A stretch of DNA of 64,000 nucleotides from Desmonostoc muscorum LEGE 12446 (GTDB taxonomy: Bacteria; Cyanobacteriota; Cyanobacteriia; Cyanobacteriales; Nostocaceae). The notes beneath the pieces are model-generated. The model was not told where the DNA came from. It made no database searches and saw only the letters and a program-made list of their open reading frames with translations. Both the position numbers and the translations under genes were made by a program. The stretch lies in the NCBI RefSeq assembly GCF_015207005.2, contig NZ_JADEXS020000001.1:8269001-8333000 (forward strand), in the 5' to 3' direction. Of this stretch, positions 1-64,000 are shown one piece after another; position 1 is the stretch's first letter, and each line of letters starts with the position of its first letter.

Positions 1-569
1 TTGACAATTTGAGCATTAGGAATGTTGATTTCAATTGCAGCATTATCTGGATTGGTTTTAATCGTCAACTTACTGCCATCAGGTATTTTAATAGCTACTG
101 GTTCTGTAAATTCTTGAATTTGCCCATCTGGGGTTAAGGCTCCGAGTTTAGTATCATTTGGCAAATAGAATCCATCACAATCCCAGTTATTTTGAGTTGA
201 CTGACCATCAGCTAGAAAATACAGACCATTGTCGTATACAGCATCTTCTTCCTCTTCCTCATTTGGTGTTTTGCCGTATACTGCAATGGTATTACCTGTT
301 TGGTTCTCGCATTGACCCCAGTTAATTCCCGTCTCCAAAGCATATTTTTGGAATGTTAACTCATCGATTTTCTTTTGAATTTCTTCTGGTGTGACACCTG
401 CAAGTTCACTTCGGTCTTTTTTTGCCTGAGTAAGTTGCTTAAGTGCTTTGGTGACCTCGACATAATCAGGATTTTTGCTAAATTTTGGTCTATCAGCAAA
501 AGAAGGTTGAGCAAAGGCTAGATTAACAAAAATCATCAAGATAATTAGCAGAGATTTCCAGATTTTCAT
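1..569 (-). CDS. Secreted hypothetical protein, C-terminus beyond window edge
   Basis: A minus-strand frame opens at the ATG at 569 and runs without a stop to the left edge, about 189 codons, so the C-terminus is missing. The N-terminus is a classic signal peptide: MKIWK, a hydrophobic core, then an AFA-type cleavage region near residue 25. The mature part is charged and includes a run of acidic residues (NEEEEEDA) near residue 107 and a predicted helical stretch at about residues 35-70. I do not recognise a family. It is probably exported to the periplasm or cell surface. The next gene leftwards is unknown; the CadD-like gene to the right is on the same strand, about 86 bases upstream. Confidence 0.7.
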   Translation of the reverse strand, partial: MKIWKSLLIILMIFVNLAFAQPSFADRPKFSKNPDYVEVTKALKQLTQAKKDRSELAGVTPEEIQKKIDELTFQKYALETGINWGQCENQTGNTIAVYGKTPNEEEEEDAVYDNGLYFLADGQSTQNNWDCDGFYLPNDTKLGALTPDGQIQEFTEPVAIKIPDGSKLTIKTNPDNAAIEINIPNAQIV

Positions 570-655
570 GATTTAACTCCTGTCGAGCAATTTGAGGTTA
601 TTCAGTAGGTAATTGATTGTGAAAACTCAGAGTTATGAATTATTACACCACTTTT

Positions 656-1366
656 TTAAATACTTAATTTTTCTTGTTGTTCGCTCGATTGCTGATTTTT
701 TAGACTCAAAATGAAGGAAAATAGATAACTAGAAACTACAGATAAAAGAGTCCAAGTAACATTTTCTGAGACAATAAACACACCCAAGCCAACTAAAATA
801 CAAGGTACAAAAGTGTTGCCGTTATCAGTTAAAAATTGAGCGATCGCAGGTAAGTAGGTTAACTTGTAAGCGGCATAACACCAGACACCCACCAGAGAAA
901 AGAATACGCCTAAAATCAGCAACAGACTTTCTAATTCCGAGTTGGCAAATAAAGGTACGTAAACGCTGATATTATCACTACCATTAGCAAAGGCGATGGC
1001 AGCTACATTACATGTTTGCGGAGATATAAAACTGCGAATTACAGAGGGACAAGAAGGCTCAGTTTCTTCTGTAACTTCGTCTGATGAATCCTCTTCGCGT
1101 TTTAGCAAACTACTCATACCAATAATTATTGGCATTAAACCAAGTAACCTAATCCAGTCCTGCGGTATAATGAGTCCACCAAAAAAACCTGGAAGGCTAG
1201 CAGCGATCAGTGCAGCAAAACCGAGATACTGGCCAGCAATAATGTGACGACTACGGAATGTTTTATTTACTTGTGAAAAAAGCAACGTCAAAATCACAAT
1301 ATCGTCAATATTCGTGGCACTGAATGCCGTAATTCCTGTGGTAATTGCAGTGACTAAACCGCTCAT
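656..1366 (-). CDS. CadD-like cadmium resistance / cation transporter
   Basis: The 236-residue product is an integral membrane protein with about five or six hydrophobic segments. It opens with the conserved start of the Cad (cadmium resistance transporter) family: a TAFSATNIDDIVIL stretch near residues 13-27, then QYLGF, and a second FANGSDNISVYVPLF motif near residues 126-140. The acidic and Asn residues in these two motifs are the family signature and are likely ion-coordinating. A charged loop near residues 90-105 separates the two halves. By family the role is export of divalent metal such as Cd2+, but the true substrate in cyanobacteria is not established. It is divergent from a LysR regulator at 1596, which may control it. 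Confidence 0.8.
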   Translation of the reverse strand: MSGLVTAITTGITAFSATNIDDIVILTLLFSQVNKTFRSRHIIAGQYLGFAALIAASLPGFFGGLIIPQDWIRLLGLMPIIIGMSSLLKREEDSSDEVTEETEPSCPSVIRSFISPQTCNVAAIAFANGSDNISVYVPLFANSELESLLLILGVFFSLVGVWCYAAYKLTYLPAIAQFLTDNGNTFVPCILVGLGVFIVSENVTWTLLSVVSSYLFSFILSLKNQQSSEQQEKLSI

Positions 1367-1391
1367 TTATCGAAGTCCTTATTTTGATGCT

Positions 1392-1471
1392 TGGTAATTG
1401 GGCATTGGGCATTGGGCATGGGGCATCAGTTTATTTACAAATGACCAATGACAAATGACAAATGACAAATA
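1392..1471. repeat. STRR heptanucleotide arrays in the cadD-like/lysR divergent promoter
   Basis: Two short arrays lie between the divergent genes: about four 7-mers of the GGGCATT/GGGCATG type at 1397-1426, then a TGACAAA/TGACCAA array at 1441-1467. They resemble the short tandemly repeated repetitive sequences known from heterocystous cyanobacteria. The remaining about 120 bases upstream of the lysR start are AT-rich and probably carry the promoters. Confidence 0.75.
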
Positions 1472-1595
1472 ACTACGTAGAAAGCTGTGATTTATACTTT
1501 AGACAAACTAAACGATAGAATCAAATGCTTTTTTTTGTCAAAATGATAAATGGAAGTGATTAAAATTTTGACACCAAGTTTTAGGGACACCATCA

Positions 1596-2603
1596 ATGGC
1601 AGGAATGACGCTTGAACAGCTAAAAATCTTTCTGGCTGTAGCGCAACACTTACACTTTACTCGGGCAGCAGAAGAACTTTATATTACACAACCTGCCGTC
1701 AGTGCAGCGATCCAGAACTTAGAACAAGAATACGGAGTTAAATTATTTCATCGAATTGGTCGTCATATTGAGATTGCTGAGGCTGGTAAGTTACTGCAAG
1801 TGGAGGCGCAGAAAATTCTCGATCAAGTCTACTTGACTGAAAGGGGATTGCGGGAATTGAATAATCTCCAACGGGGTGAATTGAAATTAGGGGCAAGTCT
1901 GACAATCGGTAATTATTGGCTACCAAGCAAGATTAGTGACTTTAAGAGCCAATACCCTGGTATCCAAATTGACTGTACCCTTGCCAACGCCGAAACGATT
2001 TGTGTAGGAACAGCAATGGGACAATTTGATTTGGGTTTAGTGGAAGGAGATGTGAAACCAGCGCTGCAAAACACTCTACAGTACGAAATCGTGGGGAGCG
2101 ATCGCTTGCAAATTGTCGTAGGTGAAAAACATCCTTGGTTTGAGCAAGGAGAAATTGAGTTAAGCCAACTGACTCAAACTCCTTGGGTGATGCGGGTGCC
2201 TGAATCTGGAACCCAGCAAAGATTTGAGGAAGCCTTGCAAAATTGGGGAATCAATCTCACTGAATTGAATGTAATTTTAGTGTTCACTAGTGGTGAGATG
2301 GCAAAAGCAGCCATTGAAAACGGCGTCGGTGCAACTGGAATTTCTGAGTTGATGGTAAAAAAAGAAATCCAGCTTGGAACTCTACGCCCAATTCGAGTTA
2401 TTGATAATAGAGAACAAGAGACTGCGATGCCTACGGGGGACTACGCCTACGTAGAAATAGTTCGACCTTTTTTCAAACTCAAGCATCGTCAGCGTTTCCA
2501 AACTGCTCTTTCCAAAGCCTTTGAACAAATTTTGTTATCCTCAATGTTAAATAATTCAGATCAACATTCAACAAAAAAGGAAAAAGGAAAAATTAAAAGT
2601 TAA
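1596..2603 (+). CDS. LysR-family transcriptional regulator
   Basis: The 335-residue protein has the standard LysR layout. A winged HTH occupies residues 4-63 (MTLEQLKIFLAVAQ, FTRAAEELYITQPAVSAAI, LFHR), followed by a linker helix and a periplasmic-binding-like effector domain from about residue 90. It is divergent from the CadD-like transporter, the usual arrangement for a LysR regulator and its target, so it may regulate that gene in response to a metal or small ligand (inference). Start: the ATG at 1596 is used; the ATG at 1605 would give a more typical MTLEQ start. Oddity: a small dispersed DNA repeat is inserted in frame near residues 277-286 (MPTGDYAYV). The tail beyond residue 315 is charged and low in complexity. 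Confidence 0.9.
   Translation: MAGMTLEQLKIFLAVAQHLHFTRAAEELYITQPAVSAAIQNLEQEYGVKLFHRIGRHIEIAEAGKLLQVEAQKILDQVYLTERGLRELNNLQRGELKLGASLTIGNYWLPSKISDFKSQYPGIQIDCTLANAETICVGTAMGQFDLGLVEGDVKPALQNTLQYEIVGSDRLQIVVGEKHPWFEQGEIELSQLTQTPWVMRVPESGTQQRFEEALQNWGINLTELNVILVFTSGEMAKAAIENGVGATGISELMVKKEIQLGTLRPIRVIDNREQETAMPTGDYAYVEIVRPFFKLKHRQRFQTALSKAFEQILLSSMLNNSDQHSTKKEKGKIKS
2424..2451. repeat. Small dispersed repeat inserted in frame in lysR
   Basis: A GCGATGCCTACGG...CTACGCCTACG sequence of about 28 bases interrupts the effector-domain coding sequence without breaking the frame. The same core (GGGCTACGCCTACGCA) recurs at 59074-59091 at the start of the WD40 gene. Confidence 0.6.
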
Positions 2604-2628
2604 TAGTCATTAGTCATTTGTCAATATC

Positions 2629-2818
2629 AGGACTTACGCACTGTACAAATTAATCATGGTATGCATTCAGGAAAATATGTCGTTTCAGGCTTTGATTAAT
2701 TATTCTTTGATGGTACATAAACCCGCGCTATGGAGGGCACAGCACTGCTGTGCCCCTACGACAGGTCTAGTTTTTCAAAAAAAACATATTTTGTATTTCG
2801 TGTCAATGCGTAAGTCCT
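2629..2818. mobile_element. MITE-like element with 12-bp perfect terminal inverted repeats
   Basis: The 190-bp element starts AGGACTTACGCA (2629-2640) and ends with the exact reverse complement (2807-2818). It has no coding capacity. Its middle carries a GGGCACAGCACTGCTGTGCCC palindrome-type repeat found elsewhere in the window. A truncated relative of its left half is present at 25104-25176, which supports a dispersed family. Confidence 0.7.
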
Positions 2819-2824
2819 AAATAT

Positions 2825-2957
2825 TAGCCCTTTCAAGGTGTTGAAATTTGGAACGAAGATTGGTTATTTCAATCTTCAAAAAGCCCAAAATGTGAGCGGA
2901 TGATTCAAGATGCTAGCACTAAAACAACGTATGTTCGTTGGTCACCTTGAAAGGCTA
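2825..2957. mobile_element. Second MITE-like inverted-repeat element
   Basis: The left end TAGCCCTTTCAAGGTG and the right end CACCTTGAAAGGCTA are inverted repeats of about 15 bp differing by one extra C. The 130-bp element lies almost directly after the previous one. Its internal GAGCGGATGATTCAAGATGCTAG resembles a sequence inside the inverted-repeat element at 29356-29534, suggesting a common family. Confidence 0.5.
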
Positions 2958-2969
2958 GTCCTAAATATT

Positions 2970-3029
2970 TCCCCACTCCCTCATCTCCCTCATCTCCCTC
3001 ATCTCCCCACTCCCCACTCCCCACTCCCC
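2970..3029. repeat. STRR array (TCCCTCA / TCCCCAC heptamers)
   Basis: About eight pyrimidine-rich 7-mers in tandem. The rest of the gap to the adaptor gene at 3223 is AT-rich and presumably carries its promoter. Confidence 0.8.
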
Positions 3030-3222
3030 TTTCCCTAAACCATTTTTCAAAAGATATCATTCACCTTTAGGTAGATTTAGATGAAATTATCAAAACAGTA
3101 TATTTAAATGGGCAAACATATAATTTGCCACAATAGCTCATGCCAAATCAGGAATTTCAATCTCAACAGATAAAATCTTGATTGAGTTTTAGTTCAATTG
3201 TTCATTAAATTCCTTATCAGCC

Positions 3223-4536
3223 ATGACATCCCCAGAGCCTCAAACTGATTTTGGAGAAAATTCTTCACAAACTTCATTTGAGCCACCTCCAAAAAAACGG
3301 CGGTGGCTTTGGTTATTTTTAGCTGCACTACTATTGTTAGGAGGCGGAGTAACTATAGTTTGGCGTTTGCTGACTCCACAAAATTCAGCAACTTCAACTG
3401 CTAATGTTCAATCTCAAGGGGTAAGAGTCAAAATATCCACAGTCCAAAGCGGCATCATTGAGGAAAGTTCAGATTTTATTGCTACTCTGGAATCTGAGCG
3501 CTCAGTTAACCTCAAGCCAGCGATTCAAGGTCAAGTCACTCAGATATTTGTCAAACCTGGAGATTCAGTAGCACAAGGAGCAGCAATTATCCAAGTAGAC
3601 TCAAGACGGCAACAAGCAGGGGTTAATGGAATTAATGCTGTGCCTCAGGCATTTTTAATCCAACTAGAAAATGCCCGCGCTACACTCAAATCTTTGGAAG
3701 CAGAACGGCCATCTTACGTTGCTAATGTGCAACTCAGCGAACAGGAATACGAAAAATATTTTAGCTTAGCTCAACAAGGAGCAGTATCTCGACAGGCTAG
3801 CAGTCAGTACGCTAACAGGCTCGCCGCCGCCAAAACTAGTCTAAATGCAATTGATTCTAAGATTCAAGCCCAACGAGCCACCATTTTAGAAGCTGAAAAA
3901 TCCTTACAGCAAACTAATGTAAATCCGAAACAACAACAACTCCAGTACGATAAAATTACCGCTCCCTTTGGTGGTACAGTTGGCGAAATCTCGGTGAAAG
4001 CGGGTGATTTGGTTAATACTTCCACACCGTTAGTTACCTTGATGCAAAATCGACCTTTAGAAGTTAAAATTTCCGTGCCTCCACAGCGAAAATCTCTATT
4101 GCGTGAGGGAATGCCAGTGGAGATTATGAACACACAAGGTCAGAAGTTAGGTAGAACTAGAGTATTTTTCATTGCACCGAATACTAGTAATGAAACACAA
4201 GGGATACTGATTAAAGCACTCTTTAATAACTCTAATGGTCAGGTACGTGCAAATCAATTGGCCAGGGCTAGAGTCATCTGGAATGAGCGCCCTGGAATTT
4301 TAATTCCAACAGCAGCGGTGACTCGCGTAGGTGGGCAAACTTTTGTGTATGTAGTTGAAACCGAAAAATCTCCCCAAGGCGTGTCTCAACAAGTAGCTCG
4401 GCAAAAGCGAGTAAAACTAGGTCAGATTAGAGGTAATAATTATCAAGTGATCGAAGGATTACAGCCAGAAGATAAAATTATTATCTCAGGACTGCTTAAT
4501 CTTACAGATGGTGTAGCGATCGCTCCAGAATTTTAG
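3223..4536 (+). CDS. HlyD/RND-type efflux periplasmic adaptor subunit
   Basis: The 437-residue protein has a proline-rich, charged cytoplasmic N-terminus (residues 1-27) and one membrane anchor (about 28-48, LWLFLAALLLLGGGVTIVW). It then follows the membrane-fusion-protein order: a barrel-sandwich/lipoyl half-motif near residues 95-125 (AIQGQVTQIFVKPGDSVAQG), a long coiled-coil hairpin (about 140-225), the second lipoyl half (about 240-270, APFGGTVGEISVKAGDLV), a beta-barrel domain and a membrane-proximal domain. Such adaptors link an inner-membrane RND or ABC pump to an outer-membrane channel. No pump gene follows in this window; the next gene is a broken reductase. It is therefore an orphan adaptor, or the pump was lost or lies elsewhere. 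Confidence 0.85.
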   Translation: MTSPEPQTDFGENSSQTSFEPPPKKRRWLWLFLAALLLLGGGVTIVWRLLTPQNSATSTANVQSQGVRVKISTVQSGIIEESSDFIATLESERSVNLKPAIQGQVTQIFVKPGDSVAQGAAIIQVDSRRQQAGVNGINAVPQAFLIQLENARATLKSLEAERPSYVANVQLSEQEYEKYFSLAQQGAVSRQASSQYANRLAAAKTSLNAIDSKIQAQRATILEAEKSLQQTNVNPKQQQLQYDKITAPFGGTVGEISVKAGDLVNTSTPLVTLMQNRPLEVKISVPPQRKSLLREGMPVEIMNTQGQKLGRTRVFFIAPNTSNETQGILIKALFNNSNGQVRANQLARARVIWNERPGILIPTAAVTRVGGQTFVYVVETEKSPQGVSQQVARQKRVKLGQIRGNNYQVIEGLQPEDKIIISGLLNLTDGVAIAPEF

Positions 4537-4686
4537 GAGAAGGGAGTTGGGGATGAGGGAGATGAGGGAGCAGGGGAGGCAGGGGAGGCAGGGGGAGAAT
4601 AAACTCCTAACTCCTAACTCTTCACTCAGTACTCTTCATGCCCCATGCCCCATACCCAATAGGCTGCTTAATCTACCAACGGAAAT
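4537..4686. repeat. Purine-rich STRR spacer downstream of the adaptor gene
   Basis: The 150-base gap holds GATGAGGGA/GGCAGGGGA-type short repeats, then CTCCTAA and CCCCATG heptamers. No gene is visible. Confidence 0.6.
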
Positions 4687-5691
<1,005 letters not shown>

Positions 5692-5741
5692 CAACAAAGA
5701 ATTCAGGAGTCTCTCACGAACAGTGATTCTGAGTCCTGAAT

Positions 5742-5772
5742 TCTGTTAGCGCAGCGGGGCGTAGCCCATTCT
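5742..5772. repeat. Small dispersed repeat (GCGCAGCGGGGCGTAGCCC type)
   Basis: A GC-rich palindromic cassette flanked by TTCTGAATT-type 7-mers lies between the small secreted gene and the dioxygenase gene. It is typical of the short palindromic repeats scattered in this window. Confidence 0.5.
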
Positions 5773-5789
5773 GAATTCTTCTTCAAAGC

Positions 5790-6533
5790 ATGGTGATGAA
5801 AAATAACAATCGCCAATTAGCTCGGATTTTCAGCCGCAGAGATGTACTTATTTTATTTAGGGCAGCTGGAACGGCAATACTTGTGGTTGGATGCATACCG
5901 AGAAAGTCGAGTGTAGCCGTTTCTGCTACATCGCCTGGGTGTGTCGTGAGTCCAGAACAGACGGAAGGCCCCTATTTCGTGGATGAAAAGCTCAACCGCT
6001 CAGACATCCGTTCCGATCCTGCGGATGGTTCGGTGAAAGCAGGGACACCACTGTATTTGACACTGCACATTTCTCAAGTTGGCAGTACTGGCTGTACACC
6101 ACTTGTAGGTGCGATCGTTGATGTTTGGCACTGTGATGCACTGGGTGTCTATTCGGATGTGACAGACTCAAGTTTTAGTACCGTCGGTCAAAAGTTCTTG
6201 CGGGGCTATCAAGTCAGCAATGTCAATGGAACTGTCGAGTTTACAACCATTTATCCCGGTTGGTATCAAGGCAGAACTGTTCATATCCACTTCAAGGTTC
6301 GCACTGATGGAACATCAGAACAGCGTTATGAGTTTACCTCACAGCTATACTTTGATGACTCAATTACCGATGAGGTGCATAGCCAGACGCCTTACGCCAG
6401 CAAGGGACAGCGCACGCAAAAGAATGCTGATGACGGCATTTTTATCGATGGTGGCGAACAAATGTTGCTCAAACTCACCAAGAATGCACAAGGTTACGCA
6501 GCAACTTTTGATGTGGGGCTGAAGATTACGTAG
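5790..6533 (+). CDS. Intradiol ring-cleavage dioxygenase-like secreted lipoprotein
   Basis: The 247-residue protein belongs to the protocatechuate 3,4-/catechol 1,2-dioxygenase superfamily. Visible motifs are EGPYFVDE (about 58-65), a VDVWHCDALGVYSD segment (about 110-123) with the first Fe-ligand Tyr, YPGWYQGRTVHIHFKV (about 155-170) with the second Tyr and two His ligands, and a C-terminal beta sandwich. The expected non-haem Fe(III) ligand set (Tyr, Tyr, His, His) is therefore intact. The N-terminus has SRRDVLILF, a Tat-like twin-arginine signal, followed by VVGC, a possible lipobox. It is thus probably exported folded and anchored. The start may be the second ATG at 5796. The natural aromatic substrate is unknown. 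Confidence 0.85.
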   Translation: MVMKNNNRQLARIFSRRDVLILFRAAGTAILVVGCIPRKSSVAVSATSPGCVVSPEQTEGPYFVDEKLNRSDIRSDPADGSVKAGTPLYLTLHISQVGSTGCTPLVGAIVDVWHCDALGVYSDVTDSSFSTVGQKFLRGYQVSNVNGTVEFTTIYPGWYQGRTVHIHFKVRTDGTSEQRYEFTSQLYFDDSITDEVHSQTPYASKGQRTQKNADDGIFIDGGEQMLLKLTKNAQGYAATFDVGLKIT

Positions 6534-6658
6534 TTTGAGTACAGTAGTTATGCTTAACGTGACAAAAATTACAAAATTGTAATTTACAAGCAGGGCGAAC
6601 TGTAATTTTCGATTAGTTCAATTAGAAATGTAAACAATCTATCTTTTAGGTGTCGATT

Positions 6659-7294
6659 ATGAATATTCGTCAAGTATTAGTTTTAACAGCGATTCCTGTT
6701 TGGTTTGGTACATTTGGTTTTATGTCAGTTAATCAAGCAAATGCTGCTAATCAATCCCAGCAAATTGCACAGGCAACAGATGTTCCCAACCAACCACCGT
6801 CAGAAAGGCAGCGTCCGCCTCGTCCTGATTTTAAAGCGGCTGCGGCGAAGTTGGGTGTCACAGAAGCTCAGTTAAAAGCAGCGTTGGGAGTACCTGCTAA
6901 TCCTCCAAGTCAAGGCGATCGCAATCAGCGTCCACCTCGTCCTGATTTGAAAGCCGCGGCGGCAAAGCTGGGTGTCACAGAACAACAATTAAAGGATGCA
7001 CTGGGAGTACCTGCTCATCCTCCTGGCCAAGGCGATCGCAATCACCGTCCACATCGTCCTGATTTTAAAGCTGCTGCGACAAAGTTGGGAGTCACCGAAG
7101 CTCAGTTAAAAGCGGCGCTGGGAGTACCTGCTAATCCTCCTAGTGAAGGCGATCGCAATCAGCGTCCACCTCGTCCTGATTTTAAAGCCGCTACGGCGAA
7201 GCTGGGTGTCACAGAACAACAGTTGATAGACGCTTTGGGTATTCCGCCTCGTCCTCAAGGCGATCGCCAAGCACCTCCTCCAGCCGATAGGTAG
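6659..7294 (+). CDS. Secreted protein with four ~40-residue repeats (KLGVTEQQLKxALG)
   Basis: A signal peptide (MNIRQVLVLTAIPVWFGTFG, NQANA) is followed by four tandem repeats of about 40 residues, each RPDFKAAAAKLGVTEAQLKA, then ALGVP and a Pro-rich linker ending GDRN. Each repeat resembles a small two-helix module followed by a disordered linker. At DNA level the units are 120 bp and very similar, and the linker codons GGCGATCGC are HIP1 sites in each unit. The ATG at 6659 is preferred over the GTG at 6650 because it aligns with the paralogous signal peptide at 5425 and has a TTAGGTG ribosome site. Function unknown; probably periplasmic. Confidence 0.75.
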   Translation: MNIRQVLVLTAIPVWFGTFGFMSVNQANAANQSQQIAQATDVPNQPPSERQRPPRPDFKAAAAKLGVTEAQLKAALGVPANPPSQGDRNQRPPRPDLKAAAAKLGVTEQQLKDALGVPAHPPGQGDRNHRPHRPDFKAAATKLGVTEAQLKAALGVPANPPSEGDRNQRPPRPDFKAATAKLGVTEQQLIDALGIPPRPQGDRQAPPPADR

Positions 7295-7308
7295 TGATTC
7301 TCAGACGG

Positions 7309-7337
7309 GTAGGGGCGCACAAGCTGTGCGCCCCTAC
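7309..7337. terminator. Hairpin between convergent genes
   Basis: A perfect 12-bp inverted repeat (GTAGGGGCGCAC / GTGCGCCCCTAC) with a 5-base loop lies between the convergent genes ending at 7294 and 7393. It is one member of a dispersed GTAGGGGC...GCCCCTAC palindrome family and could serve as a bidirectional terminator, though no strong U-tract follows. Confidence 0.5.
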
Positions 7338-7392
7338 AATTATCTGTGTTGATGTGTGGTTATTTCTTTGTCTACCTTACGCGGGAACCACT

Positions 7393-10300
7393 TTAGCCAG
7401 GTAAAGGTAACCCTGTAACCGCGATCGCACCAGCAATGACACTCGCAGCAAGGGAAGTCAATGCTGTCCCAAATATCCACCACGCTGCATTTGCAACGGT
7501 TTTCTTGGTTTCTTCGACTTGCTTTTTAGCTTCTTGTTGAATGGCTTTCAGGCGTTTTTGTGTTTCTTGTTGGATGCGTTCAGCTCGTTGGAGTACGCTA
7601 TCCCGCGCTGTTTCTATTTGGTCGATGATGCGGTTGGCGTCTGCTTCGGAAATATCCTCACGAGAACTCAAGACAGCAACTAGGGTATCACGATCGAATT
7701 GACTCAGGCGATCGCGCAAGGCTTCAAATCCTGCTTGGGGATCGTCAAAAACTTTGCCAAAGTCTTGCTTAATTCCTTCGTAGTTGAGTTCAGGACGTTC
7801 CAGAGAGTTAAGATAGTTGCGAATTCTGGCAAAAATCCCATCCAACACTGATTGCACTTTTTGTTGAATTTGTTGGAATTGTTCGACAATGGAACTACGA
7901 ACAGATTCGATTTGATCCACAATTCGGTTAGCTTCCTCTTCTGAGATATCCTCGCGTTGGGATAGCAGCGCCACGATTGTTGAACGGTCGAATTTAGAGG
8001 CGCGATCGCTTAGATTCTCAATTCCAGCGCGGGGAGAAGACAACAGCAATTGCAAATCGCGTTTGATACTTTCGGGATTGAGTTCTTCTTTGTTAGTATT
8101 CCGCAGGTAGTTTTCCAGATTACCTTCAAAATCTACAATCCTTTGAGTGGTACGCTTTGCTAAACGTCGCGGCGCTTTCAAAATATCACGAATCGCATCT
8201 TGTGCGCGATCGATTATTTGATTAACTTGCTCTTGACTCAAGTCTCCCCCTTGACTCACGAGTTTAACCAAGGTTTCTCGATCTACGTGAGAAAGGCGAT
8301 CGCGCAATGCTAATGCACCTGCTTTGGGATCGTCGAGTAATCTTTCCAAATCGCGCCTAATACCATCTGGATCGAGTTCTTCCAAATTGGTATTGCGGAG
8401 ATACTCTGCGATCGCTTTTGTAGTTTTTTCGTACTGTTCTCTCGCTTGCTGCGGTACTTGGAGAATATTATCTCGGACGGCTTCAAGTTGATCGAGGACT
8501 TGGTTAATCTGTTCTTCGCTCAAATCTTGACGCTGGCTGAGCAATTGTACCAAGGTATCGCGGTCAAATTGCGATAAACGTGAGCGCAAAAGGCTAATTC
8601 CGGCTTGCGGATCTTCTAGTAAAACTCTAAACTCCCGTTTGATACTTTCGGGATTGAGTTCTTCTTTGTTAGTATTGTGCAAATAATCTTCAACTCTTTG
8701 GCGTAATTCATCGGCTTTAGCTTTTGCTTGTTCTTGCAATTCTCTAGCACGATTCAAGATATTATCGCGGTTGCGTTCGACTTGACTAACAATATTATTA
8801 GCTTCTTCTTCGCTGATATCTTGACGTTGTTGCAGCAATTGTACAAAAGTATCGCGGTCAAATTGCCCAAAGCGGCTACTTAAATCTTCAAAGCCAGCTT
8901 GTGGATCTTCTAGCAACTTGCCAAAGTCCCGTTCAATACCTTCAGGATTAAGTTCTTCTTTACCAGTTGAACGCAGATAATTTTCGATGCGACTGCGGAA
9001 ATCTTGACCTTTTTCTCGCACTTCGGCTTGTTTGACAGTTTCTAAAACTTCCTGGCGATCGCTTTCCATTTGTTCGGCGATTTCTGTTACCCTGGCTTCG
9101 CTGATATCATCCCGTTGCTTTAGCAAGTTGACGAAATATTCTTGGTTGATTTCTTCTAACTCCCGTCTGACAGTTGTCGGGTTTGCATTCGCATCATAGA
9201 TGACTTCTTTGAATTCTTCTTTTAGGGTAATCCGGTTAAAGTGCCAAGGAAAGGAATTCAAAATATAGTCTTCTACATCTGCTTTGATTGTATTTTCCAG
9301 TGACATCGGCAATCTTGCAGTTGCTTGTTCTCTAAATTTTTGTAATTGTTCTGTAATTTGCTCGACATCGACATCTTGAACTTTCTCTTTGAGTTTTTGT
9401 AACTGAGTTGTAATTTTGTTCACGTCAATATCAGAAAGATTTACCCTATCCAACACAGCTGGTACAGCAGCACTCAAGCCATAGCGAACAGCTTGCTTGA
9501 TTACACCATTACTTTGCTTACCATTACCACCTCCAACTGTAACTAATTCCTGAAGTTTTTCACCTAACTTTTCTGAATTGAGTTCTTCCGGACTAGCAGA
9601 TTTGAGCAAATTAATTACTTGCTGTGTTGGATTTTTGCGATTCAAAGCTTGTTGCCAAGCACTTTCTAATTGGTCAACAATCCGATTGAGGTCTTCTTTA
9701 GATAAATCGGTGCGATCGCTAATTAAATCAACGAAGGTTTGGCGGTTAACATTTTGCAACAAATCGCTATTAGCAACAGATTGCAAATCTGTATCTTGAA
9801 TTAACCGATCAAATTGATTGCGAATTTCTTTGAGATCCAACTTTGGTAATTGCACAGCAGCCAAAGAACTTTGTAGCGTATTTATGATACTTTCAGGATC
9901 AAAACCTGATGTTAATTCTCGTCGAACTGCCGCTGTAACTTCTTCTGCTGTAGAAACCAATTGTTGTTTGGCTGTATTAGCACTGATACCAGTGGTTGCA
10001 GTACCGAACAACGCTTGAAAACCAGAGGTAACAGTACTAGCAATAGAACCAATTAAAGAACCTACTGCTGATGAACCAAACCAAATCATCAGTGAAAAAT
10101 AAATCGACCAGATGACTACACCGATAACTGCTCCGAGAAATGCATTTTGAACTAAGCTTAGTTTTACTGCTAGAAAAGAAGCAATAAATAATGCAATACT
10201 AGCGGTTATCAATGCCCAAAAACCGATTTTAGCTTGGACATTACGAATCTTTTTACCCACACTTTCTGACTGCTCATCATCATCTGAATCAATTTCCCAA

Positions 10301-10512
10301 GATGAAATTCCGACAGCGACTGAAAAGTTGGTGAATAACAATTGTAAGGCAAAAGCGATTGAAACCCCAGCCAGCAAAGCTACCCAGAATTTAGGTCCAG
10401 AAAACAGAACTGATCCTTCTTCTGGAGTTAGTACTTGTTGACCTAAAGTCATAGGTGCTAATCCAAAAGGTAGCAAATCCCATCTTAATATGGCTAAAAC
10501 ACTTTGAAACAT
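7393..10512 (-). CDS. Large membrane protein with seven ~78-residue helical repeats
   Basis: The 1039-residue product has an N-terminal membrane region (hydrophobic segments near residues 35-62, 95-117 and 120-150), a long helical middle, and a C-terminal hydrophobic hairpin (WWIFGTALTSLAASVIAGAI). The middle holds seven repeats, two of them divergent. Consensus elements are YLRNTNKEELNPESIKRDL, LLEDPQAG, then FDRDTLVQLLSQRQDISEEE and NRIVDQIE. Charged helical linkers (QQEAKKQVEETKK) resemble apolipoprotein-like amphipathic helices. It is probably anchored at both ends, with the repeat rod on one face of a membrane. I know of no assigned function. The ATG at 10512 is followed by a long AT-rich upstream region. 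Neighbours are stress-type genes. Confidence 0.8.
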   Translation of the reverse strand: MFQSVLAILRWDLLPFGLAPMTLGQQVLTPEEGSVLFSGPKFWVALLAGVSIAFALQLLFTNFSVAVGISSWEIDSDDDEQSESVGKKIRNVQAKIGFWALITASIALFIASFLAVKLSLVQNAFLGAVIGVVIWSIYFSLMIWFGSSAVGSLIGSIASTVTSGFQALFGTATTGISANTAKQQLVSTAEEVTAAVRRELTSGFDPESIINTLQSSLAAVQLPKLDLKEIRNQFDRLIQDTDLQSVANSDLLQNVNRQTFVDLISDRTDLSKEDLNRIVDQLESAWQQALNRKNPTQQVINLLKSASPEELNSEKLGEKLQELVTVGGGNGKQSNGVIKQAVRYGLSAAVPAVLDRVNLSDIDVNKITTQLQKLKEKVQDVDVEQITEQLQKFREQATARLPMSLENTIKADVEDYILNSFPWHFNRITLKEEFKEVIYDANANPTTVRRELEEINQEYFVNLLKQRDDISEARVTEIAEQMESDRQEVLETVKQAEVREKGQDFRSRIENYLRSTGKEELNPEGIERDFGKLLEDPQAGFEDLSSRFGQFDRDTFVQLLQQRQDISEEEANNIVSQVERNRDNILNRARELQEQAKAKADELRQRVEDYLHNTNKEELNPESIKREFRVLLEDPQAGISLLRSRLSQFDRDTLVQLLSQRQDLSEEQINQVLDQLEAVRDNILQVPQQAREQYEKTTKAIAEYLRNTNLEELDPDGIRRDLERLLDDPKAGALALRDRLSHVDRETLVKLVSQGGDLSQEQVNQIIDRAQDAIRDILKAPRRLAKRTTQRIVDFEGNLENYLRNTNKEELNPESIKRDLQLLLSSPRAGIENLSDRASKFDRSTIVALLSQREDISEEEANRIVDQIESVRSSIVEQFQQIQQKVQSVLDGIFARIRNYLNSLERPELNYEGIKQDFGKVFDDPQAGFEALRDRLSQFDRDTLVAVLSSREDISEADANRIIDQIETARDSVLQRAERIQQETQKRLKAIQQEAKKQVEETKKTVANAAWWIFGTALTSLAASVIAGAIAVTGLPLPG

Positions 10513-11123
10513 ACTATTTTCTCACTTCCATTCAATTAAATAGCCATCTTTTTCAAAAAATGGTCTATTTATCAGTCTAGATATTGAGTTGGCTAGGCTT
10601 ACACTTTCCCAGGTAAGAAAGAATTTCGTCAAAAGTCGTACTTTTATAAACATTCGTTGTTTGAATTACTAAGTATATTTTTAATTAAAAAAATGTAATG
10701 ATGTATTCATGTGACAAGTGTTCAATTATTAAATAAAGTTAATTATTTTTTGGCAACAAAGATATCTTGTAAAAATATAATTACGTAGCTGCGTATTAGT
10801 GAAATATAGATGTATTCATATATCACATAGTTATCTGAATTTTTAAATATACATAATATCTAATTTAATTAAGATTATTTTTATTTATTTATAGAAAAAT
10901 CATAACTTTTTGTTGAACTTATCTATTTAATTAGATTTTATACTGATATTTTTTTACTTACTTTCTTTAGATAAAACCGCCTATGTCTGTTGATAGAGAA
11001 AAAAATTCTTCCAACCGATTGAGGAAAAATAAATATAAACATGTATTAATAGGGATTATTACGAGCTATAACCGAGCTATAAATTTTTGAATAATTGATT
11101 TTACTGTTTGAGGAGAAAAAATA
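10513..11123. other. AT-rich divergent intergenic region
   Basis: About 610 bases without a gene separate the divergent 1039-residue protein gene and the stress-protein gene. The sequence is strongly AT-rich and has no obvious repeat. A good ribosome site (TTGAGGAGAAAAAATAATG) precedes the 11124 start. Long AT-rich leaders of this kind often hold regulated promoters, but no specific operator can be named. Confidence 0.5.
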
Positions 11124-12746
11124 ATGGTTGTAGGTGTACATAAACGTGCTGTAGGCGTATTTTCTAATCGTAGAGATGTTGAACATGCGCTACATGAATT
11201 GAAAAATGCCGGCTTTGATATGAACAGAGTATCTGTCATTACGCGGGACGGAGAGGGTGATGATATTGCTGGCGCCGAAGTCCGCGATCGCGTTGGTGAT
11301 AAATCTGATGAAGGCGCTGCGGTAGGGGCCGTTTCCGGTGGTGCTTTGGGGGGATTAACAGGCTTATTAGTTGGTCTTGGTACTTTGGCAATTCCCGGAA
11401 TTGGGCCAATTATGCTGGCTGGAGCCGCAGCAACCACCCTAGCCACCACTCTCGCGGGAGCAGGTATTGGTGCAGTAGCTGGTAGTTTGCTTGGTGCATT
11501 AATTGGTTTAGGAATTCCTGAAGAACGAGCCAAAGTATACGATGAACGCGTCAAACGGGGACAGTATTTAGTCATCCTTGATGGTACAGATGCAGAAATT
11601 GCCAAAGCAGAAGCAATTTTACGTAACCGGGGTATCGAAGAGTTTGGCATTTACGACCACCCAGATAGCACACATCCCACTACAGGTGTTGCTCATCAGG
11701 ATGTAGTTAGCGGCAAATATGCAGTAGGATACTTTTCTCATCGCCGAGACGCGGAAGCCGCAATTAATGATTTGCGAAAAGCGGGTTTTCCTTTGAGTCA
11801 AATTTCCTTAATTCACAGAGACTCTTTGGGACGGGAACCTTTTGCAGGCGTTCATGTGAGCGATCGCTGGGACTCCACACGCTGGAGGCTACCAGATAAC
11901 CGCACTCATTTCTATAACGAGCGCATCAATCAAGGCGATTACATCATCCTCGTGAGTGGTACAGAAGCTGAAATTCAACGTGCGGCTGCTATTATCAGTC
12001 AACACGGAATTCAACAGTGGCAAATTTTCGATCCAACTGGATATACCCCTGCAACTAGACCTCAACAAGTAAGCAAACGCGCGATCGGTGTGTTTTCTCA
12101 TCGTCGAGATGCAGAAACAGCACTGACAGAATTGCGAGATGCTGGTTTCTCAATGAATAGAGTCTCAATCATTGCCAAAGATAGAAACGTTCATGGGATC
12201 GCCGGTGTAGAGAACAGAAACGTCGATACAGGTAACAAAGCAGACGAAGGTGCAAAAACGGGTGCAGCTACAGGCGGCGTCTTAGGCGGCTTGACAGGCT
12301 TATTAGTTGGTCTTGGGACTTTAGCTATTCCCGGAGTCGGACCGGTAATCGCAGGTGGTGCAGTAGCTACCGCCATAGCAACAACACTGGCTGGTGGTGC
12401 TATCGGTGCCGCCGCTGGGGGAATTGTTGGCGCACTGGTTGGTTTAGGAATTCCCGAAGACAGAGCTAGAGTTTATGGCGATCGCTTCCAAAGAGGTGAT
12501 TACTTGGTAATTGTCGATGGTACAGAAGCTGAAATCCACCAAGCCGGAGCCATTCTCAAAAATCGAGGTATTGAAGAATTCGCCATCTATGATGCCACCG
12601 ATTTAGGCGAACACCGCCCAGGTTTCGACCGAGGAACCCATCACAACACAGGAATTTTTGGGAGCGATCGTACCAACTACTCAACAGAAGCTCATAGAGA
12701 CGATCCTGCTGTAGTGATTGTTGACCGTCGTGAAGAAACAATCTAA
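11124..12746 (+). CDS. General stress protein with three YflT-like (heat-induced stress) modules
   Basis: The 540-residue protein has three homologous modules, each starting KRAVGVFSxRRDxExAL, followed by L(R/K)xAGF and (M/L)xxVSxIxRD. Each ends with RGxYLVxxDGTxAEI, then a short A(A/E)AIL segment and GIEEFxIYD. Modules 1 (residues 1-175) and 3 (about 315-490) carry a glycine/alanine-rich insert (GGLTGLLVGLGTLAIPGIGP, GAGIGAVAGSLLGALIGLGI). This insert looks like a membrane-active helical hairpin of the glycine-zipper type. Module 2 (about 190-305) lacks it. The fold corresponds to the YflT/general-stress domain seen in desiccation- and salt-responsive proteins. A strong AGGAG site precedes the ATG. 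Its role in stress is inferred from the family. Confidence 0.8.
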   Translation: MVVGVHKRAVGVFSNRRDVEHALHELKNAGFDMNRVSVITRDGEGDDIAGAEVRDRVGDKSDEGAAVGAVSGGALGGLTGLLVGLGTLAIPGIGPIMLAGAAATTLATTLAGAGIGAVAGSLLGALIGLGIPEERAKVYDERVKRGQYLVILDGTDAEIAKAEAILRNRGIEEFGIYDHPDSTHPTTGVAHQDVVSGKYAVGYFSHRRDAEAAINDLRKAGFPLSQISLIHRDSLGREPFAGVHVSDRWDSTRWRLPDNRTHFYNERINQGDYIILVSGTEAEIQRAAAIISQHGIQQWQIFDPTGYTPATRPQQVSKRAIGVFSHRRDAETALTELRDAGFSMNRVSIIAKDRNVHGIAGVENRNVDTGNKADEGAKTGAATGGVLGGLTGLLVGLGTLAIPGVGPVIAGGAVATAIATTLAGGAIGAAAGGIVGALVGLGIPEDRARVYGDRFQRGDYLVIVDGTEAEIHQAGAILKNRGIEEFAIYDATDLGEHRPGFDRGTHHNTGIFGSDRTNYSTEAHRDDPAVVIVDRREETI

Positions 12747-12756
12747 CTCAAATAAG

Positions 12757-12832
12757 AATTCAGAATCTAGAATCTAGAATTCAGAATCCAGAATTCAGAA
12801 TCTAGAATCTAGAATCCAGAATCCAGAATTTA
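12757..12832. repeat. Heptamer array (CAGAATT / TAGAATC / CAGAATC)
   Basis: About eleven tandem 7-mers alternate between TAGAATC, CAGAATT and CAGAATC. A shorter CTGAATT set follows at 12884-12897. This is another STRR family, distinct from the GGGGAGT type. Confidence 0.85.
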
Positions 12833-12965
12833 AAATCCTGTACATCTACAGACAAGATTCATCGAATCTCTACTCCTGAATTCTGAATTCTAACTCTTGA
12901 CTCCTTGCTCCTACCTTGTGCCGTGAATTTCAACAAATTTGACTTTCTGATTCAGAATTAAACAT

Positions 12966-13424
12966 ATGCAAAAGCTAACTCCTTTCGTAATTAGTTGTCT
13001 TTTAGTTTTTGGTGTGGCTGCTTGCGATAACGTTTCTAAAACAAGTGAATCTGCACCTGGTAATGTTAACGAAGCTCCACAAACACCGAGTGCTCAAACA
13101 ACAGAAGCTTCTCAAAAAGATGCACAAAGTGAACTCCGCAGAAGACAATTAAATGAAGATATTCGCGCCCGCGAACAACGCAATAATGCCACTGGTGGCG
13201 ATGCAAATAGAGCCGAAGCTGACATAGCAAGTGAAGTTCGCTCCAAATTAGAAGCTAACATCCCTGGTGGTCAACTAACAGTCGCAGCAAAAGATGGGAC
13301 TGTCACTGTAGGAGGAACCGTACCCAATCAAGATCAAATTGCTAAAATTGAACCTTTGTCCAAGGAAATTAAAGGTGTCAAAACTGTAGTTGTGAAAGCT
13401 GCTGTTGCCAAACCACAACGCTGA
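12966..13424 (+). CDS. BON-domain lipoprotein
   Basis: The 152-residue protein has a lipoprotein signal (MQKLTPFVISCLLVFGVAAC, lipobox VAAC with Cys20), then a polar linker rich in Gln, Glu and Arg (about 25-75). A BON domain follows at about residues 78-148: ADIASEVRSKLEANIPG, VAAKDGTVTVGGTVPNQ, then IKGVKTVVVKA. BON domains bind phospholipid or periplasmic partners, and BON lipoproteins such as OsmY and DolP act at the cell envelope under stress. It follows the general stress gene on the same strand but is separated by a 220-base repeat spacer, so co-transcription is uncertain. Confidence 0.85.
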   Translation: MQKLTPFVISCLLVFGVAACDNVSKTSESAPGNVNEAPQTPSAQTTEASQKDAQSELRRRQLNEDIRAREQRNNATGGDANRAEADIASEVRSKLEANIPGGQLTVAAKDGTVTVGGTVPNQDQIAKIEPLSKEIKGVKTVVVKAAVAKPQR

Positions 13425-13443
13425 CACAGTTAACAAAAATCCA

Positions 13444-13556
13444 AGTGAGTAGGCAGCCATAAATAGACTTACAGCAGATTTAAACTTAGTGAATTTGCTA
13501 AATTCAACAAACTCAACTAGGTCTATTAGCAATTCTGCTGTAAAGGCTCCTACTCA
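13444..13556. repeat. Imperfect long inverted repeat after BON gene
   Basis: The left arm GTGAGTAGGCAGCC...TTACAGCAGA and the right arm TCTGCTGTAAAGGCTCCTACTCA are imperfect reverse complements enclosing about 70 bases. The structure could be a decayed MITE or a transcription end. The following bases to 13800 hold short repeats and no gene. Confidence 0.4.
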
Positions 13557-13836
13557 GTCTTAGTTCTCAGCTATAGAACTCCTATTTGATTGCGTGAAAA
13601 AACTCGCTCTCAACTCCAAAAGGCTGATTCCCTATTCGCTACTCCCTACTTCCTACTCCCTCCCTACATAGATTGATAATTTCAAAAACCAAAGCGGATT
13701 GGCAATTCACAAATCCACGAGGAGTGGTATACTTAGGTACTGACGGTAAATAATTGACAACTGACAACTTTAATAATTATATTTATTGACGCTCAGTCAG
13801 TTATAAAAACTCCTGTAATTGCTGAAAGCCAAAACT

Positions 13837-14265
13837 ATGGAAACCCAACAACAGCAACTCGAATCCATCAATCCCTCTTCATTACAAGCTACCCTAGCAC
13901 TTGAAGGGACAAACACTACAAAATTGCCAAAGCTACCACCAGCATCCGAACCCGAATGGCAACGAATTAGTAGACAAGTTTCTGAATTTTTCGAGCAATT
14001 GCCAGAATACCTAAGTAGTTTTTTTAAGGACTACAAGCAGGCTCTAATAACTCTGAGTTTAATTTTTGCCGCGATCGTCACAGTCAAAATAGCACTAGCA
14101 GTTCTGGATGCAATCCATGATATTCCGCTACTGTCACCAACTTTTGAATTAATTGGAATTGCTTACGCCACCTGGTTTATTTTGCGTTATCTAATTAAGG
14201 CTTCAAATCGGCAAGAATTAGCCCAGGAAATTCGATTACTGAAAAACGAAATTGTGGGCGAATAA
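13837..14265 (+). CDS. CAAD-domain (CURT1-like) thylakoid membrane protein
   Basis: The product from the ATG at 13837 is 142 residues. An alternative TTG at 13819 adds six residues but has no support. The polar N-terminal half (METQQQQLE...) is followed by an amphipathic segment (about 48-70, EWQRISRQVSEFFEQLPEYL) and two membrane segments (about 75-100, ALITLSLIFAAIVTVKIALA; and 110-130, FELIGIAYATWFILRYL). The C-terminal helix ends NRQELAQEIRLLKNEIVGE. This order matches CAAD proteins, the domain that tethers some cyanobacterial aminoacyl-tRNA synthetases to membranes and is related to the plant CURT1 thylakoid-curvature proteins. Probably thylakoid-located. Confidence 0.85.
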   Translation: METQQQQLESINPSSLQATLALEGTNTTKLPKLPPASEPEWQRISRQVSEFFEQLPEYLSSFFKDYKQALITLSLIFAAIVTVKIALAVLDAIHDIPLLSPTFELIGIAYATWFILRYLIKASNRQELAQEIRLLKNEIVGE

Positions 14266-14375
14266 TTTTTTGAAGAAGAATTCAGAAGTCAGAATTCAGG
14301 AGTCAGAATAAAGACGCGACGCTCGCGAACTCGCTAACGCTGCGCTATCGAGGACTCGCTTTCCGCGTCGCTATC

Positions 14376-14510
14376 AGTCGGGGATTCAGACCCGCGACTG
14401 ATTGTACTCCTTCTCTACGAGACGCACTCGCGTTCGGAGAACCCCCAGGGTAGACCACCAAATTGAAAATTTGGTGGTCTACAATTAGTGGCGGGTCTAA
14501 ATCCCCCACT
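14376..14510. mobile_element. MITE-like element with 29-bp TIRs and an internal 15-bp hairpin
   Basis: The left end (14376-14404, AGTCGGGGATTCAGACCCGC...) and the right end (14482-14510, ...GCGGGTCTAAATCCCCCACT) are inverted repeats with a few mismatches. Inside is a perfect 15-bp hairpin (14450-14464 with 14468-14482, GTAGACCACCAAATT) and a CTTCTCTACGAGACG-type small dispersed repeat. Further GC-rich dispersed repeats (CGCGACGCTCGCGAAC...) precede it from 14310. No coding capacity. Confidence 0.65.
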
Positions 14511-14704
14511 AAAAAGATTGCTGAATTCTGAATTCTGAATTCTGAATTCTCTTTTATTACTAGTCTTTTGGATACATCTCAAGATAGAGAAAAGGATATA
14601 TTTTGAAACTTAAATCACTTCTCAAGATAGTAGATTGTAAATGAAAAACAGCCTAATCTAGTTATCGAAGTTATTCAAAAGATTCTTTAACGAGGACATA
14701 ATTT

Positions 14705-15112
14705 ATGGCTAATGAAGCAGTTAAAAAAGGTATAGATTCATCCGATCGCGCAGAAGTAGATACATACGATCGCGGAATTATCCCTGCTGAAACAGCGGCT
14801 CGGAAAGAAAGAGAAGGAGATAAGTTCAAAACACTCCCCACAGAAGAAGGCGAAGCAAATTCCCCAACCGACGATCAAACTGATAGTGAAAGTCTACGCA
14901 CCACTGACGGTTACACTGTAGACAAAGAAGGTTTGTTGAATAACTATGCAGTTGAACCGGAAATGTACTACGAACAACCGGGTGATGCACGCAAACAAGC
15001 AGCAGAAGATACGGCAGAACGTGTTGAAGAACTTGGGGAAATTAACCAAGACGAAGAAGGTAAGTTGACAGAAAAGGGCGACAAGCGCGGTAGAGGCCCA
15101 GGAATCATTTAA
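14705..15112 (+). CDS. Acidic hydrophilic (likely disordered) hypothetical protein
   Basis: The 135-residue protein has no signal or membrane segment. It is rich in Glu, Asp, Lys, Gly and Thr and ends KRGRGPGII. A GAGGACATAATTTATG context gives a plausible ribosome site. Segments such as RGIIPAETAARKEREGDKF (about 24-42) and YAVEPEMYYEQPGDARKQAA (about 80-99) look conserved rather than random. Composition suggests a hydrophilin-like or disordered protein, consistent with its place among stress-type genes (inference). No family recognised. Confidence 0.65.
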   Translation: MANEAVKKGIDSSDRAEVDTYDRGIIPAETAARKEREGDKFKTLPTEEGEANSPTDDQTDSESLRTTDGYTVDKEGLLNNYAVEPEMYYEQPGDARKQAAEDTAERVEELGEINQDEEGKLTEKGDKRGRGPGII

Positions 15113-15266
15113 TGAATTTTAGATTTTAAATTTTGGATTTTGGATTGAGGATTCAAAATCCAAAATTTCTGAAAGTAAACGACTTGATTTGTGGAATCTC
15201 AAATTCAAAATTGTTTTAGTTTTTCCTGGGGTACAATTCACGTAAAAGGCTAATGAGGAAGTTTTT

Positions 15267-15289
15267 AGAGACGCAATTATTGCGTCTCT
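15267..15289. terminator. Hairpin, possible terminator
   Basis: A perfect 10-bp inverted repeat (AGAGACGCAA / TTGCGTCTCT) with a three-base loop, followed by GCTTTTA. It lies 150 bases past the acidic protein gene, in a gap that also holds TTTGGAT and GGGGACT heptamers. Confidence 0.45.
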
Positions 15290-15453
15290 GCTTTTATATT
15301 TAGTAAATATAGGAATCCGATTTGATTTCTGAATCACTCGTAGAGGTAAGGGACTGGGGATTGGGGACTGGGGACTGGGAAGAAGGAATAAAAGTGTACT
15401 GAGTTTTGTTCAAAAATCAAATATGAGTCCTATAGTTCGACAAAATATTTACA

Positions 15454-15645
15454 TACAGCAAAACTTGTTGTCATTGTGGACACATTCTAGAAAGTTTAGA
15501 TTTGTCAGTTAGAGAATGGCGTTGTCCATCCTGTCAGTCAGTGAACGGAAGGGACGACAACGCATCTAAGATAATTTGTGCAGTCGGGGCATCGACTGTT
15601 GGTTTAGGCGATGTCAGACAGGCTATGCCTGCAATTGCTGTTTGA
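15454..15645 (+). pseudogene. Relic C-terminus of a TnpB (IS200/IS605-type) nuclease
   Basis: One frame encodes YSKTCCHCGH, then LDLSVREWRCPSCQSVNGRD and DNASKIICAVGAS before a stop. This is the TnpB C-terminal zinc ribbon (two CxxC-type pairs) followed by the RDxNAxxxI signature that holds the last RuvC acidic residue. Everything upstream of this, including the rest of the RuvC domain, is missing. TnpB is the RNA-guided nuclease encoded by IS605-type elements. The AraC gene begins about 90 bases downstream. Confidence 0.85.
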
Positions 15646-15650
15646 AGCTA

Positions 15651-15684
15651 GAATCCCCCGAATTGAATTCGGGGGAGTATGTCA
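15651..15684 (+). mobile_element. IS200/IS605-type right end with hairpin
   Basis: A perfect 10-bp inverted repeat (CCCCCGAATT / AATTCGGGGG, one-base loop) followed by AGTATGTCAA lies just after the TnpB stop. In the IS605 group a subterminal hairpin of this kind marks the right end and also forms the 3' part of the guide (omega) RNA scaffold. The left end was not found, so this is an end relic. Confidence 0.65.
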
Positions 15685-15735
15685 AGGATTTCTTAGCTTT
15701 TGATACATTGGGTTTGGAAGAATTTGTGGCGATCG

Positions 15736-16632
15736 ATGTCAGAACAAAAGCCCTTAGTTATCACCAAAGAAGATGAAATCTTACCACTATTTCCACGTCT
15801 ACCAATTCTCACGAGTCTTCAAGCAGGTTGGCATGGAATTTCACTGGCATACATGTGTCAACCTGCTTCCGCATTTCCAGAAGTTTCCACTCCCCAGTGG
15901 CACTCTCTACTGATTTTCACTCATGGAGCGCGGGTGATTCATGCTGAACGAAAAATGGATGGACGCAGACATCGTGACGCTGTACTTGGAGGCGATATTC
16001 TCATTACTCCCGTTAATGTTGGGCATCAGGCGGCTTGGGACGCTGAAGGGGACTTTATTCTACTTGCAATTCAACCAGAGATTTTTGCTCGTGCAGTTGA
16101 CGAAACAGCAGATACCGAACAGATTGAACTGATACCGCGCTTCGCCACACCCGATCCTCTGGTTTATCAAATAGGGCTAGCACTCAAAGGCATTCTGGAA
16201 AGTAATCCTTTGGGGAGTCGTCTTTATGCAGAGACGATGGTAAATGCCTTATCAGTACATCTTATGGAACATTATTCTACGCGTAAACCGATATTAAAAG
16301 CATATAAAAATGGTTTACCACGGCTTCAATTACAGCAAGTTATAGACTACATTCAAGAACATCTTGACCAAAATTTAGGTTTAACAGAATTGGCGGCGTT
16401 GATACCAATGAGTCCCCATTATTTTTCCCAGCTTTTCAAACAATCTACAGGAATGACTCTTCATAAATATGTTATTCACTGTCGGGTGCAACGTGCCTAT
16501 GAATTATTGCTCAAAAGAGAAATGCCAATAAGCGAAATTGCTCACTTGGTTGGTTTTGCCAGCCAAAGCCATCTCAATTTTCACTGTAAACGGCTAATGG
16601 GTGTAACTCCGAAAGCTATTCAGCAAAGATAG
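15736..16632 (+). CDS. AraC-family transcriptional regulator
   Basis: From the ATG at 15736 (GATCGATGTCAG) the product is 298 residues. A longer frame from 15700 is unlikely. The N-terminal half is a cupin-like sensing domain (about 40-150, with HRDAVLGGDILITPVNVGHQ). The C-terminus has the tandem HTH of AraC (about 195-297): NLGLTELAALIPMSPHYFSQ, LFKQSTGMTLHKYV, then EIAHLVGFASQSHLNFHCKR. The IS605 end lies about 50 bases upstream, so its native promoter may have been replaced. Its target is unknown; ndhH follows on the same strand 115 bases later. Confidence 0.9.
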   Translation: MSEQKPLVITKEDEILPLFPRLPILTSLQAGWHGISLAYMCQPASAFPEVSTPQWHSLLIFTHGARVIHAERKMDGRRHRDAVLGGDILITPVNVGHQAAWDAEGDFILLAIQPEIFARAVDETADTEQIELIPRFATPDPLVYQIGLALKGILESNPLGSRLYAETMVNALSVHLMEHYSTRKPILKAYKNGLPRLQLQQVIDYIQEHLDQNLGLTELAALIPMSPHYFSQLFKQSTGMTLHKYVIHCRVQRAYELLLKREMPISEIAHLVGFASQSHLNFHCKRLMGVTPKAIQQR

Positions 16633-16747
16633 GAAAAATCTGCAAAAAATCGGACGAATTTGCAAGACTCCAGCCCCTAAACCCTCTAAAATTTTCAAAA
16701 ATAGCATCTTATTCAGAAATATTAAGGATTAGGGAAACTTTTGATTT

Positions 16748-17932
16748 ATGGTCAGAATTGAAACCAAGACTGAGCCAATGGTGATTAACTTTGGCCCTCA
16801 TCACCCGTCCATGCATGGGTGTTTTCGGATTCTTGTCACCTTGGATGGCGAAGATGTCGTTGATTGTGAACCTGTCATCGGCTACCTACATCGGGGTATG
16901 GAAAAAATTGCCGAAAACCGTACCAATATTATGTACGTACCATATGTGAGTCGATGGGACTACTATGGGGGGATGTTTAATGAAGCCGTGACAGTGAATG
17001 CTGTCGAGAAACTGGCAAATATCACGATCCCCAAACGTGCCAGTTATATTCGAGTAATCATGCTGGAGTTAGCTCGAATTGTCAACCATTTGCTGTGGTT
17101 GGGGCCTTTTGTGGGAGACACTGGCGCACAAACTCCGATATTTTACACTTTGCGCGATCGCGAAATGATTCTCGACTTGTTTGAAGCTGCTACAGGCTAC
17201 CGGATGGTCAACAATAATTATTTTCGCATCGGTGGAGTTGCTGCTGATTTACCTTACGGCTGGGTGGATAAGTGCGAAGACTTCTGTAATTATTTTGTAC
17301 CAAAGATTGATGAGTATGAAAGACTAATTACCAATAACCCGATTTTTCGCCGCCGAGTTGAGGGTGTGGGAGTTTTAAGTCGGGAAGAAGCGATTAATTG
17401 GGGAATTTCTGGCCCGATGTTACGGGCTTCTGGCGTGAAGTGGGATTTACGAAAAGTTGACCATTACGAATGCTACGACGATTTTAACTGGGAAGTACAG
17501 TGGGATACAGCAGGAGATTGTTTTGCTAGGTATGTCGTCAGAATTGGAGAAATGCGTGAGTCAGTCAAGATTATTCAGCAAGCACTTAAGGGATTACCTG
17601 GTGGTGCATACGAAAATTTAGAAGCTCAACGCATGGTAGCAGGTGTTAAATCTGAGTGGAATGGGTTTGATTACCAGTTCATTGCCAAAAAAGTTGCCCC
17701 TACATTTAAGATTCCCCAGGGTGAAAACTATGTCCGTGTAGAGTCAGGGAGAGGAGAATTAGGAATCTATATTATTGGAGATGATCATGTCTTCCCCTGG
17801 CGTTGGAAAATTCGCCCAGCCGATTTCAATAATTTACAAGTTTTACCTCAGTTAATCCGGGGTCAAAAAGTCGCAGATATTTTCGTCATCCTGGGAAGTA
17901 TTGATGTTGTGATGGGATCGGTAGATCGGTGA
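16748..17932 (+). CDS. ndhH: NAD(P)H-quinone oxidoreductase subunit H (NDH-1, 49-kDa type)
   Basis: The 394-residue protein is full length for cyanobacterial NdhH. Clear motifs are [11 protein letters not shown] (about 14-24), [14 protein letters not shown] (about 45-58), [66 protein letters not shown], then [12 protein letters not shown] and PWRWKIRP. NdhH is the hydrophilic peripheral-arm subunit near the quinone site of thylakoid NDH-1, which drives cyclic electron flow and respiration. It stands alone rather than in an operon. Some positions look more divergent than expected ([19 protein letters not shown]), so a second, canonical copy may exist elsewhere in the genome (from memory of the family, not verified). 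Confidence 0.95.
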
Positions 17933-17933
17933 A

Positions 17934-18156
<223 letters not shown>

Positions 18157-18158
<2 letters not shown>

Positions 18159-19707
18159 AAATTACCAACGGTTCAAGTTCCCGTTTATGCCATTGTCGTT
18201 GATACCATTCGGCAACCAAGGGACGAACAATAAATTTGGGATGACCTTCGCCTTTGACATCTATGCGTAAACTTGAGTAAGGACGCCGCTTATGAGAACC
18301 GTGACCATTACGACCAATGAAGAGATGCGATCGCGCTACTAATCTATTTTGCTCCATCAAATCTGCTCCCTCAATCCGCTGGCGTCGCAGACTAAACCCG
18401 CTCCCGCCACAAACAACCCAGGGAATATGAGAATCAGCGTGTCCTGTATCCATTGTTTGCAGATATTCTAGACAATGGGCGTGTCCATTCAATACCAAAT
18501 CGACCAAAGGACGCCCCTGATTTAGAGAACCTATTTGTTGAGCGACTCCATCCAGAACATCACGTAGGTGGTTGCGAATTGCCAAAGTTTGTGCTTGTTC
18601 CCACTTTGTCGCCTCAGTCACATAAGGAGGATGGTGGAAATAAATCACTCGTCCCCGAACTTCCTTAGTATTCCAAGATTCAATTAATCTGTTCTTGAGC
18701 CACTCAAGTTGTTCAATGTCAGTCTGGGTTGGTCGGTCTGTGACTAGTTGCTTATCGATATCAACAATAATTTCTTCAATTTGCGACAGCTTGGCTTGGA
18801 AGTCCTCTAACTTATCGTCTTCCCTGGGGTTTTTGGGATTTAGCTTCGCTGAGGTTTCCATGATTTGCAGCTTTTCTTGCTCTAAATCCTGACGACGTTT
18901 TTCCAAGACTTTGCGATCTGCTTGACCTTGCCTCGTCTTCGGCAGTGGTGGTGGATCGTTAAATGTATTAGAGTCCAACGCAAAGAAATCAATACCGCCA
19001 TAGCGAAAAGTGTAGTAGCGATTAGGCAAGCGGGTAAAATGCCCTGGTTGATAGCGAAGACAACGACCTGTGTCTGTCTTGCCAGTGTAGTAACGATTTA
19101 AATGATCTTCTAACTCTGTTGGCAGATCGAACAGCTGGAGATAGTCTAAAAATGCCCGTGCGTAAGCGTCACCTGTTCTTGAACCATGCAAACCCACATC
19201 TAAATCTAACCGCGATCGCAACAGCTTACGAATCGGTAATGTTGTCAGGGACGCTAAGCCTAAGAAAATCGGCAAGTCATAATAATCATGATTTCCCGGC
19301 ACAGGTAAAATTGGCAGCTTAAAAACCATCTCGTCATAAGTAATTTTCCTGGGATGCTCTCCACCCAAGATAAACTCTCGGTAAGGGTGAATGAAGTTCT
19401 GCTGGTAGTACTCACTCGACCCCACTAAATAGATCACATCCCCCGTGTGTAGCATGAAACGACATTCATTGTGATGGGGCAGCATGAGTTCAGCCACCTG
19501 TCGCTGGGGATTTTGCCCTTGATGGTTTCCAGAACCACTATCACCTACAACTAAAAACGAAAACTCGGAATCGTCTGCATGACCATCATCTAGCACTAAT
19601 CGAGTTTGGTCGATGTTACGTTTCACAATCAACGGGTCTTGCCATCGTACCCGCTGATTCATTTTGCGAATTTTTTTAGCAATAGCTGGATCGGATACTA
19701 GTTTCAA
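18157..19707 (-). CDS. Calcineurin-like metallophosphoesterase
   Basis: The 516-residue protein carries the metallophosphoesterase motifs in order: FLVVGDSGSGNH (about 47-58, the D and H of block I), HTGDVIYLVG (about 86-95), PVPGNHDYYD (about 134-143), then YFHHPPY and LNGHAHCLEY (about 405-415). These supply the dinuclear metal ligands. A charged, coiled-coil-like insert (about 265-330, rich in Lys, Glu and Gln) separates the two halves. No signal peptide is visible, so it is probably cytoplasmic. The substrate is unknown. It converges with ndhH and may share a transcript with nothing else, as the upstream gap is a repeat array. Confidence 0.85.
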
Positions 19708-19735
19708 TGCAAGCTAACTCCTGAATCTTCAATTG

Positions 19736-19915
19736 GAGGGGAGTGGGGAGTGGGGAGTGGGGAGTGGGGAGTGGGGGAGATGAGGGGGATAAGGGGGATG
19801 AGGGGGATGGGGGAGTGTGGGGAGAGAGGGGGAAAGATTTCTTCCCCATCCTCCCACACCGGACACACCTCCCACACTTCCAATGCCCCATGCCCCATGC
19901 CCCATGCCCAATACT
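19736..19915. repeat. STRR array upstream of the phosphoesterase gene
   Basis: Five GGGGAGT heptamers, then about five GATGAGGG/GGATAAGG-type units, then CCACACT-type and CCCCATG units up to 19910. No gene. Apparent frames across it on both strands are repeat artefacts. Confidence 0.85.
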
Positions 19916-19916
19916 C

Positions 19917-20888
19917 TTACTCTTCTACTGGATTTTTCATCTCAATAATCAAGTTGGGGAGTCCCTCTAGTTTTTCTGTAGGTTCAACTTCTTCTATTAG
20001 TGGCACAAAAATTTTTAAGCCTGCTGGTACGCACTTAACTTCTATCGGTGTTGTGCCGATGATTTCGCCATCTAGAACTACTTTTTGTGGTGGCTCTGTG
20101 GTGATTTTAAATTGTTTGGCTCGCAGGTAACCGATGTCATCGCGTTCTGCTGCGTTGCCTGTAGAAGCTGTTTGAAATAAATGGAATGTAGCGGCGATCG
20201 CTCCGGCTTTGCTTGTTGGAGCTACAATCGTTAAGTCTAGTAGCCCGTCATCATAAATCAGACCTGATGGCCCCTGTGCTAATACTGAAGTGGGAGGCGC
20301 GGCATTGGCAACTGTCACTGCACAAGCGCTGGTTTTGATTATTCTGTCCTCAGTTTCAATTTCAACATCAAAGTTATGTAGGTTTCTTAATTGCTGAATT
20401 CCTGCTAAAACGTAGGCCATCATCCCAAAGCGATTCTTGGCTTCCCGGTCTGCTAGTTCTACAGTTTCAGCTTCAAAGCCAATACCTACTAATAGTACCA
20501 TTGGAAGATCGTTGCAATAGGCTACGTCTACATTGCGGGTTCCTCCCTGCAAAATTGTCTGACATGCAGCTGCGATCGTGTCAGGAATTCCTAAAGCTGT
20601 GGCAAAGGCGTTGGCTGTACCTCTAGAAATTATACCAAATGGAATATCAGTACCGACTACTGCCGCCGCCGCTGCGGAGAGGGTGCCATCTCCCCCCGAA
20701 GCAATGATCGCATTTACCCCTCGCTCTACTGCTGCATACGCTAGGGCGTCAGCACCAATTTCCTCAGTTGTTAGATGAATGTCTAAATCAATTTCTGGCT
20801 CTAATATTGCTCGAATTTCTGCCAGTTCTAATTCTGGGTCACCTTGACCCGCTACTGGATTGAAGATCAGGCAAGCGGAACGATTCAT
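19917..20888 (-). CDS. Diacylglycerol-kinase-family (YegS/BmrU-like) lipid kinase
   Basis: From the ATG at 20888 the protein is about 323 residues; an upstream ATG at 20915 would add nine. It starts with SACLIFNPVAGQGDPELELA, the N-terminal nucleotide-binding strand and glycine turn. Next come ASGGDGTLSAAAAAV (about 62-76) with the GGDGT ATP site, PFGIISRGTANAFATALGIP (about 80-99), and a C-terminal beta-sandwich with DGLLDLTIV and VVLDGEIIG. The order matches the DAGK catalytic family. Substrate could be diacylglycerol, phosphatidylglycerol or a sphingoid-like lipid; not determinable here. A peripheral membrane enzyme is likely. It lies upstream of the phosphoesterase gene on the same strand, separated by repeats. 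Confidence 0.85.
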   Translation of the reverse strand: MNRSACLIFNPVAGQGDPELELAEIRAILEPEIDLDIHLTTEEIGADALAYAAVERGVNAIIASGGDGTLSAAAAAVVGTDIPFGIISRGTANAFATALGIPDTIAAACQTILQGGTRNVDVAYCNDLPMVLLVGIGFEAETVELADREAKNRFGMMAYVLAGIQQLRNLHNFDVEIETEDRIIKTSACAVTVANAAPPTSVLAQGPSGLIYDDGLLDLTIVAPTSKAGAIAATFHLFQTASTGNAAERDDIGYLRAKQFKITTEPPQKVVLDGEIIGTTPIEVKCVPAGLKIFVPLIEEVEPTEKLEGLPNLIIEMKNPVEE

Positions 20889-20915
20889 AGGGGATGACAA
20901 GTATGCTTGGATCAC

Positions 20916-21084
20916 TAAGATATCATTTTTACCATTCTTGTAAAATTTTGACTTCCTTCTACTGGCTTGATTGCATTCAGCACGAAGCTGTCTTCGATCA
21001 ACCTTAACTGTCTTCTCATTGTTTGAATATTAAAAATAGAGGTGAGAACAAGTGAGCTTGATATTTTGTAAGTAAATATAATAA
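20916..21084. other. Intergenic gap without visible gene
   Basis: An AT-rich stretch between the lipid-kinase gene and the methyltransferase relic. It presumably holds the kinase promoter. No repeat or gene recognised. Confidence 0.4.
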
Positions 21085-21258
21085 CGGTACTGGTTACAAA
21101 TCAAACAAATTATTGTTGGAGTGCATGATATAAATGGACGACTGAAAGAAATTATAACTTTATTACAAAATAAGCAATTCACTAAAATTGAAGTTGAGCA
21201 AGAACCATTTTTTCTAAATAGCTATAAGTTTAGTGTCTATGCAACAAAACAAAGTTAA
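21085..21258 (+). pseudogene. Relic C-terminus of an FkbM-type methyltransferase
   Basis: A 57-codon open stretch lacking a start reads KQIIVGVHDINGRLKEIITL, then LLQNKQFTKIEVEQEPFFL and YKFSVYATKQS. This matches the end of FkbM-type SAM-dependent methyltransferases (VEVHDxxGRLxxI..LL...VEQE......YA). A stop in frame at 21082 cuts it off from any upstream domain. The 155 bases after it hold nothing recognisable. Confidence 0.6.
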
Positions 21259-21413
21259 AATCTATTAAGAAATCTAAATATATAATAGTTTGAACACTTA
21301 GCATTGTAAAATAAACACTGGATTTTGTAGATTAACAAATTAAGTGAAGCTTAGCTATTGTAGATATAATCAGCACTTTCATTTCACTAAATTAATTTTA
21401 CGGACGGGTCTAA

Positions 21414-22163
21414 TTGACGAACCACTCATTTTTCTATTATTGGTTTTTCTTCTTCGTTATCACTCTTGCCCGATATTTTCTGATAGCTGGGGGAGCGTAC
21501 TTGCTCTTTTATTCAGTTCTGGGAAAGTCTCTCGCCAACAAGAGTTTGCGTTTGAAACCGTTGATGAATTCTTCCATTAGAAAGGATATTGAATTATCGG
21601 TACTCTCCGCAGTGATTTTTGGTATTTGTGGAGCGTTTATTATTTCAGAGTATATTTCGGGAGCAACGCTATTATACACTAATTTACAGGAGTACGGGCT
21701 GTGGTATTTGGTAGCTAGCTTTGTTGTGGTGCTGATTCTCCAGGATACATACTTTTACTTTATGCATCGGATGTTTCACCACCCTCTAATTTTTAAATGG
21801 ATGCATTATGGACACCACCGTTCGGGAGAACCAACGCCTTGGAGTTCTTCGGCGTTTGATTTTCCGGAGGCGATCGTACAAGCACTTTTCTTTGTAGGTG
21901 TAAGCTACATAGTTCCGCTACATTTTATCACCTTAGTTGCCGCACTTATAACTATGACAGTGTGGGCAGTGTTTACCCATCTCGGATTTGAGGTATTTCC
22001 TTCCTCATCTAAGAGCCACTGGATTGGAAAGTGGCTTATTGGTTCTATGCATCACTCAATACATCACCGAAAGTATAAAGTACACTACGGTTTGTATTTT
22101 ACGTTCTGGGACAAGCTGCTTGGTACTGAAGACCCTCATTATGAAAATCAAACTGACACATAG
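21414..22163 (+). CDS. Sterol desaturase / fatty acid hydroxylase superfamily membrane enzyme
   Basis: The 249-residue protein has four or more membrane segments and the di-iron histidine boxes of this superfamily: HRMFHHP (about 119-125), HYGHHRSGEP (about 132-141), and the paired MHHSIHHRKYKVHYG (about 212-226). A TTG at 21414 is taken as the start because the first residues (FFYYWFFFFVITLARYFLIA) form a convincing first membrane helix and no ATG lies before residue 51. Such enzymes hydroxylate or desaturate sterols, carotenoids or fatty acids; the substrate here is unknown. It converges with a carotenoid hydroxylase gene, which may hint at carotenoid or lipid modification. Confidence 0.85.
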   Translation: MTNHSFFYYWFFFFVITLARYFLIAGGAYLLFYSVLGKSLANKSLRLKPLMNSSIRKDIELSVLSAVIFGICGAFIISEYISGATLLYTNLQEYGLWYLVASFVVVLILQDTYFYFMHRMFHHPLIFKWMHYGHHRSGEPTPWSSSAFDFPEAIVQALFFVGVSYIVPLHFITLVAALITMTVWAVFTHLGFEVFPSSSKSHWIGKWLIGSMHHSIHHRKYKVHYGLYFTFWDKLLGTEDPHYENQTDT

Positions 22164-22266
22164 GAGTCATTGTGCATTGGGCATTAGTCATTAGTCATTG
22201 GGCATTAGTTATTGGTTAGAAGCAACAAAGGACAAATAACAAATGACTACATGACAAAGACAAGGG

Positions 22267-22315
22267 TAAATCGCCGTCTCTACAACAATCAATTCTTTGT
22301 AGAGATGGCGATTTA
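22267..22315. terminator. Long hairpin between convergent genes
   Basis: Arms of 19 bases (TAAATCGCCGTCTCTACAA at 22267-22285 and TTGTAGAGATGGCGATTTA at 22297-22315) pair with one mismatch around an 11-base loop. It lies between the convergent desaturase-like gene and crtR and could stop transcription from both sides. STRR-type TTAGTCATT and GGGCATT units precede it. Confidence 0.6.
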
Positions 22316-22365
22316 TCGTGTCTCTTGCTTAACCGAACAGTATTGCAATGTCTGTGGAGTACAGC

Positions 22366-23430
22366 CTATTCAGTAGTTTGTGATTCATCTTTCTTTTTCG
22401 TTGTTTCATGACCAAAGCGAATTCCTACAAAAATATCGTAGATAAACTCTAAAAAGTCTTTCTTTTGTCGTAATCCTGAAGTTTGATAACAGCCTTTTTC
22501 ATCTAATAAAGGCTTCATCAAATAGTATGTAGATTGATACTTATACCAGGGAATACAAGTCCATAAATGATGAACTAAATGGTAGTTTTGTCCCAAAATT
22601 AGGATATTAAGAATCGGGCTGGGATATACACGAGCATTTTTCCAGCGATCGCGTTCCCTAAAAGGACGATGGGGTAGATAATCAAAAAAGAAGCCCAGTA
22701 TTAACCCCACTATCCCAGAAGGTACAACCCAAAAATTGAGAAGGTACATCAAAAAATGATATTGAATTGCTATATAAAAAATTCCAACAACAATTAAACG
22801 ACTGATAAACCATTCCAATAGCTCATACTTTCGCCACAATCGTCGCTGAAAGAAAAACACTTCATGGTACAAAAACCGAAATGCAATTAGCAACAGTGGT
22901 CCGCCTGTGGAAACATAATGATCTGGGTCATCTTTGGGATGGTTTACATGGGCATGATGCTGCAAATGCACCCGCGTAAATACTGGAAAGACAAATCCTA
23001 GCATTAGGGCGCTACCATGCCCTAGCATGGCATTAATTATGCGATCGCGGTGGGCAGATTTATGACAAGCATCATGAATTACTGTCCCAGCACAATGCAA
23101 AGCAATAGTATTAACGGTAAAGCACAACCAGTCCGGCCATTGCCAAAGCCAATAACCAAAGTTAGATAACACCAATGTTCCCACCGATGCCAAAAATAGC
23201 AGCAGAGTGGGATTGAAATCACCAGGAGGCGCTAAAAGTTCCTTGGGCGGTAATTTCGGCAGTTTGTCTGCTTTGGATGCAATTTTTGTTCCTAGTTCTT
23301 TATTTACTACGTCTTCTAAGGTGACTTCCAAATTATTGCCATTTTGCTTTTTATACTCATCAACAGCTGGGTCAATGATGATTAGGCTTTTGGCTGGAAT
23401 GTCAAAAAAATTAGGATCTAAAGAGGTCAT
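22366..23430 (-). CDS. crtR: Beta-carotene hydroxylase (CrtR type), fatty acid desaturase family
   Basis: The 354-residue protein shows the CrtR hallmark PPGDFNPTLLLF (about 68-79) and three histidine boxes: HDACHKSAH (about 119-127), HLQHHAHVNHPKDDPDHY (about 155-172), and NYHLVHHLW (about 280-288). It also has the CrtR-specific stretches FFFQRRLWRKYELLEWF and FFDYLPHRPF. CrtR hydroxylates beta-carotene or related rings to zeaxanthin-type xanthophylls in the membrane using a di-iron centre. Most cyanobacterial CrtR proteins I know are about 300 residues; this one has an additional N-terminal segment of about 60 polar residues before the conserved LLAPPGDF. A paralogue with a different substrate cannot be excluded. 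Confidence 0.85.
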   Translation of the reverse strand: MTSLDPNFFDIPAKSLIIIDPAVDEYKKQNGNNLEVTLEDVVNKELGTKIASKADKLPKLPPKELLAPPGDFNPTLLLFLASVGTLVLSNFGYWLWQWPDWLCFTVNTIALHCAGTVIHDACHKSAHRDRIINAMLGHGSALMLGFVFPVFTRVHLQHHAHVNHPKDDPDHYVSTGGPLLLIAFRFLYHEVFFFQRRLWRKYELLEWFISRLIVVGIFYIAIQYHFLMYLLNFWVVPSGIVGLILGFFFDYLPHRPFRERDRWKNARVYPSPILNILILGQNYHLVHHLWTCIPWYKYQSTYYLMKPLLDEKGCYQTSGLRQKKDFLEFIYDIFVGIRFGHETTKKKDESQTTE

Positions 23431-24549
23431 AATTTTTTCCTGGTCGCGGTTCCTTGATAAAGTGAGCTTGAAATCCCGAATTCAGCCAGCACAGAAGAGA
23501 TTTCTTGCCCCGATTAGAGAGATGAAACCCTGAAAATCTAGCCGATACTGTTCTTTATTAAAATTAGGATGGACTGTCAAATGTATAGTGTAGGAAAAAT
23601 AGAAGTTTTTTGCTATACTACACGCACTAACAAGATATTTGATTTTTCGTTTTTAGAGCTAGTCCTATTACTAATGATCTAAACAGCAGCGGAACACATA
23701 TTTTGCTTTGATATCAATATTTATCGCGTTACCAAGACTATGTTTTTTCCATATGCTGAAGTTGTGTTTTCCTATTGCTTTGGTGAGAAACAATTCTCAA
23801 CAATATAAACAATACAGTTTTTTGATTCATTAACGCAAGAGTTTTGCCGTAATTTCATATATGAGATAAATCTTTTAGACACAAGTATTATACTTGTCAG
23901 AAAAATTTATATGTTATTTGCTTATGATGTTTAAATTTTTAATGATAAATTCAACTTTTCAGATTTTATTTCAGCAGTAGTTCTTATTCAATACCATAAA
24001 ATGGGATTGATCTTAAAAAAGCTAAGCTTTGGAATTTTCTAGACTTTCAAATACTTAGACTTGAATTTGAACGAGTAAATGAGGCATGTCTTGATATTAG
24101 AGGGTGAGAATGAGGTATTTTCATTGTGATTTGCCAATTATAGTTGCTCGATATCTCGTGCAAAAGTAATTTTTGCACATTTGCAGAGAAAGGGCAAAGG
24201 AAAATTTGTCCCTTTTGCTGAGTTCTACAAGAAGTATATGCAGAGGCGATCGCCTCTGCATACTTCAATTCCCTAAAACCTACGCAGCCAGCATCTTTCT
24301 AGCCGTGGCTGCGACATAAGTCCTAAATTAAAAATCTTGACTTATTAACTGATTTATGCTTATTACTAGGATAAAGTCGAGGTGAAAACTTACCCTGTAT
24401 ACAAACCAACCATGACTCTAAATTATGAGGTTTAGAGATTTCAAGGGCTTTTGTCCAACTTTAATTTGTTCATGGCTTGGTAGTGTTGGATATTTGACCG
24501 ATTGAAAAATGGTTAAAATTGCCAAAATCATTACGCATTAGGTAAAAAA
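23431..24549. other. 1.1-kb AT-rich intergenic region
   Basis: No credible gene was found. A 73-codon minus-strand frame at 24047-24268 lacks a ribosome site and family features. Visible structures are a 26-bp perfect palindrome at 24237-24262 and a short hairpin CGCAGCCA...TGGCTGCG at 24282-24312. The crtR promoter must lie near 23431-23640. Confidence 0.5.
24237..24262. repeat. 26-bp perfect palindrome centred on HIP1
   Basis: A fully self-complementary sequence (TATGCAGAGGCG / CGCCTCTGCATA around AT) contains GGCGATCGCC at its centre. As a transcript it would form a strong hairpin. It is isolated in the gene-free region upstream of the LprI-like gene. Confidence 0.7.
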
Positions 24550-24972
24550 ATGTACTATTTGTTGCCTTTACTGGTAAATATACTAACTTTCAGCAGTTCA
24601 TACGTTTCCAGTGCGATAACAGCAAGCACAACGCCAGATTTACCAAAAATGCATTTAGCTCAAAAGCTAAACTGCAATAATGCTCAAACTCAGACAGAAA
24701 TCAATGAATGCAGTAGGTTGTCCTATCAGAATGCGGATAAAAAATTGAACGCAGCTTATCAACAACTAGTGCCTAAATTAGACAGAACTAGAAAACAAAA
24801 ATTGATTGCTGCACAGCAAGCATGGATTAAGTTTCGAGATACCACTTGTGAGTTTGAGAGAAGCGAATATGAGGGTGGAAGTATAGCCCCTACAATTTAC
24901 TTTGGTTGCCTGGAAAATACTACAAAAGACCGTACCCAACAATTACAGGAATATCTTAAAAGCGATCGTTAG
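24550..24972 (+). CDS. LprI-like (DUF1311) secreted protein
   Basis: The 140-residue protein has an N-terminal hydrophobic signal (about 1-24) and one LprI/DUF1311 domain: LNCNNAQTQTEINECSRLSY (about 41-60), NADKKLNAAYQQLV, LIAAQQAWIKFRDTTCEFE (about 87-105), then GGSIAPTIYFGCLENTTKDR. The conserved cysteines (42, 55, 102 and 119 region) suggest disulphides in the periplasm. Family members include LprI, a lysozyme inhibitor, but most are of unknown role. The stop codon at 24970-24972 lies within the first bases of an inverted-repeat element. Confidence 0.8.
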   Translation: MYYLLPLLVNILTFSSSYVSSAITASTTPDLPKMHLAQKLNCNNAQTQTEINECSRLSYQNADKKLNAAYQQLVPKLDRTRKQKLIAAQQAWIKFRDTTCEFERSEYEGGSIAPTIYFGCLENTTKDRTQQLQEYLKSDR

Positions 24973-25072
24973 GGACTTCCAAGGAAAAAAATATTCCATA
25001 GTAGGGTAGCACAGCTGTGCTACCCGAAAAATGTACAACTAATTTCGGATAATTTATTTTCTGGAAGTCCCT
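24971..25072. mobile_element. MITE-like element with 10-bp perfect TIRs
   Basis: AGGGACTTCC (24971-24980) and GGAAGTCCCT (25063-25072) bound about 102 bp with no gene. An internal palindrome GGGTAGCACAGCTGTGCTACCC is present. It begins inside the LprI-like stop codon, so it may have supplied that gene's end. Confidence 0.6.
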
Positions 25073-25103
25073 TAGAGGATGTTTGAACCTAGCTAAATAA
25101 TTC

Positions 25104-25176
25104 AGGACTTACGCCCTGTACAAATTACTCGTGGTATGTATTCAGTAAAATAGGTCGTTTCAGGCTTTGATTAACT
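25104..25176. mobile_element. Truncated copy of the 2629-2818 MITE-like element
   Basis: About 73 bases match the left half of the element at 2629 (AGGACTTACGC, CTGTACAAATTA, GGTATG.ATTCAG, GTCGTTTCAGGCTTTGATTA). The right half and the second inverted repeat are missing. Confidence 0.6.
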
Positions 25177-25385
25177 CTAAATACAAGCATCACCACTAAT
25201 AATATATGTTATATTTGCTACGCTTTTATGCCTGGTAGTGTCGCCTCAGCCAACCTTGATGTAGTTCACAAAGTAAAGAATTGTAATCCTTTCATCCCAA
25301 ATCTAAAGTCCAAAATTGGTACAAGTCACTCACTACGGTAGTCTAGATGAGAGTGAATTTATCGCCTGGTTTGATATATTGTTTT

Positions 25386-26357
25386 ATGACTTCAGTTGTT
25401 TCTAGTCCTCCGCGCACGATTCGTATCGGTTCACGCAAAAGCCAACTTGCTCTAGTTCAAACCTACTGGGTACAAGAGCAACTCCAAAAAAGCTATCCTG
25501 ATATCACTTTTGAAGTCCACACCATGTCTACCCAAGGCGACAAAATCTTGGATGTAGCATTAGCCAAAATTGGCGATAAAGGACTTTTTACTAAAGAACT
25601 TGAGTTGGGAATGCTCAATGGCGACATTGACTTTGCAGTTCATTCCCTCAAAGATCTGCCGACTAACTTACCAGAAGGGTTAACACTGGCAGCAATTACC
25701 GAACGGGAAAACCCAGCCGATGCCCTAGTAGTGCATGAAAAGCACAAAGATAAACAAATCGAGACTTTGCCAGAGGGTGCAGTCATTGGGACATCTTCAC
25801 TGCGGCGGTTAGCACAGTTACGCCATCGATTCCCCCACTTTACTTTTAAGGATGTCCGGGGAAACTTGATTACACGCTTGGCAAAACTGGATGCAGGTGA
25901 ATATGATGCCTTGATTTTGGCAGCAGCAGGGTTAGGACGATTGGAAATGAGCGATCGCATTCATCAAATTTTACCCCAAGAAATCTCCCTCCACGCCGTT
26001 GGACAAGGCGCTTTAGGCATCGAATGCCGTGCCGATGATAGTGAATTAATTTCCCTGCTCAAAGCCATCGAACATCCCCCAACACGCGATCGCTGTCTCG
26101 CAGAAAGAGCTTTTTTACGCGATTTAGAGGGCGGTTGTCAAGTACCTATTGGCGTAAATACAGAAATTTCTGGCGAACAATTGACTTTAACAGGCATAGT
26201 CGCCAGTATAGATGGTCAAAAGCTCGTAAAAGATAGCGTCACTGGGGAAGCCAACAAAGCCGAAGCAGTAGGCACCCAACTAGCAAATGTGTTGCGGGAA
26301 AAAGGAGCGCAAGAAATTTTAGAAGAAATTTTTGCGGTGATTCAACGCGGTTCCTAA
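25386..26357 (+). CDS. hemC: Hydroxymethylbilane synthase (porphobilinogen deaminase)
   Basis: From the ATG at 25386 ([20 protein letters not shown]) the protein is 323 residues, the usual length. An upstream in-frame ATG at 25347 adds 13 unlikely residues. Motifs are [15 protein letters not shown] (N-terminal substrate loop), HSLKDLPT with the catalytic Asp region (about 84-92), [14 protein letters not shown] (about 133-146), then [10 protein letters not shown]. The dipyrromethane cofactor loop [11 protein letters not shown] with its Cys is at about 244-254. The enzyme joins four porphobilinogens into hydroxymethylbilane in tetrapyrrole synthesis, feeding haem, chlorophyll and phycobilins. 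Confidence 0.95.
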
Positions 26358-26492
26358 GGAATTGCACAAGCGGATGTGATTAGATAATTAAGTAATCAAT
26401 GAACAGTAATCAGTAGCCAGTAAACAGCGAAAAACTGATATGCGGATACATGATAACTGTAAATATGCTGAACCGGGGAAACAAAACTTACC

Positions 26493-27944
26493 ATGCGGAT
26501 TTTATTTGTTGCAGCAGAGGCAGCTCCCGTTGCAAAAGTAGGTGGAATGGGCGACGTTGTTGGTGCATTGCCCAAATTCCTCAGAGCAATGGGGCATGAT
26601 GTACGGATATTCCTGCCTTACTACGGCTTCTTGCCAGACAAAATGGAGATTCCCAAAGAACCTATTTGGTGGGGAGATGCCATGTTCCAGCACTTTGCAG
26701 TCTACGAAGCCGTTTTGCCTGGTACTGATGTTCCCTTGTACTTATTCGGACATCCTGCCTTCATGCCCCGCCGCATTTACTCAGGAGAAGATGAAGATTG
26801 GCGGTTCACCTTGTTTGCCAATGGTGCAGCGGAGTTTGCCTGGAATTACTGGAAACCAGATATTATTCACTGCCACGATTGGCATACGGGAATGATTCCT
26901 GTGTGGATGCACCAAGATCCTGATATCACCACTGTCTTTACGATTCATAACTTAGCTTATCAAGGGCCGTGGCGTTGGTATTTAGAAAAAATTACTTGGT
27001 GTCCTTGGTATATGCAAGGACACAACACAATGGCAGCTGCGGTGCAATTTGCCAATAAAGTAAATACAGTTTCGCCCACTTATGCAGAGCAAATTAAGAC
27101 ACCTACTTATGGTGAAACGTTAGAAGGTTTGTTGTCTTTTATTAGCGGTAAATTATCTGGGATTATCAATGGGATTGATGTCGAAGTTTACAATCCAGAA
27201 AATGACAAATACATTGCCCAAACATTTACTGCTGATACTTTAGATAAACGTAAGGCTAACAAAATTGCTTTGCAAGAAGAAGTAGGGTTAGAAGTCAATT
27301 CCAAAGCCTTTTTAATTGGGATTGTGACGCGATTAGTAGAACAAAAAGGCATCGACTTAATATTGCAAATTCTCGATCGCTTTCTTTCCTATACAGACGC
27401 ACAGTTTGTACTGTTAGGGACAGGCGATCGCTACTATGAAACTCAGATGTGGCAATTAGCATCTCGCTTTCCCGGACGCATGGCAACTTATCTACTGTAT
27501 AATGATGCCTTGTCTCGCCGCATCTACGCCGGCACCGACGCATTCTTGATGCCTAGCCGCTTTGAACCTTGCGGTATTAGCCAAATGATGGCCTTGCGTT
27601 ATGGTTCCGTCCCCATTGTCCGCCGCACAGGTGGATTAGTTGACACCGTAACACACCACGACCCCGAAAATGTAGCAGGCACCGGTTACTGTTTTGACCG
27701 CTACGAACCGCTAGACCTTTTCACCTGTATGATTCGGGCTTGGGAAGGCTTCCGTTTCAAACCCCAATGGCAAGAACTACAAAAACGGGGTATGAGTGAA
27801 GACTTTAGCTGGTATCAATCTGCTAAGCAGTACGTGAAATTGTACAGGTCAATTTACGGCTTGCCAGAAGAAGAAGAGGAAACACCACAACCAGAGTTAG
27901 TTTTAAACGAGGCAGTGGCCACTAGTAATTCTTCAACCCCCTAG
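26493..27944 (+). CDS. glgA: Glycogen synthase (ADP-glucose type, GT5)
   Basis: The 483-residue protein opens with [20 protein letters not shown], containing the KxGG ADP-glucose-binding motif. It then shows [13 protein letters not shown] (about 128-140) and [21 protein letters not shown] (about 190-200), [27 protein letters not shown] (about 275-288), and the acceptor-site [21 protein letters not shown] (about 351-370) followed by [10 protein letters not shown]. It elongates alpha-1,4-glucan from ADP-glucose for glycogen storage. Cyanobacteria often have two isoforms; which one this is cannot be told from sequence alone. An intrinsic terminator follows. Confidence 0.95.
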
Positions 27945-27960
27945 ATAACTACTTTTTGTG

Positions 27961-28022
27961 ACTCGCGATCGCATCCTTCACACATTAAATTAACCTGAAA
28001 AATGCGATCGCGAGTTTTTTGT
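27961..28022 (+). terminator. Intrinsic terminator of glgA built on HIP1
   Basis: A perfect 14-bp inverted repeat (ACTCGCGATCGCAT at 27961-27974 and ATGCGATCGCGAGT at 28002-28015) has a 27-base loop and is followed by a run of T. Both arms contain HIP1. It stops glgA transcription only about 30 bases before the first CRISPR repeat. Confidence 0.75.
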
Positions 28023-28048
28023 TTGCCATTAGAGAATATTTTTTTGTC

Positions 28049-29308
28049 GTTTCAATCCCTAATAGGGATTTTGATTAATTGCAATTTTTGCCGCTCTGCA
28101 TCACCCAGCCATGACTTATTTGTTTCAATCCCTAATAGGGATTTTGATTAATTGCAATTTGTGGCAGCTTCAGACCTGTCACTTTCTTTGCCGTTTCAAT
28201 CCCTAATAGGGATTTTGATTAATTGCAATCAATACAGTTTTTAGCAATAAAGGCAGCGATCTCGTTTCAATCCCTAATAGGGATTTTGATTAATTGCAAT
28301 TTTTATTGGATAATGTCAATAAGCGAAGGCAAAATTGTTTCAATCCCTAATAGGGATTTTGATTAATTGCAATTGATAACCAATGGAAGTCTATTAATGA
28401 GAAAGAAGTTTCAATCCCTAATAGGGATTTTGATTAATTGCAATTGCTGCTGGTGCGGGACTTGCTAAAGCTTACAATGTTTCAATCCCTAATAGGGATT
28501 TTGATTAATTGCAATGAAGAGAACCCGGACGCTAAAGAGAAGTACAGCAAGGTTTCAATCCCTAATAGGGATTTTGATTAATTGCAATATCTTCTGATCG
28601 AGTTGTCCAAAAAGCATTTGCATGTTTCAATCCCTAATAGGGATTTTGATTAATTGCAATTTCATGGTGAATATGCACAATTGCAAACAAAGAGGTTTCA
28701 ATCCCTAATAGGGATTTTGATTAATTGCAATAGCCTGGGGCTGACTGTTAGGCGTATTATCTATGTTTCAATCCCTAATAGGGATTTTGATTAATTGCAA
28801 TGTGATTTCCTGGAGTTTCTAAGGAGGCAGGTAATTGTTTCAATCCCTAATAGGGATTTTGATTAATTGCAATATTCCGCAGATTCCGATTTAGAAGTTA
28901 TCATTCTGTTTCAATCCCTAATAGGGATTTTGATTAATTGCAATGATACAGTTTGCTAACTTGGGCTTGGGCTTTTTTGGTTTCAATCCCTAATAGGGAT
29001 TTTGATTAATTGCAATAATCTATTCGGGTCACATTATTGACTAATCAAAGTGTTTCAATCCCTAATAGGGATTTTGATTAATTGCAATCTCAAACGATCA
29101 GTTAGCATCAGTGTACGCGATCGCTCCAGGTTTCAATCCCTAATAGGGATTTTGATTAATTGCAATGATAAACGTGTGAACTTGCCTGTCCGCTATCTCC
29201 GTTTCAATCCCTAATAGGGATTTTGATTAATTGCAATGAAGTCTTCTAGAGTTCCTAGTGCGTTTGCTTTGGTTTCAATCCCTAATAGGGATTTTGATTA
29301 ATTGCAAT
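28049..29308. CRISPR. CRISPR array: 18 identical 37-bp repeats, 17 spacers of 33-41 nt
   Basis: The repeat begins GTTTCAATCCC, has the inner palindrome CCCTAATAGGG and ends GATTAATTGCAAT. Repeats start at 28049, 28122, 28193, 28264, 28337, 28408, 28479, 28552, 28624, 28695, 28765, 28837, 28908, 28980, 29052, 29130, 29201 and 29272; all look identical. Spacers are mostly 34-36 nt; the sixteenth spacer gap (29089-29129 is the fifteenth) is the longest at 41 nt and holds a HIP1 site. About 30 bases after the last repeat a GTTTTCAA-like fragment is followed by an inverted-repeat element. The upstream gap after glgA is only about 100 bp and contains its terminator, leaving little room for a leader. 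No cas gene is in the window, so type is undetermined. Confidence 0.98.
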
Positions 29309-29355
29309 TGCTGTCGCCTGAAAGTACTGTGATATTTGGTTTTCAAGGTTCTGTT

Positions 29356-29534
29356 GCGCGGATGGGAAAATCATAACACAAGAACTTGTGATTTTACTAG
29401 ATACAAATCGCTGAAAGCTAAGCTCAGTAAGGAGCGCGGATGATTTAAAGATACTAGTGGCTTCAAGTTCTTACACAGAGGGCAATTGAGCCATTTTTGT
29501 AGTCACCCGCTCATAAACACCTACCCATCCGCGC
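29356..29534. mobile_element. MITE-like element abutting the CRISPR array
   Basis: GCGCGGATGGG (29356-29366) and CCCATCCGCGC (29524-29534) are perfect 11-bp terminal inverted repeats around about 157 bp. The inside holds GAGCGCGGATGATTTAAAGATACTAG, similar to a segment of the element at 2825-2957 (first 20 bases shared in pattern). It lies directly where a nineteenth repeat could have been. Confidence 0.5.
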
Positions 29535-29560
29535 ACTTAGCAAAGAAATCCTGATAAAAC

Positions 29561-30328
29561 TTAAAATGTTTCCTTGGTAGCCAACATCTGTAAAATTTTT
29601 TCTACATGATCCAACTCTCCAACGATTCGGCGAATTGGGTGAGGCCAAACCTTAACAAGAGTAGGAGTAGCAGAAACCTGATTAATTTCTGCTTGTTCTG
29701 GATGAGTTAAAACATCAATCACCTTTAAAGTATAAGGGTGTCCGAGCGATCGCTCTAAGAATTCGTGTAGATTTTGAAGGATGCGTTCAGTAGTTCCGCT
29801 ATGTCCTGCAACAAACAAGCGGAGGACATAGCCTTGTGTTGTTAATTGCTCTTTTTGTGCTATCACCGGTTTGTGATATTTTGGCACAGGTTCAGAAAGG
29901 TCTAAACGTACAATTAAGTCGTGATCTTCCCAAAGTTGGGGGAATGAGGAATGATAAGTTGTTAAGACCATGCGATCGCACAATCCATCCTGCCAAGGAG
30001 CTGCTTGCCATACTAGCTCCCCTGTACCAAAAATGGCATTCAGCAAAGATTGATATTTAATTACAGCCGGATAAGCCTCAGCAAAAGTTCGCACTTGTTG
30101 AGTACGCGGATCTAACCAGTGGTCAATAGTCGCAGTATAACAAGGCACTAAAAAATGTGGTGGCTCTGGTAAATCTAGAATTTCCTGCAAAGCAGAACAC
30201 AAATGCAAATGCCATCGACCTTGCTTGCTAGGGTCGATGCAGTAAATTAAATCTCCTCCAGGTGTAAATAGCGCAATGCCTTTGAACAACTGGGGTGTAG
30301 ATAGTTTGTTTGTCGTCAAGTTATTCAC
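29561..30328 (-). CDS. KaiB-like (thioredoxin-fold) domain protein with N-terminal extension
   Basis: The 255-residue protein has a C-terminal KaiB-like domain at about residues 165-250: [20 protein letters not shown], then [38 protein letters not shown] and [12 protein letters not shown]. This matches the KaiB/SasA-N thioredoxin-like fold, including the cis-Pro loop ATPTLVK. The first 160 residues ([39 protein letters not shown]) are a separate conserved-looking domain that I cannot assign. It is not the short canonical clock KaiB of about 100 residues. It sits upstream in orientation of nothing but lies just downstream of pilT on the same strand, so a link to pilus or phototaxis control is possible (inference). 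Confidence 0.75.
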
Positions 30329-30413
30329 AGGAGGCTAAGGAACTAAAAGGTAAAAAACTTTCTCTTTTACCTTTTACCTTAGCGATAACCGCAACCAGGA
30401 AGACGAAGATATT

Positions 30414-30578
30414 TGGGATTGGGTATTGGGGATTGGGGATTGGGGATTGGGGATTGGGCATTGGGGATTGGGCATTGGGTATTGGGGATTGGGCATTGGG
30501 CATTGGTTATTCTCCGCGTCCCCGCGTCTCCCTCATCCCCCTCATCCCCCTCATCCCCCTCATCTCCCCCACTCCCCA
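30414..30578. repeat. STRR array between pilT and the KaiB-like gene
   Basis: About twelve GGGGATT/GGGCATT/GGGTATT heptamers (30414-30508) are followed by CCCTCAT units and CCCCACT units to 30578. The G-rich then C-rich halves are inverted, so a transcript from pilT towards the KaiB-like gene could fold here. Confidence 0.85.
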
Positions 30579-30581
30579 CTC

Positions 30582-31874
30582 CTAAACCCGACCTCGGAGA
30601 AACTGCGCCATTTCGTTAGGAGTTGGTGACATTTCCAAGGCAGTTTCTTCAGTAATGCGACCGTCTTGATAGAGATTCAGCAATGACTGATTCATAGTGA
30701 TCATGCCGTCAAAGCTGGCTTGTTTCATCAGTTCGCCAATTTCATCATATTTGCCATCTTTGATCCATTCTTTGATTGCCTCAGTGTTAATCAGCACATC
30801 GTGGAAAGCAGCCCGCTTCCCGTCTGTTGTCCGGCACAAACCTTGGGCGATTATTGCGACTAAAGACTCAGAAATTGCCACCCGCATGGCATCCTGTTCT
30901 TCACCAGAGTAGAGGTTGAGTATCCGCTCAATGGTTTTGACAGCGCTATTGGTGTGCAAGGTTCCCATTACCAAGTGACCAGTTTGAGCGGCTTTGAGGG
31001 CGGTGTTGACTGTTTCTTTATCCCGCATTTCCCCCACCAGAATCAAATCTGGGTCTTCCCGTAAGGCTGCTTTCAAAGCGTTGTCAAATTTCCGGGTGTG
31101 CATTCCCACCTCCCGCTGTTTGACTAAGGACTTACGGCTTTGGTGGACGAATTCTATGGGGTCTTCAATGGTGATGATATGCTTAGCCATCTCTTTATTG
31201 ATGTAGTCAATCATCGCCGCCATTGTTGTGGACTTACCAGAACCAGTCGGCCCGGTCACCAAAATTAAGCCTTTGTGGTGATGACAAATATCCCGAAAAA
31301 CTGGAGGTAATCTCAACTGTTCCATAGTTAAGATTTTCAACGGAATCAACCGCAATACCATTGCAGGACCTTTCAGGGAGCCAAAGACGTTAATCCGCAC
31401 ACGAGCAAATTCGTACTGAGTTGCTCCGTCAAATTCTAAGTGTTCTTCAAAGCGTTGAATTTCTGCCTCAGTCATCACCTCCCTCAACCAACTCATCAAA
31501 CTCTCTTTATCCGTTTCTGGATAATCTGTTGGTTGAATTTCTCCTCGGTTGCGGAAACGGGGTACTTCACCTACGCCCAAGTGAATATCAGAATATCCTT
31601 GATCGTAAGCTTCCCTGATAATCTGCGCTAAAGTCAGTCCTGGAGGGCTACTTTTCGGGCGAGCTGAACTAGGTATTGGCGGTGGTGTACCCGGACGATG
31701 ACCTGCAACAGGCGCAGAGTTAACAGCAGGAGAGTTAGCACTCATATCCAATGTTTGTGTCATCTGACGCTGGGTACTCATTCCTGGTGGTGGCGGTGGT
31801 GGGGCTGGTGGGGCTGGTGGCAGGTTACGTCCGGCAGCAGAGTTAGAACTTAATGGAGACTGTGATTCTGTCAT
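30582..31874 (-). CDS. pilT: Type IV pilus retraction ATPase PilT
   Basis: The 430-residue protein shows the PilT/GspE secretion-ATPase features: an N-terminal PAS-like region with [19 protein letters not shown] (about 90-108), Walker [18 protein letters not shown] (about 206-222), Asp box [11 protein letters not shown] (about 235-245), Walker [16 protein letters not shown] (about 270-284), and a His box [13 protein letters not shown] (about 294-306). A proline-rich, low-complexity N-terminus of about 75 residues is added, as in other cyanobacterial PilT proteins. PilT powers pilus retraction for motility and DNA uptake in complex with PilC at the inner membrane. Confidence 0.95.
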
Positions 31875-32604
31875 ATATCTTCACATTTGGCAGTTAACAA
31901 ATTGAATTAGCGAGAAGTCAAGTCGCTTTCTGAGACGAATTCTGAAAGGCGCTGGGGTGCAAGCCCTAACGGTAATGCAAGGCGATTGAAATTCTAAAAC
32001 CACGGTCAATACACTTCATCCAACTCGACTTGTATCTTTTTTGTCGGCAATTTGACTATTCAGAAGTTTTATAAAAACTATTTAGCCTGTATAACCTGGT
32101 TTAACACATGTAAGTCCACAGATTACCTCAGTAAATATTCTAGAGTAAATAGTTTTATATACTACTAAAAAATATAAAGTAAATATTCTAATTCTATTAA
32201 ATGAGAAATTTATCGCAACTATGGAGTTTAATTGCTAGCAATTAGCAACACAAAGATTAGCAGTTCATGAATTCAGCGGATATCTCAATTATGAGAAGAA
32301 GTGCTGATTATTATAAGAAATGTTAAGCTGACTCGGAATCATATGCTGGGGATCAAGCTTGAAAGCTTATGTCTTTTAGCTTCTATGCCTTAAGACTGAT
32401 GTAGAAAGCAAGCTTTTTGAATAAAAAGCAACTTGACTTTACATTCATAATTACAAAAAATTAACTGTAAAGTTTAGTAAATAAATGCTCATTTTCCTGA
32501 TTAGGTTTTATATACTGAACTTCACTAAAACATTCAGTTTATTCGCAAAAAGCGAGAAAAAGCTGAAAATTAAAACTTGCTGTGTATTTTTGGGAGGAAA
32601 AGTC
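31875..32604. other. 730-bp AT-rich divergent intergenic region
   Basis: The gap between pilT and the small membrane protein gene is AT-rich and holds no recognisable gene or large repeat. It must carry both promoters. An open stretch at 32485-32604 in frame with the downstream gene is not counted because the ribosome site GGGAGGAAA precedes the ATG at 32605. Confidence 0.5.
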
Positions 32605-32979
32605 ATGGTTTCGGCTCAGAGCTCTAATCTAGGAAAGACCTACTCCTTGATGATGATTAAAAGCTTTTTAATATGGACTTTCACATTGGCAGTATGCTTG
32701 CTGGTTGTCGGTTTTCCACTAGTTGTTTTGATGGCTACGGTCGGATGTCTGTTGTCGATTGTTTTGCAATCTGTAATGCCTGTTAGTGCTGTTTTGCTGG
32801 TTGCAGGCGGTTTAGTGATGTTCAATGTCATGGCAGTTGTATTTGCTGCGGGTGTGCTAACTCTTAAAGGAGTTCATCCTAGCGAAGTTAAGTGGTTAAG
32901 CTGGCTGCATGGAGAGGCAGACCAAACGCAGACTACTGTATACGCTGCTTGCCCTTTAACTTGTGAGATTAAAATGTAG
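32605..32979 (+). CDS. Small membrane protein of unknown function
   Basis: The ATG at 32605 is chosen because GGGAGGAAAAGTC directly precedes it; the longer frame from 32485 has no ribosome site. The product is 124 residues with two hydrophobic segments (about 18-52, IWTFTLAVCLLVVGFPLVVL...; and 55-83, VMPVSAVLLVAGGLVMFNVM), then a soluble tail with HPSEVKWLSWLHGE. No family recognised. A terminator-like hairpin follows at 33014. Confidence 0.65.
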   Translation: MVSAQSSNLGKTYSLMMIKSFLIWTFTLAVCLLVVGFPLVVLMATVGCLLSIVLQSVMPVSAVLLVAGGLVMFNVMAVVFAAGVLTLKGVHPSEVKWLSWLHGEADQTQTTVYAACPLTCEIKM

Positions 32980-33013
32980 TCTTTGCAATTAAATTCGACA
33001 AACAGTGCGTCTG

Positions 33014-33034
33014 CCCGGTTAAGCCGGGTTTTTT
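33014..33034 (+). terminator. Intrinsic terminator, first of two copies
   Basis: CCCGG-TTAAG-CCGGG followed by six T. The surrounding 31 bases (33012-33042) recur exactly at 33547-33577, on the other side of a MITE-like element. Confidence 0.75.
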
Positions 33035-33161
33035 CATGTTTTATTGATTTTATGGTGAGATCAAAATCTAGTCATTAGACCTGCCTTGAAAATGGGGAGT
33101 TGGGAGTGGGGAGTTGGGAAAAGAAATTTTCATTGTTCCTTGTGAACGCAGCTCATGGAGT

Positions 33162-33534
33162 CTCTTGCAAAAGTCCCTAACACCCCACCCCCAACCCCGA
33201 GCAGCTTGCGGGGCTACGGTGTACACACAAGTTAGTAAGGGCACGGCAGTGCCGTGCCCCTACGATAAATCTACCCATATCAAGGTTTTCGTGAAATGGT
33301 ATTACGCATTGACAGGAAATACCAAACATGGGTGATTTAAAAACCACATCTTTCGTAGGGGCACAGCACTGCTGTGCCCTTTATTGAGGACTACCGCTGC
33401 ACTCGTAATGACAATTTATTGGGTCTAGAAGGCTTGAAACCTTTGCAGAAAGCACTTGTGTATACACCCGTAGGCTTGCGGGGAGGGGAGCTCAAATGCG
33501 GGGTGGGGTTCTTTATTTTTGATTTATGCAAGAG
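33162..33534. mobile_element. MITE-like element with long imperfect TIRs
   Basis: The ends CTCTTGCA (33162-33169) and TGCAAGAG (33527-33534) continue inwards as imperfect inverted repeats through a CCCCACCCC region and CTACGGTGTACACACAAGT (33213-33231) against ACTTGTGTATACACCCGTAG (33454-33473). The interior has two GGGCAC(G/A)GC...GTGCCC palindromes. No protein is encoded. Related GGTGTACACACAAGT ends also occur near 39558 and 39971. Confidence 0.6.
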
Positions 33535-33548
33535 GTCTATTGCATTTG

Positions 33549-33569
33549 CCCGGTTAAGCCGGGTTTTTT
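33549..33569 (+). terminator. Intrinsic terminator, second copy
   Basis: Identical to the hairpin at 33014-33034, with the same T-run and CATGTTTT downstream. It lies just beyond the MITE-like element, so the terminator was duplicated with, or around, the insertion. Confidence 0.7.
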
Positions 33570-33685
33570 CATGTTTTGTATGATTTATACTTTGATATTT
33601 ATGGTTTTTGTGATGATTGGCCATTAACTATTGACTATTGACGATAGACCATTGACCATAGCCTTTGACAAATTACAACCGACAA

Positions 33686-34798
33686 ATGACTAATAAAAAG
33701 CAGGTTTGCATTATTTTGGGTACTCGTCCGGAAGCGATTAAACTAGCTCCGGTGATTCAGGTTTTCCAAAAGTGTTCAGATTTTGAGTCGCAAGTAATTC
33801 TAACTGGACAGCATCGTGAAATGGTTGAACAAGTCATGCAACTGTTTAATATCAAGCCAGATTATGACTTGGAAATTATGCAGACTCAGCAATCTTTAAA
33901 TGATATTACCTGTCGCAGTTTACAAGGGTTAGAAGCATTATTTCAGCAAAAAAAGCCAGATTTAGTTGTGGTTCAGGGAGATACTACCACGGCTTTTGCC
34001 GCAGCTTTGGCAGCTTTTTATCAAAAAATTCCTGTTGGTCATGTAGAAGCAGGGTTAAGAACTGATGATATACTCAATCCTTACCCAGAAGAGGCTAATC
34101 GACGGTTGATTTCTCAAATTACTCAGTTGCACTTTGCGCCAACTCCTTGGGCTGTAGAAAATTTGCACCGTTCTGGTGTTTTAGGTGAAATTCACTTGAC
34201 TGGTAACACGGTAATCGATGCGTTATTGAATGTTGCTGCAACCCAAGTCAGCTGTAATGTACCAGGTTTAGATTGGGGTTCATATCGCGTTTTGTTGGCA
34301 ACAGTGCATCGTCGGGAAAATTGGGGAGAACCACTCGAAGCGATCGCTGCTGGCTTTTTACAAATCTTAGACAAGTTTCCTGATACAGCAATGCTCTTAC
34401 CATTACACCGCAATCCGACAGTGCGAGTACCATTGCAGCAACTTTTAGGAAATCATCCGCGAATTTTCTTGACAGAACCTCTCGATTATGGGCAATTGGT
34501 GGGAGCAATTGGGCGATCGCATCTTTTGCTTACCGATTCTGGTGGATTGCAGGAAGAAGCCCCCAGCTTGGGCAAACCAGTACTAGTTTTGAGAGACACC
34601 ACAGAAAGACCAGAGGCTGTTACAGCCGGTACCGCTAAACTTGTGGGAACTGAGAGTGAAAATATTTTTGCAGCTGCTAGCGAATTACTCAGTGACCAAA
34701 CGGCCTATGAAGCAATGGCAAATGCGATTAATCCTTTTGGGGATGGTCATGCAGCAGAGCGCATTTTGCAGATTGTCCAAAATTACTTGGGTGTTTGA
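33686..34798 (+). CDS. wecB: UDP-N-acetylglucosamine 2-epimerase (non-hydrolysing)
   Basis: From the ATG at 33686 the protein is 370 residues; an upstream TTG at 33665 is less likely. Motifs are VCIILGTRPEAIKLAPVIQV (N-terminal Rossmann strand), VVQGDTTTAFAAALAAFY (about 88-105), VGHVEAGLRTDDILNPYPEE and ANRRLISQI (about 111-139), TVHRRENWGEPL (about 209-220), and LLTDSGGLQEEAPSLGKPVL (about 278-297) with RDTTERPEA. It interconverts UDP-GlcNAc and UDP-ManNAc for surface polysaccharide synthesis in the cytoplasm. The AATGACTAATAA start region lies in a TTGAC-type short repeat array (33620-33690). Confidence 0.95.
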   Translation: MTNKKQVCIILGTRPEAIKLAPVIQVFQKCSDFESQVILTGQHREMVEQVMQLFNIKPDYDLEIMQTQQSLNDITCRSLQGLEALFQQKKPDLVVVQGDTTTAFAAALAAFYQKIPVGHVEAGLRTDDILNPYPEEANRRLISQITQLHFAPTPWAVENLHRSGVLGEIHLTGNTVIDALLNVAATQVSCNVPGLDWGSYRVLLATVHRRENWGEPLEAIAAGFLQILDKFPDTAMLLPLHRNPTVRVPLQQLLGNHPRIFLTEPLDYGQLVGAIGRSHLLLTDSGGLQEEAPSLGKPVLVLRDTTERPEAVTAGTAKLVGTESENIFAAASELLSDQTAYEAMANAINPFGDGHAAERILQIVQNYLGV

Positions 34799-34903
34799 TT
34801 ACCGACATCAATTTAGGAAGCTAAAACTGCATAAGATCAGTGAGTCTGGAGTTAAGAATGAATGTCAGGCAATACTGCTGTTGATGGTTGAGTTCAAATA
34901 TCT

Positions 34904-36286
34904 ATGGGTGTAGCATCACGATATTGGCAACTAGTGAAAATTGATGCTGCCGGAGGGCGGCAAGTGCAGGAAATTACTCCGGCTAAAGCGTTTTTCGCTG
35001 ATGTGTTTTCAGCAAAGGCAGATAATAATGATGTCCCAGACGCAGAAATTCAACTCCAACTGCTGCAATTATCGCGGGATGCTCCTGCTGATAGATGCTT
35101 GCTAGCCCAGCGTTGTCTACTCTGTTTTATATCTTGGCAAATTGAGCAAGTTTGCTTACAATTAGAAACCAATTTTGGGACTGCTCATGGTTTTAGTTGC
35201 AGTGATTTACTGCCTTATGTCCTAGATGATGATGGCAGATTAGAACCAACTGGTTCTTATGAATGTCTTTCTCGAAAAATTTTGCACAGTTTTGACCCAG
35301 ATCAAAGTAGTCTCACAACCTGGACAACGACAAAGGTAAAACAATATCCGGCGCTGAATCAATTTTTGCTGGAATCAGGATTATATCTTGTGAGTGACTG
35401 GGCAATTCTCAATGATACTAGACCTAAACAGCTAGAGCGAATTTTCAGGGAATTTTACTCGTTAACGCCTAGAGAAATTGAATATTTCGTCATCTTTTTA
35501 GAAAGTTACCACCTTGTTTATCGCGCACAAAGGCTACAACAACGTTCTTTAGGTATTGGGGGAAAATGTCTCCCACCCACTACGCAGCAACTACAAGAAA
35601 TTGCTTTAAATATCCAAAGTCAAAGCGGTCAAATGCTCAAAAATGAAACTGTGATGACACAATTACAAAAGCTTGCTTCTTTGTTGCGACAGTATCGAAT
35701 TCATGTGCGGGGTGGTTCTTTACCAACAACATCCATAGATGTGGTGGGTAGAGAAAGTATTCTGAATCTTGATGTTACCAATGCTGGAGAAAATGAAGAC
35801 GAGGAAGCGGAGTTTTTGCAATTATATCGTCCTCAATTCCTAGCTTGTTTAGACCAAGCGTTAGCTTTGGTGATTACATTACGAGTGAAACAACTACAAG
35901 GAAAAAAAGGAGATAAAGCCAAAAAATTCCTGATAGCGCTCCAGCTAGTTCACTGTCAACAAATACCGATGACAGAAATTGCTAGTCGGTTAGGATTAAG
36001 GGCACAGGATGCAGTAACTCGCTTGTTAAAACTTAAGGAATTTCGTGCTGATGTGCAACAACAGCTTTTGGTAATATTGCGCGATCGCGTCCTTGATTTG
36101 GCAAAAAATTACTATGATCCAGAACATCTCCAAACCCTAGAAAATCAGATATCATCTGCCCTGGATGAACAGATTTCTACAGTATTTAGAGATGCAAAAA
36201 TTTCATCTCAAACGCCTAAGAGTAGTGTAGTCAACAATCTTTTTTCTCAGCAACTATGTCGTTATCTCGATACAATAAATGAGTAG
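34904..36286 (+). CDS. Sigma-70-like protein of the DUF1822 partner type
   Basis: The 460-residue protein has a stretch resembling sigma region 2 at about residues 125-180: FDPDQSSLTTWTTTKVKQYP followed by LNQFLLESGLYLVSDWAILN. A C-terminal HTH-like element resembling region 4 is at about 340-385 (LIALQLVHCQQIPMTEIASR, LGLRAQDAVTRLLKLKEFR). The rest is helical and charged. In cyanobacteria I know proteins of this kind as neighbours of DUF1822 genes, and here the DUF1822 gene begins two bases after the stop, so they form an operon. It is probably a divergent sigma factor or RNA-polymerase-associated regulator; promoter recognition is inference. The rest of the usual neighbourhood (CHASE2, DUF928, CHAT) lies 7 kb downstream. 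Confidence 0.6.
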   Translation: MGVASRYWQLVKIDAAGGRQVQEITPAKAFFADVFSAKADNNDVPDAEIQLQLLQLSRDAPADRCLLAQRCLLCFISWQIEQVCLQLETNFGTAHGFSCSDLLPYVLDDDGRLEPTGSYECLSRKILHSFDPDQSSLTTWTTTKVKQYPALNQFLLESGLYLVSDWAILNDTRPKQLERIFREFYSLTPREIEYFVIFLESYHLVYRAQRLQQRSLGIGGKCLPPTTQQLQEIALNIQSQSGQMLKNETVMTQLQKLASLLRQYRIHVRGGSLPTTSIDVVGRESILNLDVTNAGENEDEEAEFLQLYRPQFLACLDQALALVITLRVKQLQGKKGDKAKKFLIALQLVHCQQIPMTEIASRLGLRAQDAVTRLLKLKEFRADVQQQLLVILRDRVLDLAKNYYDPEHLQTLENQISSALDEQISTVFRDAKISSQTPKSSVVNNLFSQQLCRYLDTINE

Positions 36287-36288
36287 AT

Positions 36289-37635
36289 ATGAAAAATTTA
36301 TCAAGTAACATTCCTCAGCTACAGCTAGACTTTGAAGTTCTGGCTACAGAAACAATTACTCTCTCCTCTAACCAAATAAATCAGGCAGTAGAACTGAGTC
36401 AGCAAATTCCCACTACATCTCGGCAGTGGCAGACTTATATTAATGCTCTGGCGCTATTGGCTTTTGAACAATGGCTAGAAGAACGCGCCGAGTATTTAAC
36501 TATTAATCGGGAAAAATGTACAGTTTTGCAGCCACCACTGGCAAATGCGATCGCTGCTGTTGCCAATTTGCAAGTTGGTGAATTTAAACTCTGTCTAATT
36601 CCCACTGGTAGCCTCACTGATTTAGAAGTGACTCTACCTAAAGTAGTCGTAGATTTACCAGAATATGTTCCTCATTTTTATGTATTGGTAGAAGTTTTAG
36701 AAGAACAAGAATCTGCCGTAATTTCTGGGTTTATCTCCTATCAAAAATTAATAGAAAATCAGGTAAGAGCTAACTTACAGCCTGAGTCAGACTGGACTTA
36801 TCAAATACCTTTGAGTTGGTTTGAAGATGAACCAAACCGCTTGTTGTTATATTTGCGTTGTTTAAAGTCTGAAGCATTAACTTTACCAAATGTCAAGGGC
36901 AAATCGACTCAGTTATTATCGACAATGGAAGGTGAGTTAGCTACATTATTACCGCAGTTGCGATCGCCTCAACGTGAACTTTGGGAAGTGTTGACTTGGG
37001 AACAAGGAAGTGCTGTTTTGACTAATCCAGAATTACTCAATTGGATTTACAATTTGCAGCAAGCGAACAAGTCTACACCCAAAACAAACTTAAAAGATTT
37101 ACTCAAATTATTGACACAGCCAGCCCTCAATGTTGGACGTTGGTTGTGGGATGAATTAGATGAATTAGGCCAGGCATTTTCATGGGTGCTGTTACCTAGT
37201 TTGACACCGGCTGCGGCAATGCGAAGTCCTACAGAAGAATTCCAGGCAATTATCACCCAACTTCAGCACAGAGGTGTAGAAATTCCCTCCCAAGCGCGGG
37301 GTGCTTATCACGATTTACTATTAGCAGGAATTACTCTGCGGCTATATGCAGTCACTTGGCATATATTATCTGAATCAGACAGCCATTTATGGACATTATT
37401 GTTAGTGTTAGGTACAGCTTCACATGATGCTTTACCTTCACATTTAAAAATGCGAGTGAGTGACCAAACGAGCATTTTATTAGAACAGGGGACAAATCAA
37501 GAACAGGGAGATTCTTATTTGTTTACTCGTGTGGTTGGTGGTTGGGATGAGAAATTTCTGGTGAGTGTGAGTTTAATGGATGGTATGGAATTGACCTTAC
37601 CTCCATTTGCATTTTATCCGGGGCGATCGCTTTAG
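36289..37635 (+). CDS. DUF1822 family protein
   Basis: The 448-residue protein matches the cyanobacterial DUF1822 family as I know it: QLQLDFEVLATETITLSSNQ at the start, QWQTYINALALLAFEQWLEE (about 45-64), LPEYVPHFYVLVEVLEEQE (about 124-142), SWFEDEPNRLLLYLRCLKSE (about 188-207), and VSVSLMDGMELTLPPFAFYP near the end. No signal or membrane segment. It starts directly after the sigma-like gene, so co-translation is likely. The biochemical role is unknown. A plausible idea is an anti-sigma or adaptor function for its partner. Confidence 0.8.
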   Translation: MKNLSSNIPQLQLDFEVLATETITLSSNQINQAVELSQQIPTTSRQWQTYINALALLAFEQWLEERAEYLTINREKCTVLQPPLANAIAAVANLQVGEFKLCLIPTGSLTDLEVTLPKVVVDLPEYVPHFYVLVEVLEEQESAVISGFISYQKLIENQVRANLQPESDWTYQIPLSWFEDEPNRLLLYLRCLKSEALTLPNVKGKSTQLLSTMEGELATLLPQLRSPQRELWEVLTWEQGSAVLTNPELLNWIYNLQQANKSTPKTNLKDLLKLLTQPALNVGRWLWDELDELGQAFSWVLLPSLTPAAAMRSPTEEFQAIITQLQHRGVEIPSQARGAYHDLLLAGITLRLYAVTWHILSESDSHLWTLLLVLGTASHDALPSHLKMRVSDQTSILLEQGTNQEQGDSYLFTRVVGGWDEKFLVSVSLMDGMELTLPPFAFYPGRSL

Positions 37636-37722
37636 TTTCTCTGGTTACATTTTTGGTAACGGGTGATTATATTACTCATCATCAAACCAACTCTCCTTTT
37701 TATATAGCAATCCTGAACAAAA

Positions 37723-37755
37723 AGATCCCCGAATTCTTGAATAAGTCGGGGATCT
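37723..37755. terminator. Hairpin after DUF1822 gene
   Basis: A perfect 10-bp inverted repeat (AGATCCCCGA / TCGGGGATCT) with a 13-base loop lies between the convergent DUF1822 gene and the 94-residue gene. No long T-run follows on the plus strand. Confidence 0.55.
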
Positions 37756-37794
37756 GAGCCTGAACCGTATCTAACACAAAAAGGCTCATACGGT
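37756..37794. other. Possible H-type pseudoknot sequence
   Basis: GAGCC (37756-37760) can pair with GGCTC (37783-37787), and ACCGTAT (37764-37770) with ATACGGT (37788-37794). The two stems interleave, which is the geometry of an H-type pseudoknot, on either strand. It lies immediately after the previous hairpin. Confidence 0.4.
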
Positions 37795-37805
37795 ACTATT
37801 TATAT

Positions 37806-38090
37806 CTAATCATCAAACCTTGCTAACAATTCCTCACGAGATAATTGGAGTAGCAAAGGAGTAAATTGTTCAGGTGGTAATGATAATAAAGGCTCAATAA
37901 TTGCGGATAATTGCTCATCTAATTCACCAAAACGAGCTTTGAATAAATTTTCTACAACTACACGCTGTCCTTGCTGAACTCCTTGCTGAACTCCTTGCTG
38001 AACTCCTTGCTCTGTTGCTTCTGCTAACTTTTGGGTATAAAGAGGTGATAATCGCATAATTAACTGCCTATCTTCTAACTTTATCATCAT
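37806..38090 (-). CDS. Duplicated C-terminal fragment of the nuclease-like protein
   Basis: The 94-residue frame repeats the C-terminal third of the protein encoded just upstream: EDRQLIMRLSPLYTQKLAEA, TEQGVQQGVQQGVQQGQRVV, then RFGELDEQLSAIIEPLLSLP. It has one additional QQGV unit. It overlaps the upstream gene end by four bases. It appears to be a tandem duplication of about 260 bp; whether it is translated separately is unclear. The domain resembles the DUF4351-like C-terminal region of cyanobacterial Rpn/PD-(D/E)XK proteins. Confidence 0.5.
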   Translation of the reverse strand: MMIKLEDRQLIMRLSPLYTQKLAEATEQGVQQGVQQGVQQGQRVVVENLFKARFGELDEQLSAIIEPLLSLPPEQFTPLLLQLSREELLARFDD

Positions 38091-39004
38091 GGCTGTTCAG
38101 CGAACCTTGTTAACAATTCCTCACGAGATAATTGTGATAATTGGAGTAGCAAAGGACTAAATTGTTCAGGTGGTAATGATAATAAAGGCTCAACAATTGC
38201 AGATAATTGCTCATCTAATTCACCAAAACGAGCTTTGAGTAAATTTTCTACAACTACACGCTGTCCTTGCTGAACTCCTTGCTGAACTCCTTGCTCTGTT
38301 GCTTCTGCTAACTTTTGGGTATAAAGAGGTGATAATCGCATAATTAACTGCCTATCTTCAGTATCTAAATTCTGACTGACTTCTAAGGTTATTTTCAAGC
38401 TATACAATAACTCTAGCGCTCTAGCGCGTAAAGGTTCATCTTCTGGAAGTGCCTCGATTTCATCAATAGCTTGTTGCTGAACTTTTCCCTTACCAAGAAT
38501 TCTTAACCAGAGAGTTTCTCTAGTTCTGGGTAATTGATGAATTGCTACTATTGCTGTTCGCAAGTATTTGGGTAAACAATAGACTCCAGTTAACCAGTTC
38601 TCTTCATCAACTATAGCTGCAAATCCATCTAATATCCCTTGGGAAGCAGTCGGAGACAATATCCATAATCTTGGTAAATTACTCTCTTCTAATCGTTGTT
38701 GATTGCGATTAGCTTCGCGTTCATATTCACCCCGTATTTCTAACAACTTTAACAAGCAATTACAAATTTCTGTGGCAGTTGCGGCATTGCGGAAAGGTTC
38801 AAAAATCGCAGGTTTAGTGGCAAACCGACCTAGTAATCCCAGTTTAGAGACTTCTGTTACAGGTTGTGATGTATCTGGTGCAAACCAAACATCTATTTCT
38901 CTGACTTCCCCTGCGACTCGCCGAGGAACTTGCACTGAACCCAATGGTTGTAATAATTCTTCTAGATAATCTTTTGCAAATTGGTCATAGGGAAACCGTG
39001 TCAT
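38087..39004 (-). CDS. Cyanobacterial nuclease-like protein (PD-(D/E)XK/Rpn-related, DUF4351-like tail)
   Basis: The 305-residue protein starts MTRFPYDQFAKDYLEELLQP, then PRRVAGEVREIDVWFAPD (about 28-45), whose E-x-D-V-W core is a plausible nuclease motif. The middle holds LWILSPTASQGILDGFAA. The tail is EDRQLIMRLSPLYTQKLAEA and QQGVQQGQ repeats followed by LKARFGELDEQLSA. The QQG linker and tail are typical of an abundant cyanobacterial family often annotated as Rpn-like or putative transposase. Function is not proven. The C-terminal third is duplicated downstream (37806-38090). Confidence 0.6.
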   Translation of the reverse strand: MTRFPYDQFAKDYLEELLQPLGSVQVPRRVAGEVREIDVWFAPDTSQPVTEVSKLGLLGRFATKPAIFEPFRNAATATEICNCLLKLLEIRGEYEREANRNQQRLEESNLPRLWILSPTASQGILDGFAAIVDEENWLTGVYCLPKYLRTAIVAIHQLPRTRETLWLRILGKGKVQQQAIDEIEALPEDEPLRARALELLYSLKITLEVSQNLDTEDRQLIMRLSPLYTQKLAEATEQGVQQGVQQGQRVVVENLLKARFGELDEQLSAIVEPLLSLPPEQFSPLLLQLSQLSREELLTRFAEQP

Positions 39005-39137
39005 GTTTTGTTAATTATCTTTGTCAATCGATCTAGCTTTTGTAGTGTATCAAAACAATCAATAACTACAGGAGATTGCAACAGGCGTGAGGTACAGATA
39101 ATCGTAGGGAACATGGCTGTGCCCCTACCCGTGTACT

Positions 39138-39506
39138 TCATTTACCTGAAATACACTGTATATCTAACTCGCGCTCACTACGCAGTTCTTGAGCTATATC
39201 TGCAAAGTCATCATCTCCGTTAAACATCCCAATAAAATCTGTCCAGGGATTATTTACTACTTCTAGCGTCAGCACCTCAATATTTGCTAGTCTAGTTTTG
39301 ATTTGCTGCTGTACAGATGCGATGCCTTCTCTACGAGACGCTGCGCGAACGGCAACCCCAAAGGGGAACGCATCTGAACGATTTTCAGCTTCAGCCACAC
39401 AATTAGGCAACTCTGGCACTGATGCGATAAAATGCCCCGATGATGCCTGTTCAATCAGAATATGAAGAGACAGCCTATTCAAACTTGTGACGGCTAGTAG
39501 ATTCAT
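39138..39506 (-). CDS. HicB-like small protein with an in-frame repeat insertion
   Basis: The 122-residue protein begins with a HicB/UPF0150-type strand pattern: SLHILIEQASSGHFIASVPE followed by LPNCVAEAENRSDA. It then continues with IASVQQQIKTRLANIEVLTL. A 16-residue stretch (FPFGVAVRAASRREG) splits what should be one continuous helix; it is encoded by a dispersed DNA repeat of the TCTCTACGAGACGC type. HicB proteins are antitoxins of HicAB systems, but no HicA was found next to it. Whether the interrupted protein folds is unknown. Confidence 0.55.
   Translation of the reverse strand: MNLLAVTSLNRLSLHILIEQASSGHFIASVPELPNCVAEAENRSDAFPFGVAVRAASRREGIASVQQQIKTRLANIEVLTLEVVNNPWTDFIGMFNGDDDFADIAQELRSERELDIQCISGK
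39315..39376. repeat. Small palindromic repeat inserted in a coding sequence
   Basis: The cassette runs from CAGATGCG (39315-39322) to CGCATCTG (39369-39376), an 8-bp inverted repeat. Between them are CTTCTCTACGAGACGCTGCG and an ACCCCAAAGGGG hairpin. It keeps the reading frame of the HicB-like gene. A similar CTTCTCTACGAGACG core occurs at 14410. Confidence 0.65.
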
Positions 39507-39668
39507 TGACCAGGGATGCTAGATTCTCCTTTACCATCATAATGCTCTACAGTGTACTACGGTGTACACACAAGTTATCGAATCACACGATAGTGAAAGA
39601 AATTCAACCAAATTTGACGAAAATTGTTGATAATAAGAGTATTATAAGATTGAAGCTCTATTTTTGCA

Positions 39669-39888
39669 TTCAAAACCTAATTTACGAATTCTGAAGCTAA
39701 TTTATAATTTCAAAACTTGATTTAGGAGTTTAAAACTTGATTTAGAAGTTCAAAACTTGATTTAGGAGTTTAAAACTTGATTTAGAAGTTCAAAACTTGA
39801 TTTAGGAGTTTAAAACTTGATTTAGGAGTTCAAAACTTGATTTAGGAGTTCAAAACTTGATTGAGAAGTTTAAAACTTGATGACGGCA
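39669..39888. repeat. Tandem 20-bp repeat, about 11 units
   Basis: Units of 20 bp follow TT(C/T)AAAACTTGATTTAGGAG, alternating C and T at the third position and GGAG or GAAG at the end. The first two and the last unit are degenerate. The array lies in a gene-free stretch before the AbrB-like gene, next to GGTGTACACACAAGT-type MITE ends at about 39558 and 39971. Confidence 0.9.
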
Positions 39889-40042
39889 GGAACGTACTGG
39901 CTCATTAATTTTAACGTGAGTTCGATGTAGAGGATTTTGACCTCACCTCCAGCCCCTCTCCTTGAAGGCTATGGTATACACACAAGTCGGAAAATCTATA
40001 TAATACTTGTGTTATCGCTGTTTTTTCTGCTTTGTTGCTGCA

Positions 40043-40306
40043 ATGGAAACTACAAAACTATCTAATGAAGGGCAAGTAATTATTCCTGAAGCATTGCGAA
40101 AAGCTTATGGTTGGGAAGTAGGACAGGAATTAATAGTAGTTGAAATGGGTGATGGTATTCTCTTGAAACCAAAGAAATTATTTCCTGAAACCACTTTAAA
40201 TGATGTTGCTGGGTGTTTGAAATATCACGGCACGCCAAAGACTCTGGAAGATATGGAAAATGCCATCCGTCAAGGTGTAGAGGAATCATGGCATGATTGC
40301 AGTTGA
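40043..40306 (+). CDS. AbrB/MazE-type antitoxin (VapB-like)
   Basis: From the ATG at 40043 the protein is 87 residues. It opens with the AbrB-type swapped-hairpin DNA-binding fold: METTKLSNEGQVIIPEALRK, then AYGWEVGQELIVVEMGDGIL and LLKPKK. The C-terminal tail (LEDMENAIRQGVEESW) is the usual toxin-binding part. The downstream PIN toxin start codon at 40293 overlaps its last codons, the standard vapBC arrangement. The toxin is truncated by an insertion sequence, leaving an orphan antitoxin. Confidence 0.8.
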   Translation: METTKLSNEGQVIIPEALRKAYGWEVGQELIVVEMGDGILLKPKKLFPETTLNDVAGCLKYHGTPKTLEDMENAIRQGVEESWHDCS

Positions 40307-40432
40307 TACTAATATTATTGTGCGGCTGTTGACTCAAGATGACGAGTTACAGTACCAAAAAAGTCTGCAAATTTTTCAGAGTTATCAGATTTTCATCTTG
40401 CCCAGTCTCAAAATTATACTCATTTATATATT
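40293..40432 (+). pseudogene. Truncated PIN-domain (VapC) toxin
   Basis: The frame reads MIAVDTNIIVRLLTQDDELQ, then YQKSLQIFQSYQIFILPS, the start of a PIN RNase with its first catalytic Asp (Asp5). Homology ends after about residue 38. The insertion sequence begins at 40433, and the remaining PIN domain is not found on its other side, so part was deleted. Catalytic residues further on are missing, so it should be inactive. Confidence 0.75.
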
Positions 40433-42187
40433 GGACTTTGGACAAAAAGAAGTTTATTCGCGAGTGTGACTCGCGAATAAATGAATGATTAATCTTGTTT
40501 ATAGTGACGAGCAGAAAAAAGCATAGCCATCAGACCCCCAACAAATAGTAATATCAACTACAAAGTATCTTTGGGTAAATACTGATGGCTATGCCAAAAT
40601 TTAATAACAATCAATTAATAGCGCAATTTCAAGATTTTAGACAAAAAATTTACAACTGTTTTTCTTCATGTAGCGACGCCTGTATGGATTTGTTGGATGC
40701 GCTTGCGGGTAATACGGGAGCCAATTCAATTGCGGAGTTATCTTTAAGTCCTTTGTTTCCCAGAAGCTATAATTCTATTTATAAAGCAATTCAAAAATCA
40801 TTTAATACAAATATTCAGGAGAAGAACAATGAAGAAGAAGAACAAGAAGAACAAGAAAAACCCAATAACTTAATTAGGGTGGTATCTGAGTTAATTAAGC
40901 AACCACAACAACGCCCTTTTTACTTATTCGCTCTTGATACAACACCGCATCCGCGTCCTTACGCGAGGACTTTAGCTGAACGTGGGTATATTTACCAGCC
41001 AAATACTATCAAGGGTAACAAACCGATTAATATTGGTCATTCTTATTCGATACTTTCTATCTTACCAGAGAAAGAAACTGGGAATGCCGCCCCTTGGTCA
41101 ATACCAATATCAGGAGAAAGGGTATCACTTGATAAAACTGGTGTTGATGTGGGTAGTGAACAAATTTCCTCAGTAATGTCTGATTCATCACTGCCCTGGC
41201 AGGAAAAATTGTGCGTCTTAGTAGCAGATAGCGCCTATAGTCAGCGTTCATTTCTGTTTGACCAATCCAAACACAAAAATGTGGTAGTGATAGCCAGAGT
41301 TCGTAGTAATCGAATTTTCTACCAATCTCCACCCGTTGATGAGTCAAAGAAAAAACGTGGTTGTCCAAAAAAATACGGTGAACGGTTTAATTTAGCTGAT
41401 GTTGAAACTTGGCACTCTCCCGACGAGACAACACAAATTCAGCAGACAACCTGTAAGGGTCGTCTTTTAAACATCACCATACTCGCTTGGCATCAAATGT
41501 TGATGAGGGGAACCAAGCACCAAAAAATGTATTGTCATCCTTTTACTCTGCTCAGAATTCATGTGACTGATGATACTAATCAATCTCTCTGGAAACCAAT
41601 GTGGTTAATTGTCATAGGTGAGCAACGTGGAGAAATCTCACCTACGGTTGCAAACCATTGCTATAGACAAAGGTTTGATATTGAACACATGCTGCGATTT
41701 AGCAAGCAGCGTTTGTTGATGACGCAGTTTCAAACTCCAGATGTTTTGCATGAGGAAAATTGGATACATTTAGTAATCCTAGCTTACGTACAGTTGTGGG
41801 CGGCAAGGGAGTTAGCAACACACTTACCCAGGCCATGGGAGCGTTATTTAGAACAAAACAATGATAAAATTGCCACTCCAAGTGTAGTGCAACGCGATTT
41901 TCAGAGAATTATTTCAGAGATTGGTACACCCGCTCGTTCTCCCAAAACCAGAGGAAATTCCATCGGTCGAGTTCAAGGTCAAGTTCAAACACAACGAACT
42001 AAGCATCCTGTTGTCAAGAAGAAGTCAAAATCAACACTCGCTAAAGTCAAAGCCGCATAAATTTTCTTAGGCTTTAGGCGTTTAACTCAGTCTGACTCAG
42101 TTTGTAAAATAACTGGGGTAATTTCTGATGACTAGTTTTTTGTTCGCGAGTGTGACTCGCGAACAAACTTCTTTTTGTCCAAAGTCC
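40433..42187 (+). mobile_element. Complete 1.75-kb DDE insertion sequence
   Basis: The ends GGACTTTGGACAAAAAGAAG (from 40433) and its complement (to 42187) are perfect inverted repeats for about 23 bp. They extend with few mismatches into a TTCGCGAGTGTGACTCGCGAA hairpin at each end. One transposase gene lies between. No clear target duplication was recognised; flanks are AT-rich (TATATATT / AATTATAT). Confidence 0.9.
40585..42060 (+). CDS. DDE transposase (IS4/IS701-like)
   Basis: The 491-residue protein has acidic catalytic candidates in DDE order: FALDTTPHPRPYARTLAERG (about 112-131), LCVLVADSAYSQRSFLF (about 211-227), and YRQRFDIEHMLRFSKQRLL (about 359-377), the Y-x(2)-R-x(3)-E-type motif of IS4-like elements. 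The N-terminus is helical, with a Glu-rich low-complexity stretch (about 77-92). The C-terminus is basic (TKHPVVKKKSKSTLAKVK). It appears intact. The start ATG at 40585 is followed by a second Met two codons later. Confidence 0.85.
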   Translation: MAMPKFNNNQLIAQFQDFRQKIYNCFSSCSDACMDLLDALAGNTGANSIAELSLSPLFPRSYNSIYKAIQKSFNTNIQEKNNEEEEQEEQEKPNNLIRVVSELIKQPQQRPFYLFALDTTPHPRPYARTLAERGYIYQPNTIKGNKPINIGHSYSILSILPEKETGNAAPWSIPISGERVSLDKTGVDVGSEQISSVMSDSSLPWQEKLCVLVADSAYSQRSFLFDQSKHKNVVVIARVRSNRIFYQSPPVDESKKKRGCPKKYGERFNLADVETWHSPDETTQIQQTTCKGRLLNITILAWHQMLMRGTKHQKMYCHPFTLLRIHVTDDTNQSLWKPMWLIVIGEQRGEISPTVANHCYRQRFDIEHMLRFSKQRLLMTQFQTPDVLHEENWIHLVILAYVQLWAARELATHLPRPWERYLEQNNDKIATPSVVQRDFQRIISEIGTPARSPKTRGNSIGRVQGQVQTQRTKHPVVKKKSKSTLAKVKAA

Positions 42188-42281
42188 AATTATATACATT
42201 TGATGAGAAATTTGTGAAACGCTCCCAGGGGCTAACTACCTGCGAAGTCACAATACCTTGAATTAAGTGATACAAAATTTT

Positions 42282-42313
42282 TTGCATAACCTCCTAAAGC
42301 ATGAGAGATATAG
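42282..42313 (+). promoter_or_regulatory. Shared upstream element, copy A
   Basis: TTGCATAACCTCCTAAAGCA then TGAGAGATATAG. TTGCAT and GATATA are spaced by 19 bases, consistent with -35 and -10 boxes, with a CCTC...GAGA inverted arm between. The same arrangement occurs at 48071 and 48742. It lies about 48 bases before the TPR-CHAT start at 42361. Confidence 0.5.
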
Positions 42314-42360
42314 AGAATTAGCGAGTAATTTACTCTCACCCGCTTGAAGGACTGCTTCTC

Positions 42361-44853
42361 GTGCATTACCGTCTCAAATCCCTCTCTATTGCTACTTTAG
42401 TGCTTTGCCTGTCTTTACCTGTAGGCGTTGCTGAATCACAGATAAGGGGAAATGTGCAAACTACCCTAACTGCACAAGCGCAAACAACGCAAGAACACAG
42501 GGATGAAGCATTGCGGCTAAATGAATTAGGTCTTCAACAATTAAATAAAGGCCAGTTTCGAGAAGCGTTAAAGACTTTTGAGCAAGCTTTAGCGATTTTC
42601 CAACAAATTGGTGACACAGCAGGTGAAGGCACAATTCTCAACAATATTGGGGTACTTTACCGCAATCTGGGACAGTATGCTAAGGCTTTAGAGTTCTATC
42701 AGCAAGCTTTAGCAATCCGTAAACAAACTAGTAACACAGAAGGTGAAGGGAATACTCTCAACAATATTGGGGGAGTTTATTTCAGTTTGGGACAGTATGC
42801 CAAGGCTTTAGAGTTCTATCAGCAAGCTTTAGCGATCGCCAAACAAATTGGTAACACAGCAGGTGAAGGCGCAACTCTCAACAATATTGGGGTAGTTTAC
42901 AGCAATCTGGGACAGTATGCCAAGGCTTTAGAGTTCTATCAGCAAGCCTTAGCGATTCGCAAACAAATTGGTGACACAGCAGGTGAAGGGAATACTCTCA
43001 ACAATATTGGGCTAATTTACGACAATCTGGGACAGTATGCCAAGGCTTTAGAGTTCTATCAGCAAGCTTTAGCGATTCCCAAACAAATTGGTGACACAGC
43101 AGGTGAAGGGAATACTCTCAACAATATTGGGGGAGTTTATTTCAGTTTGGGACAGTATGCCAAGGCTTTAGAGTTCTATCAGCAAGCTTTAGCGATTGGC
43201 AAACAAATTGGTGACACAGCAGGTGAAGGCATAACTCTCAACAATATTGGGGCAGTTTACCGCAATCTGGGACAGTATGCCAAGGCTTTAGAGTTCTATC
43301 AGCAAGCTTTAGCGATCGCCAAACAAATTGGTAACACAGCAGGTGAAGGCGCAACTCTCAACAATATTGGGGTAGTTTACAGCAATCTGGGACAGTATGC
43401 CAAGGCTTTAGAGTTCTATCAGCAAGCCTTAGCGATTCGCAAACAAATTGGTGACACAGCAGGTGAAGGCAGAACTCTCAACAATATTGGGCTAATTTAC
43501 GACAATCTGGGACAGTATGCAGATGCAGAAAAAACCTTATTTGCTGCTATCGAGGTTTTGGAATCTCTGCGAACAAAAACATTATCGGACGACCAAAAAA
43601 TATCAATTTTTGAAATCCAACCTCAAACTTATCGGTTTCTAGAACGAGTCTTAATTGCTCAAAATAAAACTAACACAGCATTGGAAATATCTGAACGAGG
43701 TCGAGCTAGAGCCTTTATTGAGTTATTAGCCTCCAAGATATCTGGAAATATCGACAATCAACAAGCTATCAAACCACCTAATATTGAGCAAATTCAGCAA
43801 ACTGCTAAAGCACAAAATGCCACGCTTGTTGAATATTCAGTTAATGAATCAAATTTATATATCTGGGTGATAAAACCAACTGGCAAAATTGCCTTTAAAC
43901 AAGTAGACCTTAAATCATTAAAGACACCACTTGCACAACTAGTAAACAAAAGCCGTCTATCTATTGGTGCTGGGGGTCGGGGTATTAAGGTAGAACCCAA
44001 AAATGAATCTACTAAAAAACAAAACTTGCAGAAGTTATATGAGGTATTAATTGAACCGATCGCCTCTCTTCTCCCGACTAACCCAGATGAACACGTTATC
44101 TTCATCCCTCACGATTCGCTGTTTTTAGTTCCCTTCGTTGCACTGCAAGATAAAGATGGCAAATACCTGATTGAAAAACACACTATCTTAACTGCACCAG
44201 CTATTCAAGTTTTAGATTTGACACATCAGCAACGCCAAAAGGTGACAGGTAAAGATGTGTTAGTTATGGGCAATCCGACAATGCCAAAAGTTGGGATTCC
44301 ACCTGTGCAACTTGACCCTCTTTTGGGTGCAGAAAAGGAAGCATTAACTATTGCTAATTTATTCAAAATTAAAGCTATTACTGGTAAAGATGCAACAAAA
44401 GCGGCTTTCAAACAAAAGTTATCTTCTGCCAGGATTATTCATTTAGCAACGCATGGATTGTTGGATGATGCTGATAAGAGTATACCAAGTGCGATCGCTC
44501 TTGCACCCACTAGTAACGATGACGGTTTACTTACCCCTGCGGAAATTGTCGATTTAAAAATCAACGCAGAGTTAGTGGTGTTAAGCGCTTGCGACACTGG
44601 TAGAGGTGCAATTACTGGTGATGGTGTGGTTGGATTATCTCGTTCTTTGATTACGGCTGGCGCGTCTAGTGTGATTGTCTCTTTGTGGAAAGTTCCTGAT
44701 TCATCTACGTCAGAATTAATGACGGAATTTTATCAGCAATGGGAGAAAAATCCTGATAAGGCGGCGGCGTTACGCAATGCGATGCTGATTACTATGAAGA
44801 AGCATCCTCAGCCTGTTAATTGGGCGGCTTTTACGTTGATTGGTGAATCTTAG
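42361..44853 (+). CDS. Secreted TPR-CHAT protease
   Basis: The 830-residue protein starts at a GTG (42361), supported by a signal peptide (LKSLSIATLVLCLSLPVGVA) like that of its paralogue at 48802. Nine TPRs of 40 residues follow (about 40-400; consensus TLNNIGVVYSNLGQ, YAKALEFYQQALAI, KQIGDTAGEG), almost identical in DNA. A linker (KISIFEIQPQTYRFLERVLI, SERGRARAFIELLASK) leads to a CHAT caspase-like domain (about 540-830). The catalytic dyad is His698 (LATHGLLDD) and Cys744 (LSACDTG). CHAT domains are clan-CD cysteine peptidases that TPRs usually regulate by binding partners. Probably periplasmic or surface-exposed; substrate unknown. Confidence 0.9.
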   Translation: MHYRLKSLSIATLVLCLSLPVGVAESQIRGNVQTTLTAQAQTTQEHRDEALRLNELGLQQLNKGQFREALKTFEQALAIFQQIGDTAGEGTILNNIGVLYRNLGQYAKALEFYQQALAIRKQTSNTEGEGNTLNNIGGVYFSLGQYAKALEFYQQALAIAKQIGNTAGEGATLNNIGVVYSNLGQYAKALEFYQQALAIRKQIGDTAGEGNTLNNIGLIYDNLGQYAKALEFYQQALAIPKQIGDTAGEGNTLNNIGGVYFSLGQYAKALEFYQQALAIGKQIGDTAGEGITLNNIGAVYRNLGQYAKALEFYQQALAIAKQIGNTAGEGATLNNIGVVYSNLGQYAKALEFYQQALAIRKQIGDTAGEGRTLNNIGLIYDNLGQYADAEKTLFAAIEVLESLRTKTLSDDQKISIFEIQPQTYRFLERVLIAQNKTNTALEISERGRARAFIELLASKISGNIDNQQAIKPPNIEQIQQTAKAQNATLVEYSVNESNLYIWVIKPTGKIAFKQVDLKSLKTPLAQLVNKSRLSIGAGGRGIKVEPKNESTKKQNLQKLYEVLIEPIASLLPTNPDEHVIFIPHDSLFLVPFVALQDKDGKYLIEKHTILTAPAIQVLDLTHQQRQKVTGKDVLVMGNPTMPKVGIPPVQLDPLLGAEKEALTIANLFKIKAITGKDATKAAFKQKLSSARIIHLATHGLLDDADKSIPSAIALAPTSNDDGLLTPAEIVDLKINAELVVLSACDTGRGAITGDGVVGLSRSLITAGASSVIVSLWKVPDSSTSELMTEFYQQWEKNPDKAAALRNAMLITMKKHPQPVNWAAFTLIGES

Positions 44854-44931
44854 TTCACGCAGAGGCGCAGAGGGAAGGAAAAGAGTTTAGAGTGGATTTT
44901 GGTGGTGTCTATTGGCGATTAGTTTTTAATT

Positions 44932-47367
44932 ATGACTGGTTATAATTTTTATCTGAAAGTTCAACAGTTTGATAAATTTTGCTCATTTGAATTATCTTGG
45001 GGTGTGGGACAGAATATTGGTGTCACACTCGCATATCCTGAAAATATGACGGCGCTGTACCAAGAATGGCAGCGAATTTATCTCCGGTTTTATAATACTC
45101 AATTGCGAGGAAGGGTAGAAGAAATTGGTAGTTTTACTGCACCTAATGTTGATTGGCACGCGCATTTAGTACAGGCGGAAACACAACTTTTATATGAATT
45201 TCATCACTGGTTACGTAGTGCAGAATTATATGAAATTCGGGCAGCGATCGCCAAAGCTTCCAAAAACAGCGATAATCCCTATATTGATATTTTTATAACT
45301 TGCAATCCTCTAGAGTTAGCACGATTACCGTGGGAAGTCTGGGAAATTGGCACAGAATTTGCTCTTGATTCTAGTAAAATTCGGATTGTTCGCACACCGA
45401 TAAATAGGCGGAAAACAGTAAATAATAATGTTTATAATGCCCGTAAAGCTAAAATTTTAGTAATTTTAGGAGATAAAAGTGGTTTAGATTTTAAAACAGA
45501 AAAATCAGCTGTAAGTTCCCTAGAATCATTAGCTGAAATTACTTTTATTGGCTGGCAACCACACGAAAGCATTACTGAATTAAAAACTAAAATTGTTCAG
45601 GCGATCGCCTCACAGTCTGGTTGGGATATTTTATTCTTTGCAGGTCACAGTAATGAAACAAATTTGACTGGGGGAGAAATAGCGATCGCTCCCAATGTGG
45701 CTTTATTAATTAGTGAGATAGAACAAGCATTAATTACTGCTAAATCAAGAGGATTACAGTTTGCTATTTTTAATTCTTGCAAGGGTTTAAGTATTGCTAA
45801 TAAACTCATTGATTTAGGATTAAGTCAGGTTGCAGTTATGCGCGAACCAATTCACAATCGCGTTGCTGGAGAATTTTTTCTGCAATTTATCCAAGCTTTA
45901 GCTCAATATCAAGATGTCCATCAATCATTATTAGCAGCATCGAAATATCTGAAGTTAGAAAAGAATTTCACTTATCCGAGTGCTTACTTAATTCCCTCTT
46001 TGTTTCGCCATCCAGAAGCAGACTTATTTCGCCTCCAACCTTTTGGTATCAAGCAAGTTTTTCAGAGTTTGAAACCAAATCGTCAAGAAGCGATCGCACT
46101 TTTAGTTGTGTTAATAATTAGTTTACTACAGCCAGTGCAAAGTCTTTTATTACAAGGGCGTGTATTGGTACAGGCTTTCTATCGTCAAATTACCCGTCAA
46201 GTTGCAAATGTTGCAAGTCCGCCGCCAGTTCTCTTGGTGCAAATTGACGAAGAGTCCATTAGAAAAGCCAAAATATCGAATCCTAAGCCGATGAATCGTC
46301 AGTATTTGGCGAGTCTAGTTGATCGACTGACGGCTAATAACGCTAAGGTAATCGGTATTGATTATCTCTTGGATCGGCCTCAAGAGCAAGGCGATCGCAT
46401 TCTTGCCAAATCTATTCAAAGGGCTATATCTTCACCTAACCCGACATTGTTTGTGTTTTCTGCAACTTCTAATGATGACGCATGGCTGAGGGTACTACCT
46501 GAAATTGCTAGTCTTAATTGGAGTTTAGAAGGGGAAATTGACAATTATCCTTGGTATATGGAATTGTTACCCCATGATGATTTTCAATCACAGCCTTGGC
46601 ATTTTGCTAGCTTATTAGCTCTTGGGCATCAATTACAAGAAATTCCTAACGCGCCGCAGCCAAAAAAAGACAGTAAAATAGACTTTTTTCAAAAGATTAA
46701 TGATTTTTTAAAAGATAGTAATAAAGCTAATAAAACAATTTTAAAATCAGAGCGATCGCACCTGCAATTAGTTACAGCTTTGAGTTATTCAATCAAGCAA
46801 AGTTGGTTACACCCAATCATTGACTTTTCTATTCCCCCTCATCAGGTATATCATTCCATTCCTGCCTGGAAATTATTAGAAAATCGAGATATTCCTCAAA
46901 GCTTACAACAGCAAATTGTCATTATTGCACCGGGAGGATATCACGAAGCTGGGATTGTGAAAGATGGTGATGATACTTTTCAAGATTCACAGTCACCACC
47001 AGCTATCAAATACTGGCGAAATCAACAAAATCCCATTAACAAAAGCAAAGTGTTTACAGGCGGTGAATATCACGCTTACATAGTGCATCATTTCCTGACG
47101 CAGAGATTAGTTGTGCCAATTCCCGATTTATGGATGATTGGGATAGCAATATTGCTAGGCAAAACTATATATTTACTGCAACCAAGAAAGCAGTATTCTG
47201 CATTGCAATGGTTAATATTGCCCAGTATTATTACAGGGTTGTATGGACTGGTTAGCTTACAATTTTACATTTGGTCAGCTGCAATGCTATTACCTTGGTT
47301 TTTACCAACAGTAGCATTGTGGTATTACGTTTTACCTACTGTTTTCAAAAGGAAAAGTCATGAATAA
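44932..47367 (+). CDS. CHAT-like/CHASE2 membrane protein
   Basis: The 811-residue protein has an N-terminal region with a CHAT-like fold (about 90-370). CNPLELARLPWEVWE is followed by a candidate dyad of His239 (LFFAGHSNET) and Cys283 (AIFNSCKGLS). A membrane segment follows (about 386-408). Then comes a CHASE2 sensor domain (about 425-690: VLLVQIDEESIRKAKIS, NAKVIGIDYLLDRP, VIIAPGGY), and three C-terminal membrane helices (about 715-805). CHASE2 is an extracytoplasmic sensor. The layout suggests a cytoplasmic protease-like output coupled to an envelope signal (inference). It overlaps the DUF928-like gene by eight bases, so the two are co-translated. Confidence 0.85.
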   Translation: MTGYNFYLKVQQFDKFCSFELSWGVGQNIGVTLAYPENMTALYQEWQRIYLRFYNTQLRGRVEEIGSFTAPNVDWHAHLVQAETQLLYEFHHWLRSAELYEIRAAIAKASKNSDNPYIDIFITCNPLELARLPWEVWEIGTEFALDSSKIRIVRTPINRRKTVNNNVYNARKAKILVILGDKSGLDFKTEKSAVSSLESLAEITFIGWQPHESITELKTKIVQAIASQSGWDILFFAGHSNETNLTGGEIAIAPNVALLISEIEQALITAKSRGLQFAIFNSCKGLSIANKLIDLGLSQVAVMREPIHNRVAGEFFLQFIQALAQYQDVHQSLLAASKYLKLEKNFTYPSAYLIPSLFRHPEADLFRLQPFGIKQVFQSLKPNRQEAIALLVVLIISLLQPVQSLLLQGRVLVQAFYRQITRQVANVASPPPVLLVQIDEESIRKAKISNPKPMNRQYLASLVDRLTANNAKVIGIDYLLDRPQEQGDRILAKSIQRAISSPNPTLFVFSATSNDDAWLRVLPEIASLNWSLEGEIDNYPWYMELLPHDDFQSQPWHFASLLALGHQLQEIPNAPQPKKDSKIDFFQKINDFLKDSNKANKTILKSERSHLQLVTALSYSIKQSWLHPIIDFSIPPHQVYHSIPAWKLLENRDIPQSLQQQIVIIAPGGYHEAGIVKDGDDTFQDSQSPPAIKYWRNQQNPINKSKVFTGGEYHAYIVHHFLTQRLVVPIPDLWMIGIAILLGKTIYLLQPRKQYSALQWLILPSIITGLYGLVSLQFYIWSAAMLLPWFLPTVALWYYVLPTVFKRKSHE

Positions 47368-48028
47368 ACTTTTATTACATACTTTGGTGCTATCAACGAT
47401 CGCTTTGAGTAATGCACCTGTTCTATCTAATCAAGTGACACCTCCTAAAAAAAGTTCCATACAACAAACTTTTTCTTGGACAAATATTTCCCGAATTATT
47501 TTTAGTAAGAAACCTCCTGTAGAACCGCGTAAAGGTGGTTCTCGTCCTACTGATAATGTCTGCATGGTTTCTCCAGATGCACCCGATAAACTTAGAATTG
47601 TTTGGAGCGATCGCCCCTTATTTATTTGGAAAGGTCAAGCGCAAACAATAGCAGTGCGTTCAATCAATAGTGAGCAAGATTTATGGAATCAACCAGTAAC
47701 AGAAACTCAGAATATAACTTATGCAGGTAAACCATTGCAACCAGGTGAAACTTATAAATGGGTGGTCAATTCATCGAAGTTCGTCCCATTTCAAATCATG
47801 GAGACACAACAGCGCGATCGCATTACCGCAGAATTGAAGACTTTAGAAAATCAACTGCAAGCACAAGGAGCAGATATTGAGGCGATCGCCCTTGCTAAAG
47901 CCAAGTACTTTGCTGATTCTAACCTGTGGTCAGATGCCTTACAGCAAGCTTATTCTGTGCCATTACGCTCAGATGAATTGCAGAAGATGATCAAAAATAT
48001 CGATAACTTGTGTGACGTACCGAAATAA
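47360..48028 (+). CDS. DUF928-like secreted protein
   Basis: The 222-residue protein has a signal peptide (about 1-22, LLLHTLVLSTIALSNAPVL). A conserved-looking mature region follows: PRKGGSRPTDNVCMVSPD (about 56-73), LRIVWSDRPLFIWKGQ (about 78-93), LQPGETYKWVV, then an alpha-helical C-terminus (LENQLQAQGADIEAIALAKA, YFADSNLWSDALQQAY). This matches DUF928 proteins as I know them, which accompany CHASE2 genes in cyanobacteria. Its ATG overlaps the end of the CHASE2 gene. Role unknown; a periplasmic ligand or partner for CHASE2 is plausible. Confidence 0.75.
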   Translation: MNKLLLHTLVLSTIALSNAPVLSNQVTPPKKSSIQQTFSWTNISRIIFSKKPPVEPRKGGSRPTDNVCMVSPDAPDKLRIVWSDRPLFIWKGQAQTIAVRSINSEQDLWNQPVTETQNITYAGKPLQPGETYKWVVNSSKFVPFQIMETQQRDRITAELKTLENQLQAQGADIEAIALAKAKYFADSNLWSDALQQAYSVPLRSDELQKMIKNIDNLCDVPK

Positions 48029-48070
48029 AAGGGTAATAATTCGGCAACTCGTTAGCAAATAGCTCTGATT

Positions 48071-48100
48071 TTGCATAACCTCTGAACACTCAGAGATATA
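48071..48100 (+). promoter_or_regulatory. Shared upstream element, copy B
   Basis: TTGCATAACCTCTGAACACT then CAGAGATATA. TTGCAT and GATATA are 18 bases apart; CTCTGA and TCAGAG form an inverted repeat inside. It lies about 57 bases before the small TPR gene at 48157. Confidence 0.5.
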
Positions 48101-48156
48101 TACCTGTGAGCAGCAAGAAAACCTCTGCAATATTTAAGATTTTAGGAGATACAACA

Positions 48157-48663
48157 ATGAAAGGTTTGAAATTAGCAGCAGCAATTCTAGTATTTGGAAC
48201 ACTGACTTTTACACCCAAGGCTGAAGCTAAAAGCTTGTTCAGCACTCGACAAGTCATAGCACAAGTTCCCAACTCGCAAACTGAAAATCAGAATGATACC
48301 GAAACATACTTTAAACGGGGTTTTAAGCGGATAGAATCAAAAGATTATCGAGGAGCAATTGAAGATTTTAACCAAATCCTGAAGATTGAACCTAAAAATG
48401 CTTATGCCTACCTTGGTAGAGGATTAGGTAATTTTGGTTTGGATGAATATCAAGCAGCAAAGACAGATTTTGATCAAGCTTTGGAAATTACTCCCGATAT
48501 TCCCTATGCCTATTATTTCCGAGGTTTGACAAACTTTGCTTTAAAAGACAAACAAGGAGCGATCGCTGATTTACAGAAAGCATTCACACTGTTTAAACAA
48601 GAGGGGAATCAGGAATTCGCCCAAAAAGCCACCGATGCAATTGAGAAGATACAAGAGAGTTAA
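48157..48663 (+). CDS. Small secreted TPR protein
   Basis: From the ATG at 48157, preceded by TTAGGAGATACAAC, the protein is 168 residues. A GTG at 48106 would add 17 residues but lies next to the putative promoter. A signal peptide (LKLAAAILVFGTLTFTPKAE, cleavage near AEAKS) is followed by three TPRs of 34 residues (about 50-150: YFKRGFKRIESKDYRGAIED, AYAYLGRGLGNFGLDEYQAA, PYAYYFRGLTNFALKDKQGA). It has no CHAT domain. It sits between the CHASE2/DUF928 pair and a TPR-CHAT gene and shares their upstream element, so it is probably an adaptor of the same system. Confidence 0.85.
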   Translation: MKGLKLAAAILVFGTLTFTPKAEAKSLFSTRQVIAQVPNSQTENQNDTETYFKRGFKRIESKDYRGAIEDFNQILKIEPKNAYAYLGRGLGNFGLDEYQAAKTDFDQALEITPDIPYAYYFRGLTNFALKDKQGAIADLQKAFTLFKQEGNQEFAQKATDAIEKIQES

Positions 48664-48741
48664 ACCCCATTACATAATTGTGACAACCTATGCAGCAACC
48701 GGGTTTTGCAATTTTTTGTTCGTAAAATCCGGTTTTTATTG

Positions 48742-48769
48742 AAATATCCTCTGAAAACTTAGAGATATA
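48742..48769 (+). promoter_or_regulatory. Shared upstream element, copy C
   Basis: TGAAATATCCTCTGAAAACT then TAGAGATATA. TTGAAA and GATATA are 19 bases apart; CCTCT and AGAG form the inner inverted repeat. It lies about 33 bases before the TPR-CHAT start at 48802. Confidence 0.5.
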
Positions 48770-48801
48770 CACCACTGAGTCAGTCTGCTGAGAATTCGTC
48801 T

Positions 48802-51800
48802 ATGCGCCACCGCCTGAAATACCTTACCGTTGCTACAGTCCTATTTCCCCTTGTTACCTTGTCACCTTGTCTCCCACTCTCCTCTCCCTTAGTGGTGCAG
48901 GCGCAAACGACACAACAGCCTAGTGCTGAAGCTTTGCAATTATTGCAAATTGGTATTCAACAATATAAGAATGGTACGTTACAAGAAGCATTACAAACAT
49001 TTCAAAAATTACTTCCCATTCTCAGAACAAATGGCAACGGAAAGATAGAAGCAATGACTCTTAACGTTATTGGGAGAATTTACGTAAATTTAGGACAGTA
49101 TCCCCAAGCTTTGACAGCTTGTCAGCAAGCTTTAACTTTGGCTAAACAAATTGGAGAAAAGGCAGAAGAAGGTGCTTCTCTTAATAATATTGGCAATATT
49201 TATAATAGTTGGGGACAATCTGCCAAAGCTTTAGAGTTTTATCAGCAAGCCTTAACCATTAGCAAACAAATCGATGACAAACTATTTGAAGGGCTAAGTT
49301 TGAACAATATTGGCACAGTTTACTCCAGTTGGGGAGAGTATGCCAAAGCCTTGGAATTTTATCAGCAAGCTTTAGTCATTTACAAACAAGTTGGCAACAA
49401 AATGGAGGAAGCAACAACCTTCAATAATATTGGCAAGATTTATAATGGTTTGGGAGAGTATGCCAAAGCTTTGGAAGCTTATCAGCAAGCTTTAGCTATT
49501 GTTAAGCAAGCCAGTAACAAAGTAGGGGAAGCTTCAACCCTTAACAATATTGGATTGACTTACAATAGCCAGGGAAATTACACCAAAGCCTTGGAATTGC
49601 ATCAGCAAGCTTTAGCTATTCTCCAACAACTTGCCAATAAACAGGAAGAAGCAACAACTCTCAACGCTATTGGATTGGCTTACAACAAACAAGGGCAATA
49701 TGTAAAAGCCTTGGAATTACATCAGCAGGCTTTAAGTATTTTCAAACAAATCGGTAACAAATGGGGAGAAGCAGCAACTCTCAATAATATTGGAGATGTT
49801 TACCGTAATTTGGGAGAGTATACCAAAGCTTTAGGATTGTTTCAGCAAGCTTCAGCTATTTTCAAACAAATTGCTGATCAAGCGGGTGAAGGAACAACTC
49901 TCAACAACATTGCCTTTGTTTACAATAATCAAGGACAGTACGCCAAAGCTTTGGCAGCTTATCAGCAAGCTTTAGCTATTCGCAAACAAATCAATCAAAA
50001 AGCGTTGGTAGGAGAAAGCCTCAATAATATTGGCTCTGTTTACGACAATTTGGGGCAGTACGATCAAGCATTGAAGTTTTATCAGCAAGCTTTAGCTATT
50101 CTCCAACAAATTGGTAGCAAAGCAGGTGAAGGTAAAACTTTGAACAACATTGCCTTTATTTATAACAATTCTGAACAGTATGATAAAGCATTGAAGTTTT
50201 ATCAGGAATCTTTAACTATTCTCCAACAAATTGGTGACAAAGCAGGCGAAGGCAAAACTCTCCATAATATTGGAGAAGTTTATCAAAGGCAAAGACAATA
50301 TACAAAAGCCTTGAACATCTATCAGCAAGCTTTAACTATTTTTAAACAAATCGGCGATCAAGCGGGTGAAAGCATAACTCTTAATAATATTGGTGGGGTT
50401 TATTACAACCAGGGAGAGTATGCCAAAGCTTTGGAATTCCATCAGGAAGCTTTAGTAATTGTCAAACAAGTCGGTGATAAAGCGGCAGAAGGAACATATC
50501 TTAATAATATTGGTTCAGCTTACGATAACTTAGGACAATATGAAAATGCTGAAAAAACGCTATTTACTGCAATTGAGATTTGGGAGGATTTGCGAAAGAA
50601 TGGATTAACTGATGCTCAGAAAATTTCCATCTTTGAAAAACAAGCCGAAACCTACCGCTTTCTGCAAAAAGCGTTAATTGCCCAGAATAAAATTAATTCT
50701 GCACTAGAAGTGAGCGATCGCGCTAAAGCCAGAGCCTTTATTGAGTTATTAGCATCAAAGCAATTAGAGAAACCAAATACTCAATTAAATACCCAACCTC
50801 TGACACTCCCACAAATCCAAAACATTGCCAAAGTGCAAAACGCAACCCTCGTACAATATTCAACTATAGGGGACGAAGCACTTGACATTTGGGTAATCAA
50901 ACCTACAGGTAAAATTGCCTTTGAGAAAGTTGACTTGAAAAAATCTCTAGATACTTCTCTGGAAGAATTGGTGACTGTTAGCCGTCAATCTATAGGTGCA
51001 AGAACTAGAGGTATCAAAGTCGAGCCTACAGGTGGGGGTAATCAAAGCAAACGGTTACAAAAACTCTATGAAATACTGATTAAACCTATCGCATCATATC
51101 TTCCCACAGATCCTAATGCCCGTGTGATCTTCATCCCCCAAAACTCACTGTTTCTCGTTCCCTTCCCCGCACTACAAGATGAAGAAGGCAAATACTTAAT
51201 CGAAAAACATACTATTCTGACTGCGCCTGCAATTCAAGTTTTGGAGTTTACCCGCCAGCAAAGAGTAGGGAATAGGGAATTGGGAGTGGGGAGTAGGGAA
51301 GTTTTAGTGGTTGGTAATCCTACCACAGCTAAGATTCCCATCACCAACGAAAATTTAATACCTCTTGCTGGTGCAGAATTTGAAGCAGTTCAGATTGCAG
51401 ATTTGTTCAAAACGCAAGCGATTATAGGTAGCAAAGCCACAGAAACAGCAATTGTCCAGAAAATGAGCAAAGCCAGGATTATCCATTTTGCTACTCATGG
51501 CTTACTTGATGATTTTAAAGGATTTGGGGTACCAGGTGCGATCGCTCTTGCTCCTTCGCCTAAAGACGACGGTTTCCTAACATCAGGCGAAATTTTGGAC
51601 ATGAAACTCAACGCCGAACTCGTGGTTCTCAGTGCTTGCAATACCGGAGGTGGGAATATTACAGGCGATGGTGTCATTGGCTTATCGCGTTCTTTGATTA
51701 CAGCCGGAGTTCCTAGCGTCATCGTATCTCTATGGTCTGTAGATGATAAATCCACCGCCTCATTGATGAGTGAATTTTATCGCAACCTCCAGCAAAATCC

Positions 51801-51903
51801 TGATAAAGCTGTCGCGCTAAGACAAGCAATGCTGACAACAAAAAAACTATATTCCAATCCTCTCGATTGGGCTGCATTTACTCTCATAGGCGAATCTGAT
51901 TAA
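48802..51903 (+). CDS. Secreted TPR-CHAT protease, 14 TPRs
   Basis: The 1033-residue protein has a signal peptide (about 1-37) and about 14 TPRs of 40 residues (about 45-590). These are more divergent from each other than those at 42361. A linker (KISIFEKQAETYRFLQKALI, SDRAKARAFIELLASK) leads to a CHAT domain. The catalytic dyad is His899 (FATHGLLDD) and Cys946 (LSACNTG). Oddity: between the first CHAT strands a heptamer repeat array is inserted in frame, giving VGNRELGVGSRE at about residues 821-832. Paralogues have only KVTGKD there. Probably periplasmic or surface-exposed, regulated by TPR-bound partner. Confidence 0.9.
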   Translation: MRHRLKYLTVATVLFPLVTLSPCLPLSSPLVVQAQTTQQPSAEALQLLQIGIQQYKNGTLQEALQTFQKLLPILRTNGNGKIEAMTLNVIGRIYVNLGQYPQALTACQQALTLAKQIGEKAEEGASLNNIGNIYNSWGQSAKALEFYQQALTISKQIDDKLFEGLSLNNIGTVYSSWGEYAKALEFYQQALVIYKQVGNKMEEATTFNNIGKIYNGLGEYAKALEAYQQALAIVKQASNKVGEASTLNNIGLTYNSQGNYTKALELHQQALAILQQLANKQEEATTLNAIGLAYNKQGQYVKALELHQQALSIFKQIGNKWGEAATLNNIGDVYRNLGEYTKALGLFQQASAIFKQIADQAGEGTTLNNIAFVYNNQGQYAKALAAYQQALAIRKQINQKALVGESLNNIGSVYDNLGQYDQALKFYQQALAILQQIGSKAGEGKTLNNIAFIYNNSEQYDKALKFYQESLTILQQIGDKAGEGKTLHNIGEVYQRQRQYTKALNIYQQALTIFKQIGDQAGESITLNNIGGVYYNQGEYAKALEFHQEALVIVKQVGDKAAEGTYLNNIGSAYDNLGQYENAEKTLFTAIEIWEDLRKNGLTDAQKISIFEKQAETYRFLQKALIAQNKINSALEVSDRAKARAFIELLASKQLEKPNTQLNTQPLTLPQIQNIAKVQNATLVQYSTIGDEALDIWVIKPTGKIAFEKVDLKKSLDTSLEELVTVSRQSIGARTRGIKVEPTGGGNQSKRLQKLYEILIKPIASYLPTDPNARVIFIPQNSLFLVPFPALQDEEGKYLIEKHTILTAPAIQVLEFTRQQRVGNRELGVGSREVLVVGNPTTAKIPITNENLIPLAGAEFEAVQIADLFKTQAIIGSKATETAIVQKMSKARIIHFATHGLLDDFKGFGVPGAIALAPSPKDDGFLTSGEILDMKLNAELVVLSACNTGGGNITGDGVIGLSRSLITAGVPSVIVSLWSVDDKSTASLMSEFYRNLQQNPDKAVALRQAMLTTKKLYSNPLDWAAFTLIGESD
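51264..51300. repeat. STRR heptamers in frame inside a CHAT domain
   Basis: About five 7-mers (TAGGGAA, TTGGGAG, TGGGGAG, TAGGGAA) are embedded in the coding sequence. They are the same type as the intergenic STRR arrays and keep the frame. Confidence 0.8.
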
Positions 51904-51918
51904 CTCAATAACCTCTCT

Positions 51919-51967
51919 GCGCGACGCCAGATGCTTCAAGTCGGGAAACCCGCCCAACGCACTGGCT
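51919..51967. repeat. Small dispersed repeat between CHAT genes
   Basis: A GC-rich cassette (GCGCGACGCCAGATGCTTCA...CCCAACGCACTGGC) lies in the 100-base gap. It contains CGGG/CCCG inverted arms and is unrelated to the promoter-like elements upstream of other CHAT genes. Confidence 0.5.
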
Positions 51968-52003
51968 CCTCTGCGCCTCTGCGTGATAAATTCCTTCAAT
52001 AAT

Positions 52004-53443
52004 ATGCAAAAACAATCAATTTTTCAAATCACCTCAATTAGCCTAATTATCTTAGCAACTATTTCCTTGTCTAATCTAGCCAAACATCCCAAACTTTTGG
52101 CACAAACAACATTAGAAACTCAAACATCAACTTATCATCAATTACAAAAAATTCTCATCTCTCAAAACAAATATCAAGCAGCCTTAGAAGTTTCTGAACG
52201 CAGCCGTAATCGGACATTAGTAAACTTATTAGCGCAGCAATTATCAATATCAGAAGTTAATCCGCCAAATACCGAGCGAATTAAACAAGTAGCTAAACAA
52301 CAAAATGCCACACTTGTGCAATATTCCATCATGAATGATGAAGTGATTCTTGATGGTAAAAAACAAACTAAAGAATCAGAATTGTATATTTGGGTGATTA
52401 AACCTACAGGTGATATCGCCTTTCGTAGCGTTGATCTTAAACCATTATGGCAGAAAGAGAAAACATCTTTAGGTGATTTAATTAAGGATAGTCGTCAGTT
52501 TCATGATTTCCGAGAAAGAAATCTCAAAGGTGGTATTCAGACTTTTCCTAACAAAAATAATAACTCAAACAACCAATTACAAACGCTACATCAACTGTTA
52601 ATTAAACCCATTGTAGACCTTTTACCAACTCAACCCGATGAACACATTATATTTATCCCACAAGGTGAATTATTCCTCGTACCTTTTGCAGCCCTGCAAG
52701 ATGCCAAGGGTAAATACTTGATTGAAAAACATACCATCGCCATTGCACCCTCAATTCAAGCATTGGATTTACTGTATCAGCGTCAGACTTTACGTAGAAC
52801 ATCTCCAGAGGACGTGTTAATCGTCGGTAATCCTACCATGCCTAGTACTTCTCTGAAGCCTGGTGAACCTCCACACAAACTATCGCAACTACCAGGCGCA
52901 GAACAGGAAGCAAAAGATATTGCAAGTATATTGAACACCCAAGCACTCACTGGTGATGCAGCCACAGAAACCACCGTAGTGCAAAAAATGCCCCAAGCCA
53001 GAATTATTCACCTAGCAACATGTCCTGACTCATTAGGAACACCTTACGGACTCGCACTTGCGCCATCAGCACAAGACGATGGCTGGCTAACATCTGAAGA
53101 AATTCTGAACTTGAAATTAAAAGCTGATTTAGTTGTGCTGAGTGCAAGTGATACAGCATTAGGCAAAATTACTGCTGATGGTGTGATTGGCTTATCTCGT
53201 TCTTTCTTCGCCGCAGGAGTTTCCAGTGTGATTGGTTCTTTATGGATTGTATCAGATCGGGAGACGGCATTTTTGATGACAGAGTTTCATCAAAAACTCA
53301 CTGAAAACCCAGACAAAGCAGTTGCCTTGCGTCATGCGATGCTAGAAACTAAGAAAAAATACCCAAATCCCAGAGATTGGGCAAGTTTTACTCTCATTGG
53401 TTTGCAGGGCTATTTCATTCTAAATGTAGACGCAATATGGTAG
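52004..53443 (+). CDS. CHAT-domain protein lacking both catalytic residues
   Basis: From the ATG at 52004 (a GTG at 51983 is less likely) the protein is 479 residues. A signal-like N-terminus (about 1-32) is followed by the linker seen before other CHAT domains (LQKILISQNKYQAALEVSER) and a CHAT domain, with no TPR array. At the His position the sequence is LATCPDSLG (Cys340 where paralogues have His), and at the Cys position it is LSASDTALG (Ser382 where paralogues have Cys). The fold motifs around them are kept (ADGVIGLSRSF, SLWIVSD). It is therefore a pseudo-protease candidate. Its last 13 residues (QGYFILNVDAIW) come from the inserted ISAs1 element; before insertion it would have ended FTLIGLL. 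Confidence 0.85.
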   Translation: MQKQSIFQITSISLIILATISLSNLAKHPKLLAQTTLETQTSTYHQLQKILISQNKYQAALEVSERSRNRTLVNLLAQQLSISEVNPPNTERIKQVAKQQNATLVQYSIMNDEVILDGKKQTKESELYIWVIKPTGDIAFRSVDLKPLWQKEKTSLGDLIKDSRQFHDFRERNLKGGIQTFPNKNNNSNNQLQTLHQLLIKPIVDLLPTQPDEHIIFIPQGELFLVPFAALQDAKGKYLIEKHTIAIAPSIQALDLLYQRQTLRRTSPEDVLIVGNPTMPSTSLKPGEPPHKLSQLPGAEQEAKDIASILNTQALTGDAATETTVVQKMPQARIIHLATCPDSLGTPYGLALAPSAQDDGWLTSEEILNLKLKADLVVLSASDTALGKITADGVIGLSRSFFAAGVSSVIGSLWIVSDRETAFLMTEFHQKLTENPDKAVALRHAMLETKKKYPNPRDWASFTLIGLQGYFILNVDAIW

Positions 53444-54587
53444 AATTCATCGCCAGCTCTACTTCAAGTATCTACTACCGTGTCTGAAATCGAAATTATC
53501 AAAGCTTTTGCAGGTCTAGAAGACCCCCGTCGCCGCGCCGGACAGCGACATACTCTACCATTATGTCTTGCGCTGTTCACATTGGCGATCGCCGCAGGCA
53601 ATAAAGGATTTCTAGCAATTGGAGATTGGATTTCAAGCTACCGTGAGGAGTTGATAGACCTCTTGAAACCGACAAAGAATAGGCTTCCTTCTTACAGTAC
53701 AGTCCGTCGTAATTTATTACACATAAATTACGAAGAGTATTCCGTATGCCTTGCGAATTTCTTTGACATCAAACCACTGCCTGGAGAAACTGTTGGTATG
53801 GATGGTAAAGTCCTCAAAGGCTCATATCAAGTAGAAAATGATAATCCACATTCTGATTCCCACCCAGCAATTATGTTGGTCAGTGCTTACCTTGTAGAGC
53901 GAGGATTGATTTTAGAACCGTTTGAAGTTGATGCCAAAACCAACGAAATAAAAGCATTACCTGAGTTGATTGAGAAACTGGCTCTCAGGGGAGTAGTTTT
54001 TGCCTTTGATGCTATTAATACACAAAAAAAACTTGTGAGTTGATTATCAACAGTGGCAATGATTATATTGCTGCCTTGAAAGGGAATCAACCTAGTTTAT
54101 TCAAAGATATCAAAACTAATTTTACACCGGAATTTTCTTTTGAGCAGATAAATAAAGGTCATGGTCGAATCGAAAAGCGACATGTCAGTATTTGTCAAAA
54201 TCTTGATGGTATTCGTCCTTGGCCTGGACTTACCACTTTGATTCAAGTCAAATCAGAACGTCAGGTTTTCACACACAATGTAATTGAAGTAACTACTGAG
54301 ACTCGTTATTACATTTCATCTCTAACTGAAACGGCTCAACAAATAGCTGAACGAATCAGAGGATATTGGGGTGTTGAGAATAAAGTTCATTACGTTCGGG
54401 ACGTTACCCAAGGTGAAGATGCATCCCGAATTCGCACTACACCCTTACCTCAGATTTTTGCGCTCACTCGCAATTTTTCACTCAATTTATACCGAAACAA
54501 TATGTTTAAAAATATGGCACAAGCTCAACGTTTATGTTCTTTTGGACTAGACACACTCAAGCAGCTTTTTAGAATGAAATAGCCCTG
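53405..54587 (+). mobile_element. ISAs1-family insertion sequence, copy 1
   Basis: The 1183-bp element has perfect 17-bp inverted ends (CAGGGCTATTTCATTCT / AGAATGAAATAGCCCTG). It is flanked by a 9-bp target duplication ATTGGTTTG (53396-53404 and 54588-54596). It inserted in the last codons of the CHAT-like gene. It appears identical to copy 2 at 57522. Confidence 0.95.
53480..54582 (+). CDS. ISAs1-family transposase, two frames joined by -1 slippage (copy 1)
   Basis: Frame 1 (53480-54043, GTG start) ends AINTQKKLVS; frame 2 resumes from ELIINSGNDYIAALKGNQPS to 54582. The junction is CACAAAAAAAACTTG: an A8 run allowing A-AAA-AAA slippage, which would give NTQKKTCELIINSGND, the sequence expected for this family. 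Transposase features are ITLGMDGKVLKGS-like VGMDGKVLKGS (about 109-119, first Asp), FAFDAINTQKK (second Asp), and GYWGVENKVHYVRDVTQGED (Glu region). The full fusion is about 367 residues. The alternative is a decayed gene, but an identical A8 junction in both copies argues for recoding or a recent common source. Confidence 0.85.
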
Positions 54588-54614
54588 ATTGGTTTGTTGT
54601 AGTAATAGTAAATT

Positions 54615-57560
54615 GTGAGAAAATTTATGATCTACCGTTGGCAAAATTTCACTCTTCTATCTTTGGTATTTTACCTAACATTTCCTTTAGCTACATTTGA
54701 GTTTAAGCTAATGGGGATATCACAGGTATTAGCGCAGAATCCAAATCCCCGAAAAGCTGAAGCAGATAAGCTACTTCAACAAGGTAATGAACTCGATGAA
54801 AATAATCAACCCCAAGCTGCTTTAAAAGCTTTTGAGAAAGCTTTATCTATATATCGTGAAATTCACGATCAACAGGGAGAAGGTAAAACACTTAATTATA
54901 TTGGCAATATTTACAATGATAATTTTGAGGAATATAGCCAAGCCATTAGTTATTATCAAAAAGCTTTAGAAATTGCTCAAAAAATTAACGATCGCACTTT
55001 AGAGTCGAAAGTTTTAAATAATTTAGGGCTGGTTCAATTACATTTAAAAAATTCTCGGCGTGCAGTTGAATACTGCGAACAAGCATTAGCAGTAGCGCGA
55101 GAAAATAAGAACTATGAAACAGAAGCGATCGCCCTCAAAAGTCTAGGGGCAATCTATATTGTTTCTGATACTTCAAAAGGACTTGATTTTCTAGAACAAT
55201 CTTTAATTGTTCTAGAAAAAGCTAATGGTACTGCTGAAGATAAACTCCGTCAAAATAAACTTAAAGCGAGTATTATTATTAATCTGGGTAATTTTTATTA
55301 CTCTCTTGGTGGAGCTAAAAGAATGAATAGCGACCCAGCAGCAAAGAAATTATTAAATAAGTCTCTTGAATATTATCAACAGGGTCTAAAAATTGCTCAA
55401 GAAATAGGCGATCGCCCCAGACAAGGAAAAGCTCTCTTGGGCATGGGAGACCTATACCATCTCAATAGTCAGTATACTCAATCAACAGAAGGTATTCAGC
55501 AAGCATCTGCCAAAGCTATAGAAAGTTTTGAACAAGCATTAAAGATTTTTGCAACAGATAAAAATTTTCGTTCTCAAGCACGATTAGCCTACAGTAAATT
55601 AGGTGATGTTTACTACAGATGGGGTAACAAAAAGAAGGCATTGGATGCCTATAAGCAAGCTTTACAAATTATCGAAACAGAAGTCCCTACTTCTCCCTTC
55701 AATAAGCTCGAACAGGATGTACAACGAGGATGGCTATTAATCAATTTTGGTAATATTAATGCTGATGCTAGTAAGTATGAACAAGCATTAGATTCATACA
55801 AAAAAGCATTAAAAATCTTGGAATTAGCCCTTCAAGAATCCCAGCAAATTAGTACCCCTGCTAAACAGTTTATAACAGAATCAATCAAAGTTGGAATGAA
55901 ACAAACATATCTGCGTTTGTGTTTAGTATACAAACTTATTGGACAACCGGAAGCTAGTAAAAAAGCTTGTCAGGATAGTAAGTCTATTGAACTAAATTAT
56001 CCTTTACCCAAAAGTTTATCAAACAAAGGAACAGTTTTAAATAAAGCTGCTAAATCTCCGGCAGATTTAGAAAAAGCAAAAAAAGAATTACAAGAAGCGT
56101 TAGAGAGTTTGCGACAGTCCCAAGCCTTAGGAACTCCAGATTTTATCGCTTTCCACTTGGCTCAAGTTGGTGCTGCTTATACTCAATTGGGAGAATATAA
56201 GCTGGCTCAGGAATATTTTCAAAAAGCTATAGAAATCATTACACCAATTGATAGCCCTCAATTTAAACCATACATATTTTTTGTAGTTGGCGAGTTTTAC
56301 GACTGGCAAAAACAATATGATTTAGCTTTTCAATATTATCAAAAAGCTGGAGAATTTGCTAATCAAGCTGACGAAAAATTAATAGAAGCAAATGTTTTTA
56401 AACAGTTTGGTATAACTGGCTTTCTTGCTAATCGCCTACCTGAAGCCACAACTGCTTTATATAGAGCAATAGATGTTTTTGATGCCATTCGAATGGATTT
56501 ATTAGATGATAAGTATAAAATCTCTATCTTTGAAATCCAGGCTAATACTTATAGTTTGTTGCAAAAAACTTTAATTAGTCAGGATAAATTTTCAGAGGCT
56601 TTAGAAGTTGCTGAACGTGGTCGAGCTAGAGCTTTTATTAATCTACTAGCCTTACGAGTTAGCAGCAAAAATCAGAGTAAATTAAACTTAAAAATTCCGA
56701 ATGTGTTGCCACCAAAAATTGCAGATATTCAGAGAATTGCTAAAGAACAAAACGCCACAATTGTAGAATATGCTGTTCCTAAACCTCCTAGATATAATGA
56801 TGCAAATAACAATGACAAGCTAGTATGGGATAATTCAGAACTCTACATTTGGGTAATTCAACCAACTGGTGAAATAGAGTTCAAACCAGTAGATTTCAAA
56901 TCATTAAATGCATCTTTAGCAGACTTTGTGGGAGAAAGTCGCCTCTCTATTGGTGCTGGAAGAGGGGGTGGGATAAATGTAGATCCAACAGATAAACCGG
57001 TACGAAAACGCAATTTACAGAAATTACATGAGGTATTAATTGAACCTATTGCCTCTCTTCTCCCCACTAATCCAGAAGCAAAGGTAATTTTTATTCCTCA
57101 TGATTCGCTGTTTTTAGTACCGTTCGCAGCACTGCAAGATAAAGATAAAAAATACTTAATTGAAAAACACACTATCCTCACTGCACCAGCTATTCAAATT
57201 CTAGATTTGACTCGTCAACAACGTCAAAAGGTTACGGGTAAAGATGTGTTAGTTATGGGTAATCCTATTATGCCCAAAGTGGGAAATCCATCTGTACAAC
57301 TTGACCCACTTAAAGGTGCAGAAATCGAAGCATTAACTATTGCTAATTTATTTAAAACTAAAGCCATTACTGGTAAGGATGCGACAAAAGCAGCTTTCAA
57401 ACAAAAATTATCAACTGCTAGGATTATTCATTTAGCCACGCATGGATTATTAGATGATCCTAGTCAAAATATCAAAGCTGCTATAGCCCTTGCACCTACT
57501 AATAATGATGATGGTTTACTCCAGGGCTATTTCATTCTAAATGTAGACGCAATATGGTAG
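54615..57560 (+). pseudogene. TPR-CHAT protease gene, 5' part (split by ISAs1)
   Basis: The frame from the GTG at 54615 encodes a signal-like N-terminus (about 1-41), a divergent TPR region (about 45-640) with an extended helical linker, and the first part of a CHAT domain. It reaches His943 (LATHGLLDD) and stops in the IS (codons after 969 are element-derived). The missing part, with the catalytic Cys, is at 58715-59035. Removing the IS and one target copy restores DDGLLTPAEIVDLR and a 1075-residue protein. Copy 1 of the same IS ends only 28 bases upstream of the start, so the original promoter or an operon link to the preceding gene may be disrupted. Confidence 0.9.
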
Positions 57561-58704
57561 AATTCATCGCCAGCTCTACTTCAAGTATCTACTACCGTGT
57601 CTGAAATCGAAATTATCAAAGCTTTTGCAGGTCTAGAAGACCCCCGTCGCCGCGCCGGACAGCGACATACTCTACCATTATGTCTTGCGCTGTTCACATT
57701 GGCGATCGCCGCAGGCAATAAAGGATTTCTAGCAATTGGAGATTGGATTTCAAGCTACCGTGAGGAGTTGATAGACCTCTTGAAACCGACAAAGAATAGG
57801 CTTCCTTCTTACAGTACAGTCCGTCGTAATTTATTACACATAAATTACGAAGAGTATTCCGTATGCCTTGCGAATTTCTTTGACATCAAACCACTGCCTG
57901 GAGAAACTGTTGGTATGGATGGTAAAGTCCTCAAAGGCTCATATCAAGTAGAAAATGATAATCCACATTCTGATTCCCACCCAGCAATTATGTTGGTCAG
58001 TGCTTACCTTGTAGAGCGAGGATTGATTTTAGAACCGTTTGAAGTTGATGCCAAAACCAACGAAATAAAAGCATTACCTGAGTTGATTGAGAAACTGGCT
58101 CTCAGGGGAGTAGTTTTTGCCTTTGATGCTATTAATACACAAAAAAAACTTGTGAGTTGATTATCAACAGTGGCAATGATTATATTGCTGCCTTGAAAGG
58201 GAATCAACCTAGTTTATTCAAAGATATCAAAACTAATTTTACACCGGAATTTTCTTTTGAGCAGATAAATAAAGGTCATGGTCGAATCGAAAAGCGACAT
58301 GTCAGTATTTGTCAAAATCTTGATGGTATTCGTCCTTGGCCTGGACTTACCACTTTGATTCAAGTCAAATCAGAACGTCAGGTTTTCACACACAATGTAA
58401 TTGAAGTAACTACTGAGACTCGTTATTACATTTCATCTCTAACTGAAACGGCTCAACAAATAGCTGAACGAATCAGAGGATATTGGGGTGTTGAGAATAA
58501 AGTTCATTACGTTCGGGACGTTACCCAAGGTGAAGATGCATCCCGAATTCGCACTACACCCTTACCTCAGATTTTTGCGCTCACTCGCAATTTTTCACTC
58601 AATTTATACCGAAACAATATGTTTAAAAATATGGCACAAGCTCAACGTTTATGTTCTTTTGGACTAGACACACTCAAGCAGCTTTTTAGAATGAAATAGC
58701 CCTG
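57522..58704 (+). mobile_element. ISAs1-family insertion sequence, copy 2
   Basis: The 1183-bp element has the same 17-bp inverted ends as copy 1 and is flanked by a 10-bp target duplication TGGTTTACTC (57512-57521 and 58705-58714). It interrupts the CHAT domain of the 54615 gene between the catalytic His and Cys. Both targets contain TGGTTT. Confidence 0.95.
57597..58699 (+). CDS. ISAs1-family transposase, two frames joined by -1 slippage (copy 2)
   Basis: Identical in both frames to copy 1: frame 1 from the GTG at 57597 to 58160, frame 2 to 58699, with the same A8 junction near 58139-58147. The exact identity over the whole element indicates very recent transposition or gene conversion. 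The source of the active element cannot be told from this window. Confidence 0.85.
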
Positions 58705-58714
58705 TGGTTTACTC

Positions 58715-59035
58715 ACTCCTGCGGAAATTGTGGATTTACGCTTCAATGCGGAACTTGTAGTTTTGAGTGCTTGCGACACGGGTATAGGAACAATTACTGG
58801 TGATGGAGTAATTGGATTATCTCGTGCTTTGATTACTGCTGGTGCGCCGAGTGTAATTGTCTCATTGTGGAAAGTTCCTGATTCACCAACATCGGAATTA
58901 ATGACAGAGTTTTATCGACAGTGGGAGAAAAATCCCGATAAGGCGGTGGCGTTGAGAAATGCCATGCTGCTTGCGATGAAGAAGTATCCACAACCAAGAG
59001 ATTGGGCAGCCTTTACGTTAATTGGTGAGTCTTAG
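58715..59035 (+). pseudogene. TPR-CHAT protease gene, 3' part
   Basis: The frame continues the split CHAT domain with TPAEIVDLRFNAELVVLSAC, DTGIGTITGDGVIGLSR, SVIVSLWKVPDSPTSELMTE, ending FTLIGES. It holds the catalytic Cys (Cys989 in the restored protein, 46 residues after the His, the same spacing as in the 42361 protein). It has no own start for secretion, so alone it should be inactive. Confidence 0.9.
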
Positions 59036-59057
59036 TTACAGGTGAAGTGAGTAAATT

Positions 59058-62000
59058 ATGCGCGATGTTTACGACGGGCTACGCCTACGCACAAGCAGAA
59101 TCATTTTAATCGCTTTGAGTGCTTTTTTGATAACAATTACACCTACATGGCCGCAGAATTTCTCCGGATTTTTCTTTGCGCCCCAGGTGTTAGCGCAAAC
59201 ACCAAATCAGCAGCAAACTGAGACTGTCACTGGAAGTTTTATTGATTACTTTGCAGAAGAGAGACAATTTAAAGGGCATGAGGGTAGTGTTAACAGCGCT
59301 AGTTTTAGTCCTGACGGTAAGTTAATTGTGACTGCTGGTGCTGATAACACCGCCCGTATCTGGGATTTTACAGGAAAGCAGGTAGCAGAATTAGTTGGGC
59401 ATCAAGGCAATGTTAAAAGTGCGAATTTTAGCCCGGATGGGAAGTTGATTGTCACCGCATCTTTTGATGGTACTGCTCGTGTTTGGGATGTTTCAGGCAA
59501 ACAGCTAGTTGAGCTAAAAGGACATCAAGGTAATGTTTATAGTGCGAATTTTAGCCCGGATAGTAAACAGATAGTAACGGTAAGTGCAGATAAAACCGTC
59601 CGTATTTGGGATATTTCCGGCAAGCAACTAACACAAATTACAGGGCATGAAAACATTGTTAACTGTGCTAAGTTTAGCCCAGATAGCAAGCGGATAATTA
59701 CCGCCTCTGCTGATAAAACTGCACGGGTGTGGAATTTGTCAGGGAGGTTGCTAACGGAGTTAAAAGGGCATACTGACACAGTTTGGAGTGCGAGTTTTAG
59801 TCCAGATGGTAAGCAAATTGTTACTGCATCGGATGATAAAACTGCGCGTATTTGGGATGTGTCAGGCAAGCAGTTGGCAGTACTGCAAGGTCATCAAAAT
59901 AGTGTACTCAGTGCAAGTTTTAGTCAAAACAATCAACAGATTGTTACTGCATCTGTTGACTACACTGCTTTAATTTGGGAATCTTCAGGGAAGTTAGTAG
60001 GAAAGTTGCAAGGGCATGAGGGAAGTGTTAATAGTGCTGACTGGAGCCAAGATGGAAAGTGGATTGTGACTGCTTCTGTTGACGGTACTACTTGGATGTG
60101 GAATGCTGCGGAAAAATTATTAACAGAATTACGAAGCTTTAACATTACCCGAGAAATAAGCTCTATTAGTTTTAGCCCAGATGGTAAACAGATCCTCATA
60201 GGATCAGGAGATAATTCCGTCCTCTTGTGGGATATTTCTAGTCAACAAGTAAGACTATTTAACAAAAATGGGAAGGGTGCTAAATATGCACATTTTAGTC
60301 CCGATGGCAAATTTATTGTTACTTCAGATATGGGTTATTTTCAGGTATGGGACAAAACTGGCAAGCTTTTAACTGAAGTTAAAGATAATGAAAATTTAAT
60401 CCAAGGGGCTTACTTTAGCCCGGATGGACAGTGTATTATTACAAGTAGTCAAAACGATATTTTTTTTATATGGAATATATCTGGTAAGCTGCTAACAAAA
60501 ATCAAAGGTTTTGGCGCTGACTTAAGTCCGGATGGAAAAAAAATTATTACATTTTCAGGTAAAACTGCATATGTGTGGGATATTTCAGGTAAGCAAATAG
60601 CAGAACTTAAAGGACATCAAAAAGATATTGAATATGCCAGTTTTAGTCCTGATGGACAGCACATTATTACCGCATCTTTTAATGGTGCTAAAGTCTATGT
60701 ATGGAATTCTTCAGGTTCACTACTGACAGTCCTTCAAAGCATTACCTCTGCCAGTTTTAGTCCGGATGGAAAGCTAATTGCGTCTAGTGGGGAAACTTCT
60801 ACCGGAACAACTTATGGTTTATGGGATTTATCTGGCAAACTTGTGGCGGAACTAGAAGGCTTTACACTAACATATCCTGGTTTGAAATCACATTTTAGTC
60901 CAGATGGAAAGCTTATTTTAACCCAAGGCTGGGATCAAAAAACTCTTTTTATACATAATATCTCTGGCAAATTACTAGCAGAAATTAAAGCTCCTCATGG
61001 CAATATCAGCAGTATTGACTTTAGCCCTGATGGACAGAAAATAATTACTACATCAGATGACAAAAGTGTTCGTATTTGGTATCTCAACAGCAAGTATTTC
61101 AATAAACAGACTTTTGCCGAAATACCTTCTGCTGAAACAATAGAACCTCAAGGTCAAGTAGAACATCCCTATGCTTTCATTAGTGTAAGTTCTGATGGCA
61201 AGCGTATTATTACCCCATCAGATAAAAACACGGCTCGCGTGTGGGATATCTCAGGCAAGTTAGTGGCAGAACTTAAAGGAAATCAGAACTATGTGACTCA
61301 GGCTAGTTTTAGCTCAGATGGACAGCACATTGTTACTAGATCTGATGATGATACTATCCTGTGGGATTCTTCAGGCAAATTACTAGCAGTCCTTGATAGA
61401 TACTCCAACACTGCCAGTTTTAGCCCAAACAGCAAACAGATAGTTATCGATGCTAAAATTTATGATATTTCAGGTAAATTACTGACAGAACTCAAAGGTC
61501 ATCAGGATAGAGTTTATGATGCTAATTTTAGCCACGATGGAAAGCTAATTGTGACTGCATCTGAAGATGCTACTGCTCGTATTTGGAATTTGTCTGGAAA
61601 GTTATTGGCTGAACTTAAAGGACATAAAGATAGAGTTATAACTGCGAAATTTAGCCCGAATGGAAAGCTAGTTGCTACTTCATCATATGACAAAACTGTG
61701 CGTATTTGGGATATTTATGGCAAGCTGTTAACTGAAATACCAGGAAATCAAGATGCTATTTTTAGCCCTTTGTTTAAGTTCAGTCCAGATGGAAAACAGA
61801 TTATCATTGCATCGGGCAACACAGCTTGGATACGGGACATTTCTGGAAAGCTGTTGGCGGAACTTCAAAAACATCCAACAAGTATCTCAGAAGTAAATTT
61901 TAGCCCAAATGGGAATTTGATTGTTACTACATCTGAATTCAACAGTGTATACGTTTGGGATACTTCCGGCAATCTGCTTGCAGAAATTGAAGGAGGGTTC

Positions 62001-64000
62001 TATGGAGCTAATTTTACTCCTGATGGAAATAGGATTGTTACTGTATCTACGAATAAGATACCGCAATTATGGAATATATCAGGCAAACTGCTAGCAGAAT
62101 TTAGAGAAGGTACTGAATTTGAGATTAGCAGTGCTGTTTTTAGTCCCGATGGAAAACTGATTGTTACTGCATCTCGTGACAAAATTGCCCGTATGTGGGA
62201 TCTATCTGGTAAGCTAATTGCTGAACTAAAATGGTATCAAGGTAACATTAACGAAAGCATTTTTTTCCCAGACATAAATAATGCCATTTTTAGTCCAGAT
62301 GGAAAACTAATTGTTACCACCACATCTAGCGACAATATCGCTCGTATATGGGACACCAAAGGTAATTTGCTGTTGGAATTGGTAGGTCACGAGTTAGGTA
62401 TTAACAGCGCGAGTTTTAGCCCAGATGGAAAGTTCATTGTCACTGCATCGAAGGACAAAACTGCTCGTGTGTGGGATAAGTTTGCCAGACAGATAGCAGA
62501 ACTCAAAGGGCATCAAGGCGAAGTTGAAAGTGCTTATTTTAGCTTAGATGGAAAGTTGATTGTTACAGCATCCGTTTTTGACAATACACGCTTATGGGAT
62601 ATCTCTGGCAAGTTATTAGCCGAATTGAAAGAAGGGGATCGCAGCTTTATTCGTACTTCTAGTGCCAGTACTAATTTTAGCCCAGATGGAAAACTGATTG
62701 TTGAAGTATCAGAAGGGTTGACTCCTCGTATTTGGAGTATATCTGGCAAACTACTGGTAGAACTTAAAGGTCATAAAGATATTATCAGCAGTGCAAATTT
62801 CAGTCCTGATGGAAAATTGATTGTCACTGCATCCAAAGACCAGACTGCCCGTTTGTGGAATTTGTCTGGCAAACTACTGGCAGAACTTAAAGGTCATACT
62901 AACTCGGTATTGAGTGCTAATTTTAGTCCGGATGGCAAACTAATTGTTACTGTATCAGCTGACAAAACTGCTCGTGTGTGGGATATAACTGGAAAACTGC
63001 TAGTAGAACTTAAAGGGCATCAAGATTACGTTAATAGTGCTAGTTTCAGCCCAGATAGTAAGCAGATTGTTACCGCATCGGATGACGGAACCTCTCGCGT
63101 GTGGAACACCTCTGGTAAACAGCTAGCGATTCTAAGTCTAGCTTCTCCTCCGTCTTCCCCCAAAGTGGAAGCAGACAGACTACGCGATCTCGAATTCTAC
63201 GCCCCCAACTGCGCCCAAGCACTCGACCCTTGGCAAAAAGCTCTAAAAATCTATCAAGAAATTTCCGACAACGAAAACCAAGCTGTCATCCTTGAACAAC
63301 TCGGTAAAGCTCATTATTGCCTCAGCGACTACACCAAAGCCATCGAATCCTACAAGAATGCTTTAGAAATTGCCACAAAATTCAACTATTCCCAAAGACA
63401 AGTCAATAACCTCGCCAATCTCGGAAATGTTTACAATTCCTTAGCTGACTATGAAACAGCAACTAAGTATTACAATGATGCTTTAAAAATTCTAGAGCAG
63501 TACCAAGACACACAACTCAAAGCAGAAGTTTTACAAAGTCGCGGCAATATTTACATCGCTCAAGGTAAATATAACGAAGCAATTCAAGACTTATTGCAAG
63601 CATTAGCTATTGACAACAACGCCTCTAGCATTGCTAAAACTAAAGTTAATTTGGCAAGTGTCTACTATTCTTTAGGCGACTACAACAAAGCCATTCAATA
63701 TTACAAAGAAGCTTTGGAATTGACTCCCAGTGAAGCACTCGGAGGCTTAGGTAATGTTTATCTTGCACTTGGCGATACGGCAAAGGCAATTGAGTTTCAT
63801 TCTTCAAGTTTAGCAAAAGCACAACAGAATGAAGATAAAGAAGCTGAAGGTAATGCTTTAAACAATCTTGCTAATTATCTTCGCCAAGCAGGTAAATTTG
63901 CTGAAGCTGAAAAATATTTGCGTTCGGCGATCGCTATTTGGGAAAACCTCCGGATTCAATTAGACGATGCCAACAAAATATCTATCTTTGAAAAGCAAAC
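59058..64000 (+). CDS. Giant WD40-TPR protein, 3' end beyond window (CHAT expected)
   Basis: An uninterrupted frame from the ATG at 59058 to the right edge gives about 1647 residues, still open. A signal-like segment (about 15-55, IILIALSAFLITITPT) is followed by about 31 WD40 repeats of about 41 residues (consensus HxxxVNSASFSPDGKLIVTA, SDDKTARIWDISGKLLAEL; about 70-1370). Then come about six TPRs (about 1400-1620), ending LDDANKISIFEKQ. That sequence is the linker that precedes CHAT domains in the paralogues, so a CHAT domain probably follows. A dispersed repeat encodes residues 5-11 of the chosen N-terminus. It may sense a partner through the WD40 array and pass it to a protease (inference). 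Confidence 0.9.
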   Translation, partial: MRDVYDGLRLRTSRIILIALSAFLITITPTWPQNFSGFFFAPQVLAQTPNQQQTETVTGSFIDYFAEERQFKGHEGSVNSASFSPDGKLIVTAGADNTARIWDFTGKQVAELVGHQGNVKSANFSPDGKLIVTASFDGTARVWDVSGKQLVELKGHQGNVYSANFSPDSKQIVTVSADKTVRIWDISGKQLTQITGHENIVNCAKFSPDSKRIITASADKTARVWNLSGRLLTELKGHTDTVWSASFSPDGKQIVTASDDKTARIWDVSGKQLAVLQGHQNSVLSASFSQNNQQIVTASVDYTALIWESSGKLVGKLQGHEGSVNSADWSQDGKWIVTASVDGTTWMWNAAEKLLTELRSFNITREISSISFSPDGKQILIGSGDNSVLLWDISSQQVRLFNKNGKGAKYAHFSPDGKFIVTSDMGYFQVWDKTGKLLTEVKDNENLIQGAYFSPDGQCIITSSQNDIFFIWNISGKLLTKIKGFGADLSPDGKKIITFSGKTAYVWDISGKQIAELKGHQKDIEYASFSPDGQHIITASFNGAKVYVWNSSGSLLTVLQSITSASFSPDGKLIASSGETSTGTTYGLWDLSGKLVAELEGFTLTYPGLKSHFSPDGKLILTQGWDQKTLFIHNISGKLLAEIKAPHGNISSIDFSPDGQKIITTSDDKSVRIWYLNSKYFNKQTFAEIPSAETIEPQGQVEHPYAFISVSSDGKRIITPSDKNTARVWDISGKLVAELKGNQNYVTQASFSSDGQHIVTRSDDDTILWDSSGKLLAVLDRYSNTASFSPNSKQIVIDAKIYDISGKLLTELKGHQDRVYDANFSHDGKLIVTASEDATARIWNLSGKLLAELKGHKDRVITAKFSPNGKLVATSSYDKTVRIWDIYGKLLTEIPGNQDAIFSPLFKFSPDGKQIIIASGNTAWIRDISGKLLAELQKHPTSISEVNFSPNGNLIVTTSEFNSVYVWDTSGNLLAEIEGGFYGANFTPDGNRIVTVSTNKIPQLWNISGKLLAEFREGTEFEISSAVFSPDGKLIVTASRDKIARMWDLSGKLIAELKWYQGNINESIFFPDINNAIFSPDGKLIVTTTSSDNIARIWDTKGNLLLELVGHELGINSASFSPDGKFIVTASKDKTARVWDKFARQIAELKGHQGEVESAYFSLDGKLIVTASVFDNTRLWDISGKLLAELKEGDRSFIRTSSASTNFSPDGKLIVEVSEGLTPRIWSISGKLLVELKGHKDIISSANFSPDGKLIVTASKDQTARLWNLSGKLLAELKGHTNSVLSANFSPDGKLIVTVSADKTARVWDITGKLLVELKGHQDYVNSASFSPDSKQIVTASDDGTSRVWNTSGKQLAILSLASPPSSPKVEADRLRDLEFYAPNCAQALDPWQKALKIYQEISDNENQAVILEQLGKAHYCLSDYTKAIESYKNALEIATKFNYSQRQVNNLANLGNVYNSLADYETATKYYNDALKILEQYQDTQLKAEVLQSRGNIYIAQGKYNEAIQDLLQALAIDNNASSIAKTKVNLASVYYSLGDYNKAIQYYKEALELTPSEALGGLGNVYLALGDTAKAIEFHSSSLAKAQQNEDKEAEGNALNNLANYLRQAGKFAEAEKYLRSAIAIWENLRIQLDDANKISIFEKQ

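Follow-up and report, generated by a model that had tools for sequence, protein, structure and literature searches.

The window analysed here, a stretch of 64,000 nucleotides (G000:C1:8269001-8333000) of the 9.64-Mb genome G000, contains a run of CHAT protease genes that begins with a gene for a sigma-70-like factor. CHAT domains were called where PF12770 scored over its Pfam cut-off. The features are as follows, in window positions.

34825..34856, plus strand: sequence ahead of Y that weakly resembles the promoter motif and scores below the scan threshold; conserved in loci L063 and L064 and partly in L100
34904..36286, plus strand: Y, divergent sigma-70-like factor of 460 aa, whose gene opens the conserved module
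36289-37635: Z, DUF1822 protein
38087..42060: insertion between Z and A, with two minus-strand ORFs, a MazE-like ORF and an NF041680-family transposase
42280..42312, plus strand: promoter-like motif of A
42361..44853, plus strand: A, TPR-CHAT protein with an N-terminal hydrophobic segment, catalytic His/Cys present (PF12770 E 5e-70)
44932..47367, plus strand: B, receptor-protease with an N-terminal CHAT (E 2e-9), a membrane segment, CHASE2 (PF05226, E 9e-20) and a further membrane segment
47360..48028, plus strand: C, DUF928-type protein with an N-terminal hydrophobic segment, overlapping B by 8 nt
48069..48100, plus strand: promoter-like motif of D
48106..48663, plus strand: D, small TPR protein with a signal-peptide-like N-terminus, start probably at 48154
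48738..48769, plus strand: promoter-like motif of E, a variant
48802..51903, plus strand: E, TPR-CHAT protein with an N-terminal hydrophobic segment, catalytic His/Cys present (E 6e-69)
51983..53443, plus strand: F, pseudo-CHAT protein lacking TPRs, catalytic dyad lost (PF12770 E 8e-65)
53405..54587, plus strand: copy 1 of an ISAs1-family element, its transposase frame spread over two ORFs
54615..59035, plus strand: G, TPR-CHAT gene split by ISAs1 copy 2 into halves at 54615-57560 (E 2e-30) and 58730-59035 (E 1e-34)
57522-58704: ISAs1-family element, copy 2, inside G
59058..64000 and on to 65303, plus strand: H, WD40-TPR-CHAT protein, a frame of 2081-2082 aa without stops

Within about 40 kb, nine CHAT genes are found together with a subtilase (S8) and a caspase (C14) gene. 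The first-pass annotation had proposed a CHAT cluster at 42282..64000; the above-cut-off PF12770 matches confirm that the cluster is real and that CHAT genes occupy this interval, but it is larger than stated. The two leading genes, Y (34904) and Z (36289), which form the left edge, had been missed, and the cluster runs on to about 81 kb on the right. There, beyond H, lie the S8 subtilase gene, a neighbouring ORF on the opposite strand that we take to be Uma2-like, three TPR-CHAT genes (J, K and L) and the C14 caspase gene, whose product carries DUF4384. In the relative G015 (locus L063), the same Z-A pair is only about 0.3 kb apart.

The initial reading of the individual CHAT genes held up well. 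A and E are intact TPR-CHATs, B carries both CHAT and CHASE2 over cut-off, and the IS-split TPR-CHAT gene, G, consists of two CHAT-matching halves around an ISAs1-family element. H, thought to lead into a CHAT domain outside the window, does so on rightward extension, with a C-terminal CHAT at G000:C1:8333461-8334297 (E 3e-73). The catalytic His and Cys are present in A, B, E, H, J, K and L, and the complete CHATs of the cluster other than F have HLATH or HFATH plus LSAC. The two ISAs1 copies are identical over 1183 bp, each with terminal inverted repeats and direct target repeats, and the final codons of F are supplied by the element.

F has HLATC and LSASD at the catalytic positions, in agreement with the earlier description of a dead CHAT. 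It belongs to a family with counterparts in L063, L095, L098 and L102 (L068 and L102 being one locus), none of which has an intact pair: the two residues are C/S in the window and Q/C, Q/C, N/C and N/G in the counterparts. His and Cys are both retained in 78 of the 101 CHAT stretches aligned; 16 are gapped at one or both positions, being fragments or short second stretches, six form the F group, with L068 and L102 counted apart, and one has Y/V (L094). The dN/dS ratio of F, compared among the window, G015 and Rhizonema, is 0.20-0.23 and that of B is 0.17-0.27, rough values in that dS exceeds 1 in some pairs. Judged from its sequence, F is a conserved pseudoprotease under purifying selection rather than a product of simple decay, and since it is kept without an intact pair, it probably binds without cutting. 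Between the window and G015, silent-site divergence is far higher in F (dS 1.30) than in Y, Z, B, C and D (0.21-0.34), a contrast suggesting that accessory genes have been exchanged.

The core of the locus recurs widely. His239 and Cys283 of B are invariant in 24 aligned CHAT-CHASE2 proteins with identities to B down to 18%; about 110 residues precede the CHAT domain in B, and a PDB profile search with the B proteins returned nothing at E 0.1 or below. Using the 24-protein alignment, we fetched the best 80 of at least 557 confirmed matches, all cyanobacterial by title, and assigned their genes with a profile for each family. Some genomes supply several of these loci (four are from Calothrix brevissima NIES-22, for example), so the counts below are of loci and not of independent genomes, and they include L099 and L102, which repeat copies already fetched from G032 and G005. 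In this best-80 set, DUF1822 is encoded directly upstream of the B-type gene in 56 of the 75 loci with at least 1.5 kb of upstream sequence and within three genes upstream in 60, and is absent from that strand in 14; sigma-like and DUF1822 genes are both upstream in 48 of the 67 loci with at least 3.5 kb. A DUF928-type gene directly follows the B-type gene in 61 of 75 loci of the set (13 are without), usually overlapping it, most commonly by 8 nt as in the window. In some loci, the window included, a TPR-CHAT gene stands between DUF1822 and the CHAT-CHASE2 gene. Conservation of gene order, named by the first-pass annotation as a check, was thus found across the fetched cyanobacterial loci.

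The DUF928-like gene noted earlier is weakly supported in C itself, where the match is below cut-off (E 0.0017, 18.6 bits against 26), but a profile seeded with C recovers seven G000 genes that PF06051 also recovers at 1e-16 to 1e-32. Other DUF928 genes of G000 adjoin CHASE2 proteins of several kinds: two adenylate/guanylate cyclases, a TIR protein and one in which CHASE2 is the sole Pfam domain; for a CHASE2-AAA protein, the DUF928 gene is about 6 kb off. In the list used for G000, a CHASE2 domain is found no more than 3 kb from nine of 13 DUF928 genes, against a random mean of 0.15. This association with CHASE2 proteins of varied cytoplasmic parts points to DUF928 as a putative extracytoplasmic partner of CHASE2.

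Y itself has no Pfam match. Its relatives at the equivalent position pass the Sigma70_r4 cut-off (L075, E 9e-8; L090, E 9e-7), and Sigma70_r2 is found in them below cut-off only (L090, E 5e-4). In the AlphaFold model of Y (pLDDT 86.7, pTM 0.59), all 50 of the 50 listed fold matches are chains of RNA-polymerase or sigma-factor entries, and on fold and sequence taken together Y was counted as having sigma-70 regions 2 and 4. A PDB profile search with the Y family gave weak matches to helix-turn-helix proteins (best E 3e-4), SigF among them (E 0.0095). Profile comparison of this long family with the short family Y3 reveals weak local similarity (P 0.002-0.004), and we therefore term the short family sigma-like by position, size and look and not by a passed cut-off. 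One short sigma-like protein of G000 is fused to a CHAT domain (424 aa, E 6e-10) and is followed by DUF1822 with a 4-nt overlap and then by a subtilase; the fusion recurs in G008 at 95% identity, these two genomes holding the only full-length matches among 59. An apparent Y-Z fusion in L112 was set aside as an artefact, as the contig has a coverage of 2.8 by its title and frameshifts in Y.

The model of Z predicts a nuclease-like fold together with an Ig-like fold, a description that differs from that of DUF1822 as a TPR protein in the accessible text of Kaur et al. (PMC8195603). No anti-sigma factor appears by title among the listed DUF1822 fold matches, a list that is no proof of absence, and PDB profile matches of about 40 residues to MHC class I chains were taken as chance. 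On the main contig of G000, eight of nine DUF1822 genes lie at most 10 kb from a CHAT gene (random mean 0.76; none of 20,000 random sets equal), and counts of B-like genes correlate with those of DUF1822 genes over 59 genomes (Spearman 0.915; 0.893 after removing genome size).

Export was judged by a simple hydropathy scan of Y, Z and the proteins A to H. A hydrophobic N-terminal segment was found in A, C, E, F and H; D and G fall under the threshold, though their N-termini resemble signal peptides, and none was found by the scan in Y or Z. The first membrane segment of B, at 388-406, comes after its CHAT domain, which should therefore be cytoplasmic. The envelope role first proposed for the cluster fits the several TPR-CHATs with export signals, but it misses the cytoplasmic sigma factor and DUF1822 protein and the probably cytoplasmic CHAT of the receptor.

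In addition to the shared gene order, we observed a two-block motif, TTTTGCATAWCCTY-N10-GARATAYA, upstream of A, D, E, S8, J and C14, six genes that represent four kinds; the spacer is N11 at A, and the site at E is a variant. It lies 23-53 nt ahead of the start codons, the distance at D being counted from the likely start (the listed start is 5 nt away). From GCATAW to a -10-like hexamer there are 16-17 nt, the spacing of sigma-70-type promoters. G000 contains five copies of the core pattern, each of them inside the cluster, against none in a reversed control. Widening the pattern slightly yields 27 sites across 59 genomes, whose listed sizes sum to about 414 Mb, against one hit for the reversed pattern. 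All but one of these sites (26 of 27; the exception is in G039) are on contigs of CHAT-CHASE2 orthologs in G000, G005, G015, G024 and G032, less than 32 kb from them, and 24 are within 20 kb, the G000 J and C14 sites being at about 21 and 31 kb. The motif was defined on the five G000 sites; of the 22 sites in other genomes, 21 have a B ortholog no more than 20 kb away.

A matrix built from the six sites gave 43 matches at 20 or above in the 80 loci and none in either the reversed or the Markov control; 40 of the 43, in 15 loci, are followed within 300 nt by a gene start on the same strand. In a second shuffle over 79 loci (the 80 minus L099, as for the iterated matrix), there was one control match against 38 real ones. 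The matrix was then iterated in three rounds on the same loci, so that drift and circularity are possible in the resulting counts: sites precede sigma genes in 26 of 49 cases, small-TPR-class genes in 24 of 37, CHAT genes in 21 of 58 and S8 genes in 6 of 9. They are rare at the operon-internal genes (DUF1822, 4 of 61; B, 6 of 83; DUF928, 2 of 67) and also at haemagglutinin-type (2 of 18), C14 (2 of 11) and unlabelled (19 of 392) genes. Sites before different gene families are more alike within a locus (16.9 of 22) than between loci (14.5), a difference reached in none of 300 permutations, as expected from a locus-specific reader, with shared ancestry of whole loci as a partial alternative. Nineteen G000 loci of other modules contain no match to the six-site matrix at 20 or above, and the iterated matrix finds two sites there at 17-20 (L088, L179), so a second motif dialect inside G000 is unsupported.

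From these observations, we favour, with moderate confidence, the reading that the cluster is a module that carries an extracytoplasmic signal to transcription and has its own regulon, built on a receptor-protease and a sigma factor. Its core would consist of Y, Z, B with its periplasmic CHASE2 sensor, and the exported DUF928 protein C, probably the sensor partner. A surface signal would reach CHASE2, perhaps via DUF928, and activate the cytoplasmic CHAT of B, whose catalytic pair is invariant in the alignment. This CHAT may cleave or remodel the DUF1822 protein, the presumed holder of the sigma factor, and the freed factor, with Y as the candidate reader of the observed motif, would transcribe the motif genes. 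The regulon would comprise the TPR-CHATs, small TPR proteins, subtilase and caspase, mostly an exported protease set with phage, kin, a competitor or envelope damage as candidate targets, and the pseudo-CHAT F could serve as a decoy, inhibitor or regulator.

The proposed sigma release through DUF1822 draws on two analogies, and the comparisons here follow the accessible portions of the papers cited. In Craspase, the TPR-CHAT protease Csx29 cleaves Csx30 and relieves the inhibition of CASP-sigma (PMC10028731); type III-E Craspase is like our cluster in the genetic linkage of a CHAT protease with a sigma factor and one more protein, which in Craspase is the sigma inhibitor that gets cleaved (PMC10028731). 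Unlike Craspase, no Cas7-11 or crRNA was seen in the cluster and the trigger would be a membrane receptor. A scores 35.8 bits against the Csx29 model, far under its cut-off of 300, and the flanking ORFs searched contain no cas gene beside it. The CalpL-CalpT-CalpS system likewise joins a protease, an anti-sigma factor and an ECF sigma factor, but with a Lon protease and a cyclic oligoadenylate trigger in place of CHAT and CHASE2 (PMC11417357). By analogy with these systems, the cluster could be a chromosomal counterpart of Craspase with a membrane receptor, in which B would cut DUF1822 and free the sigma factor, private promoters would drive the exported TPR-CHATs and the pseudoprotease, and each paralogous module would have its own sigma factor and promoter dialect; we put this fuller version forward tentatively. 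A CRISPR array lies at 28049-29308, and no cas gene was found in the neighbouring ORFs searched around it; on that account, a reading of the locus as Craspase itself was dropped.

The locus had been taken for an undescribed system, which is only partly right, as the association of sigma factor, DUF1822 and EACC2-caspase is in print (Kaur et al. 2021, PMC8195603). According to the accessible text of that study, EACC2-caspase proteins have CHASE2 among their C-terminal domains, a sigma factor and DUF1822 occur in most of their neighbourhoods lacking TRADD-N, and activation by autopeptidase together with a transcriptional step is proposed (PMC8195603). The window has these hallmarks: a caspase-like domain with a CHASE2 C-terminus, and neighbouring sigma and DUF1822 genes. 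It resembles the EACC2-caspase/ECF sigma/DUF1822 set in placing the caspase-like domain behind an N-terminal region, with C-terminal CHASE2 and membrane segments as in some members, and differs from the account there in adding DUF928, the motif and regulon, the exported TPR-CHAT, subtilase and caspase set, and the pseudo-CHAT. Other relatives are more distant in architecture. HetF, a CHAT protein that filamentous cyanobacteria need in order to form heterocysts, is CHAT-TM-TPR (PMC8406250); B has an N-terminal CHAT but CHASE2 and no TPR, and the TPR-CHATs here carry CHAT C-terminally. A Trichodesmium protein shares with B an N-terminal caspase-like domain, one membrane helix, CHASE2 and three helices, with a cytoplasmic protease proposed, but its domain is a metacaspase, and the accessible part of that report concerns one sequence and describes no operon (PMC3501461). 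A WD40 survey mentions one cyanobacterium in which CHASE2 and DUF928 genes belong to a cluster (PMC5587647), and a term search of the main text of a cyanobacterial sigma-factor survey returned no DUF1822, CHAT or caspase (PMC11119718). No report of the promoter motif, the constant DUF928 link or the pseudoprotease was found in the literature searched, subscription papers being outside its scope; these three and the DUF1822 fold appear to be new.

The cluster might instead be an immune or programmed-death system, as proposed for the EACC2-caspases: self-activation of the receptor-protease would lead to death or arrest of the cell, and the sigma factor would be one output among several. Kaur et al. 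class such proteins among counter-invader systems (PMC8195603), and a G000 CHASE2 protein with TIR domains is encoded beside DUF928 and a TPR-CHAT gene. We consider this unlikely: the motif genes mostly encode exported proteins and not obvious cytoplasmic killers, and PADLOC, run on ten cluster proteins, reported no defence system; its hits were models for TPR, caspase and subtilase proteins and, weakly, C3a156, PDC-S39, IetS and PglX. The neighbouring ORFs run through Pfam contain no cas or gasdermin family, which bears out what had been noted from the sequence.

It is quite improbable that an unlinked transcription factor uses the motif as its operator, with the housekeeping sigma factor transcribing the cluster and Y regulating something else. 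Regulator sites can also sit near start codons and the Y gene of the window lacks a strong motif, but two blocks at this spacing and this distance from the starts fit a -35/-10 core promoter, roughly half of the Y genes carry the motif, and the sites co-vary by locus. Tandem duplication of abundant TPR-CHATs with no functional tie to the CHASE2 operon is scarcely credible and is disfavoured, for although G000 has 53 CHAT matches and G015 only two CHAT genes between DUF928 and the subtilase against four in the window, the motif is common to small TPR, subtilase and caspase genes with differing spacers, which recent duplication does not explain, and the neighbours recur in many species.

Large cyanobacterial genomes can encode dozens of CHAT proteins, as the 53 matches here illustrate, and their purpose is mostly obscure. 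On the receptor-protease/sigma-factor reading, a private promoter and a linked sigma factor offer a means to turn the set on and to read out its regulon, by which its purpose becomes testable. If the proposed cleavage is true, sigma release by a CHAT protease would be a more general signalling logic and not a peculiarity of CRISPR, and caspase-like proteases would serve cyanobacteria as receptors coupled to transcription.

Two identical ISAs1-family elements of 1183 bp lie within the CHAT cluster, flanked by direct target repeats of 9 and 10 bp, and the transposase frame of each copy is split over two ORFs. A CRISPR array was also found in the window, and no cas genes were present among its searched neighbours.

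53405-54587: ISAs1-family element
57522-58704: ISAs1-family element, identical copy
28049-29308: CRISPR array in which the Rfam CRISPR-DR5 repeat occurs 18 times

Large exoproteins, which we take to be of the filamentous haemagglutinin type, repeatedly adjoin the module (loci L115, L139, L155, L161, L162 and L169), and one such gene is preceded by a motif-like site in L115, L162 (a weak site) and L169. Elsewhere, the promoter-like motif occurs three times at an exact spacing of 81 nt upstream of a single small TPR gene (L102:13470-13663).

CHAT is also joined to a sigma-like region in two proteins, the first of which, in the genome of the window, is followed downstream by DUF1822 and then a subtilase.

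L182:5217-6491 (G000): CHAT-sigma-like fusion protein
G008:C139:8636-9907: CHAT-sigma-like fusion protein

In G000, the genome of the window, a CHASE2 protein with three TIR stretches (L178:8883-12128) adjoins DUF928 and a TPR-CHAT gene; it is possibly a membrane TIR receptor designed as in the CHAT-CHASE2 module.

Silent-site divergence is higher in the accessory CHAT genes than in the core genes (window 51983-53443 versus L063, the locus in relative G015), as if the accessory CHAT genes of the cluster had been swapped between lineages.
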